From assembly GCA_030268105.1 (NCBI GenBank), contig BSDZ01000094.1:901001-965000 (forward strand): a stretch of DNA of 64,000 nt, in the 5' to 3' direction. The DNA comes from Volvox africanus. Its lineage: Eukaryota > Chlorophyta > Chlorophyceae > Chlamydomonadales > Volvocaceae. The notes under the pieces were generated by a model, which was given only the letters and a program-made list of their open reading frames with translations, ran no database searches and was not told the DNA's origin. Each line of letters starts with the position of its first letter. Position 1 is the stretch's first letter. Positions 1 through 64,000 of this stretch are shown piece after piece. A program made the translations under genes and the position numbers.

Positions 1-583
1 CAACCCGTACGTACTCACTGTACTGTACGATCACGTACAACTACGTACTCACCTAGCTGTCTGCCCAGGCAGCAAAGGTAGTAGTAGTGTGTGTGTGTGT
101 GTGTGTGTGTGCGTGCGTGCGTGCGTGTGAATGATGAAGTCCAATGAAACATGCATGCCCTTTGAAGTATCATGACAATGATCGGGATGCAAGCCTAATC
201 CTGACGGTAAGTCGCGAGATCTTTCTTAGAGCATGAATATAATAAGAACTTCTATAACTTCTATTATCAATAATACTATTAATAGGCATGGTAATAAAAT
301 TAAAACATTCCTTGTCTTATTCCTTTTCTATGCACCACCGATATATTTTGCACCACCGCCACCGAAACCCTAAGTACATATATGTATATGTTGGGTTATG
401 TTGGCCTGCCAATCAAGGAGTGTTTTTATCGTGGGACGGAGCGGCCTTTCAGCAACCTACTGTTGCTGTTAATTGTCCAATATATAGCAACATGCATGTG
501 TGATTTTGACGACTGGATACTTGAAAATAAGATTGGCAATAACTATATCATCGTTGTATGTATGTGTATGCCGCATCGATCAG
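1..583. other. non-coding sequence upstream of first recognised subtilase exon
   Basis: No exon could be supported here. The subtilase gene must have upstream exons, because the catalytic Asp motif is missing from everything downstream, so this stretch is most likely intron. A (GT)n/(GTGC)n microsatellite lies at 79-128. An intron 3' end (cag) at 581-583 joins the first recognised exon. Confidence 0.5.
79..128. repeat. GT / GTGC microsatellite
   Basis: Run of gt dinucleotides passing into gtgc tetranucleotides; seen directly. It lies in probable intron sequence. Confidence 0.9.
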
Positions 584-3500
584 GTTTATGATGCTACTTC
601 AAAACAAAGCAATAAGGAGGCTGGTGCCCCTGCTGAGAACGACATGCACGGTCATGGAACACACTGTGCAGGTACGTATTGCTCGTCAACGACGAGCAAT
701 ATCTTTATAAATTAAAAAGACAATAGCTTACCCAGATCTAGAAAATACTATGTAGGCAGGCTGTATGCAGTTAGCTAAAGGCTTGTGTGTTACAATTGAC
801 TGCAGCTGCCCGGCATGTAAGTCCTCTTGCTAAACCATCCTTTGCCCTGGATCCGCGTAAGCACCCACCTGCTGCTTGGTCGGTGGACCTAGCTATGTCG
901 GTCGGTGGACCTAGCTATGTGTGTATCATCCATCCCTCGTCTATCACCGCATGACCCTGTTGCCACGGAGCATTCCGCCACCCTACCCTAAAACCTACAA
1001 CACACCGCATCTAAATTTGTATATAGGTATATTGTATATATGCAATAATGTAAAATACATTCTATGATAATATATGCCTATTTATTATGCAGCGCAAAGG
1101 TAACTTCTGAAGTAATTGATTGTTTGCAACCCATTCATCTATCCAGCTCACCCGTATGCACAGCAAACATTACACGCACATATGGATGCAGTCTTCTGTA
1201 CATTACTGCTTCCACCGGCATCTTGCCAATTATAACCACGCAGATAGTTATTTGCTTGGATCGTTTACTATGCCGCACTATGTTTATTTGATTCACTCTG
1301 CACACACACACACACACATAGGCCGAATACATATATCGATAACGTGATGCACGCATGGTGCGCTGTCCATTTGATCATCACCGGCATGCAGGTACCATTG
1401 GTGCCGTGGGAAACAACGGTATCTTCGTGGCCGGTGTCTCATGGCGCGTCAGCATCCTTGGATGCAAGTTCATGAACAATGCGGGACGTGGAACCACCGC
1501 CACCGCCATCTTATGCATTAACTGGTGCAGGTATGAAATAAAGGGTGTCATTGCATACACCGTGGATGGGCGACATACCCTGCCATGACAAGCACCGCCT
1601 TGCTTTGTCTGTATGTACGCAGATACATCGATCTTTAGATGCAGAAAAGCTCTACTGATCGATTTGTGTGGGATATGGGCCCCCGGGGGCTTTGCTTCAC
1701 CCGTAGCCGCTACCTGGCAGTCCCTACCTTCCCCTGTCCTTCGAGGGCACCCTCATCCGTTCATCCCTAGAGATGTTGGCTTCTCCGACATCAGTGACTT
1801 TCCGATATGTAGGGGTAGTTCAGCACCACCAACAACAGCATCCAGTGGAAATTTCTGGAATTACGAAGGGCAGCCTCAGTTCCACTCCTGGTCGGCTCGT
1901 TTGTCACTGTAACCTGAGTCCTCGCTGTCTATCAACATCTGGGGCAGTATCCACCTTCAACCAGTGGAGGGATTTATATCCCGTTATCATTCAGGATCGA
2001 TCTTATGATATCTAGGGACATGACGTTACCGGTCGTGTCCGGACACTGTGTATTTGTAAGCCTGCCCTTGACTTAACTTACCACTATATACGTAAATACG
2101 CGATCAGTATCCCTTCAAATGAGCGTGTATGGGCAAACATATGTATGCAGGCAGCAGGGCGCAAAGATCACCTCCAATTCGTGGGGCTCGCCCAGTCCTG
2201 CTACTAAAGCCCTGAAGGCGGCGATCCGCGCTAGTCAGGACGCAGGCCACCTTTTCATCGCTGCGGCCGGTAGGTGCTTGTATAATAATTATATAATCGT
2301 AATTCTTGATATAACTAAATGGTGGAACAAAGAAAATGACATTACGTACATACATATGCGCCCGGTCATCAGGGCCCCAGTGCCTTATGACCGCTCAGGG
2401 CGGCAAGTCGCCGATCCGCAGTGTAACATTCCTACATATACTTCGTTTCCATCAAGCCTCCCTCTGTGTACACCTATCATAGGATCATAACCAATGCCTA
2501 TCCAGCCATGCATCCAGCCGCCCAACATTACCCTGATAATCCCACACAATATCTATCCATCCATCCATTCATCCATCCATCCATCCATCCATTCATCCAT
2601 CCATCCATCCATCCATCCATCTATCTCTCTATCTACATACACATGTATATGTATAACTTACCGCAGGTAACAATGGCATTAATATAGACGTTAATGACTA
2701 CAGTCCCGCGGGCATTAACCTACCAGCAATAATCGCAGTAGGTGCTGTGGACTCCTCCGACAAACTGGCCCCCTTCTCCAACCGGGGAAAGAAAACTGTG
2801 CATCTGTTCGCCCCGGGAGTGAAAATCATCTCCACGTACCCAACCAACTCCTCTAAGTCCCTAGATGGAACATCTATGGCAACACCACATGTGTCGGGTA
2901 TGTGCCTGTGCTGCTGTGTGTATATATTTAAGCGTTACTGGGTCGATGGCACTCGTGGCACTCACTAAAACCCGAACGAACAAAAGCAGCCCTGCTCCTC
3001 CCCGCCCTGCTAGGTAGACACGCCCTCATTATCCATTCATTCGCTACAATGGACTTCACTCCACATGTATTTGTTGGCTGGGTTCAGCAAACCCTAGATA
3101 AATAATAATGAGGTATGCACATCATCAGATATACATGTTTATTTGGAAAAGGGTAGGCAGCGGCGGCCCTTGCCACGCATGCACCGCCGCTTGCCCTGTC
3201 GCATGCACCCTGTCTATCTCATTCCAAGCGCACCCATGCATCCCGAAGCACAGCCAAGTTTAAGGACCATATCATTTTCTACCCTTGGCTGATCCAAAAG
3301 TCAATCCGGAAAGCAGGTCCAAGGCCCGAACGGAAGATTTCCAGACTCAAACATCCCGGATATTCCCTTCAGACGCCCTGATCAGGATACTACACCGATG
3401 ACTACCTACAGCCCATTGTGAGCCCTGCCTCGTTTGCCGCGATGCTCATTTTTAATTCTTCCCACGTACAGGAGCTGCAGCACTTCTGTGGTCATATTGG

Positions 3501-5802
3501 CCTTCTGCAACTGCTGCACAAATCAAGGAGGCCTTGTTGAAAGGAGTTGATGTGGTACATGGTGCTGCTCTAAGCCAAACTGGAGTGAGTGTATAAATCT
3601 AAACCTAAGTCCATATATACATATATACATAGATATGACAACTCAAAATATACATATCAATGTATATATGTGGGCTTGGATATTCAAGAGGCCATACTTA
3701 TGGCGGGGTGGCCGAGATGCATTTATATATGTCTTGGTGAACGTTTCGGCCTACTTCGCTCTACATACATACATACGTACCAAGGTATTCGCAAGAGTAT
3801 TACGTATTTGATGAAATAGGCAGGCGGCAGGTGGGGGCCTGGGCATACATGTATGCATGAAATCATGCAACCGCTGAGACTTTTCCACATACATACACCT
3901 GTCTGCCCGCAGCTAGACTACGACTGCCCGGGCCAGCAGCACGCAACCGGCTAGCAACAGTAGTGGCGGGCTAGCTGCCTGCTGGATCGGATATGATATA
4001 ATGATATATGATGTATATGCACCATTTGCTCATTCAAATAACGTTCACTTCCGCGCAGGGACGCCTCAACTTGCGTAACAGCTTGCAATTCCTTCAGAAC
4101 AATTTCCCTCTGCTGGACGTCTTGCAAGATCTACATGGAGCTTCGAGTAAGCAAGGTCCTCATCTATGCACGGATGCATGCATGGGTTTTAGATTTATAT
4201 ACCCACGCACATCACATCTACCAAACAAATAATTAGCTGAATATGGACCTTATGTATAGAATCATAACATACTAAAATACAACATCATGCAAAATTTTCA
4301 AACACCATTCCAAATTATCAAATGCACCAAATTATGTCCACGGGTGCTTGCACATATACAGGCAGGTTGGTTCTGTAATTAATTTCCTCGCTCTTGCTAT
4401 AGCTTACGGATATTCTTCAATGTCCCATGCCCGATTTATAAGGTTGCCCCATGATGCCCGAGGGGTATACCTTCAGGGCCCAGCAGGACATCCTTGGAAG
4501 CGACATTTACTGCGCTGCGCTGGGTAACAAGACACTCAAGGACTTGTCCAGCCTGTGCTCAGCTACTGCAGGATGTACAGCATTGAACCTCTGGAGTGCC
4601 CCGGGCGGGCCATGGCACTACTGCCTGAAAAGCGAGTTTCCTACGACAACGTTCGCTGACTTGAGCAAGGGATTCATGCCCAACCGCTGCCAAGGCATTT
4701 ATGTCCGCAGTAAGTAATATTACTCGGCTGCAGATAACTAAATGTATGTTTTGTTAGGCTCAAGAACATCTGCGATGCGCCGTTATATAGTCTCAATTTC
4801 CAATAAATAACTACGGACACGTAGTAGGAACGGAGTTATTATGCCCTGTATGCTATGCTAGCTGAGGTTTTAGTAAGGGCATGGGTTGTTTACTGCGTAG
4901 TGTCCTGGGGTATCTACGGGTAGTGTCCAGGATTGGACTGCAGACGGTCATCTTCCGATAGGGCCTTTGTAGGCGGACACAACAGAGATACAACATACTG
5001 GTGGCGGTGATGGGTTTATTTCTCTGTCTCTCTCTCCCTCTTTGCCTTTGTCAAACGGAATACTATGTCATCTCTCACCACTGTCCAATTATTAGGTAAT
5101 ATGGTTCGACCTTCAGCTAGCGATGATGGATATATTATATAAATTCCCTATTGCATGTATCACAATCACCAGCACCAGCAGGAGCAGATAAAGGACTCAT
5201 TAAAATATAAAACACGTTGCCCGCTGCTGGATGGAATCCATCTCGTTATAGGTTGTGGCTCTGAGCCATGTGGATATGCCTTCCGGGCTCAGCACGACAT
5301 CCTTGGCAACAACATTTACTGTGAGGCACTGGGAGCAAGAACAACCAGCGACTTGGCTAGCCTGTGCTCATCAACAACGGGGTGCACCGGATTCAACACC
5401 TGGAGTGATCCCAATGGAAAATGGCAATTCTGCTTGAAGAATGCACTGCACTACAGACATTTCACCAACTTAAGCACTGGGTCCATGGCCAATCGTTGCC
5501 AGGGTATCTATATACTTGGTGAGTGCGTGGTTAGTGCAGTTGTAACACAAGGTGCAACAGCGTGTGATGCCGGGGTGCGAGTCCCACCGTACCATCCTCG
5601 CCACCCTGCAGTAAACATCCTCGGGCGCAGCTGCGACCCCGTAGGGCAGCTTGTGCCTCGCACCCAATGAATGGGGTTCTTTTGTTCTCCCGGCACTACC
5701 GTCCACTTCTTTATTTTGGTGGCAGGTCGCAACCTAGATGCAGCGCCAGCTCAGGCACACACCATAGGGCAGACGAAATTCATGCACATCCTGTCCTGTT
5801 AG
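584..5802 (+). CDS. subtilisin-like serine protease (S8) with two C-terminal PAN/Apple domains, 5' end outside window
   Basis: Multi-exon gene. Exons inferred from frame, GT-AG borders and homology: 584-671, 1392-1530, 2151-2269, 2667-2897, 3472-3584, 4059-4146, 4443-4709, 5252-5518 and a tentative last exon 5726-5802 ending in TAG. The first exon holds the catalytic His motif HGTH; 2269/2667 joins to AAAGNNG, with the oxyanion-hole Asn; the fourth exon ends with the catalytic Ser motif [11 protein letters not shown]. The Asp motif is expected in an exon left of the window. Exons seven and eight each encode a Cys-rich PAN/Apple module that probably binds carbohydrate or protein. Intron phases are 1,2,1,1,0,1,1,1. 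Family knowledge suggests a secreted or vacuolar endopeptidase; the signal peptide cannot be checked. The last exon is the weakest part: it adds about 25 residues after the second PAN module. Confidence 0.85.
672..1391 (+). other. intron of the subtilase gene (720 bp)
   Basis: Begins gtacg, ends gcag, phase 1. It holds a 21-bp tandem duplication (878-898 and 900-920) and a short CA run near 1302-1318. No other gene is seen. Confidence 0.8.
1531..2150 (+). other. intron of the subtilase gene (620 bp)
   Basis: Begins gtatg, ends tgcag, phase 2. Nothing else recognised; the open frames inside it show no family resemblance. Confidence 0.75.
2270..2666 (+). other. intron of the subtilase gene with CATC microsatellite (397 bp)
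   Basis: Begins gtaggt, ends ccgcag, phase 1. A long (CATC)n run occupies about 2551-2641. Confidence 0.8.
2551..2641. repeat. CATC tetranucleotide microsatellite
   Basis: About twenty units of ccat/tcat with few interruptions, running into ctat/ctct; seen directly, inside an intron. Confidence 0.95.
2898..3471 (+). other. intron of the subtilase gene (574 bp)
   Basis: Begins gtatgt, ends tacag, phase 1, right after the catalytic Ser exon. No other feature recognised. Confidence 0.8.
3585..4058 (+). other. intron of the subtilase gene (474 bp)
   Basis: Begins gtgagt, ends gcgcag, phase 0. AT-rich with many ATAC/ACAT steps. A short tRNA-box-like string near 3703 was examined and rejected. 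Confidence 0.8.
4443..4709 (+). other. PAN/Apple exon 1 of the subtilase gene
   Basis: A 267-nt exon, phase 1 at both ends. It encodes a Cys-rich module with the pattern FRAQxDILG, then IYC, LCS, GCTxxN, W, C-L and NRCQGIY. The same landmarks recur in the next exon. Confidence 0.8.
4710..5251 (+). other. intron between the two PAN/Apple exons (542 bp)
   Basis: Begins gtaagt, ends tatag, phase 1. No gene seen inside. Confidence 0.8.
5252..5518 (+). other. PAN/Apple exon 2 of the subtilase gene
   Basis: Again exactly 267 nt and phase 1-1, sharing FRAQxDILG, IYC, LCS, GCT and NRCQGIY with the previous exon. The exon can be duplicated without breaking the frame. It ends at a gtgagt donor. Confidence 0.8.
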
Positions 5803-6024
5803 CATCAACATGTGTGCGCTAATCTGGGTTCGACCCACGGAACCTGGGTTAGTTCTGACAATTCGCACCATTGCAACACAGGGTACAATAGTGCGTGATG
5901 CCGATGTGTGAGCTACCCTGGCTACACACGCGCCTATGTCCTGCCGTGCTGTCCTTGCCACACTTGAGCCAGGAAGGGCACACAGACCTCACGACCCTCA
6001 AGCCTTATCAAATTTATGTATGTA

Positions 6025-6055
<31 letters not shown>

Positions 6056-6254
6056 CATATACATAAATATATACATAAATTTGACAAGACTTCTTTTGGC
6101 TATCAGATACTATGTAACAATTACTTTCTCGTTAGGCTTCCTAATGTTTGATAGTCTACATCTCAACAGGTTAAGCTCCGGTCAATATGGACTGTGAAGC
6201 CTGACGTCTTTTGCCCACTTTTAGTGTTGACCTTCGCGTTTACAGGTCTTCAAA
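5803..6254. other. intergenic sequence with AT-rich hairpin
   Basis: No gene supported. A degenerate copy (about 5871-5935) of an intronic stretch (about 5538-5600) is visible, both carrying a gcgtgtgatgcc-like core. A long AT hairpin follows at 6004-6088. The stretch 6090-6254 could be the tail of a copia LTR or leader, but no matching LTR is in the window. Confidence 0.5.
6004..6088. repeat. AT-rich inverted repeat / hairpin
   Basis: Arms of 14 bases (6008-6021 and 6071-6084) are exact reverse complements, and the stem extends outward with one mismatch. The centre is an (AT)n run. It could be a small MITE-like element or simply a cruciform-forming microsatellite. Confidence 0.7.
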
Positions 6255-7224
6255 ATGGGAAAGGATAGTCTGGACGAGCCGCTGAACCTGCACAACTATT
6301 CGACTTGGAAGCTGCGGTTCCAATTGTTGTGTGTGGAGCTTGGATACAGTTGCGCCCTGCTACAAGCACCAATTGCAGAGGCTGATGTCATCATCTCCGA
6401 TAAGGTCAAGAGCGTGATGGCCAAGGACGTGAAGAACCATTACCTCCAAACCATTGTGCGGGCGGCAAATGTGAAGGCCGCCTGGGACACTTTGGCGGCT
6501 ACAACCTGCAACACGAGAAAGGTAGCACTTCAACAGGAGCTGAGCAACTTTAAAATGGCCAACGGAGCGGAGCTGCCTATTTACATCAGCTGCGCTCGAC
6601 AGCTACAGATTTGCTGGATGTGGGATAGGATAATCCGCCTCTCGAGGCCATTCCCTAAGGATCCGAGCTTGCGACCACAAAGTCGCCAGAGCGAATCTGA
6701 GTCGGGGCAAAATGGTGTAGGGGGAATGCAGCTTGGATAGCCCGATTCTACGAAGTTGGGTCCGAGTCCGCCCTCGGCGTTTGAGAGGGTTAAATGCATA
6801 GCCCGTGAAGTGCGCATCTGAGGCCCGTAACTGGGCTGATGGTGCGGGGTGGTTTGACACCCACCTAAATGCCAGTAGATCCGAAGGGGCTGGCACATGG
6901 ATAGGGGCCGTAGAGAGGAAGGAAACTCTGCGTAACCAAAAAACAGGTGATCTCTAGCGGCCTCAGATGAAGACGCTGAGGTACGCATGCCCACTCGGTT
7001 AAAATTCCGGAGATCCCCATAATACACGCCAGCCCGCAAGGGCGGAGTAACCATAATAATAATCATAATGCTGGATGTGGGACACGCCATCACAGATGCG
7101 GCATCAAAGGACTTCCCAGCAAATACCACCTAGTCCCGACAGCTCTAACAATGCGGGAAGGGGAGCTGGACTTTAGTCAAGTGGTCGCATGGCTCATGGC
7201 GTATGTATTGTCAGATGATGACAA
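6255..7224 (+). pseudogene. Ty1/copia-type gag remnant
   Basis: The frame from ATG 6255 shows the start of a copia-type Gag (UBN2-like): a LHNYSTWKLRF box, then KAAWDTLAAT and LQQELSNFKM. Such proteins form the particle of copia elements. The frame is cut at 6625 by a non-LTR insertion and resumes in decayed form after 7083, where DAASKDF and stops follow. Its right end is cut by the 5' LTR of element H at 7225. No copia pol is in the window. The copia assignment rests on motif recognition by eye. Confidence 0.6.
6626..7068 (+). mobile_element. non-LTR insertion (SINE or 5'-truncated LINE), 443 bp
   Basis: It is flanked by a 14-bp duplication tgctggatgtggga (6612-6625 and 7069-7082) and ends in an ataataataatcataat tail, as expected of target-primed insertion. 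It interrupts the copia gag frame. No coding domain is recognised, so SINE and truncated LINE cannot be told apart. Confidence 0.75.
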
Positions 7225-8039
7225 TGTTGTATGCGGATTCGATCACCATTTACATTCACGAAGGCCGTGATGCATTTAAACACTATAACGCATAATACAA
7301 GTATATTAGCATGATATACTCGAGTATATCTGGCTAATCAGGCATGTCGCATTATCATCCACGACATCGCGCTGTCGGTCAACATGTTTGACTCGAAGCT
7401 GATAATTAATGCGCGATCTATCCATTGGCATATTATATCGCGTAATAATACTTTAAATGTTATTACCCAATTTACGTCACAAACCATACGCGTATGCGAG
7501 AAGGCGACAATCGCGATGGTTGGGTCGGCAACCGAATATCGATATTCGGACCTTTGCATATTGCATACGTTGCATTTTATAATATCACGGATGACACGAT
7601 ATTTAGAGCAGTGTTGTCAAGGTACTCACACTTGAGATCACAATCCAGTGAGACCTGTACTGCATTCCGATATCGCGACGTGATAGGTGCGAGGACGGCC
7701 GCCTAGAGACCGAAGTCGGCGCGACGCTAACTTTGGACTAAGTACCCGAGTACTTAACTCTAATCAATACGCATACATACGATATCATCATTTATATTTG
7801 GCCTGAGCTATTCTAGCACGCCATCTGCAGCCGAGTGATGAACATTGCCCATGGGGTCTGACGGCAGACTTAAATCCTGTAATTGAAGAACATTGTAAGT
7901 TGAATCTTTCCTTGTCATTGAGTCTTCTGCTGTCTGATATTTGCATTAGATTGCCTTGCTGTTCGTAAGCTTGGTTCGCACACAGCTAACATCCAGACGT
8001 GCAGAGCTAATGCATGATTGAAGAAGGAAGGATACAACA
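7225..8039 (+). mobile_element. 5' LTR of element H (family A, 815 bp)
   Basis: Starts TGTTGTATGCGG and ends GGATACAACA, with inverted 7-base termini. It has the same length as every other full family A LTR here. The preceding five bases are gacaa; the matching 3' duplication is lost because the H 3' LTR is truncated. It contains the palindrome at 7532-7549 (CCGAATATCGATATTCGG) and a GTAAGT donor-like site at 7895-7900. Confidence 0.9.
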
Positions 8040-8043
8040 AATT

Positions 8044-8056
8044 TGGTAGTGAGACC
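8044..8056 (+). promoter_or_regulatory. primer-binding site of element H
   Basis: tggtagtgagacc, four bases after the LTR end, in the place where a tRNA 3' end (CCA) pairs to prime minus-strand synthesis. The tRNA was not identified; it resembles initiator-Met-type sites only loosely. Confidence 0.65.
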
Positions 8057-8107
8057 AGGTTAATTCACGATGACTGTATTGCCCTTCGTCAGAAGTAGGT
8101 TCTCGCG

Positions 8108-8418
8108 ATGGCCAGCGACGACGACACTCGCCGCAGCCCTTTAGACACCTTCGCAGAGGATCTCGGCCGCGCTGTTCTGGACGCCGCTGCCTCCGGTTTG
8201 TGAAGTTAGACATCTGCCGCTAACTAGTTGTTGCTTTCATGTTGCGAATCTGGCACCGTGAGTCGCAGGTGAACGTACGCCGACATTGAACGCGGTATTG
8301 GCTGGACAATATTTAAACGAGCAACAAATCAAGGCGTTGATTCAAAAAACTACCGAAATAAAAGACAACCTCACGGACTATATCGTTTTTCTCCTTGGTC
8401 TACTCGGGAGTTCTGTCG
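8108..8418 (+). CDS. spliced leader peptide upstream of gag (element H)
   Basis: Exon 1 is 8108-8195, intron 8196-8268 (gt...gtcgcag, 73 bp) and exon 2 8269-8418, where a gtacgcgg donor follows in the same phase. The joined frame has 79 codons plus one base. Exon 1 encodes a peptide with LDTFAEDLGRAVLDAAASG; exon 2 has a QTTEI-like helix and a Leu-rich end. The homologous frame in element B has diverged in DNA but keeps the peptide, the exon lengths (88 nt; 150 versus 153 nt) and the splice sites, and similarity stops exactly at the second donor. The acceptor joining it to gag is not certain, so it may be a Gag N-terminus or a separate accessory product. Unspliced, it ends in a stop after 31 codons. 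Confidence 0.6.
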
Positions 8419-8506
8419 GTACGCGGATAGTCCCAAAATTCCTGTTACGTTACGTTACTCTCAGTTGTTCAGTAAATTCCTGTCTTGCTGATTAAGCTCG
8501 TGCGTC

Positions 8507-9745
8507 ATGTCGGGACGCGAAGATAGTTCCTATCTGGGCACCGCCAGCCAGCCTGATGGCGGTCTTGCCACTAGAACTGCTTTTGCTGATCCCGATACGG
8601 TCGGGACTCGTCTGATGCCTGATCCCATCATCCTTCAGACCCCTTCGCATTTGGTTGTACCACTGTCGGCAGCGGCTACAACAAGTGAGGGAGTCGGAGC
8701 ACAACAGGCCCCGGTAACACCTGCGGTTCAAGAACCCGTCGGAATACCGGAGGTAATGAAGTTGACCATCCCCGTGCCTAAGCTTAACATTTCCGCTGAC
8801 GATAAAGTAAAGAACTCCGGACATAGTGTCGCGGATAGGACACGAGCCTACGTTCGTGATGCTAGGCAGTATCTGCAAGCGGTGCACGGCGGGGGATGCG
8901 ACTCCATTAAATGCCTGTTTGTCGGGAATACCCTCGAGGGTGTTGCAAAGGACTGGTATGATGAATGGACAACCGCTAGGGGCAAGTATACGTTTGATGA
9001 CTTAGTCGACGCTCTTCTTTCTCGCTTTGCCACGGAAGTTCGCTCGCGTGGCAATGAGGCTCGTAAGACGCTGGCACAAGGCACGTACCACATGCATCCC
9101 CACGAGACTGTTCCTGCTTATCAGTCTCGTTTTGAGGCCCTGATAACGCCTATCGTTAATTTTCCTGAAGAGGATCGCATTTTCTGGTTCCATCGCGGTC
9201 TTTCTGAATCCCTTGCGCGATGGTGTGCCACTGACCTTATTGGAATTCCTTTTCAATCTTATAATGCTTTGGTAGCTTTTGCTAGAGGAGCAGAAGTTAG
9301 ACAGTTGGCAGGAAAGGATGTTAAACAATTCAACCCTCGCATTCACGTGATGCGAGCGCAGGAATCGCCTTCGGAGTTACCACCGAGGGACCAGAGTCCT
9401 AACCACCAACGCCCCGCGGCGACCGCACATACTGTCCGAAAGGAAAGGCGGTATGACAATCGCGGACGTCACAGCCCAAGTAATCGCGGGTCTGCGGGAG
9501 CCGGGCCGAGCTCTGGCCATGCTAAAGGCAAACGAAGAGGGAGCACGCCATCTGTAGCGGCAATGCAGAACGTGGCTCCCAGTATGAAGAAACCTCGGAC
9601 GGATGATCCGTATATGCAAAAGTGGGAGTGCCGACGTTCAGAGTTTGATCGTCGAAAGTTTGCTAATCTTTGCTTGCGGTGTGCGGCAGAACACCCTACC
9701 CGCGAGTGCCCCCTTTTGCCACCTTTCGTACCGAAGACGACCTAG
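8507..9745 (+). CDS. gag: Gag of element H
   Basis: 412 codons from ATG. It has a central Retrotrans_gag capsid domain (about residues 85-260; landmarks RAYVRDARQYL, FVGNTLEG, AKDWYDEW, LLSRF, YQSRFEAL, WFHRGL), a basic Ser/Arg/Gly linker, and a C-terminal zinc knuckle CLRCAAEHPTREC near residue 391. The knuckle spacing is CX2CX3HX4C, one residue shorter than the usual CX2CX4HX4C, and this is shared by all family A and B gags here. Gag forms the particle and packages RNA. The frame ends at TAG 9743-9745 and the pol frame continues without a shift. It is intact, unlike the nearly identical F gag at 62104. Confidence 0.9.
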   Translation: MSGREDSSYLGTASQPDGGLATRTAFADPDTVGTRLMPDPIILQTPSHLVVPLSAAATTSEGVGAQQAPVTPAVQEPVGIPEVMKLTIPVPKLNISADDKVKNSGHSVADRTRAYVRDARQYLQAVHGGGCDSIKCLFVGNTLEGVAKDWYDEWTTARGKYTFDDLVDALLSRFATEVRSRGNEARKTLAQGTYHMHPHETVPAYQSRFEALITPIVNFPEEDRIFWFHRGLSESLARWCATDLIGIPFQSYNALVAFARGAEVRQLAGKDVKQFNPRIHVMRAQESPSELPPRDQSPNHQRPAATAHTVRKERRYDNRGRHSPSNRGSAGAGPSSGHAKGKRRGSTPSVAAMQNVAPSMKKPRTDDPYMQKWECRRSEFDRRKFANLCLRCAAEHPTRECPLLPPFVPKTT

Positions 9746-10984
9746 GAAGTTGCCCGGGATGTGGAGGAAGGGACTTCTCCCGGGATAGAAGAAAGTGGAT
9801 GTGGCCGCTGGCCGTCGTTACGCCCTGCCGTAAGGGCCCTTTTACCTGCTGTTTTCAGACAAATCGAACGGGCTATCGAGCGATGCTTCTCACTCGACGG
9901 ACGCACGGGACTAAATCATTTTGACCCGTTGTGTAATTTATTTGCGCCGCGTTGCCCCCTCTCTTCTCTTGATTTATCTGGCCACCCTACGCTATTTATC
10001 CCTTCATCTTTCCGTGAGCTGTGTGAACAGCTCGCCAGGTACAAGAAGTACCGCCGTCAAAGTCCAGACACTGCAGCTTGCATATTAATTCCCTCCTTTT
10101 GCCAACGTAAGGTGGCGTCCTTGTTGGAAGGTATGCAACGTGTTCTCCGATTCGAGTCGGGCACTGCTCTGTTTAACGGTGTGGATGTGACGGGTAACCC
10201 GATGCTGCTGCCTAAACTATCTTTTGCTGCTGAAGTATGGTTTGAGGCCCCTCTTTTTAGTCCTATCAGGTTCGAACCTGCTATAAGATCTCTTCTGATG
10301 TCTGCGGAGTCGACTCCGACGGGGAATCGCGTCCCCATTATCGAGATCGGCCTCGGAGGTCGACTGATGAAGGCGCTTGTGGATACCGGCGCCAGTGACG
10401 ACTTCATCTCGGCAAAGGAGGTGAAAGATTTGGGGTTGACCCCTCAGTCGTCCGATTGTGCACAGGTTGTCCTCGCTAATGGAGGAAAGCATCCCATCGT
10501 GGGCAGGATCACCCTTAGCCTATCGATAGGCCCTCTGCGTGTTAGGGCCCAACCGTATGTGCTCCAAGGTCTCTCAGAGACCGCACAATACATTCTGGGT
10601 GCCGCGACATTACGACAGTACAGCGCGCGCATCGATATGGAGTCCACCACACTTAGTTTGTGCAAAGGGAACCTATCGACTAAGGTACCTTTTCTGTCGT
10701 ACCAAGATGTCACACCAGAGGAGGGCGGAACTGTTGCGGAGCCTGAGGTTAACTTTGCTTTGGCGGCGATCGTCAGCGGAAAACAAGAACCCAAGCTAAT
10801 TGGACACAAAGAAACCGATCGAATGATACGGAGAGGCGCCCATGTGTTGCTTGTGAGGCCACGGGTGCAGTCGAATGCTACCACCGCGCAGTCCACCGTG
10901 AAGGATCTTGAGGTCGAAGCCCTCCTGCATAAATATGCTGATGTTTTTCATGACATCCCAGGGCTCCCACCTATGCGACCTGTT
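9746..10984 (+). CDS. pol: Pol N-terminal part of element H: methyltransferase-like domain and aspartic protease
   Basis: Same frame as gag, directly after its TAG stop. Residues from about 9870 to 10260 align with the Dam-like domain of element E: SLDG in place of FDAT, then CNLFAP, FIPSS in place of WINPPY, PDTAACILIPSF and EVWFEAP. The catalytic NPPY is replaced by IPSS (9998-10009). The retropepsin follows, with active site LVDTGAS (Asp codon at 10382), then YILGAATL. The open frame is cut at 10984 by an inverted solo LTR; the RT continues after 11804. Confidence 0.8.
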
Positions 10985-11799
10985 TGTTGTATCCTTCCTT
11001 CTTCAATCATGCATTAGCTCTGCACGTCTGGATGTTAGCTGTGTGCGGACCAAGCTTACGAACAGCAAGGCAATCTAATGCGAATATCAGACAGCAGAAG
11101 ACTCAATGACAAGGAAAGATTCAACTTACAATGTTCTTCAATTACAGGATTTAAGTCTGCCGTCAGACCCCGTGGGCAATGTTCATCACTCGGCTGCAGA
11201 TGGCGTGCTAGAATAGCTCAGGCCGAATATAAATGATTATATCATATGTATGCGTATTGATTAGAGTTAAGTACACAAGTACTTAGTCCAAAGTTAGCGT
11301 CGTGCCGACTTCGGTCTCTAGGCGGCCGTCCTCGCACCTATCACGTCGTGATATCGGAATGCAGTACAGGTCTCACTGGATTGTGATCTCAAGTGTGAGT
11401 ACCTTGACAACACTGCTCTAAATATCGTATCATCCGTGATATTATAAAATGCAACGCATGCAATATGCAAGGGTCCGAATATCAATATTCGGTTGCCGAC
11501 CCAACCATCACGATCGTCGCCTTCTTGCATACGCGTATGGTTTGTGACGTAAATTGGGTAATAACATTTAAAGTATTATTACGCGATATAATATGCCAAT
11601 GGATAGATCGCGCATTAATTATCAGCTTTGAGTCAAACATGTTGACCGACAGCGCGATGTCGTGGATGATAATGCGACATGCCTGATTAGCTAGATATAC
11701 TCGAGTATATCATGCTAATATACTTGTATTATGCGTTATAGTGTTTAAATGCATCGCGGCCTTCATGAATGTAAATGGTGATCGAATCCACATACAACA
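10985..11799 (-). mobile_element. solo LTR, family A, inverted, inside H pol
   Basis: 815 bp starting TGTTGTATCC and ending CATACAACA, the reverse complement of a family A LTR. It is flanked by CTGTT (10980-10984 and 11800-11804). It separates the protease from the RT of H at the linker before the DHTIPL motif. A single LTR with an intact 5-bp duplication means insertion followed by LTR-LTR deletion. Confidence 0.92.
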
Positions 11800-13764
11800 C
11801 TGTTGACCATACGATCCCTCTTGTGCCCGGAGCACAACCCGTTTCACGACCTATGTACAGGTTAAGCCCGTTGGAGCTGGATGAAGTGAAGCGGCAAGTG
11901 AGGGATCTGCTCGCAAAGGGTATGATTCAGCCCAGCACATCGCCATACTCTGCACCAATATTGTTTGTCGGTAAGAAGGATGGGACGTTGCGTATGTGCA
12001 TTGATTATAGAGGCTTGAATGCGACCACGATCAAAAATCGCTACCCTTTGCCGCGCGTTGATGACCTGCTCGATAAGCTGAAAGGCTCAGCTTATTTTTC
12101 CTCGATTGACCTTCAACAAGGGTATAATCAGATACGCATCGCTACCTCTGATATTCCGAAAACCGCTTTCCGGACTCCCTTTGGTCATTTCGAGTATACG
12201 GTTTTGTCGTTTGGACTTACTAATGCGCCCACCACATTTCAAGCAGTGATGGATTGCATGTTCAGACCGTATATCGACAGGTTCATCGTTTGCTATTTGG
12301 ATGATATTTTGATCTATTCCAAAACGCGCGAGGAGCATCTGAAGCATCTCGAGCTCGTGCTTGAGGTGATGAAGCGGGAGCAACTGTTTGCTAAACGCGC
12401 CAAGTGCTTTTGGGCGCAGCCGCAAGTGGAGTATTTGGGCCACATCGTGTCGGCCACTGGGGTCAGGATGGACCCACGGAAGGTAGCTGTGGTTCGCGAA
12501 TGGCCCGCACCTCAGAACCTCACCGAACTACGTCAGTTCTTGGGTTTGACTAACTACTTCCGTAAGTTTATTAAGAATTACTCCATTATTGCGGCCCCGC
12601 TTACGAATTTGACGAAGAAAGGAGGTTTCGTTTCTCTTGAAGCCTGGACACCCGTGTGTCAGCGGGCATTCGAAGAGCTCAAACGAATTGTCGCCGACGA
12701 CGTTACCCTCTCTTTTCCTGACTACTCGTTGCCTTTCCACATTGAAGTTGTATCGGATGCTTCCTTGCATGGAAGCGGCGCTGTATTGTTACAGGAAGGA
12801 CGACCGATCCCCTTCACGAGTAAGAAGTTTTTGGGTGCGGAGGCCCGATATACAACTGGAGAGCAGGAGCTGTTGGCAGCTCTACATGCTTTGAAAGAAT
12901 GGCGCTGTTACCTCGAGGGCCGCCCTTTTACACTGAAGACTGATCATAAGCCGCTGACATTCTTGCAGAGTGTCCCTACGCTTAACCGACGACAAGCTCG
13001 ATGGATGGAGAATCTATCTCGTTTCGACTGCACGTGGGAGTATATCGCCGGCAGGATTAATATTGCTGACGCCCTCAGTCGACATCCCTCATTGCATGCT
13101 GCTATTTTGGCAGCACCAGTCACTCGCTTGCGCAGTCAGGAGGTGCCGATCGCAACGGACCTTGCGCAGCGCCTCAAGGCGGCATATGAAGTGGATCCAT
13201 GGTTCGCTTCACCCAACAATGTGGAACATTTGCAGAAGTGCAACAATTTGTGGATACGGCAGGATGGCTCGGCCACACAAATCGTCGTGCCCAACGACGA
13301 CGCTTTACGCTACGATATTCTTGCACGGTTCCACGAGGACCCGTTAGCAGGACATCCTGGAAGCACGCGATTGGCAGAGCTTGTACGACGCTCATTCTGG
13401 TGGCCGCGCGTGGTGAAGGATGCGGAAAACTTCGTGCAAAGGTGCAGTTTATGTCAGCGCAATAAAGCACTATCCGGTAAGGGCCAGGGTTTATTACAAC
13501 CTTTACCTATACCCGATGCCCCTTGGGAAAGTGTCTCTATGGACTTCGTAGTCGCGCTGCCCAAAACTGAGGGGGGATACGACTCGGTGTTCGTAATGGT
13601 CGATCGTTTGACCAAGATGGTTCATTTAGCCCCCTGCACCTCGTCTTGCACCGCTGAGCAAACAGCACGATTATTTTTTGATAATGTGGTCCGATTGCAT
13701 GGCGTTCCTAAAAATGTGATATCCGATCGCGGCGGGCAATTCACGTCTAAGTTTTGGGAAGCGC
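11800..13764 (+). CDS. pol: Pol of element H: RT, RNase H and first two thirds of integrase
   Basis: Continuous frame. RT landmarks are [33 protein letters not shown], and YLDDILIYSK near 12295, the catalytic Asp pair. RNase H shows [17 protein letters not shown] and TDHKPLTFL. The integrase zinc domain has [11 protein letters not shown]...CSLCQRNK, and the core has MDFVVALP and ISDRGGQF (first two acidic residues). The frame is cut after FWEAL by the LTR at 13765; the missing Glu and chromodomain part is found 29 kb downstream at 43942. Private residues (FHIEV, RPIPFTSKKFLG, WMENLS) mark this copy and recur in units 2-4 of the array. Confidence 0.9.
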
Positions 13765-14579
13765 TGTTGTATGCGGACTCGATCACCGTTTACATTCATG
13801 AAGTCCGCGATGCATTTAAACATCATAATGCATAATACAAATATATTAGCATGATATACTCGAGTATATCTAGCTAATCAGGCATGTCGCATTATCATCT
13901 ACGACATCGCGCTGTCGGTCAACATGTTTGACTCGAAGCTGATAATTAATGCGCGATCTGTCCATTGGCATATTATACCGCGTAATAATACTTTAAATGT
14001 TATTACCCAATTTACGTCACAAACCATACGCATATGTGAGAAGGCGACAATCGCGATGGTTGGGTCGGCAACCGAATATTGATATTCGGACCCTTGCATA
14101 ATGCATGCGTTGCATTTAATAATATCACGGATGATACGATATTTAGAGCAGTGTTGGCAAGGTACTCACACTTGAGATCGCAATCCAGTGAGACCTGTAC
14201 TGCATTCCGATATCACGACGTGATAGGTGCGAGGACGGCCGCCTAGAGACCGAAGTCGGCGCGACGCTAACTTTGGACTAGGTTCCCGAGTACTTAACTC
14301 TAATCAATACGCATACATACGATATAATCACTTATATTCGGCCTGAGCTATTCCAGCACGCCATCTGCAGCCGAGTGATGAACATTGCCCACGGGGTCTG
14401 ACGGCAGACTTAAATCCTGTAATTGAAGAACATTGTAAGTTGAATCTTTCCTTGTCATTGAGTCTTCCGCTGTCTGATATCTGCATTAGATTGCCTTGCT
14501 GTTCGTAAGCTTGGTTCGCACACAGCTAACACCCAGACGTGCAGAGCTAGTGCATGATACGAGAAGGAAGGATACAACA
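13765..14579 (+). mobile_element. array LTR 2 (copy of Y 5' LTR)
   Basis: 815 bp, TGTTGTATGCGG to GGATACAACA. It shares aggttcccgagtactt and agtgttggcaagg with the LTRs at 19076, 24387 and 29698, whereas the terminal LTR at 43127 has aagtacccgagtactt and agtgttgtcaagg. All four are therefore copies of one 5' LTR. Hairpins lie at 13853-13870, 13982-14006, 14072-14089 and 14165-14192. Confidence 0.92.
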
Positions 14580-14583
14580 AATT

Positions 14584-14596
14584 TGGTAGCGAGACG
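14584..14596 (+). promoter_or_regulatory. primer-binding site of array unit 2
   Basis: tggtagcgagacg four bases after the LTR. The same site recurs at 19895, 25206 and 30517 in the other units. Confidence 0.6.
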
Positions 14597-15015
14597 GTTC
14601 GATTTACGGCTGTCTCATCGTTGCTGCTGAAGATTAGATCCTCGCACGATCAATCGGCGGCGAAGAGTGTCATGAGGTAACTTCGTCGGAAAGTTGATCT
14701 TGCTTTTCCTCTTTTAAAAGCTTACGATATCACATCAACTCATTAGATATTGCCTATAAGTGTGTTTATTGTGAGATCCTAAACTGCAAAGACAATTTCT
14801 GTTACCATCCTACTTGAAGTCGCTTTTGCACAAAGGTTGGATTTTGAATAAGTTCCGCTACGGAAGAGACATCGTTTTGGAAGTGACAACGTACTGGTGG
14901 ATTACATTACCGTCTACGCCGGAGTGCTTTTCGAGCGAGTAACGATAGACGACGGGAAGCCTTTAAGGTATAGTCTTACCTTGTCGTTATCCTGGTGAGG
15001 CTTTAATTGAGGTAC
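14597..15015 (+). other. untranslated leader of array unit 2
   Basis: About 420 bp between the primer-binding site and gag, repeated in each unit at +5311. It shows no recognisable counterpart of the spliced leader peptide seen in elements H, F and B. Confidence 0.6.
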
Positions 15016-16293
15016 ATGTCGCATAATCAACATTCTCCAAACATGGAAGAGGGCGAACGGGTCAATACTGATGCTTGCAATAAGGAACCGAAGTCTCCAC
15101 TGATTACTGACAATTCACATAATTCTCAGCTCGATGCTCCCCAGTTGGTTGAATCTAATCCCATTCAGATTCCCGAGGGTACATCAAATCACGTATTATT
15201 CTCCGAAAGGGAAGAGGACGTGGCAATGGTGTCGCTGCAACAACTTATGGATGGAGGGTTCCCCGGTTTCGTCGTTCCAACGCCTCAATTTCATATCCCT
15301 CCCGCTGTGGAGCCCAAGACTATCGCAAACGCTGCCCGTGCCTATGTCCGCGACGCTAAAAGATATCTAAAGTTGGTAAAAGGTGGTGATCGCGACGACG
15401 TGAAGTGTCTTTTCATCGGGGCCACATTGAACGACGCCGCGCGGGAATGGTATGACCTTTGGACTACTGTACATGAGCCTTTTACGTTTGAGGAATTAAC
15501 TAATGCACTCCTTGATCGTTTTGCTCCCGGAAATCAATCACAAGTGGCTGCCATGTACCGAGAATTACACGCAGGTACTCATCGAATGCGACCCGGCGAA
15601 TCGGTGGAGGATTATCGGTTGCGGTTCGAGGGTCTGACAGCACCCATGATTGGTTTTTCAGAAGCGGACTATATTTATTGGTTCCAACGTGGTATTTCAC
15701 TACAGCTGGCTAGAGCTAGCATTATGGATCCGACACTGGAAGAGACAACGTCGTATACGCAATGGGTTCAGATTGTCTGAGGCGCCGAAGTTCGCCTCAG
15801 GATGGGACAAGAACGTCCGGCATTATTAGCGCCATTATCAGTGGATACGACGCGAGATGCCTCCAATGATACTGATCCAACACCTGAGACTACTGGCGGT
15901 CCGTTACCACCGGCTTCTGTGTACCAGAATGGTACCCCATTGATCAGTCATGTACAGAATCCCGGCAACCAAGAAGCAAGCCTACGAGATTCACAAGTAA
16001 TTGGGAACGTACGCAAGAAGAGGGGTATGTCACAAAATACCGTTGCATCACGGGGAGTCATATCGGCATCAAAGCGATCAAAGACGGACAATCGATGGCT
16101 TGCCAAATGGGGATGCACTCAGACGGAGTTGGCACAACGACGACATCTGGGAGTCTGTTTTCGCTGCGCATCAGACCATCTTACCAGGAACTGTCCACTT
16201 TTACCCCCGTTTGTCCCTGCGGAACTACGACCAGTGAACGAAGTACAGGATACGATTTCTGTTGAGGTAACCGAACCGCCTAAGTCGCGTTGA
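15016..16293 (+). pseudogene. gag: gag of array unit 2, one in-frame stop
   Basis: The first ATG of the frame is 15016. The capsid domain carries RAYVRDAKRYL, FIGATLNDAAREWYDLW, LLDRFAPG and YWFQRG. A TGA at 15778-15780 interrupts the frame just before GAEVRL. In H the same place reads R-GAEVR, so the stop probably came from a CGA codon by CpG deamination. After it the same frame runs through a basic linker to the knuckle CFRCASDHLTRNC (CX2CX3HX4C). Gag is clearly homologous to that of H but much diverged, so Y is a distinct subfamily. The same stop is present in all four units. Confidence 0.85.
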
Positions 16294-17133
16294 TCAGGAA
16301 CTAGTACCCGATAAGGGATTAGACACTATGTGCTGTCCGCGACTAGTCCTAACTTTGCCACCGTTGATTAAATGACCTGATGGTTAGTAAATATGCGTCC
16401 TTTACAAGTTTTCTCGATGGAGTGGCATAAGACGCAGGAGCATAGTGGACGGCCACTACGCTTAACTCTTTTAATGACGATGAAGTCATTTTCGTTTATC
16501 AAGATTTAAGACACCCATATATTGGAGGTGTTATTGACGACCTTATTGCCGTTGTGAAGAGTGATAAGTATGGTGGAGTCGACTCCACAGTCGTCTGATT
16601 GCGTCAGGTTACTCTCGCTAATGAGAGTAAGCATCCCATCGTGGGCAGAATCCCCTTTAGTCGTCGAAGGACCCTTTGTGTGTTAGGGCCCAATGGGTGC
16701 AACGAAGTCTCTCGGAGACAGCACTATATAAACATTGGGTGCCGCGACATCACGACAGTACCGCGCGCGCACCGATATGGAGTCCAGCACAATTGGCCGT
16801 TGTGCAATAGGGAACCTATCGCCTAAGGTACCTTGTCTGTCGTAACTATATGTCACACCAAAGGAGGGCGGAACTGTTGCGGAGCCTATGGTTAATTTCG
16901 GCGTTCGTCCGCCGACATAAAGAACCCAAGCTTGGAGGGTGTAATATAATCCTATCAATGATAAGGGAAAACATCCATGAATTGCTTGTGAGGCCTTGGG
17001 TGCAATCAATTGCTACCACCGTGCAGTCTCTTGCGAAGATTCTGAGGTCGCAGCCCCCTAATACTTAATTAAATTGATGCATATGTCATCCTGGGGCTTC
17101 CACCTATGTTCCCTGCTGAATTAAGATCCCTTC
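16294..17133 (+). pseudogene. decayed protease region of array unit 2
   Basis: About 840 bp with no long frame. Pieces match the region just downstream of the H protease active site (for example KHPIVGRI near 16630 and the stretch around the casein-like EGGTVAEP string near 16865), but in several frames. No DTGA motif remains and the methyltransferase-like domain is not recognisable. The identical decay in units 2-5 shows that Y was defective before it was multiplied. Confidence 0.75.
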
Positions 17134-19075
17134 TTGTGTTCGAGCACAACCCGTTTCATAACCTATGTACAGGGTAACATTGCTATCGTAGAGCGGATGA
17201 AGCGGCAAGTGAGGGATCTGCTCGCAAAGGGTATGATTCGGCCCAGCACATCGCTATTTTCCGCATCGATATTGTTTGTCGGTAAGAAGGATGGGACGTT
17301 GCGTATGTGTATTGATTGAAGGGGCTTGAATGCAACTACGATTGAAACTCGCTACCCTTTGCCGCGCGTCGATGACCTGTTCGATAAGCTGAAAGGCTTA
17401 ACTTCTTTTTCCTCGATTGACCTTCAACAAGGGTATAATCAGATACGCATCGTTGCCTCTGATAGTCCGAAAACCGCTTTCCAGACTCCCTTTGGTCACT
17501 TCGAGTACCCGGTCTTGTCAGTTGGACTTACTAATGCGCCCGCCACATTTCAAGCAATGATGGATTGCATGTTCAGACCGTATATCGACAGGTTCATCGT
17601 TTGCTATTTGGATGATATTTTGATCTATTCCAAAACGCGCGAGGAGCATCTGAAGCATCTCGAGCTCGTGCTTGAGGTGATGAAGCGGGAGCAACTGTTT
17701 GCTAAACGCGCCAAGTGCTTTTGGGCGCAGCCGCAAGTGGAGTATTTGGGCCACATCGTGTCGGCCACTGGGGTCAGGATGGACCCACGGAAGGTAGCTG
17801 TGGTTCGCGAATGGCCCGCGCCTCAGAACCTCACCGAACTATGTCAGTTCTTGGGTTTGACTAACTACTTCCGTAAGTTTATTAAGAATTACTCCATTAT
17901 TGCGGCCCCGCTTACGAATTTGACGAAGAAAGGAGGTTTCGTTTCTCTTGAATCCTGGACACCCGCGTGTCAGCGGGCATTCGAAGAGCTCAAACGAATT
18001 GTCGCCGACGACGTTACCCTCTCTTTTCCTGACTACTCGTTGCCTTTCCACATTGAAGTTGTATTGGATGCTTCCTTGCATGGAAGCGGCGCTGTATTGT
18101 TACAGGAAGGACGACCGATCCCCTTCACGAGTAAGAAGTTTTTGGGTGCGGAGGCCCGATATACAACTGGAGAGCAGGAGCTGTTGGCAGCTCTACATGC
18201 TTTGAAAGAATGGCGCTGTTACCTCGAGGGCCGCCCTTTTACACTGAAGACTGATCATAAGCCGCTGACATTCTTGCAGAGTGTCCCTACGCTTAACCGA
18301 CGACAAGCTCGATGGATGGAGAATCTATCTCGTTTCGACTGCACGTGGGAGTATATCGCCGGCAGGATTAATATTGCTGACGCCCTCAGTCGACATCCCT
18401 CATTGCATGCTGCTATTTTGGCAGCACCAGTCACTCGCTTGCGCAGTCAGGAGGTGCCGATCGCAACGGACCTTGCGCAGCGCCTCAAGGCGGCATATGA
18501 AGTGGATCCATGGTTCGCTTCACCCAACAATGTGGAACATTTGCAGAAGCGCAACGATTTGTGGATACGGCAGGATGGCTCGGCCACACAAATCGTCGTG
18601 CCCAACGACGACGCTTTACGCTACGATATTCTTGCACGGTTCCACGAGGACCCGTTAGCAGGACATCCTGGAAGCACGTGATTGGCAGAGCTTGTACGAC
18701 GCTCATTCTGGTGGCCGCGCGTGGTGAAGGATGCGGAAAACTTCGTGCAAAGGTGCAGTTTATGTCAGCGCAATAAAGCACTATCCGGTAAGGGCCAGGG
18801 TTTATTACAACCTTTACCTATACCCGATGCCCCTTGGGAAAGTGTCTCTATGGACTTCGTAGTCGCGCTGCCCAAAACTGAGGGGGGATACGACTCGGTG
18901 TTCGTAATGGTCGATCGTTTGACCAAGATGGTTCATTTAGCCCCCTGCACCTCGTCTTGCACCGCTGAGCAAACAGCACGATTATTTTTTGATAATGTGG
19001 TCCGATTGCATGGCGTTCCTAAAAATGTGATATCCGATCGCGGCGGGCAATTCACGTCTAAGTTTTGGGAAGCGC
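17134..19075 (+). pseudogene. pol: pol of array unit 2: RT, RNase H, partial integrase
   Basis: One frame broken by TGA at 17317-17319, in the conserved CIDY-RGLN box of the RT, and by TGA at 18679-18681 (CGA in units 1 and 4). RT to RNase H is otherwise full length, with YLDDILIYSK. The 5' part is Y-type (KLKGLTSFSS, VLSVGL, QAMMD); from DCMFRPYIDRF onward it matches H, including FHIEV, IPFTSKKFLG and WMENLS. The Y-to-H switch therefore lies within about 20 bp near 17555. It shares TELCQ with unit 5, so the mosaic is not a single clean crossover. It ends at AAGCGC where the next LTR starts. Confidence 0.85.
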
Positions 19076-19890
19076 TGTTGTATGCGGACTCGATCACCGT
19101 TTACATTCATGAAGTCCGCGATGCATTTAAACATCATAATGCATAATACAAATATATTAGCATGATATACTCGAGTATATCTAGCTAATCAGGCATGTCG
19201 CATTATCATCTACGACATCGCGCTGTCGGTCAACATGTTTGACTCGAAGCTGATAATTAATGCGCGATCTGTCCATTGGCATATTATACCGCGTAATAAT
19301 ACTTTAAATGTTATTACCCAATTTACGTCACAAACCATACGCGTATGTGAGAAGGCGACAATCGCGATGGTTGGGTCGGCAACCGAATATTGATATTCGG
19401 ACCCTTGCATAATGCATGCGTTGCATTTAATAATATCACGGATGATACGATATTTAGAGCAGTGTTGGCAAGGTACTCACACTTGAGATCGCAATCCAGT
19501 GAGACCTGTACTGCATTCCGATATCACGACGTGATAGGTGCGAGGACGGCCGCCTAGAGACCAAAGTCGGCGCGACGCTAACTTTGGACTAGGTTCCCGA
19601 GTACTTAACTCTAATCAATACGCATACATACGATATAATCACTTATATTCGGCCTGAGCTATTCCAGCACGCCATCTGCAGCCGAGTGATGAACATTGCC
19701 CACGGGGTCTGACGGCAGACTTAAATCCTGTAATTGAAGAACATTGTAAGTTGAATCTTTCCTTGTCATTGAGTCTTCCGCTGTCTGATATCTGCATTAG
19801 ATTGCCTTGCTGTTCGTAAGCTTGGTTCGCACACAGCTAACACCCAGACGTGCAGAGCTAGTGCATGATACGAGAAGGAAGGATACAACA
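19076..19890 (+). mobile_element. array LTR 3
   Basis: Exactly 5311 bp after LTR 2, 815 bp, nearly identical; one visible private change is accaaagtcgg for accgaagtcgg, shared with LTRs 4 and 5. Confidence 0.92.
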
Positions 19891-20326
19891 AATTTGGTAG
19901 CGAGACGGTTCGATTTACGGCTGTCTCATCGTTGCTGCTGAAGATTAGATCCTCGCACGATCAATCGGCGGCGAAGAGTGTCATGAGGTAACTTCGTCGG
20001 AAAGTTGATCTTGCTTTTCCTCTTTTAAAAGCTTACGATATCACATCAACTCATTAGATATTGCCTATAAGTGTGTTTATTGTGAGATCCTAAACTGCAA
20101 AGACAATTTCTGTTACCATCCTACTTGAAGTCGCTTTTGCACAAAGGTTGGATTTTGAATAAGTTCCGCTACGGAAGAGACATCGTTTTGGAAGTGACAA
20201 CGTACTGGTGGATTACATTACCGTCTACGCCGGAGTGCTTTTCGAGCGAGTAACGATAGACGACGGGAAGCCTTTAAGGTATAGTCTTACCTTGTCGTTA
20301 TCCTGGTGAGGCTTTAATTGAGGTAC
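19891..20326 (+). other. untranslated leader of array unit 3
   Basis: Copy of the unit 2 leader at +5311, including the primer-binding site at 19895-19907. Confidence 0.6.
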
Positions 20327-21604
20327 ATGTCGCATAATCAACATTCTCCAAACATGGAAGAGGGCGAACGGGTCAATACTGATGCTTGCAATAAGGAACC
20401 GAAGTCTCCACTGATTACTGACAATTCACATAATTCTCAGCTCGATGCTCCCCAGTTGGTTGAATCTAATCCCATTCAGATTCCCGAGGGTACATCAAAT
20501 CACGTATTATTCTCCGAAAGGGAAGAGGACGTGGCAATGGTGTCGCTGCAACAACTTATGGATGGAGGGTTCCCCGGTTTCGTCGTTCCAACGCCTCAAT
20601 TTCATATCCCTCCCGCTGTGGAGCCCAAGACTATCGCAAACGCTGCCCGTGCCTATGTCCGCGACGCTAAAAGATATCTAAAGTTGGTAAAAGGTGGTGA
20701 TCGCGACGACGTGAAGTGTCTTTTCATCGGGGCCACATTGAACGACGCCGCGCGGGAATGGTATGACCTTTGGACTACTGTACATGAGCCTTTTACGTTT
20801 GAGGAATTAACTAATGCACTCCTTGATCGTTTTGCTCCCGGAAATCAATCACAAGTGGCTGCCATGTACCGAGAATTACACGCAGGTACTCATCGAATGC
20901 GACCCGGCGAATCGGTGGAGGATTATCGGTTGCGGTTCGAGGGTCTGACAGCACCCATGATTGGTTTTTCAGAAGCGGACTATATTTATTGGTTCCAACG
21001 TGGTATTTCACTACAGCTGGCTAGAGCTAGCATTATGGATCCGACACTGGAAGAGACAACGTCGTATACGCAATGGGTTCAGATTGTCTGAGGCGCCGAA
21101 GTTCGCCTCAGGATGGGACAAGAACGTCCGGCATTATTAGCGCCATTATCAGTGGATACGACGCGAGATGCCTCCAATGATACTGATCCAACACCTGAGA
21201 CTACTGGCGGTCCGTTACCACCGGCTTCTGTGTACCAGAATGGTACCCCATTGATCAGTCATGTACAGAATCCCGGCAACCAAGAAGCAAGCCTACGAGA
21301 TTCACAAGTAATTGGGAACGTACGCAAGAAGAGGGGTATGTCACAAAATACCGTTGCATCACGGGGAGTCATATCGGCATCAAAGCGATCAAAGACGGAC
21401 AATCGATGGCTTGCCAAATGGGGATGCACTCAGACGGAGTTGGCACAACGACGACATCTGGGAGTCTGTTTTCGCTGCGCATCAGACCATCTTACCAGGA
21501 ACTGTCCACTTTTACCCCCGTTTGTCCCTGCGGAACTACGACCAGTGAACGAAGTACAGGATACGATTTCTGTTGAGGTAACCGAACCGCCTAAGTCGCG
21601 TTGA
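20327..21604 (+). pseudogene. gag: gag of array unit 3, one in-frame stop
   Basis: Protein identical to unit 2 as read by eye, with the same TGA (21089-21091) before GAEVRL. Confidence 0.85.
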
Positions 21605-22444
21605 TCAGGAACTAGTACCCGATAAGGGATTAGACACTATGTGCTGTCCGCGACTAGTCCTAACTTTGCCACCGTTGATTAAATGACCTGATGGTTAGTA
21701 AATATGCGTCCTTTACAAGTTTTCTCGATGGAGTGGCATAAGACGCAGGAGCATAGTGGACGGCCACTACGCTTAACTCTTTTAATGATGATGAAGTCAT
21801 TTTCGTTTATCAAGATTTAAGACACCCATATATTGGAGGTGTTATTGACGACCTTATTGCCGTTGTGAAGAGTGATAAGTATGGTGGAGTCGACTCCACA
21901 GTCGTCTGATTGCGTCAGGTTACTCTCGCTAATGAGAGTAAGCATCCCATCGTGGGCAGAATCCCCTTTAGTCGTCGAAGGACCCTTTGTGTGTTAGGGC
22001 CCAATGGGTGCAACGAAGTCTCTCGGAGACAGCACTATATAAACATTGGGTGCCGCGACATCACGACAGTACCGCGCGCGCACCGATATGGAGTCCAGCA
22101 CAATTGGCCGTTGTGCAATAGGGAACCTATCGCCTAAGGTACCTTGTCTGTCGTAACTATATGTCACACCAAAGGAGGGCGGAACTGTTGCGGAGCCTAT
22201 GGTTAATTTCGGCGTTCGTCCGCCGACATAAAGAACCCAAGCTTGGAGGGTGTAATATAATCCTATCAATGATAAGGGAAAACATCCATGAATTGCTTGT
22301 GAGGCCTTGGGTGCAATCGATTGCTACCACCGTGCAGTCTCTTGCGAAGATTCTGAGGTCGCAGCCCCCTAATACTTAATTAAATTGATGCATATGTCAT
22401 CCTGGGGCTTCCACCTATGTTCCCTGCTGAATTAAGATCCCTTC
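21605..22444 (+). pseudogene. decayed protease region of array unit 3
   Basis: Same frame breaks as unit 2; a few single-base differences such as aatgatgatg for aatgacgatg near 21785. Confidence 0.75.
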
Positions 22445-24386
22445 TTGTGTTCGAGCACAACCCGTTTCATAACCTATGTACAGGGTAACATTGCTATCGT
22501 AGAGCGGATGAAGCGGCAAGTGAGGGATCTGCTCGCAAAGGGTATGATTCGGCCCAGCACATCGCTATTTTCCGCATCGATATTGTTTGTCGGTAAGAAG
22601 GATGGGACGTTGCGTATGTGTATTGATTGAAGGGGCTTGAATGCGACTACGATTGAAACTCGCTACCCTTTGCCGCGCGTCGATGACCTGTTCGATAAGC
22701 TGAAAGGCTTAACTTCTTTTTCCTCGATTGACCTTCAACAAGGGTATAATCAGATACGCATCGTTGCCTCTGATAGTCCGAAAACCGCTTTCCAGACTCC
22801 CTTTGGTCACTTCGAGTACCCGGTCTTGTCAGTTGGACTTACTAATGCGCCCGCCACATTTCAAGCAATGATGGATCGCATGTTCAGACCGTATATCGAC
22901 AGGTGCATCGTTTGTTACTTGGATGATATTTTGATCTATTCCAAAACGCGTGAGGAGCATCTGAAGCATCTCGAGCTCGTGCTTGAGGTGATGAAGCGGG
23001 AGCAACTGTTTGCTAAACGCGCCAAGTGCTTTTGGGCGCAGCCGCAAGTGGAGTATTTGGGCCACATCGTGTCGGCCACTGGGGTCAGGATGGACCCACG
23101 GAAGGTAGCTGTGGTTCGCGAATGGCCCGCGCCTCAGAACCTCACCGAACTACGTCAGTTCTTGGGTTTGACTAACTACTTCCGTAAGTTTATTAAGAAT
23201 TACTCCATTATTGCGGCCCCGCTTACGAATTTGACGAAGAAAGGAGGTTTCGTTTCTCTTGAAGCCTGGACACCCGCGTGTCAGCGGGCATTCGAAGAGC
23301 TCAAACGAATTGTCGCCGACGACGTTACCCTCTCTTTTCCTGACTACTCGTTGCCTTTCCACATTGAAGTTGTATCGGATGCTTCCTTGCATGGAAGCGG
23401 CGCTGTATTGTTACAGGAAGGACGACCGATCCCCTTCACGAGTAAGAAGTTTTTGGGTGCGGAGGCCCGATATACAACTGGAGAGCAGGAGCTGTTGGCA
23501 GCTCTACATGCTTTGAAAGAATGGCGCTGTTACCTCGAGGGCCGCCCTTTTACACTGAAGACTGATCATAAGCCGCTGACATTCTTGCAGAGTGTCCCTA
23601 CGCTTAACCGACGACAAGCTCGATGGATGGAGAATCTATCTCGTTTCGACTGCACGTGGGAGTATATCGCCGGCAGGATTAATATTGCTGACGCCCTCAG
23701 TCGACATCCCTCATTGCATGCTGCTATTTTGGCAGCACCAGTCACTCGCTCGCGCAGTCAGGAGGTGCCGATCGCAACGGACCTTGCGCAGCGCCTCAAG
23801 GCGGCATATGAAGTGGATCCATGGTTCGCTTCACCCAACAATGTGGAACATTTGCAGAAGCGCAACGATTTGTGGATACGGCAGGATGGCTCGGCCACAC
23901 AAATCGTCGTGCCCAACGACGACGCTTTACGCTATGATATTCTTGCACGGTTCCACGAGGACCCGTTAGCAGGACATCCTGGAAGCACACGATTGGCAGA
24001 GCTTGTACGACGCTCATTCTGGTGGCCGCGCGTGGTGAAGGATGCGGAAAACTTCGTGCAAAGGTGCAGTTTATGTCAGCGCAATAAAGCACTATCCGGT
24101 AAGGGCCAGGGTTTATTACAACCTTTACCTATACCCGATGCCCCTTGGGAAAGTGTCTCTATGGACTTCGTAGTCGCGCTGCCCAAAACTGAGGGGGGAT
24201 ACGACTCGGTGTTCGTAATGGTCGATCGTTTGACCAAGATGGTTCATTTAGCTCCCTGCACCTCGTCTTGCACCGCTGAGCAAACAGCACGATTATTTTT
24301 TGATAATGTGGTCCGATTGCATGGCGTTCCTAAAAATGTGATATCCGATCGCGGCGGGCAATTCACGTCTAAGTTTTGGGAAGCGC
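22445..24386 (+). pseudogene. pol: pol of array unit 3: RT, RNase H, partial integrase
   Basis: Same RT stop as unit 2 (TGA 22628-22630); the rest is open to AAGCGC. Unlike unit 2 it keeps the Y haplotype DRMFRPYIDRC, then changes to H-type residues (FHIEV, IPFTSKKFLG, WMENLS). Its Y-to-H switch is therefore further downstream, between about 22925 and 23355. Confidence 0.85.
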
Positions 24387-25201
24387 TGTTGTATGCGGAC
24401 TCGATCACCGTTTACATTCATGAAGTCCGCGATGCATTTAAACATCATAATGCATAATACAAATATATTAGCATGATATACTCGAGTATATCTAGCTAAT
24501 CAGGCATGTCGCATTATCATCTACGACATCGCGCTGTCGGTCAACATGTTTGACTCGAAGCTGATAATTAATGCGCGATCTGTCCATTGGCATATTATAC
24601 CGCGTAATAATACTTTAAATGTTATTACCCAATTTACGTCACAAACCATACGCGTATGTGAGAAGGCGACAATCGCGATGGTTGGGTCGGCAACCGAATA
24701 TTGATATTCGGACCCTTGCATAATGCATGCGTTGCATTTAATAATATCACGGATGATACGATATTTAGAGCAGTGTTGGCAAGGTACTCACACTTGAGAT
24801 CGCAATCCAGTGAGACCTGTACTGCATTCCGATATCACGACGTGATAGGTGCGAGGACGGCCGCCTAGAGACCAAAGTCGGCGCGACGCTAACTTTGGAC
24901 TAGGTTCCCGAGTACTTAACTCTAATCAATACGCATACATACGATATAATCACTTATATTCGGCCTGAGCTATTCCAGCACGCCATCTGCAGCCGAGTGA
25001 TGAACATTGCCCACGGGGTCTGACGGCAGACTTAAATCCTGTAATTGAAGAACATTGTAAGTTGAATCTTTCCTTGTCATTGAGTCTTCCGCTGTCTGAT
25101 ATCTGCATTAGATTGCCTTGCTGTTCGTAAGCTTGGTTCGCACACAGCTAACACCCAGACGTGCAGAGCTAGTGCATGATACGAGAAGGAAGGATACAAC
25201 A
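24387..25201 (+). mobile_element. array LTR 4
   Basis: 5311 bp after LTR 3, 815 bp, same borders. Confidence 0.92.
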
Positions 25202-25637
25202 AATTTGGTAGCGAGACGGTTCGATTTACGGCTGTCTCATCGTTGCTGCTGAAGATTAGATCCTCGCACGATCAATCGGCGGCGAAGAGTGTCATGAGGT
25301 AACTTCGTCGGAAAGTTGATCTTGCTTTTCCTCTTTTAAAAGCTTACGATATCACATCAACTCATTAGATATTGCCTATAAGTGTGTTTATTGTGAGATC
25401 CTAAACTGCAAAGACAATTTCTGTTACCATCCTACTTGAAGTCGCTTTTGCACAAAGGTTGGATTTTGAATAAGTTCCGCTACGGAAGAGACATCGTTTT
25501 GGAAGTGACAACGTACTGGTGGATTACATTACCGTCTACGCCGGAGTGCTTTTCGAGCGAGTAACGATAGACGACGGGAAGCCTTTAAGGTATAGTCTTA
25601 CCTTGTCGTTATCCTGGTGAGGCTTTAATTGAGGTAC
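25202..25637 (+). other. untranslated leader of array unit 4
   Basis: Copy of the unit 2 leader, primer-binding site at 25206-25218. Confidence 0.6.
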
Positions 25638-26915
25638 ATGTCGCATAATCAACATTCTCCAAACATGGAAGAGGGCGAACGGGTCAATACTGATGCTTGC
25701 AATAAGGAACCGAAGTCTCCACTGATTACTGACAATTCACATAATTCTCAGCTCGATGCTCCCCAGTTGGTTGAATCTAATCCCATTCAGATTCCCGAGG
25801 GTACATCAAATCACGTATTATTCTCCGAAAGGGAAGAGGACGTGGCAATGGTGTCGCTGCAACAACTTATGGATGGAGGGTTCCCCGGTTTCGTCGTTCC
25901 AACGCCTCAATTTCATATCCCTCCCGCTGTGGAGCCCAAGACTATCGCAAACGCTGCCCGTGCCTATGTCCGCGACGCTAAAAGATATCTAAAGTTGGTA
26001 AAAGGTGGTGATCGCGACGACGTGAAGTGTCTTTTCATCGGGGCCACATTGAACGACGCCGCGCGGGAATGGTATGACCTTTGGACTACTGTACATGAGC
26101 CTTTTACGTTTGAGGAATTAACTAATGCACTCCTTGATCGTTTTGCTCCCGGAAATCAATCACAAGTGGCTGCCATGTACCGAGAATTACACGCAGGTAC
26201 TCATCGAATGCGACCCGGCGAATCGGTGGAGGATTATCGGTTGCGGTTCGAGGGTCTGACAGCACCCATGATTGGTTTTTCAGAAGCGGACTATATTTAT
26301 TGGTTCCAACGTGGTATTTCACTACAGCTGGCTAGAGCTAGCATTATGGATCCGACACTGGAAGAGACAACGTCGTATACGCAATGGGTTCAGATTGTCT
26401 GAGGCGCCGAAGTTCGCCTCAGGATGGGACAAGAACGTCCGGCATTATTAGCGCCATTATCAGTGGATACGACGCGAGATGCCTCCAATGATACTGATCC
26501 AACACCTGAGACTACTGGCGGTCCGTTACCACCGGCTTCTGTGTACCAGAATGGTACCCCATTGATCAGTCATGTACAGAATCCCGGCAACCAAGAAGCA
26601 AGCCTACGAGATTCACAAGTAATTGGGAACGTACGCAAGAAGAGGGGTATGTCACAAAATACCGTTGCATCACGGGGAGTCATATCGGCATCAAAGCGAT
26701 CAAAGACGGACAATCGATGGCTTGCCAAATGGGGATGCACTCAGACGGAGTTGGCACAACGACGACATCTGGGAGTCTGTTTTCGCTGCGCATCAGACCA
26801 TCTTACCAGGAACTGTCCACTTTTACCCCCGTTTGTCCCTGCGGAACTACGACCAGTGAACGAAGTACAGGATACGATTTCTGTTGAGGTAACCGAACCG
26901 CCTAAGTCGCGTTGA
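25638..26915 (+). pseudogene. gag: gag of array unit 4, one in-frame stop
   Basis: Identical by eye to units 2 and 3; TGA at 26400-26402. Confidence 0.85.
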
Positions 26916-27755
26916 TCAGGAACTAGTACCCGATAAGGGATTAGACACTATGTGCTGTCCGCGACTAGTCCTAACTTTGCCACCGTTGATTAAATGACCT
27001 GATGGTTAGTAAATATGCGTCCTTTACAAGTTTTCTCGATGGAGTGGCATAAGACGCAGGAGCATAGTGGACGGCCACTACGCTTAACTCTTTTAATGAC
27101 GATGAAGTCATTTTCGTTTATCAAGATTTAAGACACCCATATATTGGAGGTGTTATTGACGACCTTATTGCCGTTGTGAAGAGTGATAAGTATGGTGGAG
27201 TCGACTCCACAGTCGTCTGATTGCGTCAGGTTACTCTCGCTAATGAGAGTAAGCATCCCATCGTGGGCAGAATCCCCTTTAGTCGTCGAAGGACCCTTTG
27301 TGTGTTAGGGCCCAATGGGTGCAACGAAGTCTCTCGGAGACAGCACTATATAAACATTGGGTGCCGCGACATCACGACAGTACCGCGCGCGCACCGATAT
27401 GGAGTCCAGCACAATTGGCCGTTGTGCAATAGGGAACCTATCGCCTAAGGTACCTTGTCTGTCGTAACTATATGTCACACCAAAGGAGGGCGGAACTGTT
27501 GCGGAGCCTATGGTTAATTTCGGCGTTCGTCCGCCGACATAAAGAACCCAAGCTTGGAGGGTGTAATATAATCCTATCAATGATAAGGGAAAACATCCAT
27601 GAATTGCTTGTGAGGCCTTGGGTGCAATCAATTGCTACCACCGTGCAGTCTCTTGCGAAGATTCTGAGGTCGCAGCCCCCTAATACTTAATTAAATTGAT
27701 GCATATGTCATCCTGGGGCTTCCACCTATGTTCCCTGCTGAATTAAGATCCCTTC
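26916..27755 (+). pseudogene. decayed protease region of array unit 4
   Basis: Same frame breaks as the other units. Confidence 0.75.
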
Positions 27756-29697
27756 TTGTGTTCGAGCACAACCCGTTTCATAACCTATGTACAGGGTAAC
27801 ATTGCTATCGTAGAGCGGATGAAGCGGCAAGTGAGGGATCTGCTCGCAAAGGGTATGATTCGGCCCAGCACATCGCTATTTTCCGCATCGATATTGTTTG
27901 TCGGTAAGAAGGATGGGACGTTGCGTATGTGTATTGATTGAAGGGGCTTGAATGCGACTACGATTGAAACTCGCTACCCTTTGCCGCGCGTCGATGACCT
28001 GTTCGATAAGCTGAAAGGCTTAACTTCTTTTTCCTCGATTGACCTTCAACAAGGGTATAATCAGATACGCATCGTTGCCTCTGATAGTCCGAAAACCGCT
28101 TTCCAGACTCCCTTTGGTCACTTCGAGTACCCGGTCTTGTCAGTTGGACTTACTAATGCGCCCGCCACATTTCAAGCAATGATGGATCGCATGTTCAGAC
28201 CGTATATCGACAGGTGCATCGTTTGTTACTTGGATGATATTTTGATCTATTCCAAAACGCGCGAGGAGCATCTGAAGCATCTCGAGCTCGTGCTTGAGGT
28301 GATGAAGCGGGAGCAACTGTTTGCTAAACGCGCCAAGTGCTTTTGGGCGCAGCCGCAAGTGGAGTATTTGGGCCACATCGTGTCGGCCACTGGGGTCAGG
28401 ATGGACCCACGGAAGGTAGCTGTGGTTCGCGAATGGCCCGCGCCTCAGAACCTCACCGAACTACGTCAGTTCTTGGGTTTGACTAACTACTTCCGTAAGT
28501 TTATTAAGAATTACTCCATTATTGCGGCCCCGCTTACGAATTTGACGAAGAAAGGAGGTTTCGTTTCTCTTGAAGCCTGGACACCCGCGTGTCAGCGGGC
28601 ATTCGAAGAGCTCAAACGAATTGTCGCCGACGACGTTACCCTCTCTTTTCCTGACTACTCGTTGCCTTTCCACATTGAAGTTGTATCGGATGCTTCCTTG
28701 CATGGAAGCGGCGCTGTATTGTTACAGGAAGGACGACCGATCCCCTTCACGAGTAAGAAGTTTTTGGGTGCGGAGGCCCGATATACAACTGGAGAGCAGG
28801 AGCTGTTGGCAGCTCTACATGCTTTGAAAGAATGGCGCTGTTACCTCGAGGGCCGCCCTTTTACACTGAAGACTGATCATAAGCCGCTGACATTCTTGCA
28901 GAGTGTCCCTACGCTTAACCGACGACAAGCTCGATGGATGGAGAATCTATCTCGTTTCGACTGCACGTGGGAGTATATCGCCGGCAGGATTAATATTGCT
29001 GACGCCCTCAGTCGACATCCCTCATTGCATGCTGCTATTTTGGCAGCACCAGTCACTCGCTCGCGCAGTCAGGAGGTGCCGATCGCAACGGACCTTGCGC
29101 AGCGCCTCAAGGCGGCATATGAAGTGGATCCATGGTTCGCTTCACCCAACAATGTGGAACATTTGCAGAAGCGCAACGATTTGTGGATACGGCAGGATGG
29201 CTCGGCCACACAAATCGTCGTGCCCAACGACGACGCTTTACGCTACGATATTCTTGCACGGTTCCACGAGGACCCGTTAGCAGGACATCCTGGAAGCACG
29301 CGATTGGCAGAGCTTGTACGACGCTCATTCTGGTGGCCGCGCGTGGTGAAGGATGCGGAAAACTTCGTGCAAAGGTGCAGTTTATGTCAGCGCAATAAAG
29401 CACTATCCGGTAAGGGCCAGGGTTTATTACAACCTTTACCTATACCCGATGCCCCTTGGGAAAGTGTCTCTATGGACTTCGTAGTCGCGCTGCCCAAAAC
29501 TGAGGGGGGATACGACTCGGTGTTCGTAATGGTCGATCGTTTGACCAAGATGGTTCATTTAGCTCCCTGCACCTCGTCTTGCACCGCTGAGCAAACAGCA
29601 CGATTATTTTTTGATAATGTGGTCCGATTGCATGGCGTTCCTAAAAATGTGATATCCGATCGCGGCGGGCAATTCACGTCTAAGTTTTGGGAAGCGC
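27756..29697 (+). pseudogene. pol: pol of array unit 4: RT, RNase H, partial integrase
   Basis: Same structure and the same Y/H mosaic as unit 3 (Y-type DRMFRPYIDRC, H-type FHIEV and WMENLS), with TGA at 27939-27941 in the RT. Its near identity to unit 3 suggests the latest duplication copied this mosaic as a block. Confidence 0.85.
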
Positions 29698-30512
29698 TGT
29701 TGTATGCGGACTCGATCACCGTTTACATTCATGAAGTCCGCGATGCATTTAAACATCATAATGCATAATACAAATATATTAGCATGATATACTCGAGTAT
29801 ATCTAGCTAATCAGGCATGTCGCATTATCATCTACGACATCGCGCTGTCGGTCAACATGTTTGACTCGAAGCTGATAATTAATGCGCGATCTGTCCATTG
29901 GCATATTATACCGCGTAATAATACTTTAAATGTTATTACCCAATTTACGTCACAAACCATATGCGTATGTGAGAAGGCGACAATCGCGATGGTTGGGTCG
30001 GCAACCGAATATTGATATTCGGACCCTTGCATAATGCATGCGTTGCATTTAATAATATCACGGATGATACGATATTTAGAGCAGTGTTGGCAAGGTACTC
30101 ACACTTGAGATCGCAATCCAGTGAGACCTGTACTGCATTCCGATATCACGACGTGATAGGTGCGAGGACGGCCGCCTAGAGACCAAAGTCGGCGCGACGC
30201 TAACTTTGGACTAGGTTCCCGAGTACTTAACTCTAATCAATACGCATACATACGATATAATCACTTATATTCGGCCTGAGCTATTCCAGCACGCCATCTG
30301 CAGCCGAGTGATGAACATTGCCCACGGGGTCTGACGGCAGACTTAAATCCTGTAATTGAAGAACATTGTAAGTTGAATCTTTCCTTGTCATTGAGTCTTC
30401 CGCTGTCTGATATCTGCATTAGATTGCCTTGCTGTTCGTAAGCTTGGTTCGCACACAGCTAACACCCAGACGTGCAGAGCTAGTGCATGATACGAGAAGG
30501 AAGGATACAACA
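29698..30512 (+). mobile_element. array LTR 5
   Basis: 5311 bp after LTR 4, 815 bp. This is the 5' LTR of the last unit, the one that keeps the complete Y 3' half. Confidence 0.92.
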
Positions 30513-30948
30513 AATTTGGTAGCGAGACGGTTCGATTTACAGCTGTCTCATCGTTGCTGCTGAAGATTAGATCCTCGCACGATCAATCGGCGGCGAAGAG
30601 TGTCATGAGGTAACTTCGTCGGAAAGTTGATCTTGCTTTTCCTCTTTTAAAAGCTTACGATATCACATCAACTCATTAGATATTGCCTATAAGTGTGTTT
30701 ATTGTGAGATCCTAAACTGCAAAGACAATTTCTGTTACCATCCTACTTGAAGTCGCTTTTGCACAAAGGTTGGATTTTGAATAAGTTCCGCTACGGAAGA
30801 GACATCGTTTTGGAAGTGACAACGTACTGGTGGATTACATTACCGTCTACGCCGGAGTGCTTTTCGAGCGAGTAACGATAGACGACGGGAAGCCTTTAAG
30901 GTATAGTCTTACCCTGTCGTTATCCTGGTGAGGCTTTAATTGAGGTAC
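30513..30948 (+). other. untranslated leader of array unit 5
   Basis: Copy of the unit 2 leader with small changes (gatttacagctg for gatttacggctg, accctgtcg for accttgtcg). Confidence 0.6.
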
Positions 30949-32226
30949 ATGTCGCATAATCAACATTCTCCAAACATGGAAGAGGGCGAACGGGTCAATA
31001 CTGATGCTTGCAATAAGGAACCGAAGTCTCCACTGATTACTGACAATTCACATAATTCTCAGCTCGATGCTCCCCAGTTGGTTGAATCTAATCCCATTCA
31101 GATTCCCGAGGGTACATCAAATCACGTATTATTCTCCGAAAGGGAAGAGGACGTGGCAATGGTGTCGCTGCAACAACTTATGGATGGAGGGTTCCCCGGT
31201 TTCGTCGTTCCAACGCCTCAATTTCATATCCCTCCCGCTGTGGAGCCCAAGACTATCGCAAACGCTGCCCGTGCCTATGTCCGCGACGCTAAAAGATATC
31301 TAAAGTTGGTAAAAGGTGGTGATCGCGACGACGTGAAGTGTCTTTTCATCGGGGCCACATTGAACGACGCCGCGCGGGAATGGTATGACCTTTGGACTAC
31401 TGTACATGAGCCTTTTACGTTTGAGGAATTAACTAATGCACTCCTTGATCGTTTTGCTCCCGGAAATCAATCACAAGTGGCTGCCATGTACCGAGAATTA
31501 CACGCAGGTACTCATCGAATGCGACCCGGCGAATCGGTGGAGGATTATCGGTTGCGGTTCGAGGGTCTGACAGCACCCATGATTGGTTTTTCAGAAGCGG
31601 ACTATATTTATTGGTTCCAACGTGGTATTTCACTACAGCTGGCTAGAGCTAGCATTATGGATCCGACACTGGAAGAGACAACGTCGTATACGCAATGGGT
31701 TCAGATTGTCTGAGGCGCCGAAGTTCGCCTCAGGATGGGACAAGAACGTCCGGCATTATTAGCGCCATTATCAGTGGATACGACGCGAGATGCCTCCAAT
31801 GATACTGATCCAACACCTGAGACTACTGGCGGTCCGTTACCACCGGCTTCTGTGTACCAGAATGGTACCCCATTGATCAGTCATGTACAGAATCCCGGCA
31901 ACCAAGAAGCAAGCCTACGAGATTCACAAGTAATTGGGAACGTACGCAAGAAGAGGGGTATGTCACAAAATACCGTTGCATCACGGGGAGTCATATCGGC
32001 ATCAAAGCGATCAAAGACGGACAATCGATGGCTTGCCAAATGGGGATGCACTCAGACGGAGTTGGCACAACGACGACATCTGGGAGTCTGTTTTCGCTGC
32101 GCATCAGACCATCTTACCAGGAACTGTCCACTTTTACCCCCGTTTGTCCCTGCGGAACTACGACCAGTGAACGAAGTACAGGATACGATTTCTGTTGAGG
32201 TAACCGAACCGCCTAAGTCGCGTTGA
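30949..32226 (+). pseudogene. gag: gag of array unit 5, one in-frame stop
   Basis: Same protein and the same TGA (31711-31713) as the other units. Confidence 0.85.
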
Positions 32227-33066
32227 TCAGGAACTAGTACCCGATAAGGGATTAGACACTATGTGCTGTCCGCGACTAGTCCTAACTTTGCCACCGTTGA
32301 TTAAATGACCTGATGGTTAGTAAATATGCGTCCTTTACAAGTTTTCTCGATGGAGTGGCATAAGACGCAGGAGCATAGTGGACGGCCACTACGCTTAACT
32401 CTTTTAATGACGATGAAGTCATTTTCGTTTATCAAGATTTAAGACACCCATATATTGGAGGTGTTATTGACGACCTTATTGCCGTTGTGAAGAGTGATAA
32501 GTATGGTGGAGTCGACTCCACAGTCGTCTGATTGCGTCAGGTTACTCTCGCTAATGAGAGTAAGCATCCCATCGTGGGCAGAATCCCCTTTAGTCGTCGA
32601 AGGACCCTTTGTGTGTTAGGGCCCAATGGGTGCAACGAAGTCTCTCGGAGACAGCACTATATAAACATTGGGTGCCGCGACATCACAACAGTACCGCGCG
32701 CGCACTGATATGGAGTCCAGCACAATTGGCCGTTGTGCAATAGGGAACCTATCGCCTAAGGTACCTTGTCTGTCGTAACTATATGTCACACCAAAGGAGG
32801 GCGGAACTGTTGCGGAGCCTATGGTTAATTTCGGCGTTCGTCCGCCGACATAAAGAACCCAAGCTTGGAGGGTGTAATATAATCCTATCAATGATAAGGG
32901 AAAACATCCATGAATTGCTTGTGAGGCCTTGGGTGCAATCAATTGCTACCACCGTGCAGTCTCTTGCGAAGATTCTGAGGTCGCAGCCCCCTAATACTTA
33001 ATTAAATTGATGCATATGTCATCCTGGGGCTTCCACCTATGTTCCCTGCTGAATTAAGATCCCTTC
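32227..33066 (+). pseudogene. decayed protease region of array unit 5
   Basis: Same decay; it differs by a few CpG-type changes (cacaacagtacc and cactgatatgg near 32686-32710). Confidence 0.75.
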
Positions 33067-34538
33067 TTGTGTTCGAGCACAACCCGTTTCATAACCTATG
33101 TACAGGGTAACATTGCTATCGTAGAGCGGATGAAGCGGCAAGTGAGGGATCTGCTCGCAAAGGGTATGATTCGGCCCAGCACATCGCTATTTTCCGCATC
33201 GATATTGTTTGTCGGTAAGAAGGATGGGACGTTGCGTATGTGTATTGATTGAAGGGGCTTGAATGCGACTACGATTGAAACTCGCTACCCTTTGCCGCGC
33301 GTCGATGACCTGTTCGATAAGCTGAAAGGCTTAACTTCTTTTTCCTCGATTGACCTTCAACAAGGGTATAATCAGATACGCATCGTTGCCTCTGATAGTC
33401 CGAAAACCGCTTTCCAGACTCCCTTTGGTCACTTCGAGTACCCGGTCTTGTCAGTTGGACTTACTAATGCGCCCGCCACATTTCAAGCAATGATGGATCG
33501 CATGTTCAGACCGTATATCGACAGGTGCATCGTTTGTTACTTGGATGATATTTTGATCTATTCCAAAACGCGCGAGGAGCATCTGAAGCATCTCGAGCTC
33601 GTGCTTGAGGTGATGAAGCGGGAGCAACTGTTTGCTAAACGCGCCAAGTGCTTTTGGGCGCAGCCGCAAGTGGAGTATTTGGGCCACATCGTGTCGGCCA
33701 CTGGGGTCAGGATGGACCCACGGAAGGTAGCTGTGGTTCGCGAATGGCCCGCGCCTCAGAACCTCACCGAACTATGTCAGTTCTTGGGTTTGACTAACTA
33801 CTTCCGTAAGTTTATTAAGAATTACTCCATTATTGCGGCCCCGCTTACGAATTTGACGAAGAAAGGAGGTTTCGTTTCTCTTGAAGCCTGGACACGCGCG
33901 TGTCAGCGGGCATTCGAAGAGCTCAAACGAATCGTCGCCGACGACGTTACCCTCTCTTTTCCTGACTACTCGTTGCCTTTCCGTGTTGAAGTTATATCGG
34001 ATGCTTCCTTGCATGGAAGCGGCGCTGTATTGTTACAGGAAGGACGACGGATCGCCTTCACGAGTAAGAAGTTTTCGGGTGCGGAGGCCCGATATACAAC
34101 TGGAGAGCAGGAGCTGTTGGCAGCTCTACATGCTTTGAAGGAATGGCGCTGTTACCTCGAAGGCCGCCCTTTTACGCTGAAGACTGATCATAAGCCGCTG
34201 ACATTCTTGCAGAGTGTCCCTACGCTTAACCGACGACAAGCTCGATGGATGGAGTATCTATCTCGTTTCGACTGTACTTGGGAGTATATCGCCGGCAGGA
34301 TTAATATTGCTGACGCCCTCAGTCGACATCCCTCATTGCATGTTGCTATTTTGGCAGCACCGGTTACTCGTTCGCGCAGCCAGGAGGTGCCGATAGCAGC
34401 GGACCTTGCGCAGCGCCTCAAGGCGGCATATGAAGTGGATCCATGGTTCGCTTCACCCAACAATGTGGAACATTTGCAGAAGCGCAACGATTTGTGGATA
34501 CGGCAGCATGGCTCGACCACACAAATCGTAGTGCCCAA
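33067..34538 (+). pseudogene. pol: pol 5' part of the last Y unit (RT, RNase H), cut by element B
   Basis: TGA in the RT at 33250-33252 as in the other units. Downstream it keeps the residues also found in families B and D ([23 protein letters not shown]) and not the H residues, so this is the unrecombined Y pol. It ends at the CCCAA target duplication of element B (34534-34538) and continues at 41738. Confidence 0.85.
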
Positions 34539-35361
34539 TGTTGTGCTACGGTTCATTTTCCGCCGACGCGTAGGTCGACGCGATCCTACTAGGTGAAGTG
34601 CTTTTGTGATGAACGCATTACATATGAATGAATCTGCATTATATAAATGTATTCGTATACATTTATATATGCATTTAGCATGGCATCATTATCCATCGCG
34701 ACATCGTATCATGGCAAATCCGCCTAGCATGCATGAATGCCCGAAGCATTAAAGTGCGCAGTATGCTCGTGTTACGAAACAATAAGTAATATTATTCGAT
34801 ATAATATTACTTCATTACAGCACACGCTGAGAGCGCCGCACTCGTCGCGATGCATGCCCTGCAACCGGATATCGTTATCCGGACCCTTGCATCATGCGAA
34901 TGCCGGAAAGGCTTATACGTTGTTATGCGTAGACATCGCCTATACGCAGTAGGGTTGTCACATCTAGGATCGGCCTCCTAATGTGAATCGTACAGCACTG
35001 CAATGCTGCCAGTATAACAGATGCGAGGACGGCTAAGCTAGACGAGACATTCGATACCGGAGAACACTCGTGTGTTCTACATCATAATTGTTATACACAT
35101 TTCTACTTAGCCCGAGCTAAGCCTGAACTTCGCTAATCACCGCCGCGTGATGATTGCTTGCTTCCGGCGCTGACGGCGATTTCGTCCATTGCATCATTCC
35201 GATCTGAAGACTGTAAGTTCTATCTCTCTTCGTCTTGAAGTCTTCTGCTGTCTCTGTTTGCTCGCGCTTGCCTTGCTGTACTTGCAAGTGCTCGCGCATC
35301 GGTGTCGATAATCTCCAGATGTGCAGATACTTATGAGCAAACGCGAACGAGAGGTACAACA
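34539..35361 (+). mobile_element. 5' LTR of element B (823 bp)
   Basis: TGTTGTGCTACGG to GAGAGGTACAACA. It shares only termini and short motifs (TGCGAGGACGGC, acccttgcat) with family A LTRs, but the same order of hairpins: 34645-34664, 34784-34812, 34865-34882, 34958-34986, 35061-35078. A GTAAGT site at 35213-35218 is placed as in family A. Confidence 0.92.
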
Positions 35362-35363
35362 AA

Positions 35364-35376
35364 TTGGTAGCGAGAC
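35364..35376 (+). promoter_or_regulatory. primer-binding site of element B
   Basis: tggtagcgagacc shortly after the LTR end, the same class of site as in family A. Confidence 0.65.
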
Positions 35377-35429
35377 CAGGTTCGTTGCCTAACTGTCTCT
35401 CTTTGTCTAATCGGAAGTAGGTTCTTTCT

Positions 35430-35741
35430 ATGGCGAGTTCCAGCGACGAACCACGAGGACCGCTAGACACTTTTGCCAAAGACCTAGGTCGCGCCGTTTT
35501 GGATGCCGCCGCTTCCGGTTTGTAATTGTTTAATTGCTTTTGCTTAGATTGCTGCACTTGTTGTGTAAGTGTACGCTCTGAGTCGCAGGTAATCTCAGTG
35601 CACCGGCATTGCTTGCCGCGGCGACTGAGACCGGCTTTCGTCCGGACCAGTTGGCGACTCTCATTGCCCAAACTACGGAGATCAGGACTCAGCTGGGCAA
35701 GTACTTGCTGAGTTTACTGGATCTTCTCAAGAGTACCGTCG
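35430..35741 (+). CDS. spliced leader peptide upstream of gag (element B)
   Basis: Exon 1 is 35430-35517 (88 nt, as in H), intron 35518-35588 (71 bp, gt...gtcgcag), exon 2 35589-35741, then a gtaggc donor. The joined peptide shares PLDTFAxDLGRAVLDAAASG and QTTEI with H, with many silent or conservative DNA differences. After the second donor the proteins of B and H no longer match. This supports real splicing and selection on the peptide. Product role unknown. Confidence 0.6.
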
Positions 35742-35828
35742 GTAGGCTCACCGAATCGCTTTGTACTCTTGCTTTTGCGATAGAAGTCGGCTTCTATTAC
35801 GCAAACCTAGGGTATCGCTTCGTGTTCC

Positions 35829-37058
35829 ATGTCTGCGGAGCACACCGATACGCCGCACACTAGCTTAGCAAGCCAGCCCGATTTTGCTGTGACTGCTAGA
35901 GCTTCAGGGCTTGAGACTGTTGGCACGCGAGCCACTCAAGAGTCCCTTACTTTCCAGACCCCTGCTCACTTAATTGTGCCGCATTCAGCAGTTAACACCA
36001 ATATGGACAACACTGCTGGACCAAGGGTTCTGCCATTACCTCAAGCTCGAGGGCATGATGACATCCCTGAGGTGATGAGATTGACGATTCCCGTTCCTAG
36101 GCTTAATATTTCGCTGACCGACAAGACACCAGGGCATGACATAGCCGATGCAACTCGTGCGTACGTGCGTGACGCAAAATTGTACCTCCAAGCTGTCCAT
36201 GGTGGCGACAATGACGGTATCAAGTGCCTTTTCGTTGGTAACACCCTCGAGGGCTCAGCGAAGGACTGGTATCGCAATTGGACTAACGCCCGTGGTCGCT
36301 ATACTTTTGACGAGTTGACCGCCGCCCTGCTCTCACGATTCGCTACTGCGGTTCAAGCACGTGATGTGGAAGCTCGTAATGCTTTGGCAGCCGGTAGCTA
36401 CCACATGCGACGGGACGAAAATGTACCTGCGTACCAGTCACGCTTCGAAGCACTTGTGACTCCCATTGCTGACCTCACCGAATCTGAGCGTGTCTTTTGG
36501 TTTAGGCGAGGCCTAACGAAACTTTTGGCTAAATGGTGTGCTACTGACTTGGTTGGAGCGCAGATCAAGTCGTATGACGCTTTAGTCGCTTTTGCTAAGG
36601 GTGCGGAGATACGAATTCTTGCCGGCGAGGAAGAAGTCAAGTCTGCCCCTCGTGCAAATAACGTGCAAGTGCAGGATCCGCTTGGGGAAGCTGTAGCTCT
36701 CGACCAGGACCTCGGCGCGACACGCCCCACGCCTACTGCCGCGACGCGACGCAGTCACGGGCAACGCAAGGCGCACGGGGGCGCTAGCTCGGGTGTCCGT
36801 GGTACAGGAGGAGCAGGTCCGAGCTCGGACTCAGCTAGGAACAGGAAGCGTGGTGGTGCGCCGTCGTCGGCAGCCGCACAGCGTTCCGACCCCAACGCAA
36901 AGCGCACTCGTACGGACGACACATTCATGCCAAAATGGAATTGCAATCGTTCCGAGTTCGAACGTCGGAAAGCGGCCAATGTTTGTCTACTGTGCGCGGA
37001 GAGTCATCCTACGAAGGATTGCCCGTTACTGCCGCCGTTTGTACCTCAGCCGAAATAG
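35829..37058 (+). CDS. gag: Gag of element B
   Basis: 409 codons, intact. The same domain order as H gag: N-terminal variable part with ETVGTR and QTPAHLIVP, capsid domain (RAYVRDAKLYL, FVGNTLEGSAKDWY, LLSRFAT, YQSRFEAL, WFRRGL), basic linker, and knuckle CLLCAESHPTKDC (CX2CX3HX4C). It ends in TAG followed by ggg, with the downstream frame open in the same phase. Confidence 0.9.
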   Translation: MSAEHTDTPHTSLASQPDFAVTARASGLETVGTRATQESLTFQTPAHLIVPHSAVNTNMDNTAGPRVLPLPQARGHDDIPEVMRLTIPVPRLNISLTDKTPGHDIADATRAYVRDAKLYLQAVHGGDNDGIKCLFVGNTLEGSAKDWYRNWTNARGRYTFDELTAALLSRFATAVQARDVEARNALAAGSYHMRRDENVPAYQSRFEALVTPIADLTESERVFWFRRGLTKLLAKWCATDLVGAQIKSYDALVAFAKGAEIRILAGEEEVKSAPRANNVQVQDPLGEAVALDQDLGATRPTPTAATRRSHGQRKAHGGASSGVRGTGGAGPSSDSARNRKRGGAPSSAAAQRSDPNAKRTRTDDTFMPKWNCNRSEFERRKAANVCLLCAESHPTKDCPLLPPFVPQPK

Positions 37059-37845
37059 GGGCTTGCCCGGGTTCCTGCGGAGGGGGCTCTACCTGGGTTT
37101 TCTGAACTAACGCGTGGTCGGTGGTCATCCTTACGGCCAGCCGTTAAGGCATTGTTGCCTTGTGTACTCGGACACATCGAGCGAGTCATTGCGCGACGCG
37201 TCACGCTTGACGGACGCACGGGACTTCTCTGCTTCGATCCGTTGTGTAATTTGTTTACACCTCGCCGTCCCCTGTCGTCTATCGATCTGTCCAACCACGT
37301 GGTTTTGTTTATCCCCTCGTCTCTGCGTGAGATGTCGGAACAGTTGGCCATATACAGGAGGTGTAGGCGTCAATATCCAGGCACTGCCGCGTGTGTATTA
37401 CTCCCTGCTTTCTGTCGGCGCAAGGCAGAGGCATCGCTAAGGGGTATGCGGCATGTCCACCGGTTCGTGCCGGGCAGAGGTGAACGCGCTGGGGTTGTCC
37501 CCAGAGTCGTCTGATTGTCCACAGGTTACCCTTGCTGACGGGGGTAAGCATCCCATCGTGGGCAGGATTACCCTTAGCCTATCGATAGGCCCTTTGCGTG
37601 TTGTGACCCGGCCGTACGTGCTGCAGGGCTTGGCAGAGACTGCACCGTACATTATGGGGTCCTCGACATTACGACAGTACCGCGCGCGCATCGACATGGA
37701 GACCGCAACCCTGCATTTGTGCAAGGGTACTCTGTCGATTAAGGTACCTTTCCTGTCGTTCGAATATGTCGCACCAAAGGAGGGCGAAAATGAGGCGGTG
37801 CCTATGGTTAATTTCGCTGTGACCGCAATGGCCGCGCGAATCTAA
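37059..37845 (+). pseudogene. Pol N-terminal part of element B: methyltransferase-like domain, protease active site deleted
   Basis: In frame with gag after its TAG, the methyltransferase-like domain runs to about 37470 (TLDGRTG, CNLFTP, FIPSS at 37311-37322, GTAACVLLPAF). Near 37480 the sequence jumps to the part downstream of the protease active site (ALGLSPESSDC). About 250 bp present in H are missing, with the DTGA motif, and the frame changes. A second frame from 37453 carries the rest of the protease domain to a stop at 37845. Element B therefore cannot make its own active protease. Confidence 0.8.
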
Positions 37846-37878
37846 CCAGAGCTAGTCGGGCGTAAGGAGGCCATCCGT

Positions 37879-40800
37879 TTGTTACGGAAGGGCGCGCACG
37901 GACTGCTTTTAAGGCTGCGGGTGAGCTGTTGTGTCACCACCGCGCAGATTTCTGCGGATCCTGAGGTCGAGGCCCTACTGTCGCAGTATGAGGACGTCTT
38001 TAAAGATATCCCTGGCCTACCACCTATGCGTCCTGTTGATCATACAATCCCTCTCGTGCCTGGAGCGCAGCCTACGGCCCGGCCAATGTACAGGTTGAGT
38101 CCATTGGAGTTGGACGAGGTGAAGCGCCAGGTGACGGATTTACTCGCGAAGGGTATGATACGCCCCAGCACATCCCCGTATTCTGCACCGATTTTGTTTG
38201 TCGGTAAGAAGGATGGGACCTTGCGCATGTGCATCGATTACCGGGGTTTAAATGCGAATACGGTGAAAAATTGCTACCCTTTGCCACGCGTCGACGACCT
38301 GTTGGATAAGCTGAAGGGCTCGGCTTATTTTTCCTCAATTGACTTACAACAGGGCTACAATCAGATTCGCATCGCTGCCTCTGATATCCCGAAAACCGCT
38401 TTTCGGACGCCCTTCGGTCACTTTGAGTATACGGTCCTATCATTTGGTTTGACTAATGCCCCTGCAACGTTTCAGGCGGTTATGGACCGAATGTTTAGGC
38501 CGTTTATCGACAGGTTCGTTGTGTGCTACCTGGATGACATCTTGGTGTACTCTAAGACGCGCGAGGAGCACTTGGAGCATCTTCGACTCGTGCTCGACGT
38601 TATGAGGCGGGAGCAATTGTTTGCTAAACGCGCCAAATGCTTTTGGGCGCAGCCTCAGGTGGAATATTTGGGTCACATTGTGTCGGCCACCGGTGTGAAG
38701 ATGGACCCGCGGAAGGTCGCCGTGGTTCGCGATTGGCCCGTGCCTCAGAACCTCACGGAGCTGCGTAAGTTCCTTGGCTTGACCAATTATTTCCGAAAGT
38801 TCATTGAAAAATATTCCATCATTGCGGCCCCGCTTACTAACTTAATTCGCAAAGGCGTGTTCGTTTCGCTCGAGTCGTGGACGTCGCAATGCCAGCGGGC
38901 ATTTGAAGAGCTCAAACGAATTGTAGCTGAAGATGTCACCCTCGCATTTCCTGATTACTCGTTGCCATTCCGTGTTGAGGTAGTGTCTGATGCCTCAATA
39001 TTTGGAAGTGGCGCTGTATTGTTACAGGAAGGGCGACCGATCGCCTTCACGAGTAAGAAGTTTTCTGGTGCGGAGATTCGCTACACCACCGGGGAACAGG
39101 AGCTTCTGGCAGTGCTGCATGCTTTAAAGGAATGGCGCTGTTACCTCGAGGGCCGCCCATTTACTTTAAAAACTGACCACAAGCCCCTAACGTTTTTGCA
39201 AATCGTTCCTACGTTGAACCGCCGTCAAGCTAGATGGATGGAATATCTAGCTAGGTTCGACTGCACCTGGGAGTATATTTCTGGTAAACTTAATATTGCC
39301 GATGCTCTCAGTCGACATCCGTCGCTACACGCTGCAATTTTGGCAGCGCCCGTCGTGCGGCCGCGTAGCGAGGAGGTACCGATCGCGACGGACCTCACGG
39401 AGCGGTTGAAGGTTGCCTACAACGCAGACGCTTGGTTCGCGGACCCGGCTAATGTAGAAAACCTTCGCAAGCAGAATAGCTTCTGGCTACGGACAGAGGG
39501 TGCAGCTACACAAATCGTCGTTCCGAACGACGACGCGCTACGCTACGACATCCTTGCGCGGTTCCACGAGGACCCGTTAGCAGGACACCCTGGTAGCAAG
39601 CGATTGATCGACTTGGTGCAACGTTCCTTCTGGTGGCCTCGTTTGGCTAAGGATGCGGCGAACTTCGTCCAGACATGCAGTCTGTGCCAGCGCAATAAGG
39701 CTTTGTCCGGTAAGGGCCATGGGTTGTTGCAACCGTTGCCTGTCCCGGATGCGCCTTGGGAAAGTGTTTCCATGGACTTCGTAGTCGCGCTGCCCAAAAC
39801 TGAGGGGGGATACGATGCGGTGTTCGTAATGGTCGATCGTCTGACTAAGATGGTTCACCTCGCACCATGCACATCATCCTGCACGGCTGAGCAAACCGCA
39901 CGCTTGTTTTTCGACAATGTGGTTCGGTTACACGGGGTTCCTAAAAATGTGATCTCGGATCGCGGTGGCCAGTTCACGTCCAAGTTTTGGGAAGCGCTCT
40001 GCAAGCTAGTTGGCATGCGCGTCAACCTGAGCACGGCGTATCACCCGCAGACCGATGGTCAAACCGAACGCACAAATCGCACGTTGGGTGATATGTTGCG
40101 CAATTATGCTGGTCGCACACCACTCGTTTGGGATACGTATTTGACTGCGGCAGAATTCGCGCTTAACAACGCTGTTAACCGCTCCACAGGCAAAAGTCCG
40201 TTCTTTCTCAACTATGGATTTCATCCCGCGCTACCCGTGTGGCGTGAGTTGGAAGTGAACGTGCCTGCTGCTAAACTTTTTGCCAAGTCTTTTATGTCCC
40301 GAATCACAGACGCGAAGTCGTGTTTGGACGCGGCGCAGCAACGAACGACGGAATACTACAACAAATCCAAACAGGATGTGACGTTTTCGGAAGGGCAACT
40401 CGTGTTGCTAAGCACCAAGAACTTGCGTTCCTTGGCTGACGGATCCCGAAAACTCTTACCCCGCTGGATTGGTCCGTATCCTGTTGTGCGCATGGTCGGG
40501 AATGTGGCTGTGGAGCTTGCATTGCCCGCTGATATGACCATTCACCCCACGTTTCACGTATCGCTTGTCCGCCCGTATCGTGGTACGGAACCCGTCCCTG
40601 AGCCTACTAACGCCCCCGCAGCGATCGAACCAGTTCCCGAGACCTGGATCGCTGGTAAACAGAAGTTTTACGATGTGGAGCGGGTGTTAGATTATCGCGC
40701 GCGTCGTGTGGGCCGACACCGACGTAAGCGGACAGTACACGAGTACTTGGTCAAGTGGACAGGGTATACCGACGAGCACAACTCATGGGAACCGGCACGC

Positions 40801-40908
40801 AACTTCTCACAGGACATGAAGCCCGCGAACGTGCAGCACAAACCCAATGATCCCTGCAGTCGATGCTGTACGATGCAGCGAGGACGCTGCATACGGGAGG
40901 GGGGATAA
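37879..40908 (+). CDS. pol: Pol of element B: RT, RNase H, integrase, chromodomain
   Basis: 1009 open codons. RT has [19 protein letters not shown] and [10 protein letters not shown] near residue 217. RNase H has VVSDAS near 369 and TDHKPL near 432. The integrase HHCC domain lies at about 558-615, with MDFVVALP near 632, ISDRGGQF near 692 and [10 protein letters not shown] near 729, so D, D and E are all present. A GPY/F module (RWIGPYPVV) lies near 858, and a chromodomain ([23 protein letters not shown]) near 930-975, thought to guide insertion by binding modified histones. The last about 28 residues are out of frame relative to element C because about 16 bases are missing after MKP. The frame probably begins further upstream; the chosen start is only the first start in the open frame. 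Confidence 0.92.
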
Positions 40909-40909
40909 T
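40896..40909 (+). promoter_or_regulatory. polypurine tract of element B
   Basis: gggaggggggataa run directly before the 3' LTR, the primer site for plus-strand synthesis. Confidence 0.75.
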
Positions 40910-41732
40910 TGTTGTGCTATGGTTCATTTTCCGCCGACGCGTAGGTCGACGTGATCCTACTAGGCGAAGTGCTTTTGTGATGAACGCATTACATATGAAT
41001 GAATCTGCATTATATAAATGTATTCGTATACATTTATATATGCATTTAGCATGGCATCATTATCCATCGCGACATCGTATCATGGCAAATCCGCCTAGCA
41101 TGCATGAATGCCCGAAGCATTAAAGTGCGCAGTATGCTCGTGCTACGAAACGATAAGTAATATTATTCGATATAATATTACTTCATTACAGCACACGCTG
41201 AGAGCGCCGCACTCGTCGCGATGCATGCCCTGCAACCGGATATCGTTATCCGGACCCTTGCATCATGCGAATGCCGGAAAGGCTTATACGTTGTTATGCG
41301 TAGACATCACCTATACGCAGTAGGGTTGTCACATCTAGGATCGGCCTCCTAATGTGAATCGTACGGCACTGCGATGCTGCGAGTATAACAGATGCGAGGA
41401 CGGCTAAGCTAGACGAGACATTCGATACCGGAGAACACTCGTGTGTTCTACATCATAATTGTTATACGCATTTCTACTTAGCCCGAGCTAAGCCTGAACT
41501 TCGCTAATCACCGCCGCGTGATGATTGCTTGCTTCCGGCGCTGACGGCGATTTCGTCCATTGCATCATTCCGATCTGAAGACTGTAAGTTCTATCTCTCT
41601 TCGTCTTGAAGTCTTCCGCTGTCTCGGTTTGCTCGCGCTTGCCTTGCTGTACTTGCAAGTGCTCGCGCATCGGTGTCGATAATCTCCAGATGTGCAGATA
41701 ATTATGAGCAAACGCGAACGAGAGGTACAACA
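40910..41732 (+). mobile_element. 3' LTR of element B (823 bp)
   Basis: Same length as the 5' LTR. By eye about 14 differences, around nine of them C/T or G/A at CpG. CCCAA follows. Confidence 0.92.
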
Positions 41733-41737
41733 CCCAA

Positions 41738-43067
41738 TGACGACGCTTTACGCTACGATATTCTTGCACGGTTCCACGAGGACCCGTTAGCAGGACATCC
41801 TGGAAGCACGTGATTGGCAGAGCTGGTACGACGCTCATTCTGGTGGCCGCGCGTGGTGAAGGATGCGGAAAATTTCGTGCAAAGGTGCAGTCTATGTCAG
41901 CGCAATAAAGCACTATCCGGTAAGGGCCAGGGTTTATTACAACCTTTACCTATACCCGATTCCCCTTGGGAAAGTGTCTCTATGGACTTCGTAGTCGCGC
42001 TGCCCAAAACTGAAGGGGGATACGACTCGGTGTTCGTAATGGTCGATCGCTTGACCAAGATGGTTCATTTAGCCCCCTGCACCTCGTCTTGCACCGCTGA
42101 GCAAACAGCACGACTATTTTTTGATAATGTGGTCCGATTGCATGGCGTTCCTAAAAATGTGATATCCGATCGCGGCGGGCAATTCACGTCTAATTTTGGG
42201 AAGCGCTATGTCAACTCGTCGGTATGCGCGTTCATTTGAGCACAGCATATCATCCACAGTCCGATGGGCAAACCGAACGCACAAATCGCACACTAGGCGA
42301 CATGTTGAGGAATTTCGCGGGACGCACACCCTCTGTTTGGGATACGTTTCTGACTTCGGCAGAATTCGCGCTTAACAACGCTGTTAATCGCTCCACAGGT
42401 CAAAGCCCTTTCTTTATGAATTATGGATTCCATCCTGCGCTACCCATGTGGCGAGAGTTGGAGATAAATATCCCTGCGGCTAAAACCTTTGCCAAGTCGT
42501 TCCTATCCCGCATGACAGATGCGAAGGCACGCAGCACAACAACGGACAACGGACTATTATAATAAATCCAAACGGGACGTGACATTTTCGGTGGGACAAA
42601 TGGTATTATTGAGCACTAAGAACTTGCGTTCGCTCGCTGACGGTTCCCCTAAATTGTTACCTCGCTGGATCGGTCCGTATCCCGTTGTTCGCATGGTAGG
42701 GAATGTAGCTGTGGAGTTATCCCTACCTTCTAACATGAATATCCACCCCACATTTCATATTTCTTTAATCCGCCCTTATCGCGGCACAGTACCCGTTGCA
42801 AACGACACCGATGCCCCTGCAGTAATGGACCCCGGTCCCGAGACCTGGATCGCAGGCAAGCAAAAGGTGTATGATGTGGAACGCATTTTGGATGATCGGG
42901 TTCGTCGCATTGGTCGACAATGACGAAAGCGGAAGGTGCATGAGTATCTGGTCAAGTGGACTGGCTATTCGAGCGAGCATAATTTGTGGGAGCCGATGCA
43001 TAACTTCTCGCCGGAAATGAAGCCCTTACTGGAGGAAGCTCGCCTACGTGCCACACAAACCCAATGA
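41738..43067 (+). pseudogene. pol: pol 3' part of the last Y unit (integrase, chromodomain)
   Basis: Resumes after the B insertion. TGA at 41811-41813 (CGA in units 1 and 4), a one-base loss near 42192 just before FWEAL, a deletion near 42525 and a TGA near 42921 break the frame. It keeps the integrase Glu motif ([10 protein letters not shown]), GPY/F and the chromodomain (EYLVKWTGY), which units 2-4 lack. Confidence 0.85.
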
Positions 43068-43111
43068 TCCTTGCAGTTGATGCTGTTCGATGCAGCGAGG
43101 ACGCTGCATAC

Positions 43112-43126
43112 TGGAAGGGGGATAGT
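43112..43126 (+). promoter_or_regulatory. polypurine tract of element Y
   Basis: tggaagggggatagt directly before the terminal LTR. Confidence 0.7.
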
Positions 43127-43941
43127 TGTTGTATGCGGATTCGATCACCGTTTACATTCATGAAGGCCGCGATGCATTTAAACATCATAATGCATAATAC
43201 AAATATATTAGCATGATATACTCGAGTATATCTAGCTAATCAGGCATGTCGCATTATCATCCACGACATCGCGCTGTCGGTCAACATGTTTGACTCGAAG
43301 CTGATAATTAATGCGCGATCTATCCATTGGCATATTATACCGCATAATAATACTTTAAATGTTATTACCCAATTTACGTCACAAACCATACGCGTATGCA
43401 AGAAGGCGACGATCGCGATGGTTGGGTCGGCAACCGAATATTGATATTTGGACCCTTGCATATTGCATGCGTTGCATTTAATAATATCACGGATGATACG
43501 ATATTTAGAGCAGTGTTGTCAAGGTACTCACACTTGAGATCGCAATCCAGTGAGACCTGTACTGCATTCCGATATCGCGACGTGATAGGTGCGAGGACGG
43601 CCGCCTAGAGACCGAAGTCGGCACGACGCTAACTTTGGACTAAGTACCCGAGTACTTAACTCTAATCAATACGCATACATACGATATAATCACTTATATT
43701 CGGCCTGAGCTATTCCAGCACGCCATCTGCAGCCGAGTGATGAACATTGCCCACGGGGTCTGACGGCAGACTTAAATCCTGTAATTGAAGAACATTGTAA
43801 GTTGGATCTTTCCTTGTCATTGAGTCTTCCGCTGTCTGATATCTGCATTAGATTGCCTTGCTGTTCGTAAGCTTGGTTCGCACACAGCTAACACCCAGAC
43901 GTGCAGAGCTAGTGCATGATACGAGAAGGAAGGATACAACA
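43127..43941 (+). mobile_element. 3' LTR of element Y (array LTR 6)
   Basis: 815 bp. It differs from LTRs 2-5 at shared positions (aagtacccgagtactt, agtgttgtcaagg), as expected for the original 3' LTR. AGCGC follows, the target duplication shared with 13760-13764. Confidence 0.93.
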
Positions 43942-44815
43942 AGCGCTATGTCAACTTATCGGTATGCGCATTCATTTGAGCACAGCATATCATCCACAAT
44001 CCGATGGGCAAACCGAACGCACAAATCGCACACTGGGCGACATGTTGAGGAATTTCGCGGGACGCACACCCTCTGTTTGGGATACGTTTCTGACTTCGGC
44101 AGAATTCGCGCTTAACAACGCTGTTAACTGCTCCACAGGTCAAAGCCCTTTCTTTCTGAATTACGGATTCCATCCTGCGCTACCCGTGTGGCGAGAGTTG
44201 GAGATAAATATCCCTGCGGCTAAAACCTTTGCCAAGTCGTTCCTATCCCGCATGACAGATGCGAAGGCATGCTTGGACGCAGCACAACAACGGACGATGG
44301 ACTATTATAATAAATCCAAACGGGACGTAACATTTTCGGCGGGACAAATGGTATTATTGAGCACTAAGAACTTGTGTTCACTCGCTGACGGTTCCCATAA
44401 ATTGTTACCTCGCTGGATCGGCCCATATCCCGTTGTTCGCAAGGTAGGGAATGTAGCTGTGGAGCTATCCCTACCTTCTGACATGAATATCATCCCCACA
44501 TTCCATATTTCTTTAATCCGCCCTTATCGCGGCACAGTACCCGTTGGAAACGACACCGATGCCCCTGCAGTAATGGACCCCGGTCCCGAGACCTGGATCG
44601 CAGGCAAACAAAAGGTGTATGATGTGGAACGTATCTTGGATTATCGGGTTTGTCGCATTGGTCGACAACGACGAAAGCGGAAGGTGCATGAGTATCTGGT
44701 CAAGTGGACTGGCTATTCGAGCGAGCATAATTCGTGGGAGCCGATGCGTAACTTCTCGCCGGAAATGAAGCCCTTATTGGAGGAAGCTCGTCTTTGTGCC
44801 ACGCAAACCCAATGA
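43942..44815 (+). CDS. pol: Pol 3' part of element H: integrase C-terminus and chromodomain
   Basis: The frame continues the H integrase cut at 13764: AGCGC is repeated, then the text goes on to the Glu motif [14 protein letters not shown]-like and GPY/F (RWIGPYPVV) modules, and a chromodomain ([23 protein letters not shown]), ending in TGA. With the Y array removed this would restore continuity of the H integrase. It is intact over its length. Confidence 0.88.
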
Positions 44816-44858
44816 CCCTTGCAGTTGATGCTGTTCGATGCAGCAAGGACGCTGCATA

Positions 44859-44874
44859 CGGGAAGGGGGATAGT
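44859..44874 (+). promoter_or_regulatory. polypurine tract of element H
   Basis: cgggaagggggatagt just before the H 3' LTR. Confidence 0.7.
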
Positions 44875-45477
44875 TGTTGTATGCGGACTCGATCACCGTT
44901 TACATTCATGAAGGCCGCGATGCATTTAAACATCATAATGCATAATACAAATATATTAGCATGATATACTCGAGTATATCTAGCTAATCAGGCATGTCAC
45001 ATTATCATCCACGACATCGCGCTGTCGGTCAACATGTTTGACTCGAAGCTGATTATTAATGCGCGATCTGTCCATTGGCATATTATACCGCGTAATAATA
45101 CTTTAAATGTTATTACCCAATTTACGTCACAAACCATACGCGTATGCAAGAAGGCGACGATCGCGATGGTTGGGTCGGCAACCGAATATTGTTATTCGGA
45201 CCCTTGCATAATGCATGCGTTGCATTTAATAATATCACGGATGATACGATATTTAGGGCAGTGTTGTCAAGGTACTCACACTTGAGATCGCAACCCAGTG
45301 AGACCTGTACTGCATTCCGATATCGCGACGTGATAGGTGTGAGGACGGCCGCCTAGAGACCGAAGTCGGCTCGTGCTACTTTGGACTAAGTACTCGTGTA
45401 CTTAACTCTATCCAATACGCATACATACTTAATAATCACTTATATTCGGCCTGAGCTATTCCAGCACGCCATCTGCA
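44875..45477 (+). mobile_element. 3' LTR of element H, truncated (603 bp)
   Basis: Family A LTR from TGTTGTATGCGG to ccatctgca, where it breaks off into an integrase fragment. The final about 210 bp and the target duplication are gone. Confidence 0.85.
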
Positions 45478-45990
45478 TCGTAGTCGAGCTGCCCAAAACT
45501 GAGGGGGGATATGATGCGGTGTTCATAATGGTCGATCATCTGACTAAGATGGTTCACCTAGCACCATGTACATCATCCTGCACGGCTGAGCAAACCGCAC
45601 GCTTGTTTTTCGACAATGTGGTTCGGTTACACGGGGTTCCCAAAAACGTGATTTCGGACCGCGGTGGGCAGTTCACGTCTAAGTTTTGGGAAGCGCTCTG
45701 CAAGCTAGTTGGCATGCGCGTCAACCTGAGCACAGCGTACCACCCACAGACTGATGGTCAAACTGAACGCACAAACCGCATGTTGCGCAATTATGCTGGT
45801 CACACACCCCTCGTTTGGGATACGTATTTGACTGCGGCAGAACTCACGCTTAACAACGCTGTTAACCGCTCTACAGGCAAAAGTCCGTTCTTTCTCAACT
45901 ATGGATTTCATCCCGCGCTACCCATGTGGCGTGAGTTGGAAGTGAACGTGCCTGCTGCTAAACTTTTTGCCAAGTCTTTTATGTCCCGAC
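45478..45990 (+). pseudogene. integrase fragment, family B type
   Basis: Open in one frame with [20 protein letters not shown] and [10 protein letters not shown]. Closest by eye to the integrases of B and C. A small in-frame deletion removes TLGD. Both ends are abrupt junctions. Confidence 0.8.
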
Positions 45991-46006
45991 CCCGTGGGCA
46001 AGACCC

Positions 46007-46644
46007 CGTCAGACCCCGTGGGCAATGTTCATCACTCGGCTGCAGATGGAGTGCTAGAATAGCTCAGGCCGAATATAAATGATGATATCTTATGTTGTGT
46101 ATCAGATAGAGTTAAGTACTCGAATACTTAGTCCAAAGTTAGCGTTGCGATGACTTCGGTCTCTAGGTGGCCGTCCTCGCACCTATCACGCCGCGATACC
46201 GATGTGCAGTACAGGTCTCACTGGATTTCGATCTCAAGTGTGAGTACGTTCATAGCACTATTCTAAATACCGCGTAATCCGTGATATTTATAAATGCAAC
46301 GCATGCAATATGCGAAGGTCCAAATATCGATATTTGGTTGCCGACCCAACCATCGCGATCATCGCCTTCTCGCATACGCGTATGGCTTATGACACAGATG
46401 AGGTAATAATATTCAAAGCATTATTACGCCGAATATTATACCAACGGATAGATCGTGCATTAATTATCAGCCTCGAGTCAAACATGTTGACCGACAGCGT
46501 GATGTCGTAGAGGATAATGCGACATGCCTGATTAGCTAGATATACTCGAGTATATCATGCTAATATGATTGTATTATGCTTCATAATGTTCAGATGCATT
46601 GCGGCCTATTTGGGTACAAGCGTTGATCAAACCGGCGTACAACA
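46007..46644 (-). mobile_element. family A LTR fragment, inverted and diverged
   Basis: Starts inside the LTR at cagaccccgtgggcaatg and ends at TACAACA. Diverged hairpins remain, including the perfect palindrome CCAAATATCGATATTTGG (46320-46337). The junction at 45990-46007 repeats gaccccgt three times. Confidence 0.8.
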
Positions 46645-46731
46645 AGGTGCAGGGGGCTAAGTGAACCATTTTGGTCAATCGATCGACCATAACGAACACT
46701 GAGTCGTATCCCCTATCAGTTTTGGGCAGCG
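46645..46731 (-). pseudogene. short integrase fragment
   Basis: The reverse strand reads as the LPKT-GGYDSVFVMVD and [10 protein letters not shown] part of a family A integrase core. 87 bp, no ends of its own. Confidence 0.7.
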
Positions 46732-47070
46732 TGTTGTACGCCAGTTTGATTGCCGTTTATACCAAAGTAGGCTGCAATCCATCCGAGCACCATTGAGCCT
46801 ACGATAAAACATATTAGCACGATATATTCGAATATATCTAGCTAATGAAGCACGTCGCATTATCATCTACGACATCACGCTGTCGGTCAACATGTTTGAC
46901 CCGAGGCTGATATCAACGCGTGAACCCACTATTGGCATAATATATCACGTAATAATATTTCAAATATTATTACCTCATCCGAATCATAAACCATACACGT
47001 ATGTGGGAACAAGACGATCGCGATGGTTGGGTCGGCAACCAAATATTGATATTCGGACCTTCACATATTG
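46732..47070 (+). mobile_element. diverged family A LTR fragment
   Basis: Starts TGTTGTACGCC and keeps the first half of the hairpin series: GATATATTCGAATATATC at 46821-46838 and a perfect 12-base-arm hairpin at 46949-46973. It breaks off at the AT-rich tail that follows. Confidence 0.7.
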
Positions 47071-47351
47071 TAATAATAATAAAAATAATAGTACGCCGGC
47101 CAGAGCCTGGCGTGTGTTAAGGAGGTGGGGAACTGAGGGGCAGCATAGCCGTCCCTGTATGCCCACACCACTGTGGGTAGCCGTTTTGGTTTTACCGGTT
47201 ATTTGGCTGCACCCTCTAGTGCTTGCCGCGCCCGTATGATGGCACCCGCTGTTTCAATTGTTTGCCGGTGTAGGTGCAGGCAGGTCTTCTGGGCATGTTC
47301 CGCGGAGGAGCCGAGCCTGCACAGGAGCGGTTTTAGTGTTTTGGTTAGGGT
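47071..47351 (-). mobile_element. probable non-LTR retrotransposon 3' fragment
   Basis: On the reverse strand this ends in a tattatttttattattattac tail, as many LINE 3' ends do. No protein domain is recognised and no target duplication was found, so the assignment is weak. Confidence 0.4.
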
Positions 47352-48185
47352 TGTTGTACCTCTCCTTCGTGTTTGCTCATAAGTATCTGCGCGTCTGAAG
47401 GCTTTCGACACCAATGCGCAAGCACTTGCAAGTGCAGCAAGGCAAGCGCGAGCAAGCATAGACAGCGGAAGACTTCAAGACAAGAAGAGATATAACTTAC
47501 AGTCTTACAGATCGAAGCGGTGCAATGGACGTAATCGCCGTCAGCGCCGGAAGCAAGCAATCATCACACGGCGGTGAATAGCAAAGTTTAGGCTTAGCTC
47601 GGGCTAAGTAGGATAACGTATAGTGATAATAGTGTAGAACACACGAGTGTTCTCCGGTATCGAATGTCTTGTCTTACTTAGCCGTCCTCGCATCTGTTAT
47701 ACTCGCAGCATCGCAATGCTGTACGATTCACACTAGGAGGCCGATCCTAAGTGTGACAACACTACTGCGTATAGGCGATGTCCAAGCATAACAACGTATA
47801 AGCCTTTCCGGCATTCGCATGATGCAAGGGTCCGAATAACGATATCCGGTTGCAAGGCATGTATCGCGACGAGTGCGGCGCTCTCAACGTGTGCTGTAAT
47901 GAAGTAATATTATATCAGATAATATAACTTATCGTTTCGTAGCACGAGCATAATGCGCACTTCAATGATTCGGGCTTTCATGCATGCTAGACGGATTTGC
48001 CATGATGCGATGTCGTGATGGATAATGACAACATGCCAAATGCATATATAAATGTATGCGAATACATTTATATCATGCAGGTTCATTCATATGCATTGAT
48101 CATTCATGCGTTCATGAAGATAGCACTTCGCCTCGTAGGGTCGCATCGACCTACGCATCGGCGGGAAACGAACCACAGCACAACA
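47352..48185 (-). mobile_element. 3' LTR of element C (family B, 834 bp)
   Basis: Reverse complement of a family B LTR, TGTTGTACCTC to CAGCACAACA, followed by the complement of a polypurine tract (48186-48199). Slightly longer than the B LTRs. Confidence 0.88.
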
Positions 48186-48199
48186 ATTATCCCCCCTCC
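48186..48199 (-). promoter_or_regulatory. polypurine tract of element C
   Basis: attatcccccctcc, reverse complement of a purine run, right next to the LTR. Confidence 0.65.
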
Positions 48200-48244
48200 T
48201 GTATGCAGCGTCCTCGCTGCTTCATACAGCATCGACTGCAGGGG

Positions 48245-50219
48245 TCATTGGGCTTGTGTTGCACGTTTGCGGGCTTCTTCGAGCAGGGGCTTCATGTCCT
48301 GCGAGAAGTTGCGTGCCAGTTCCGATGAGTTGTGCTCGCTGGTATACCCTGTCCACTTGACCAAGTACTCGTGTACGGTCCGCTTACGTCGGTGTCGGCC
48401 CACACGACGCGCACGATAATCTAACACCCGCTCCACATCGTAAAACTTCTGTTTAGCAGCGATCCAGGTCTCGGGAACTGATTCGATCGCTGCGGGAGCG
48501 TTAGCAGGCTCAGGGACGGGTTCCGTACCATGATAAGGACGGACAAGCGATACGTGAAACGTGGGGTGAATGGTCATATCAGCGGGCAATGCAAGCTCCA
48601 CAGCCACATTCCCAACCATGCGCACGACAGGATACGGACCAATCCAGCGGGGTAAGAGTTTTCGGGATCCGTCGGCCAAGGAACGCAAGTTCTTGGTGCT
48701 TAGCAACACGAGTTGCCCTTCCGAAAACGTCACATCCTGCTTGGATTTGTTGTAGTATTCCGTCGTTCACTGTTGTGCCGCGTCCAAACACGCCTTCGCG
48801 TCTGTGATACGGGACATAAAAGACTTGGCAAAGATCTTAGCAGCAGGCACGTTCACTTCCAACTCATGCCACACGGGTGGTGTGGGATGAAACCCGTAGT
48901 TGAGAAAGAACGGACTTTTGCCTGTAGAGCGGTTAACAGCATTGTTAAGCGTGAATTCTGCCGCAGTCAAATACATATCCCAAACGAGGGGTGTGCAACC
49001 AGCATAATTGCGCAACATATCACCCAACGTGCGGTTTGTGCGTTCAGTTTGACCATCAGTCTGCGGGTGGTACGCTGTGCTCAGGTTGATGCGCATGCCA
49101 ACTAGCTTGCAGAGCGCTTCCCAAAACTTAGACGTGAACTGCCCACCGTGGTCCGAAATCACGTTTTTGGGAACCCCGTGTAACCGAACCACATTGTCAA
49201 AAAACAAGCGTGCGGTTTGCTCAGCCGTGCAGGATGATGTACATGGTGCTAGGTGAACCATCTTAGTCAGACGATCGACCATTATGAACACCGCATCATA
49301 TCCCCCCTCAGTTTCGGGCAGCACGACTACGAAGTCCATGGAAACACTTTCCCAAGGCGCATCCGGGACAGGCAACGGTTGCAACAACCCATGGCCCTTA
49401 CCGGACAAAACCTTATTGTGCTGGCACAGACTGCATGTCTGTACGAAGTTCGCCGCATCCTTAGCCAAACGAGGCCACCAAAAGGAACGTTGCACCAACT
49501 CGACCAACCGCTTGCTACCAGGGTTTCCTGCTAACGGGTCCTCGTGGAACCGAGCAAGGATATGTAGCGTAGCGTGTCGTCGTTCGGAACGACGATTTGC
49601 ATAGCTGCACCCTCCATTCGTAGCCAAAGGCCATTCTGCTTGTGAAGGTATTCCACATTAGCCGGCTCCGTGAACCAGGCATCTGCGTTGTAGGCAATCT
49701 TCAACCGCTCCGCGAGGTCCGTCGCGATCGGCACCTCCTCGTTATGCAGTCGCACAACGGGCGCTGCCAAAATTGCAGCGTGTAGTGACGGATGTCGACT
49801 GAGAGCATCGGCAATATTCAATTTACCGGAAATATACTCCCAGGTGCAGTCGAACCTAGCTAGATATTCCATCCACCTAGCTTGACGGCGGTTCAACGTC
49901 GGAACGCTTTGCAAAAACGTTAGGGGCTTGTGGTCAGTCTTTAAAGTAAACGGGCGTCCCTCGAGGTAACAGCGCCATTCCTTTAAAGCATGCAGCACTG
50001 CCAGAAGCTCCTGTTCCCCGGTGGTGTAGCGAATCTCCGCACCAGAAAACTTCTTACTCGTGAAGGCGATCGGTCGCCCTTCCTGTAACAATACAGCGCC
50101 GCTTCCAAATGCTGAGGCATCAGACACTACCTCAACACGAAACGGCAACAAGTAATCAGGGAATGCAAGGGTGACATCTTCGGCAACGGTTCGCTTGAGC
50201 TCTTCAAATGCCCGCTGGC
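48245..50219 (-). pseudogene. pol: pol of element C: RNase H, integrase, chromodomain
   Basis: Read leftward: RNase H ([15 protein letters not shown]), integrase ([45 protein letters not shown]), GPY/F and chromodomain (EYLVKWTGY). Breaks: a frameshift near 49560-49600 and a TGA (complement at 48767-48769) where element B has CGA. The RT, protease, gag and 5' LTR are missing because the element is cut at 50219 by the LTR of element D. Confidence 0.85.
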
Positions 50220-51034
50220 TGTTGTATCCTTCCTTATTCGATCATGCACTGAATCTGCACGTCTGGATGTTAGCTACGTGCGCACCGTGCTTACGAACAG
50301 CAAGGTGATTCAATGCGAGCCAAGTGACAGTGGAAGACTCAACAACAAGGAAAGATTCAACTTACAATAGTCTTCAATTACAGATTGGTAGTTGGCCGTC
50401 AGACCCCGTGGGCAATGTTCATCATCCGGCTGAAGATGCTATGCTGGAATAGCTCAGGCCGAATATAAATGCATAAAACGTATATATCAGAATCAGACCG
50501 AGTTAAGTACACGAGTACTTGACCCCAAATAGTGTCAAGCCGACTTCGGTCTCTAGGCGGCCGTCCTCGCACCTATCATGTTGCGATACCGATGTGCAGT
50601 ACAGGTCTCACTGGATTACGATCTCAAGTGTGAGTACCTTGGCAACACTGCTCTAAATATCGTATCATCCGTGATATTATTAAATGCAACGCATGCAATA
50701 TGCAGAGGTCCGAATATTGATATTCGGTTGCCGACCCAACCATCGCGATCGTCGCCTTCTCGCATACACGTATGGTTTGTGACGTAAATTGGGTAATAAC
50801 ATTTAAAGTATTATTACGTGGTATAATATGCCAATGGATAGATCGCGCATTAATTATCAGCCTCGAGTCAAACATGTTGACCGACAGCGCGATGTCGTAG
50901 AGGATAATGCGACATGCCTGATTAGCTAGATATACTCGAGTATATCATGCTAATATACTTGCATTATGCGTCATGATGTTTGAATGCATCGCGGCCTTCA
51001 TGAATGTGAACGGTGATCGAACCCGCATACAACA
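50220..51034 (-). mobile_element. 3' LTR of element D (family A, 815 bp)
   Basis: Reverse-oriented family A LTR, TGTTGTATCC to CGCATACAACA. It entered element C pol; the preceding five bases are ctggc but the partner duplication is not in the window. Confidence 0.88.
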
Positions 51035-51049
51035 ACTATCCCCCTTCCC
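51035..51049 (-). promoter_or_regulatory. polypurine tract of element D
   Basis: actatcccccttccc, the complement of the purine run seen in H and Y. Confidence 0.65.
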
Positions 51050-51093
51050 GTATGCAGCGTCCTCACTGCATCGAACAGCATCGACTGCAAGGA

Positions 51094-53853
51094 TCATTGG
51101 GTTTGCGTGGCACGTAGACGAGCTTCCTCCAATATGGGCTTCATTTCTGGCGAGAAGTTACGCATCGGCTCCCACGAATTATGCTCGCTCGAATAGCCAG
51201 TCCACTTGACCAGATACTCATGCACCTTCCGCTTGCGTCGTTGTCGACCAATGCGACAAACCCGATAATCCAAAATGCGTTCCACATCATACACCTTTTG
51301 CTTGCCTGCGATCCAGGTCTCGGGACCGGGGTCCATTACTGCAGGGGCATCGGTGTCGTTTGTAACGGGTGCTGTGCCGCGATAAGGGCGGATTAAAGAA
51401 ATATGGAATGTGGGGATGATATTCATGTCAGAAGGTAGGGATAGCTCCACAGCTACATTCCCTACCATGCGAACAACGGAATATGGGCCGATCCAATGAG
51501 GTAACAATTTACGGGAACAGTCAGCGAGCGAACGCAAGTTCTTAGTGCTCAATAATACCATTTGTCCCACCGAAAATGTTACGTCCCGTTTGGATTTATT
51601 ATAATAGTCCGTCGTCCGTTGTTGTGCTGCATCCAGGCATGCCTTCACATCTGTTTTGCGGGATAGGAACGACTTGGCAAAGGTTTTAGCCGCAGGGATA
51701 TTTATCTCCAACTCTCGCCACACGGGTAGCGCAGGATGGAATCCGTAATGCAGAAAGAAAGGGCTTTGACCTGTAGAGCGGTTAACAGCGTTGTTAAGCG
51801 CAAATTCTGCCGAAGTTAGAAATGTATCCCAAACAGAAGGTGTACGTCCCGCGAAATTCCTCAACATGTCGCCCAGTGTGCGGTTTGTGCGTTCGGTTTG
51901 CCCATCGGATTGTGGATGATATGCTGTGCTCAAATGAACGCGCATACCGAAGAGTTGACATAGTGCTTCCTAAAACTTAGACGTGAATTGCCCGCCGCGA
52001 TCGGATATCACATTTTTAGGAACGCCATGCAATCGGACCACATTATCGAAAAATAATCGTGCTGTTTGCTCAGCGGTGCAAGACGAGGTGCAGGGGGCTA
52101 AATGGACCATCTTGGTCAAACGATCGACCATTACGAACACCGAGTCGTATCCCCCCTCAGTTTTGGGCAGCGCGACTACGAAGTCCATAGAGACACTTTC
52201 CCAAGGGGCGTCGGGTATAGGTAAAGGTTGTAATAAACCCTGGCCCTTACCGGATAGTGCTTTATTGCGCTGGCATAAGCTGCACCTTTGCACGAAATTT
52301 TCCGCATCCTTCACCACAAGCGGCCACCAGAATGAGCGTCGTACAAGCTCTGCCAATCGCGTGCTTCCAGGATGTCCTGCTAACGGGTCCTCGTGGAATC
52401 GTGCAAGAATATCTTAGCGTAAAGCGTCGTCGTTGGGCACGGCAACTTGTGTGGTCGAGCCATCCTGCCGTATCCACAAATCGTTGCGCTTGTGCAAATG
52501 TTCCACATTGCTGGGTGAAGCGAACCATGGATCCACTTCATATGTCGCCTTGAGTCGCTGCGCAAGGTCCGCTGCTATCGGCACCTCCTGGCTGCGCAAG
52601 CGAGTGACTGGTGCTGCCAAGATAGCGGCATGCAATGAGGGATGTCGACTGAGGGCGTCAGCAATATTAATCCTGCCGGCGATATACTCCCATGTGCAGT
52701 TGAAACGAGATAGATACTCCATCCATCGAGCTTGTCGTCGGTTAAGCGTAGGAACACTCTGCAAGAATGTCAGCGGCTTATGATCGGTCTTCAGTGTAAA
52801 AGGGCGGCCCTCGAGGTAACAACACCATTCCTTCAAAGCATGTAGAGCTGCCAACAGTTCCTGCTCTCCAGTGGTATATCGGGTCTCCGCACCCGAAAAC
52901 TTCTTACTCGTGAAGGCGATCGGTCGTCCTTCCTGTAACAATACAGCGCCGCTTCCATGCAAGGAAGCATCCGATACAACTTCAACACGGAATGGCAACG
53001 AGTAGTCAGGGAAAGAGAGGTAACGTCGTCGGCGATGATTCGCATGAGCTCTTCGAATGCCCGCTGACACGCGGGTGTCCAGGCTTCGAGAGAAACGAAA
53101 CCTCCTTTCTTCGTCAAATTTGTAAGCGGGGCCGCAATAATGGAGTAATTTTTAATACACTTACGGAGGTAGTTAGTCAAACCCAGGAACTAGCGTAGTT
53201 CGGTGAGGTTCTGAGGTGCGGGCCATTCGCGAACCACAGCTACCTTCCATGGGTCCATCCTGACCCCAGTGGCCGACACGATGTGGCCCAAATACTCCAC
53301 TTGTGGCTGCACCCAAAAACACTTGGCGCGTTTAGCAAACAGTTGCTCCCGCTTCATCACTTCAAGCACGAGCTCGAGATGCTTCAGGTGCTCCTCGCAC
53401 GTTTTGGAATAAATTAAAATATCATCCAAATAACAAACGATGAACCTGTCGATATACGGTCTGAACATGCGATCCATCACTGCTTGAAATGTGGCGGGCG
53501 CATTAGTAAGTCCAAATTACAAGACCGTGTACTCGAAGTGACCAAGGGAGTCTGGAAAGCGGTTTTCGGACTATAAGAGGCAGCGATGCATACCTGATTA
53601 TACCCTTGTTGAAGGTCAATCGAGGAAAAAGAAGCTGAGCCTTTCAGCTTATCGAACAGGTCATCGACGCGCGGCAAAGGGTAGCGATTTTCAATCGTAG
53701 TCACATTCAAGCCCCGTCAATCAATGCACATACGCAACGTCTCATCCTTCTCACCGACAAACAATATCAGTGCAGAATATGGCGATGTGCTGGGCTGAAC
53801 CATACCCTTTGCGAGCAGATCCCCCACTTGCCGCTTCATTCGCCCAACTTTGG
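51094..53853 (-). pseudogene. pol: pol of element D: RT, RNase H, integrase, chromodomain
   Basis: Read leftward: RT from the QV-DLLAKGM box, YLDDILIYSK, RNase H (VVSDAS, TDHKPL), integrase ([34 protein letters not shown]) and chromodomain (EYLVKWTGY). Several breaks: a Trp-to-stop change in FWEAL near 51970, stops or shifts near 52357-52410, 53030-53190 and 53480-53520. Only the 51094-51945 part is open throughout. The 5' half and 5' LTR are cut off by element F at 53854. Confidence 0.85.
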
Positions 53854-55027
53854 TGTTGTATGCGGATTCGATCACCATTTACATTCACGAAGGCCGCGAT
53901 GCATTTAAACACTATAACGCATAATACAAGTATATTAGCATGATATACTCGAGTATATCTGGCTAATCAGGCATGTCGCATTATCATCCACGACATCGCG
54001 CTGTCGGTCAACATGTTTGACTCGAAGCTGATTATTAATGCGCGATCTATCCATTGGCATATTATATAGCGTAATAATACTTTAAATGTTATTACCCAAT
54101 TTACGTCACAAACCATACGCGTATGCAAGAAGGCGACGATCGCGATGGTTGGGTCGGCAACCGAATATTGATATTCGGACCCTTGCATATTGCATGCGTT
54201 GCATTTAATAATATCACGGATGATACGATATTTAGAGCAGTGTTGTCAAGGTACTCACACTTGAGATCACAATCCAGTGAGACCTGTACTGCATTCCGAT
54301 ATCGCGACGTGATAGGTGCGAGGACGGCCGCCTAGAGACCGAAGTTGGCGCGACGCTAACTTTGGACTAAGTACCCGAGTACTTAACTCAAATCAGTACG
54401 CATACATACGATATAATCATTTATATTCGGCCTGAGCTATTCTAGCACGCCATCTGCAGCCGAGTGATGAACATTGCCCACGGGGTCTGACGGCAGACTT
54501 AAATCCTGTAATTGAAGAACATCGTAAGTTGAATCTTTCCTTGTCTTTGAGTCTTCCTGTAGGAAACTACATTTACCTTAGAGAAATAGGCCCAGATAAA
54601 GCGGTAGGCAATCATGCAATAAGCATGATGCCTAACCGAAAACTAACTACGAGTAAACTTCGCGATTGGCAAAGAAGATTGCCGTACATCTTGGCTAGGT
54701 GAGCCAATATTAAAGTCACCCAGGTGAAGAGCTAAGGCCTGACATTTTAGTATCACACTACTAATTGTTCGGAGTTCAAGACTCCGCTGTCACCGATTAT
54801 TCCCAATAGATGTACAATTTCGCGACGCTAACTTATTTGCGAGCTATCTCTAAACCTGCAAAAGCTACGCTTCCGCACAAATCTAGTAGCATACTGAAAG
54901 GGACTGCTACACTTCCGCTGTCTGATATTTGCATTAGATTGCCTTGCTGTTCGTAAGCTTGGTTCGCACACAGCTAACATCCAGACGTGCAGAGGTAATG
55001 CATGATTGAAGAAGGAAGGATACAACA
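53854..55027 (+). mobile_element. 5' LTR of element F (family A), split by an E LTR
   Basis: Family A LTR from TGTTGTATGCGG to GGATACAACA. Without the 354-bp E LTR and one CTTCC copy it is exactly 815 bp. It entered element D pol in the opposite orientation; five preceding bases are tttgg. Confidence 0.9.
54558..54911 (+). mobile_element. LTR of element E, left copy (354 bp)
   Basis: TGTAGGAAACTACA to GACTGCTACA with TGTAG/CTACA termini, flanked on both sides by CTTCC (54553-54557 and 54912-54916). It looks like a solo LTR in the F LTR: the E internal region does not follow directly but starts 528 bp later. Confidence 0.9.
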
Positions 55028-55030
55028 AAT

Positions 55031-55044
55031 TTGGTATCGAGACG
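55031..55044 (+). promoter_or_regulatory. primer-binding site of element F, left copy
   Basis: ttggtatcgagacg just after the F LTR; a second copy lies at 61641-61654. Confidence 0.55.
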
Positions 55045-55094
55045 GGTTAATTCACGATGACTGTATTGCCCTTCGTCGGAAGTAGGTTCTCGCG

Positions 55095-55405
55095 ATGGCC
55101 AGCGACGACGATACTCGCCGCAGCCCTTTAGACACATTCGCAGAGGATCTTGGCCGCGCTGTTCTGGACGCCGCTGCCTCCGGTTTATGAAGTTAGACAT
55201 CTGCCGCTAACTAGTTGTTGCTTTCTTGTTGCGAATCTGGCACCGTGAGTCGCAGGTGAACGTACGCCGACATTGAACGCGGTATTGGCTGGACAATATT
55301 TAAACGAGCAACAAATCAAGGCGTTGATTCAAAAAACTACCGAAATAAAAGACAACCTCACGGACTATATCGCTTTTCTCCTTGGTCTACTCGGGAATTC
55401 TGTCG
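55095..55405 (+). CDS. spliced leader peptide of element F, left copy
   Basis: Same exon structure as H: exon 1 55095-55182, intron 55183-55255, exon 2 55256-55405, then a gtacgcgg donor. The peptide is nearly that of H. It is separated from the F gag by the whole of element E, so this copy can no longer join to it. Confidence 0.5.
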
Positions 55406-55439
55406 GTACGCGGATAGTCCCAAAATTCCTGTTACGTTA

Positions 55440-55450
55440 GGTAGCGAGGG
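55440..55450 (+). promoter_or_regulatory. primer-binding site of element E
   Basis: ggtagcgaggg resembles the other primer-binding sites minus the leading t. It marks the first base of E-specific internal sequence, although no E LTR end stands directly before it. Confidence 0.5.
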
Positions 55451-55483
55451 TCTGAGCAACGATCCTCCTCAGGTGAGATAAAC

Positions 55484-57081
55484 TTGCGCAATGCCACGCG
55501 ACACTTCCACCACAACCACAAATCCTCCGCAGCAATAGCGCGGAAGGAACTCTTACGTTTTAAACGTAAAGATCTCACTAAAATTTTGCGACTAGAGCGG
55601 TTCGCCGCCATAGCCGCCAATCGACAACCACATCGGATAAACATTGAACCTACGGAAACGGTGCCTCCGGCTCCAGTAATTCCCACAAATAATTTTAATA
55701 GTAATATTCCTATTATCCGCGGGTCCCAGAAACCAATGCCGGATGAAGGAAATGTCGCGTTACCTCCCAATGGCCTGCCGCAGCGCACACCAAAACAAAC
55801 GCGCGCGGCCCAACACGTTGCAGACTCAATGCGCACCGCAACCCATAAGCATGTTGTTGCATTAGAAAGCGAATTCACGCAACTTAAGGAATCCTTCGAA
55901 AATCAGATGGGTGCCCTCCGCGCGGATACGGACCGCGCGCGAGCCCTTCTAGAACAGATTTTCGAACGCCTTTCGGAGCGTTCACAATCATCCGAAGCGG
56001 CTGACTCCCGCAAGAAAGCGATCCTAAATATTATTTCAACCATCGCGGGGTCGAACATCGCAACCCTTTTGCCTAAGGATGCCCTCCAGCAAACAACGCT
56101 GCAAGCCATCCTAGAGAAACACCTAGTTCCGGTGCCAACACTCGAGGAGGTTCAGTCCCTCTGGGTGGAGGCAACCGCACACCTAGCTGGGGGTAGCGAT
56201 TCTCAGACAACCGCCCCAAAATCCAGCCGGCCAAGTGAAATAAGCCCTAATAGACGGGTTCCACATCCCCCCAAATTTTCTGGGAAGAAGGATAGCACCA
56301 TCACTTGCACCCGGTCCTGGTTCAATGTACTCATGCAATATTTCGACCTGATGAACATGGACCCATTTGAACACATAGTGTACTTCTTAACGGGCAAAGC
56401 ACAGGTCTGGGCAGCAGATGTCCTAGAGATGCACAAGTCGGGCAAGAAACCCCTCACACGCGAAACCTTAAGGGCGGCATTTCTCCTGCAATATGGGGAC
56501 ACGCAACGCAACACTGCCATGGCAGCAAGGGATCGCTTGCAATCTCATGAATACGACATGAAAACTGCTGAAACCGTTGCTGAGTACACACAGCGTTTCC
56601 ATGATGTCCTACGCGAAGCTAAGGACATGGATAAAGCCGACCAAATTAGCTGGTACATCAAAGGCTTAGTTCCAACACTTCGGGGTCGGTGCGCAACCGA
56701 TGATGAGGGCAAGGACTGGCAGGATTTAGATAAATGCATCTTATATGCAGTCGGCCAAGAGGTCCGGTGGAAGGCAGGAAAAGATAACACTGCCACCGTT
56801 GAGCTGAAAGCGGCTACGGTAACCACCCCTAAATCCAGACATCCCTACCAAAACGCCCTATTCCCCGATCCCAACAGGGCTGGCAGTCCGTGAGCAAGAA
56901 GCCCCGGACCGACCGCACTTCTGACAAGCCTCCTAGTACCCGGTGCCGCTATTGCCATGGCTTCAAGAAGCCAGGCCAATCTTGGCCGGACCACGTAGTG
57001 GACTGTTCCAAGGCGGTCAAGGCTGAGGCGGAAAAGAAGTTGGCGCTTGCTGCCCGGCTCGAATCAAAAATGCAGGAATAG
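55484..57081 (+). pseudogene. gag: gag of element E
   Basis: The main frame (55484-56893) opens at a TTG; the true start is not certain. It holds a Retrotrans_gag capsid domain (FSGKKDSTITCTRSW, LTGKAQVWAAD, AAFLLQYGD, YTQRFHDVL, WYIKGLVP). A change to the -1 frame near 56885 is needed to reach the zinc-binding segment (56890-57081) with CRYCHGF...H....C. That segment ends in TAG, after which the pol frame continues in the same phase. Whether the frame change is programmed or a mutation cannot be told from one copy. Confidence 0.75.
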
Positions 57082-57096
57082 GATCCTGGCAAGCGT

Positions 57097-58845
57097 GTGG
57101 AGGAATGTGAACCAGCTAAACTGGTTGCACCAGATGGAGAATTTGTGTTGCCCATGACCGACAGCCCTCAGACTGCTCGGATATTCCGGCCTGATGAATT
57201 CCGTCAGGTTGAGATCCAACTCGGCCGTCAATTTACCTTTGACGCCACATGTAACGATTCGGGCAATAATAATCTCTGTCCACGTTTTGCCTCTCCATCA
57301 AACCCATTTGCGACCCATAATCTTGCGGGTGAGTTTGCTTGGATTAATCCTCCTTACAATCACATTGCTCAATGGCAAAAACACTATATCTCCTGCAAAC
57401 ACAAAGATCCAGAAAATACCTCTGCAGTCTTTGTAGTCCCCAAGTGGAGCTCAATAGAGCACAGTATGCGAGCAGCAGGCTTTCGCCTGATCAAAACATA
57501 TGCACCAGAGAAACAATTGTTCCTGAAGAAAAGTTGCACAGGAATACAGGAGCTTATGCCCGGTGTCCCATGGTCTCTCCAGCTATGGTATGACCGACCG
57601 TCCACTACCGTGCACTTGAACTCCATAGTTGGTTCTACACCTTCTATGATCTTTGATGCTCGACTGTGCCAAACGGCCTGCAAAATCTTGGCCGATTCCG
57701 GTGCCGATTGTAAAGGTACCGCAGATGGGTTTATATCCCTAACAGCCGTTAAGAAAATGGCCCTTACTCTCAAACCCACACTTACCAGCTCAGTTAAAGT
57801 GGCTAATGGCAACACTGAACTGATTGAGGGCTCAGTTGTTACCAATCTTCAAATTGACAAGTTCCACGACACAGTCAAACTCCTTGTTCTAAAGCAAGAT
57901 GTTCCAGGTGTTGATATTATCCTGGCTAATGACTGGTTGGGAAAACGAAAAGCCACAATGTGCTGGGCAACTCATACCCTGACAGTGTATAAGAAGCCAA
58001 ATGATGTGTATACGTTTACGCCATCCCTTTGGTCTTCCCCGGGTATCGACGCTGACCTTGATGCGATTACCCTCATGAACTATGTCACTGCAACACTTTA
58101 TGCAGCGACTACTGTCGAGACGGTATCTGCGAAAGCAGCAGGCAAACGAATTGCTAAAGGAGCACGGAGTTATCTCCTACTTGTGCAAGCAGAGGAGCAC
58201 ACTCCCACTCCTGACCCCAGTTCCGGCGGGAATAATCTCCTAGCTAATTCGAAGTTATCAGAATTACTGGAGGAATACAAGGATGTATTCGAGGACCTTC
58301 AAGGCCTCCCCCCCGATCGGGACATTGGTCACACTATTCCTTTAGTGGATAGTGCCATACCACCCGCTAAACGAGCCTATAGGCTCACCCAACTGGAGCA
58401 ACAAGAGGTCAAGAAGCAAGTTACCAAACTGCTCAATAAGGGATATATCGAACCCTCTACCTCACCCTATGGGGCTCCAGTTCTCTTTGTCGAAAAGGCA
58501 AATGGGCAAGGACTACGCATGGTCTTAGACTACCGTGCGCTTAATAAACTGACCATCAAACGGCGGTATCCCATGCCCAATATTACGGACCTTTTCGACC
58601 AACTCCAAGGAGCTACCATTTTCAGCTCCCTGGACTTGCAGCAGGGGTATCATCAAATACTGATCTCTCCCGAGGATGTGGAGAAAACGGCCTTCATAGC
58701 CCCAGGCATGGGCCAGTTTCAGTTTAAGGTACTTTGCTTTGGACTGACCAATGCCCCTGCAACGTTCCAAGCAGTGATGAATCGTGTCTTCACTGACTAC
58801 ATTGGCAAATTTGTGCTAGTATTTGGACGATATACTGGTCTTTAG
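57097..58845 (+). pseudogene. pol: Pol N-terminal part of element E: Dam-like N6-adenine methyltransferase, protease, first part of RT
   Basis: 582 codons. Residues about 28-168 resemble the phage-type Dam family (PF05869): FRPDEF, FTFDATCND at 46-54, LCPRFASPSNPF, then WINPPYN with NPPY at 84-87 (57346-57357), the motif that binds target adenine in N6 methylases, and SAVFVVPKW. The aspartic protease follows, with ADSGAD at 199-204. RT starts near 400 (PPAKRAYRL, EPSTSPYGAPVLFVEK, LRMVLDYRALNKL, FSSLDLQQGYHQI). The frame breaks at 58823-58845 exactly at the YLDD catalytic box, where the downstream frame takes over; I infer a small deletion there. Element E is probably not autonomous. Confidence 0.8.
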
Positions 58846-61132
58846 TAAGACCCCGGCCGAGCATGAACAGCACCTCCGTTTGGTACTGTCCTTGCTCCGA
58901 AAGCACCAATTCAAGGCAAAATTGTCGAAGTGTCAGTTCAACCGGTTCGAACTGCACTTCCTTGGCCACAAAGTAAGCCAAGAAGGCTTAAAGGTGGACG
59001 ACCGCAAAGTAACAGTCATTAAAGACTGGCCTATCCCCACGGATATTAAGCGACTGCGGGCGTTCCTTGGCTTAGCCAATTATTTCAGGAGGTTTATTCA
59101 GGGTTATTCCTCCCTTGTGGCCCCCCTCACAACCCTTACCAGTGAGAAAGTGCCCTTCCACTGGACCGAAGCCTGCGAGGCAGCCTTCCAGGGTGTGAAG
59201 CATGCCTTGACAAATGCACCAGTACTTAAACTCCCCGAGCTCCATAAACCTTTCACGGTTTGGTCTGATGCCTCAATACATGGCACAGGAGCCGTCCTCT
59301 TGCAGGATGACCACCCTGTCGCCTATACCAGTTCTAAATTCAATAAGGCAGAGTACAACTACTCAACAACAGACCAAGAGTGCCTCGGCACTGTCTTAGC
59401 CCTGGAAGAGTGGCGTTGTTACCTTGAAGGCGCCAGTGATGTCACGTTGATCACGGATCACCAACCACTGGTATACCTCCAAGAACAGAAAAGCGCGGAT
59501 AAGTTATCCCGCCGCCAAGCTCGTTGGATGGAACGATTATCACGTTTCACATTTAAATGGGAGTATCGCCCTGGTCGGGTGAACGTAGCTGACCCTATCA
59601 GTCGGGTCCACGACGTGGTGCTCAACTTGCTTTCTGCCGCACTGATTGACAGCGACTTAGGACACCGAATTATCCGCGGGTATGACGGTGATCCCAATCT
59701 CACGAAAACTAAGGTAGCAAAGCTGCAGCTCAAAAAGAGGGGTAACTTCTGGTACAATGGGTCCCAGATTTACATCCCTAATCGCGCTAACTTACGATGG
59801 GTCATCATGAAAGAATATCATGATACCCCATGCGCTGGCCACCGCGGCATTGACCGCACCAAACAAGCGATCGCACAAACGTACTGGTGGCCTGGACTCG
59901 ATACTGACGTGAAGGCCTACGTCAAGTCTTGTCCCCAATGTCAGCATAACAAACCAACAAACACTAAGCCGGCTGGTTTGCTGCAGCCGCTCCCCATACC
60001 TTCTTCCGTGTGGGAGAGCATATCAATGGATTTGATAACCCAGTTACCAACAACTTGCAATGGGCATGATGCGATCGTAGTGTTTGTGGACCGGCTGAGC
60101 AAAATGACGCACTTTGCTCCCACACACACGACCGCAGGAGCGGAAGAGTTGGCTCGCCTTTTTGTAGCCACTGTATTCCGGCAGCACGGCCTTCCAAAGA
60201 ACATTATCTCTGACCGGGACCCACGCTTTACAAGCAATTTCTGGAAGGAAATATTTCGCCTATTGGGCACCCACCTCCATATGAGCACAGCCTTCCATCC
60301 ACAAACAGATGGAGAAACAGAGCGAATGAATCGCTTACTGGAAGAGACATTACGGCACTATATCTCCCCTAATCAGGATGATTGGGATGATCACCTACCG
60401 TTGATTGAGTTTGCTATCAATAACTCCAAACAACGTTCGACGGGTATGACACCATTTTTGCTTAATGGTGTCCAGCAACCGCGAGTGCCGGTTGACCTGC
60501 ATATACCCTCGAAAGTGCCGGCTGCTGATGAGTACTCCACCATCATGCGCAAGCGATTGCAACTCGCTAAAACTTGTCTCCAGGCTGCGCAATCTAGACA
60601 AAAACAGGATGCTGACTCTTCTCGGCGCCCCGTGCGTTATGAGGTTGGGCAAAAAGTGCTGTTAAGTACCAAGAATATTAACCTTAAAAAACCTGGAACT
60701 AAGAAGCTGATGCCAAAATTCATCGGCCCATATACAGTTGTCGCTAATATTGGTGAAACAGCGGTAAAACTTGGCTTACCAGCTGAATCTCGCCTACACC
60801 CGGTCTTTCATGTGTCACTCCTGAAACCATTCAAGGAGGACGCTCAGCGACAACCACCCTCACCACTTGTTATTGAGGGTGAAGCATTCTACATGGTTGA
60901 AGCCATTGTAGATCATCGGGATGTCTCAATCCGTGGGGGCAAAGGTAAAACTCGTCGAGAGTGCCTTATCAAGTGGGAAGGATATGATTCCACTCACAAT
61001 ACATATGAAACCGAGGCATCACTGAAACAATCAGATCCTCTGGTGGAAGCCATCGAGGAATATGAGCGAAGACTCAAAGCCAAAGGGCCGAAACCCACTG
61101 AGAAAGAAACCTCATCCAAGAGGAGACGGTGA
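58823..61132 (+). CDS. pol: Pol C-terminal part of element E: rest of RT, RNase H, integrase, chromodomain
   Basis: 769 open codons beginning at the DDILVFSKT half of the RT active site. It carries the RT connection (FLGLANYFRRFI), RNase H (WSDASIHGTGAVLL, TDHQPLVYL), the integrase HHCC domain (YHDTPCAGHRG...CPQCQHNK), catalytic core (SMDLITQLP, IISDRDPRFTS, HPQTDGETERMNR), GPY/F (KFIGPYTVV) and a chromodomain (VEAIVDHRD, ECLIKWEGYDSTHNTYE). It ends about 35 bp before the polypurine tract. Clearly a different lineage from families A and B. Confidence 0.9.
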   Translation: MDDILVFSKTPAEHEQHLRLVLSLLRKHQFKAKLSKCQFNRFELHFLGHKVSQEGLKVDDRKVTVIKDWPIPTDIKRLRAFLGLANYFRRFIQGYSSLVAPLTTLTSEKVPFHWTEACEAAFQGVKHALTNAPVLKLPELHKPFTVWSDASIHGTGAVLLQDDHPVAYTSSKFNKAEYNYSTTDQECLGTVLALEEWRCYLEGASDVTLITDHQPLVYLQEQKSADKLSRRQARWMERLSRFTFKWEYRPGRVNVADPISRVHDVVLNLLSAALIDSDLGHRIIRGYDGDPNLTKTKVAKLQLKKRGNFWYNGSQIYIPNRANLRWVIMKEYHDTPCAGHRGIDRTKQAIAQTYWWPGLDTDVKAYVKSCPQCQHNKPTNTKPAGLLQPLPIPSSVWESISMDLITQLPTTCNGHDAIVVFVDRLSKMTHFAPTHTTAGAEELARLFVATVFRQHGLPKNIISDRDPRFTSNFWKEIFRLLGTHLHMSTAFHPQTDGETERMNRLLEETLRHYISPNQDDWDDHLPLIEFAINNSKQRSTGMTPFLLNGVQQPRVPVDLHIPSKVPAADEYSTIMRKRLQLAKTCLQAAQSRQKQDADSSRRPVRYEVGQKVLLSTKNINLKKPGTKKLMPKFIGPYTVVANIGETAVKLGLPAESRLHPVFHVSLLKPFKEDAQRQPPSPLVIEGEAFYMVEAIVDHRDVSIRGGKGKTRRECLIKWEGYDSTHNTYETEASLKQSDPLVEAIEEYERRLKAKGPKPTEKETSSKRRR

Positions 61133-61152
61133 CGCTCCCGGGACGTTTCGCT

Positions 61153-61167
61153 TCAGAGGGGGGGGAA
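61153..61167 (+). promoter_or_regulatory. polypurine tract of element E
   Basis: tcagaggggggggaa directly before the E 3' LTR. Confidence 0.75.
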
Positions 61168-61521
61168 TGTAGGAAACTACATTTACCTTAGAGAAATAGG
61201 CCCAGATAAAGCGGTAGGCAATCATGCAATAAGCATGATGCCTAACCGAAAACTAACTACGAGTAAACTTCGCGATTGGCAAAGAAGATTGCCGTACATC
61301 TTGGCTAGGTGAGCCAATATTAAAGTCACCCAGGTGAAGAGCTAAGGCCTGACATTTTAGTATCACACTACTAATTGTTCGGAGTTCAAGACTCCGCTGT
61401 CACCGATTATTCCCAATAGATGTACAATTTCGCGACGCTAACTTATTTGCGAGCTATCTCTAAACCTGCAAAAGCTACGCTTCCGCACAAATCTAGTAGC
61501 ATACTGAAAGGGACTGCTACA
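61168..61521 (+). mobile_element. LTR of element E, right copy (354 bp)
   Basis: Identical by eye to 54558-54911. CTTCC and the rest of the F LTR follow. Confidence 0.92.
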
Positions 61522-61704
61522 CTTCCGCTGTCTGATATTTGCATTAGATTGCCTTGCTGTTCGTAAGCTTGGTTCGCACACAGCTAACATCCAGACGTGC
61601 AGAGGTAATGCATGATTGAAGAAGGAAGGATACAACAAATTTGGTATCGAGACGGGTTAATTCACGATGACTGTATTGCCCTTCGTCGGAAGTAGGTTCT
61701 CGCG

Positions 61705-62015
61705 ATGGCCAGCGACGACGATACTCGCCGCAGCCCTTTAGACACATTCGCAGAGGATCTTGGCCGCGCTGTTCTGGACGCCGCTGCCTCCGGTTTATGA
61801 AGTTAGACATCTGCCGCTAACTAGTTGTTGCTTTCTTGTTGCGAATCTGGCACCGTGAGTCGCAGGTGAACGTACGCCGACATTGAACGCGGTATTGGCT
61901 GGACAATATTTAAACGAGCAACAAATCAAGGCGTTGATTCAAAAAACTACCGAAATAAAAGACAACCTCACGGACTATATCGCTTTTCTCCTTGGTCTAC
62001 TCGGGAATTCTGTCG
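61705..62015 (+). CDS. spliced leader peptide of element F, right copy
   Basis: Exon 1 61705-61792, intron 61793-61865, exon 2 61866-62015, identical to the left copy. This copy stands in its natural place about 90 bp before the F gag. Confidence 0.55.
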
Positions 62016-62103
62016 GTACGCGGATAGTCCCAAAATTCCTGTTACGTTACGCTACTCTCAGTTGTTCAGTAAATTCCTGTCTTGCTAATTAAGCTCGTGC
62101 GTC

Positions 62104-63344
62104 ATGTCGGGACGCGAAGATAGTTCCTATCTGGGCACCGCCAGCCAGCCTGATGGCGGTCTTGCCACTAGAACTGCTTTTGCTGATCCCGATACGGTCG
62201 GGACTCGTCTGATGCCTGATCCCATCATCCTTCAGACCCCTTCGCATTTGATTGTACCACTGTCGGCAGCGGCTACAACAAGTGAGGGAGTCGGAGCACA
62301 ACAGGCCCCGGTAACACCTGCGGTTCAAGAACCCGTCGGAATACCGGAGGTAATGAAGTTGACCATCCCCGTGCCTAAACTTAACATTTCCGCTGACGAT
62401 AAAGTAAAGAACTCCGGACATAGTGTCGCGGATAGGACACGAGCCTACGTTCGTGATACTAGGCAGTATTTGCAAGCGGTGCACGGCGGGGGATGCGACT
62501 CCATTAAATGCTTGTTTGTCGGGAATACCCTCGAGGGTGTTGCAAAGGACTGGTATGATGAATGGACAACCGCTAGGGGCAAGTATACGTTTGATGACTT
62601 AGTCAACGCCCTTCTTTCTCGCTTTGCCACGGAAGTTCGCTCGCGTGGCAATGAGGCTCGTAAGACACTGGCACAAGGCACGTACCACATGCGTCCCCAC
62701 GAGACTGTTCCTGCTTATCAGTCTCGTTTTGAGGCCCTGATAACACCTATCGTTAACTTTCCTGAAGAGGATCACATTTTCTGGTTCCATCGCGGTCTTT
62801 CCGAATCCCTTGCGCGATGGTGTGCCACTGACCTTAGCGGAATTCCTTTTCAATCTTATAATGCTTTGGTAGCTTTTGCTAGAGGAGCAGAAGTTAGACA
62901 GTTGGCGGGAAAGGATGTTAAACAATTCAACCCTCGCGTTCACGCGATGCGAGCGCAGGAATCGCCTTCGGAGTTACCACCGAGGGACCAGAGTCCTAAC
63001 CACCAACGCCCCGCGGCGACCGCACATACTGTCCGAAAGGAAAGGCGGTATGACAATCGCGGACGTCACAGCCCAAGTAATCGCGGGTCTGCGGGAGCCG
63101 CGGGCCGAGCTCTGGCCATGCTAAAGGCAAACGAAGAGGGAGCACGCCATCTGTAGCGGCAATGCAGAACGTGGCTCCCAGTATGAAGAAACCTCGGACG
63201 GATGATCCGTATATGCAAAAGTGGGAGTGCCGACGTTCAGAGTTTGATCGTCGAAAGTTTGCTAATCTTTGCTTGTGGTGTGCGGCAGAACACCCTACCC
63301 GCGAGTGCCCCCTTTTGCCACCTTTCGTACCGAAGACGACCTAG
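62104..63344 (+). pseudogene. gag: gag of element F, frameshifted
   Basis: Nearly identical to H gag (start, capsid domain and knuckle CLWCAAEHPTREC), but two extra bases in gagccgcgggcc near 63098-63102 shift the frame. The first frame ends at 63156; the knuckle part is open at 63162-63344 and ends in TAG, with pol following in the same frame as in H. Confidence 0.88.
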
Positions 63345-64000
63345 GAAGTTGCCCGGGATGTGGAGGAAGGGACTTCTCCCGGGATAGAAGAAAGTAGATG
63401 TGGCCGCTGGCCGTCGTTACGCCCTGCCGTAAGGGCCCTTTTACCTGCTGTTTTCAGACAAATCGAACGGGCTATCGAGCGACGCTTCTCACTCGACGGA
63501 CGCACGGGACTAAATCATTTTGACCCGTTGTGTAATTTATTTGCGCCGCGTTGCCCCCTCTCTTCTCTCGATTTATCTGGCCACACTACGCTATTTATCC
63601 CTTCATCTTTCCGTGAGTTGTGTGAACAGCTCGCCAGGTACAAGAAGTACCACCGTCAAAGTCCAGACACTGCAGCTTGCATATTAATTCCCTCCTTTTG
63701 CCAACGTAAGGTGGCGTCCTTGTTGGAAGGTATGCAACGTGTTCTCCGATTCGAGTCGGGCACCGCTCTGTTTAACGGTGTGGATGTGACGGGTAATCCG
63801 ATGATGCTGCCTAAACTATCTTTCGCTGCTGAAGTGTGGTTTGAGGCCCCTCTTTTAAGTCCTGTCAGGTTCGAACCTGCTATAGGATCTCTTCTGATGT
63901 CTGCGGAGTCGACTCCGACGGGGAATCGCGTCCCCATTATCGAGATCGGCCTCGGAGGTCGACTGGTGAAGGCGCTTGTGGATACCGGCGCCAGTGACGA
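63345..64000 (+). CDS. pol: Pol N-terminal part of element F, cut by window end
   Basis: Collinear with H 9746-10401 without length change and open as far as read. It carries the methyltransferase-like domain with IPSS (63597-63608) and reaches the protease active site DTGASDD at the last bases of the window. Confidence 0.8.

Follow-up and report, generated by a model that had tools for sequence, protein, structure and literature searches.

A row of chimeric LTR-retrotransposon units was found in the 64,000-nucleotide stretch of Volvox africanus DNA analyzed here (the window), where a Ty3/gypsy chromovirus (Y) is nested in a relative (H). Each of three 5311-bp units starts with the LTR of Y and ends at the base of H where Y entered. 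The founding event was very probably a homologous exchange between the pol of the host element and the pol of the element nested inside it. The overall observation, first made in an initial annotation of this DNA, was confirmed, with several of its details revised below.

Layout of the nested elements

Y, H and a third element, Z, are Ty3/gypsy chromoviruses. Pfam matched seven of the eight ORFs scanned, with Retrotrans_gag, RVT_1, RT_RNaseH, Integrase_H2C2 and rve domains and a pol order of RT-RH-INT; only ORF 15802-16293 had no Pfam match. A Chromo domain was detected at the integrase C terminus in ORF 37879-40908 of Z and in ORF 43916-44815 of H-right. The LTRs have TG...CA ends, a polypurine tract precedes the 3' LTR in Y (43113), H (44861) and Z (40896), and 5-bp target duplications flank Y (AGCGC) and Z (CCCAA), while the ends of H are damaged. 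Y lies in the integrase of H, to which it is about 95% identical, and is bracketed by a single AGCGC duplication (13760-13764 and 43942-43946), just as the initial annotation had it. That annotation also described the last unit as Y throughout; the remainder of Y is indeed present, but it is interrupted at 34539-41732 by the 7.2-kb element Z, which had gone unmentioned and whose own LTRs differ at 13 of 823 positions. Coordinates of all features are given in Table 1.

Table 1. Features of the nested elements and the tandem array (window coordinates except where stated).
Feature	Position	Strand	Remarks
LTR, maybe the 5' LTR of H (tentative)	7225..8039	+	Y-family LTR, 95%; assignment to H from position and orientation only
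Solo LTR, Y family, reversed within H	10983..11799	-	Target duplication CTGTT
H-left: host pol (RT, RNase H, integrase H2C2 and core) left of Y	11810..13764	+	Period-5311 match with later units; Pfam on ORF 11775-13835
Founding breakpoint interval, units 2 and 3	12297..12738 (H coordinates)	+	Narrows to 12510-12530 when CpG sites are relied on
AGCGC target-site duplication, left copy	13760..13764	.	Repeated where every unit ends
Unit 1: LTR, gag and pol from Y, followed by H pol	13765..19075	+	As early as 12255-12296 (H coordinates) it has H bases, from a conversion patch or a displaced switch
Unit 2: chimera, Y then H	19076..24386	+	
Unit 3: chimera, Y then H	24387..29697	+	
Last Y copy, left arm (LTR, gag, pol)	29698..34538	+	
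Element Z within Y pol	34539..41732	+	LTRs 34539-35361 and 40910-41732; target duplication CCCAA; Pfam on ORFs 35829-37058 and 37879-40908
Last Y copy, right arm, to polypurine tract (43113)	41738..43126	+	
3' LTR of Y	43127..43941	+	
H-right: remaining H integrase region, SH3, chromodomain	43942..44874	+	Polypurine tract 44861; AGCGC right copy 43942-43946
3' LTR of H, truncated	44875..45477	+	

Units, period and borders of the array

LTRs start at 13765, 19076, 24387 and 29698, and the exact 5311-bp period noted earlier was borne out; three units precede the last copy of Y, making a row of four, a copy number taken from one assembly. The period equals the homologous distance from H to Y: counted as far as the counterpart of H 13764, the arms of Y sum to 5310 bp (4841 + 469), and one base missing in Y to the right of the switch brings the total to 5311. 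A 32-base sequence spanning the H|LTR junction was found at exactly four places in the 141-Mb assembly (≤3 mismatches), all of them in this array. A 14-base polypurine motif matched only at 40896 (Z), 43113 (Y) and 44861 (H) on the + strand with ≤2 mismatches, and under these settings it was absent from the units, which upholds the initial annotation in its view that the inner units end at the base of Y entry and not at a polypurine tract.

Unequal exchange between LTRs, which yields units of one LTR plus the whole internal region, is a model that has been offered for tandem elements in einkorn (PMC10447253), for Cassandra alongside template switching (PMC7215508) and for rice alongside the insertion of ready-made tandems (PMC11899658). 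The units of the present array are 5311 bp long, against 7045 bp for the two arms of Y, their right halves match H instead of Y, and H sequence running up to the insertion base closes each of them. Because no unit carries a polypurine tract and each switches from Y to H, LTR-LTR exchange is excluded as the founding step, as the initial annotation had argued, and we give it a negligible probability in that role; LTR pairing may still have aided later changes in copy number.

Ungapped pairwise comparison of the units gives 5-18 differences over 5311 positions and no indels, a likeness far beyond chance. Such long near-identical repeats are hard to assemble, the copy number rests on one assembly and the same cluster holds another near-perfect duplication, so a simple nested pair misassembled as repeats has to be weighed. 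The units have no indels among them, however, and the chimeric junctions would require a real molecule. Furthermore, in the region shared by all four copies every one of the 11 differences is a transition, and 10 of the 11 touch CpG, compared with 12.8% of positions (514/4014; chance about 1e-8), a bias that resembles decay and is unlike sequencing error. An assembly artefact is accordingly regarded as improbable, though less so than exchange between LTRs. Independent insertions at one site were also tested as a source of the row and rejected.

The switch from Y to H sequence

Base-by-base scoring used 76 sites that distinguish H from Y, with positions given in H coordinates. In units 2 and 3, all 37 sites up to 12509 have the Y base and 35 of the 39 sites after it the H base, whereas unit 1 carries Y bases at 32 of 32 sites up to 12246 and H bases at 38 of 44 thereafter. 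This mapping, which the initial annotation had called for as a check, shows each of the three inner units to be Y on its left and H on its right, as had been claimed, but the switch in unit 1 is unlike that of units 2 and 3 and is either displaced or patched. Seven sites break the pattern, namely 12509 and 12531 (in unit 1), 12655, 13129, 13239, 13245 and 13368, and all are CpG transitions; at 12655, 13239 and 13245 the change is present in H-left alone among the seven rows, and site 13129 puts units 2 and 3 with Y. The narrow founding breakpoint in units 2 and 3 holds only if the CpG sites 12509 and 12531 are trusted, and the wider interval applies otherwise. In unit 1, H bases at 12255-12296 are followed by Y bases at 12509 and 12531, so that a single clean switch fits this unit only together with conversion or with CpG changes that recurred. 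H and Y share their two longest identical stretches at 12297-12508 (212 bp) and 12532-12651 (120 bp), and these meet at the switch; identical runs in the right piece reach up to 79 bp.

The source of each half was also examined across the assembly. The right halves of the units differ from H-left at 4-6 of 1075 positions, and among the places scored H-left is their closest match outside the array, the best other place reaching 97% (40 of 2103 candidates scored). For the left half, the last Y copy is closest among the genome places scored. A point against is an element at C91:1251876 with 99% likeness to the left half, although its match stops at unit position 4210. The other comparisons support H-left as one partner of the founding exchange and the left arm of the last Y copy as the other. 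The array has a junction at matching positions of direct repeats together with a switch of variants, as in a homologous duplication, in unit 1 with a patch.

A non-homologous tandem duplication at microhomology, happening to span the insertion point and followed by conversion, was also weighed as an origin, and such an event apparently did occur in the same cluster (C91:1124685-1139870). In the present array, period and H-Y homologous distance agree to the single base, and the junction falls within pol sequence that is about 94% identical in H and Y instead of lacking extended homology; by rough estimate, random ends would fit about once per thousands of tries. We consider this origin as improbable as a founding exchange between LTRs.

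LTR comparisons

The four array LTRs differ among themselves at 0-3 of 815 positions and from the LTR at 43127 at 17-18 of 815, in agreement with the initial annotation; the bases it took as private to the array are mostly shared, as an element some 150 kb away has the array base at 10 of 16 fixed differences. Where the 5' LTR of Y differs from its 3' LTR, the bases involved segregate elsewhere in the family, a poor fit to a simple insertion with equal LTRs, and one of the Y LTRs may have been converted. Dating of Y from its LTRs was dropped for this reason, and the possibility of conversion makes LTR ages doubtful, including that of Z.

Search for further cases nearby

Eleven LTR queries were used to scan 264 kb of C91 (881001-1145000), and 71 LTR copies or pieces were recovered, of which 56 have a 5' edge and 59 have a 3' edge. 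The closest family members are clustered locally, with clusters on C91, C117 and C20. An outer 5' flank is repeated only in this array and in the duplication at C91:1124685-1139870, which consists of two 7592-bp copies with two differences, includes an LTR and its flank, and has a junction without direct homology and with a 2-base overlap (AC). Across these 264 kb the nested route was not seen a second time. Two LTRs spaced 5.5 kb from each other (C91:1102522 and 1108077) were considered as a second array, but their flanks differ and they represent two insertions, one within the other. Separately, a pair of copies ending at C91:1088730 and 1116144 share an outer 3' flank and belong to a roughly 97% duplication 27.4 kb apart.

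Proposed origin of the array

The single AGCGC duplication and the resumption of H to the right of Y show that Y entered the integrase gene of H in the same orientation. The host pol left of the insertion and the pol of Y then formed a direct repeat with a spacing of 5311 bp, and homologous exchange between the two pols very probably duplicated the intervening stretch, yielding a unit that is Y at its start and H at its insertion-point end, as the informative sites and the period indicate. The initial annotation had specified a crossover between the H and Y pols; the exchange between these partners is supported, and crossover itself is a plausible pathway for it. The same sequence would result from a crossover, whether sister chromatids or homologues took part, from break-induced copying or from reinsertion of an excised circle. 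In the circle route, exchange within one chromatid would excise a 5311-bp Y-H circle with one LTR, possibly a multimer, which would reinsert by homology; insertion of a rolling-circle product has been named as one possible route of tandem growth (PMC3648361), and the few differences among the units would suit a burst. No sequence feature favours the circle or break-induced copying over crossover, and reinsertion of a circle takes two steps. We regard these two pathways, which are part of the same best explanation, as a minority possibility, well above the rivals discussed earlier.

After the founding homologous exchange, later exchange or copying between the long identical units presumably produced three units and a full Y, with local conversion. 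Z probably resided in Y before this amplification, judging from the divergence of its LTRs, and was not copied because it lies to the right of the exchange. Lacking a polypurine tract and the 3' part of Y, the units are probably not mobile by themselves.

Relation to known tandem retroelements

The initial annotation knew of no named description of this route, a hint that proves too strong, as there are precedents both for nested insertions, suggested as a source of maize CRM tandem repeats (PMC3648361), and for unequal crossing-over between homologous transposable elements, a published general model (PMC12628747). CRM1TR and CRM4TR of the maize centromeric retrotransposons are likewise Ty3/gypsy-derived tandem repeats, but their units consist of part of the LTR plus UTR, and illegitimate recombination with gene conversion is proposed for them (PMC3648361); in the 5.3-kb unit described here, which spans gag and pol, the homologous breakpoint has been located. 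In tandem LTR-retrotransposons of rice and other plants, too, a single target duplication encloses several LTRs and internal regions (PMC11899658). Their units are LTR-retrotransposon copies with common LTRs, and nested insertion is ruled out at the described locus and the route left undecided, whereas our units are chimeras ending at the insertion point. The Wong and Choo model of unequal crossing-over (NAHR) similarly has exchange between homologous family copies duplicating part of an element (PMC12628747); here the two copies form a nest, so that the duplicated piece fuses both and its border is the insertion junction. The double-insertion model (McGurk and Barbash 2018, as given in PMC12628747) also draws array-seeding direct repeats from a second insertion, but at the same target site by way of the target duplication, while here the second copy sits inside the coding region of the first. 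Zepp clusters of Coccomyxa (as given in PMC8226300) are likewise green-algal retroelements nesting in their own kind in local clusters; Zepp is a LINE, and its tandem appearance is put down to successive insertions truncated at the 5' end and not to recombination (PMC8226300). The maize case in PMC2686159 is a gene cluster and not an array of this sort. A search without most subscription journals found no description of a mapped exchange between a host element and the element nested in it, and the array appears to be a well-resolved variant of a known process and a little-documented start for tandem rows.

How tandem LTR-retrotransposon arrays begin is an open point, left undecided in the rice study (PMC11899658). 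In this array the founding exchange can be followed at the level of single bases: it is positioned at the longest identical runs, and the unit border is set by the insertion point. Its signature, a repeated outer flank of the LTR combined with a switch from inner to outer element, is searchable in any long-read genome. A same-orientation chromovirus in the pol of a relative supplies a ready-made direct repeat, and self-nesting might conceivably be a general generator of long-period arrays, a tentative extension that we hold doubtful. If true, self-nesting clusters should keep seeding chimeric arrays bounded by insertion points, raw material of centromere-like repeats.

Structure of the array

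Positions are those of the window, which is C91:901001-965000; C91, C117 and C20 are contigs of one assembly (141 Mb, 126 contigs). The elements are chromoviruses of the Ty3/gypsy type. The host element H contains a single insertion of Y, a relative about 95% alike, in its integrase. AGCGC flanks both sides of the insert between the H pol parts (13764/43942), both copies being present as the initial annotation had reported. The insert consists of three inner copies (units 1-3) and a terminal copy (last Y), interrupted by a further element, Z. LTR starts at 13765, 19076, 24387 and 29698 keep the previously noted 5311-bp period exactly.

Features of the array and its host element
Feature	Position	Strand	TSD	Remark
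Solo LTR in H	10983-11799	reverse	CTGTT	
H pol, left part	11810-13764			resumes at 43942
Unit 1	13765-19075			
Unit 2	19076-24386			
Unit 3	24387-29697			
Last Y	29698-43941			interrupted by Z
Element Z within last Y	34539-41732		CCCAA	
LTRs of Z	34539-35361 and 40910-41732			13/823 differ
3' LTR of Y	43127-43941			

The last unit had been described as Y throughout; that description left Z unnamed. The arms sum to 7045 bp, and an uninterrupted Y relative (C91:1286501-1294000) measures 7047 bp between LTR ends. Seven of eight scanned open frames match gag, RT, RNase H, integrase, SH3 or chromodomain families, in line with the chromovirus type, and the frame at 15802-16293 has no family match. 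When the RT-RNase H frame of unit 1 was compared with known proteins, ranks 1-5 of the 120 listed matches belonged to Volvox africanus and rank 7 to V. reticuliferus; the best (V. africanus) has 84% identity over 82% of the query. A volvocine alga is accordingly the most likely host.

Elsewhere in the window, the 882-bp LTRs of a different element, W (54558-55439 and 61168-62049), are 100% identical, and W is for this reason probably a very recent insertion. At 7225-8452, a Y-type LTR (7225-8039) overlaps, then runs into, sequence (7924-8452) that matches the W LTR in its 3' part, which hints at a recombinant element.

Chimeric units and the Y-to-H switch

The initial annotation claimed that the array was founded by exchange between H pol and the nested Y pol. 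Aligned rows were H left of the insertion (H-left), units 1-3, last Y, a Y relative (S) and the minus-strand window element 51962-53841. All 76 ungapped H-left/last Y differences in 11887-13764 were used (H coordinates; the left piece contributes 67 and the right piece 9). The count omits the stretch 11810-11886 because of the excessive divergence of H-left (at all variable columns displayed there, the units carry the Y state) and also one gap site, 13751, with units 1-3 in the H state. The expected switch was recovered base by base: through 12509, units 2 and 3 match Y at 37/37 sites, and beyond it they match H at 35/39; unit 1 matches Y at 32/32 sites through 12246 and H at 38/44 beyond. All seven sites that break the pattern (12655, 13129, 13239 and 13245 in units 2 and 3; 12509, 12531, 12655, 13239, 13245 and 13368 in unit 1) are CpG transitions in at least one copy, and among the aligned rows the changes at 12655, 13239 and 13245 are in H-left only.

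If CpG sites are trusted, the breakpoint of units 2 and 3 lies in 12510-12530; the safe interval is 12297-12738, because 12509, 12531 and 12689 are also CpG sites. The breakpoint is homologous. It falls where the longest and second-longest stretches of H/Y identity (12297-12508, 212 bp, and 12532-12651, 120 bp) adjoin each other; in the right piece, identical runs do not exceed 79 bp. Unit 1 carries H bases at 12255-12296, where 3/4 sites are non-CpG, a patch attributable either to conversion from the neighbouring H-left, as we infer, or to a second exchange.

The halves of the units have matching sources. For the 1075-bp right half of unit 2 (40 of 2103 candidates scored), the best matches are the other units and H-left, which differs from the unit right halves at 4 to 6 of 1075 positions, and the next-best place is at 97%. 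For the left half (623 bp; 40 of 1497 candidates scored), they are the units and last Y, with H-left at 94% and one other element, C91:1251876, at 99%; the match of the latter ends at unit position 4210.

Mechanism of amplification

Homologous exchange predicts a period equal to the distance, before duplication, from a base of H-left to its Y counterpart. In the last Y, the left arm contributes 4841 bp to this distance and the right arm 469 bp (41738-42206); adding base 13751, which is missing from Y right of the switch, gives the observed 5311. Exchange between LTRs predicts whole-element units. As first proposed, the inner units end at the H base where Y entered and not at a polypurine tract: a search of the assembly for the 32-base H|LTR junction (≤3 mismatches) gives exactly 4 hits, all within the array. 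The 14-base polypurine motif is exact at 43113, 44861 and, reversed, 51035, and with ≤2 mismatches on the plus strand occurs additionally only at 40896; as these positions all fall elsewhere, units 1-3 contain none.

The founding act would have been a crossover between sister chromatids or homologues. Circle reinsertion or break-induced copying could take its place, the product being identical in sequence to that of crossover. Following the founding crossover, the array would have grown by exchange between units, and the units are presumably immobile.

Age and apparent decay

Pairwise differences between units number 5 to 18 over 5311 sites; against the shared part of Y (4055 sites), the counts are 5 (unit 3), 8 (unit 2) and 12 (unit 1). 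In the four-copy region minus the unit-1 patch, 11/11 variable sites are transitions; in the region common to H-left and units 1-3, 10/11 are transitions and one a transversion, and 9/11 touch CpG. Because the unit differences are nearly all CpG transitions (10/11 four-copy sites, against 514/4014 positions, 12.8%, touching CpG), the sequence suggests that the array is cytosine-methylated, and the differences appear to resemble decay of methylated DNA rather than sequencing error. Z probably predates the amplification, since its LTRs differ more (1.6%) than the units do.

The four array LTRs stand as copies of one LTR, as they differ mutually at only 0 to 3 of 815 positions. They do differ from the terminal LTR (17 to 18 of 815); the accompanying claim of private bases largely failed, with only 3/16 fixed differences private among 13 LTR rows and the array base present at 10/16 in the element C91:1077850-1085080. 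Because the differing bases recur in other family members, divergence of the Y LTRs is no clean clock, and one of them (43127-43941 or 13765-14579) may have been converted by another element.

Relation to published models

In the sections drawn on here, Sharma et al. (2013; PMC3648361) hold an origin of CRM tandem repeats from nested insertions possible and propose illegitimate recombination with gene conversion, and tandem LTR elements are described as common in rice, their route undecided (Morales-Diaz et al., 2025; PMC11899658). A review (PMC12628747) covers TE-TE unequal crossing-over as well as successive insertions into a single site, 61 tandem RLG_Cereba structures in einkorn are attributed to LTR recombination (PMC10447253), and the relevant part of PMC7004042 gives no account of nesting. 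Against this background, the array is an instance of an established process, homologous exchange within a family, but in a variant that sets host against nested copy; the literature searched for prior accounts yielded no description of that exchange.

The surrounding cluster

A scan of 264 kb of C91 found 71 LTR copies or pieces and one further duplication in which an LTR and its outer 5' flank recur (C91:1124685-1139870; two tandem copies, period 7592, 2 differences), whose LTR-bearing element has TSD GGGAA. Its junction has a 2-base overlap (AC) and no direct homology, so tandem duplications in the cluster seem to arise in more than one way; fold-back may have been involved, as the left flank repeats part of the unit in inverted orientation at 95% identity. 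An unamplified, same-orientation nested Y-family pair (C91:1098563-1108891; 98.6% alike over 4.77 kb) is a possible precursor state.

Two stretches 27.4 kb apart (C91:1087150-1090260 and 1114525-1117685; ~97% alike), each with an LTR whose outer 3' flank is common to both, represent a larger duplication within the cluster. Left of the cluster's first Y-family LTR match lies a tandem duplication of ~7.7 kb (C91:881001-895495; 99.4-99.7% alike), which itself contains a short tandem repeat.

Of 1465 candidate matches to the Y LTR, the 40 with the best scores cluster on three contigs: C91 (0.91-1.33 Mb), C117 (0.25-0.40 Mb) and C20 (1.13-1.19 Mb). Many other contigs carry sequences more distantly related to the internal region. 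For V. carteri, the relevant section of one study reported no ZeppL elements, the centromere repeat being unsettled at that time (PMC8226300). The three Y LTR clusters could point to centromeres or to some other region of low recombination, for instance a mating-type locus.
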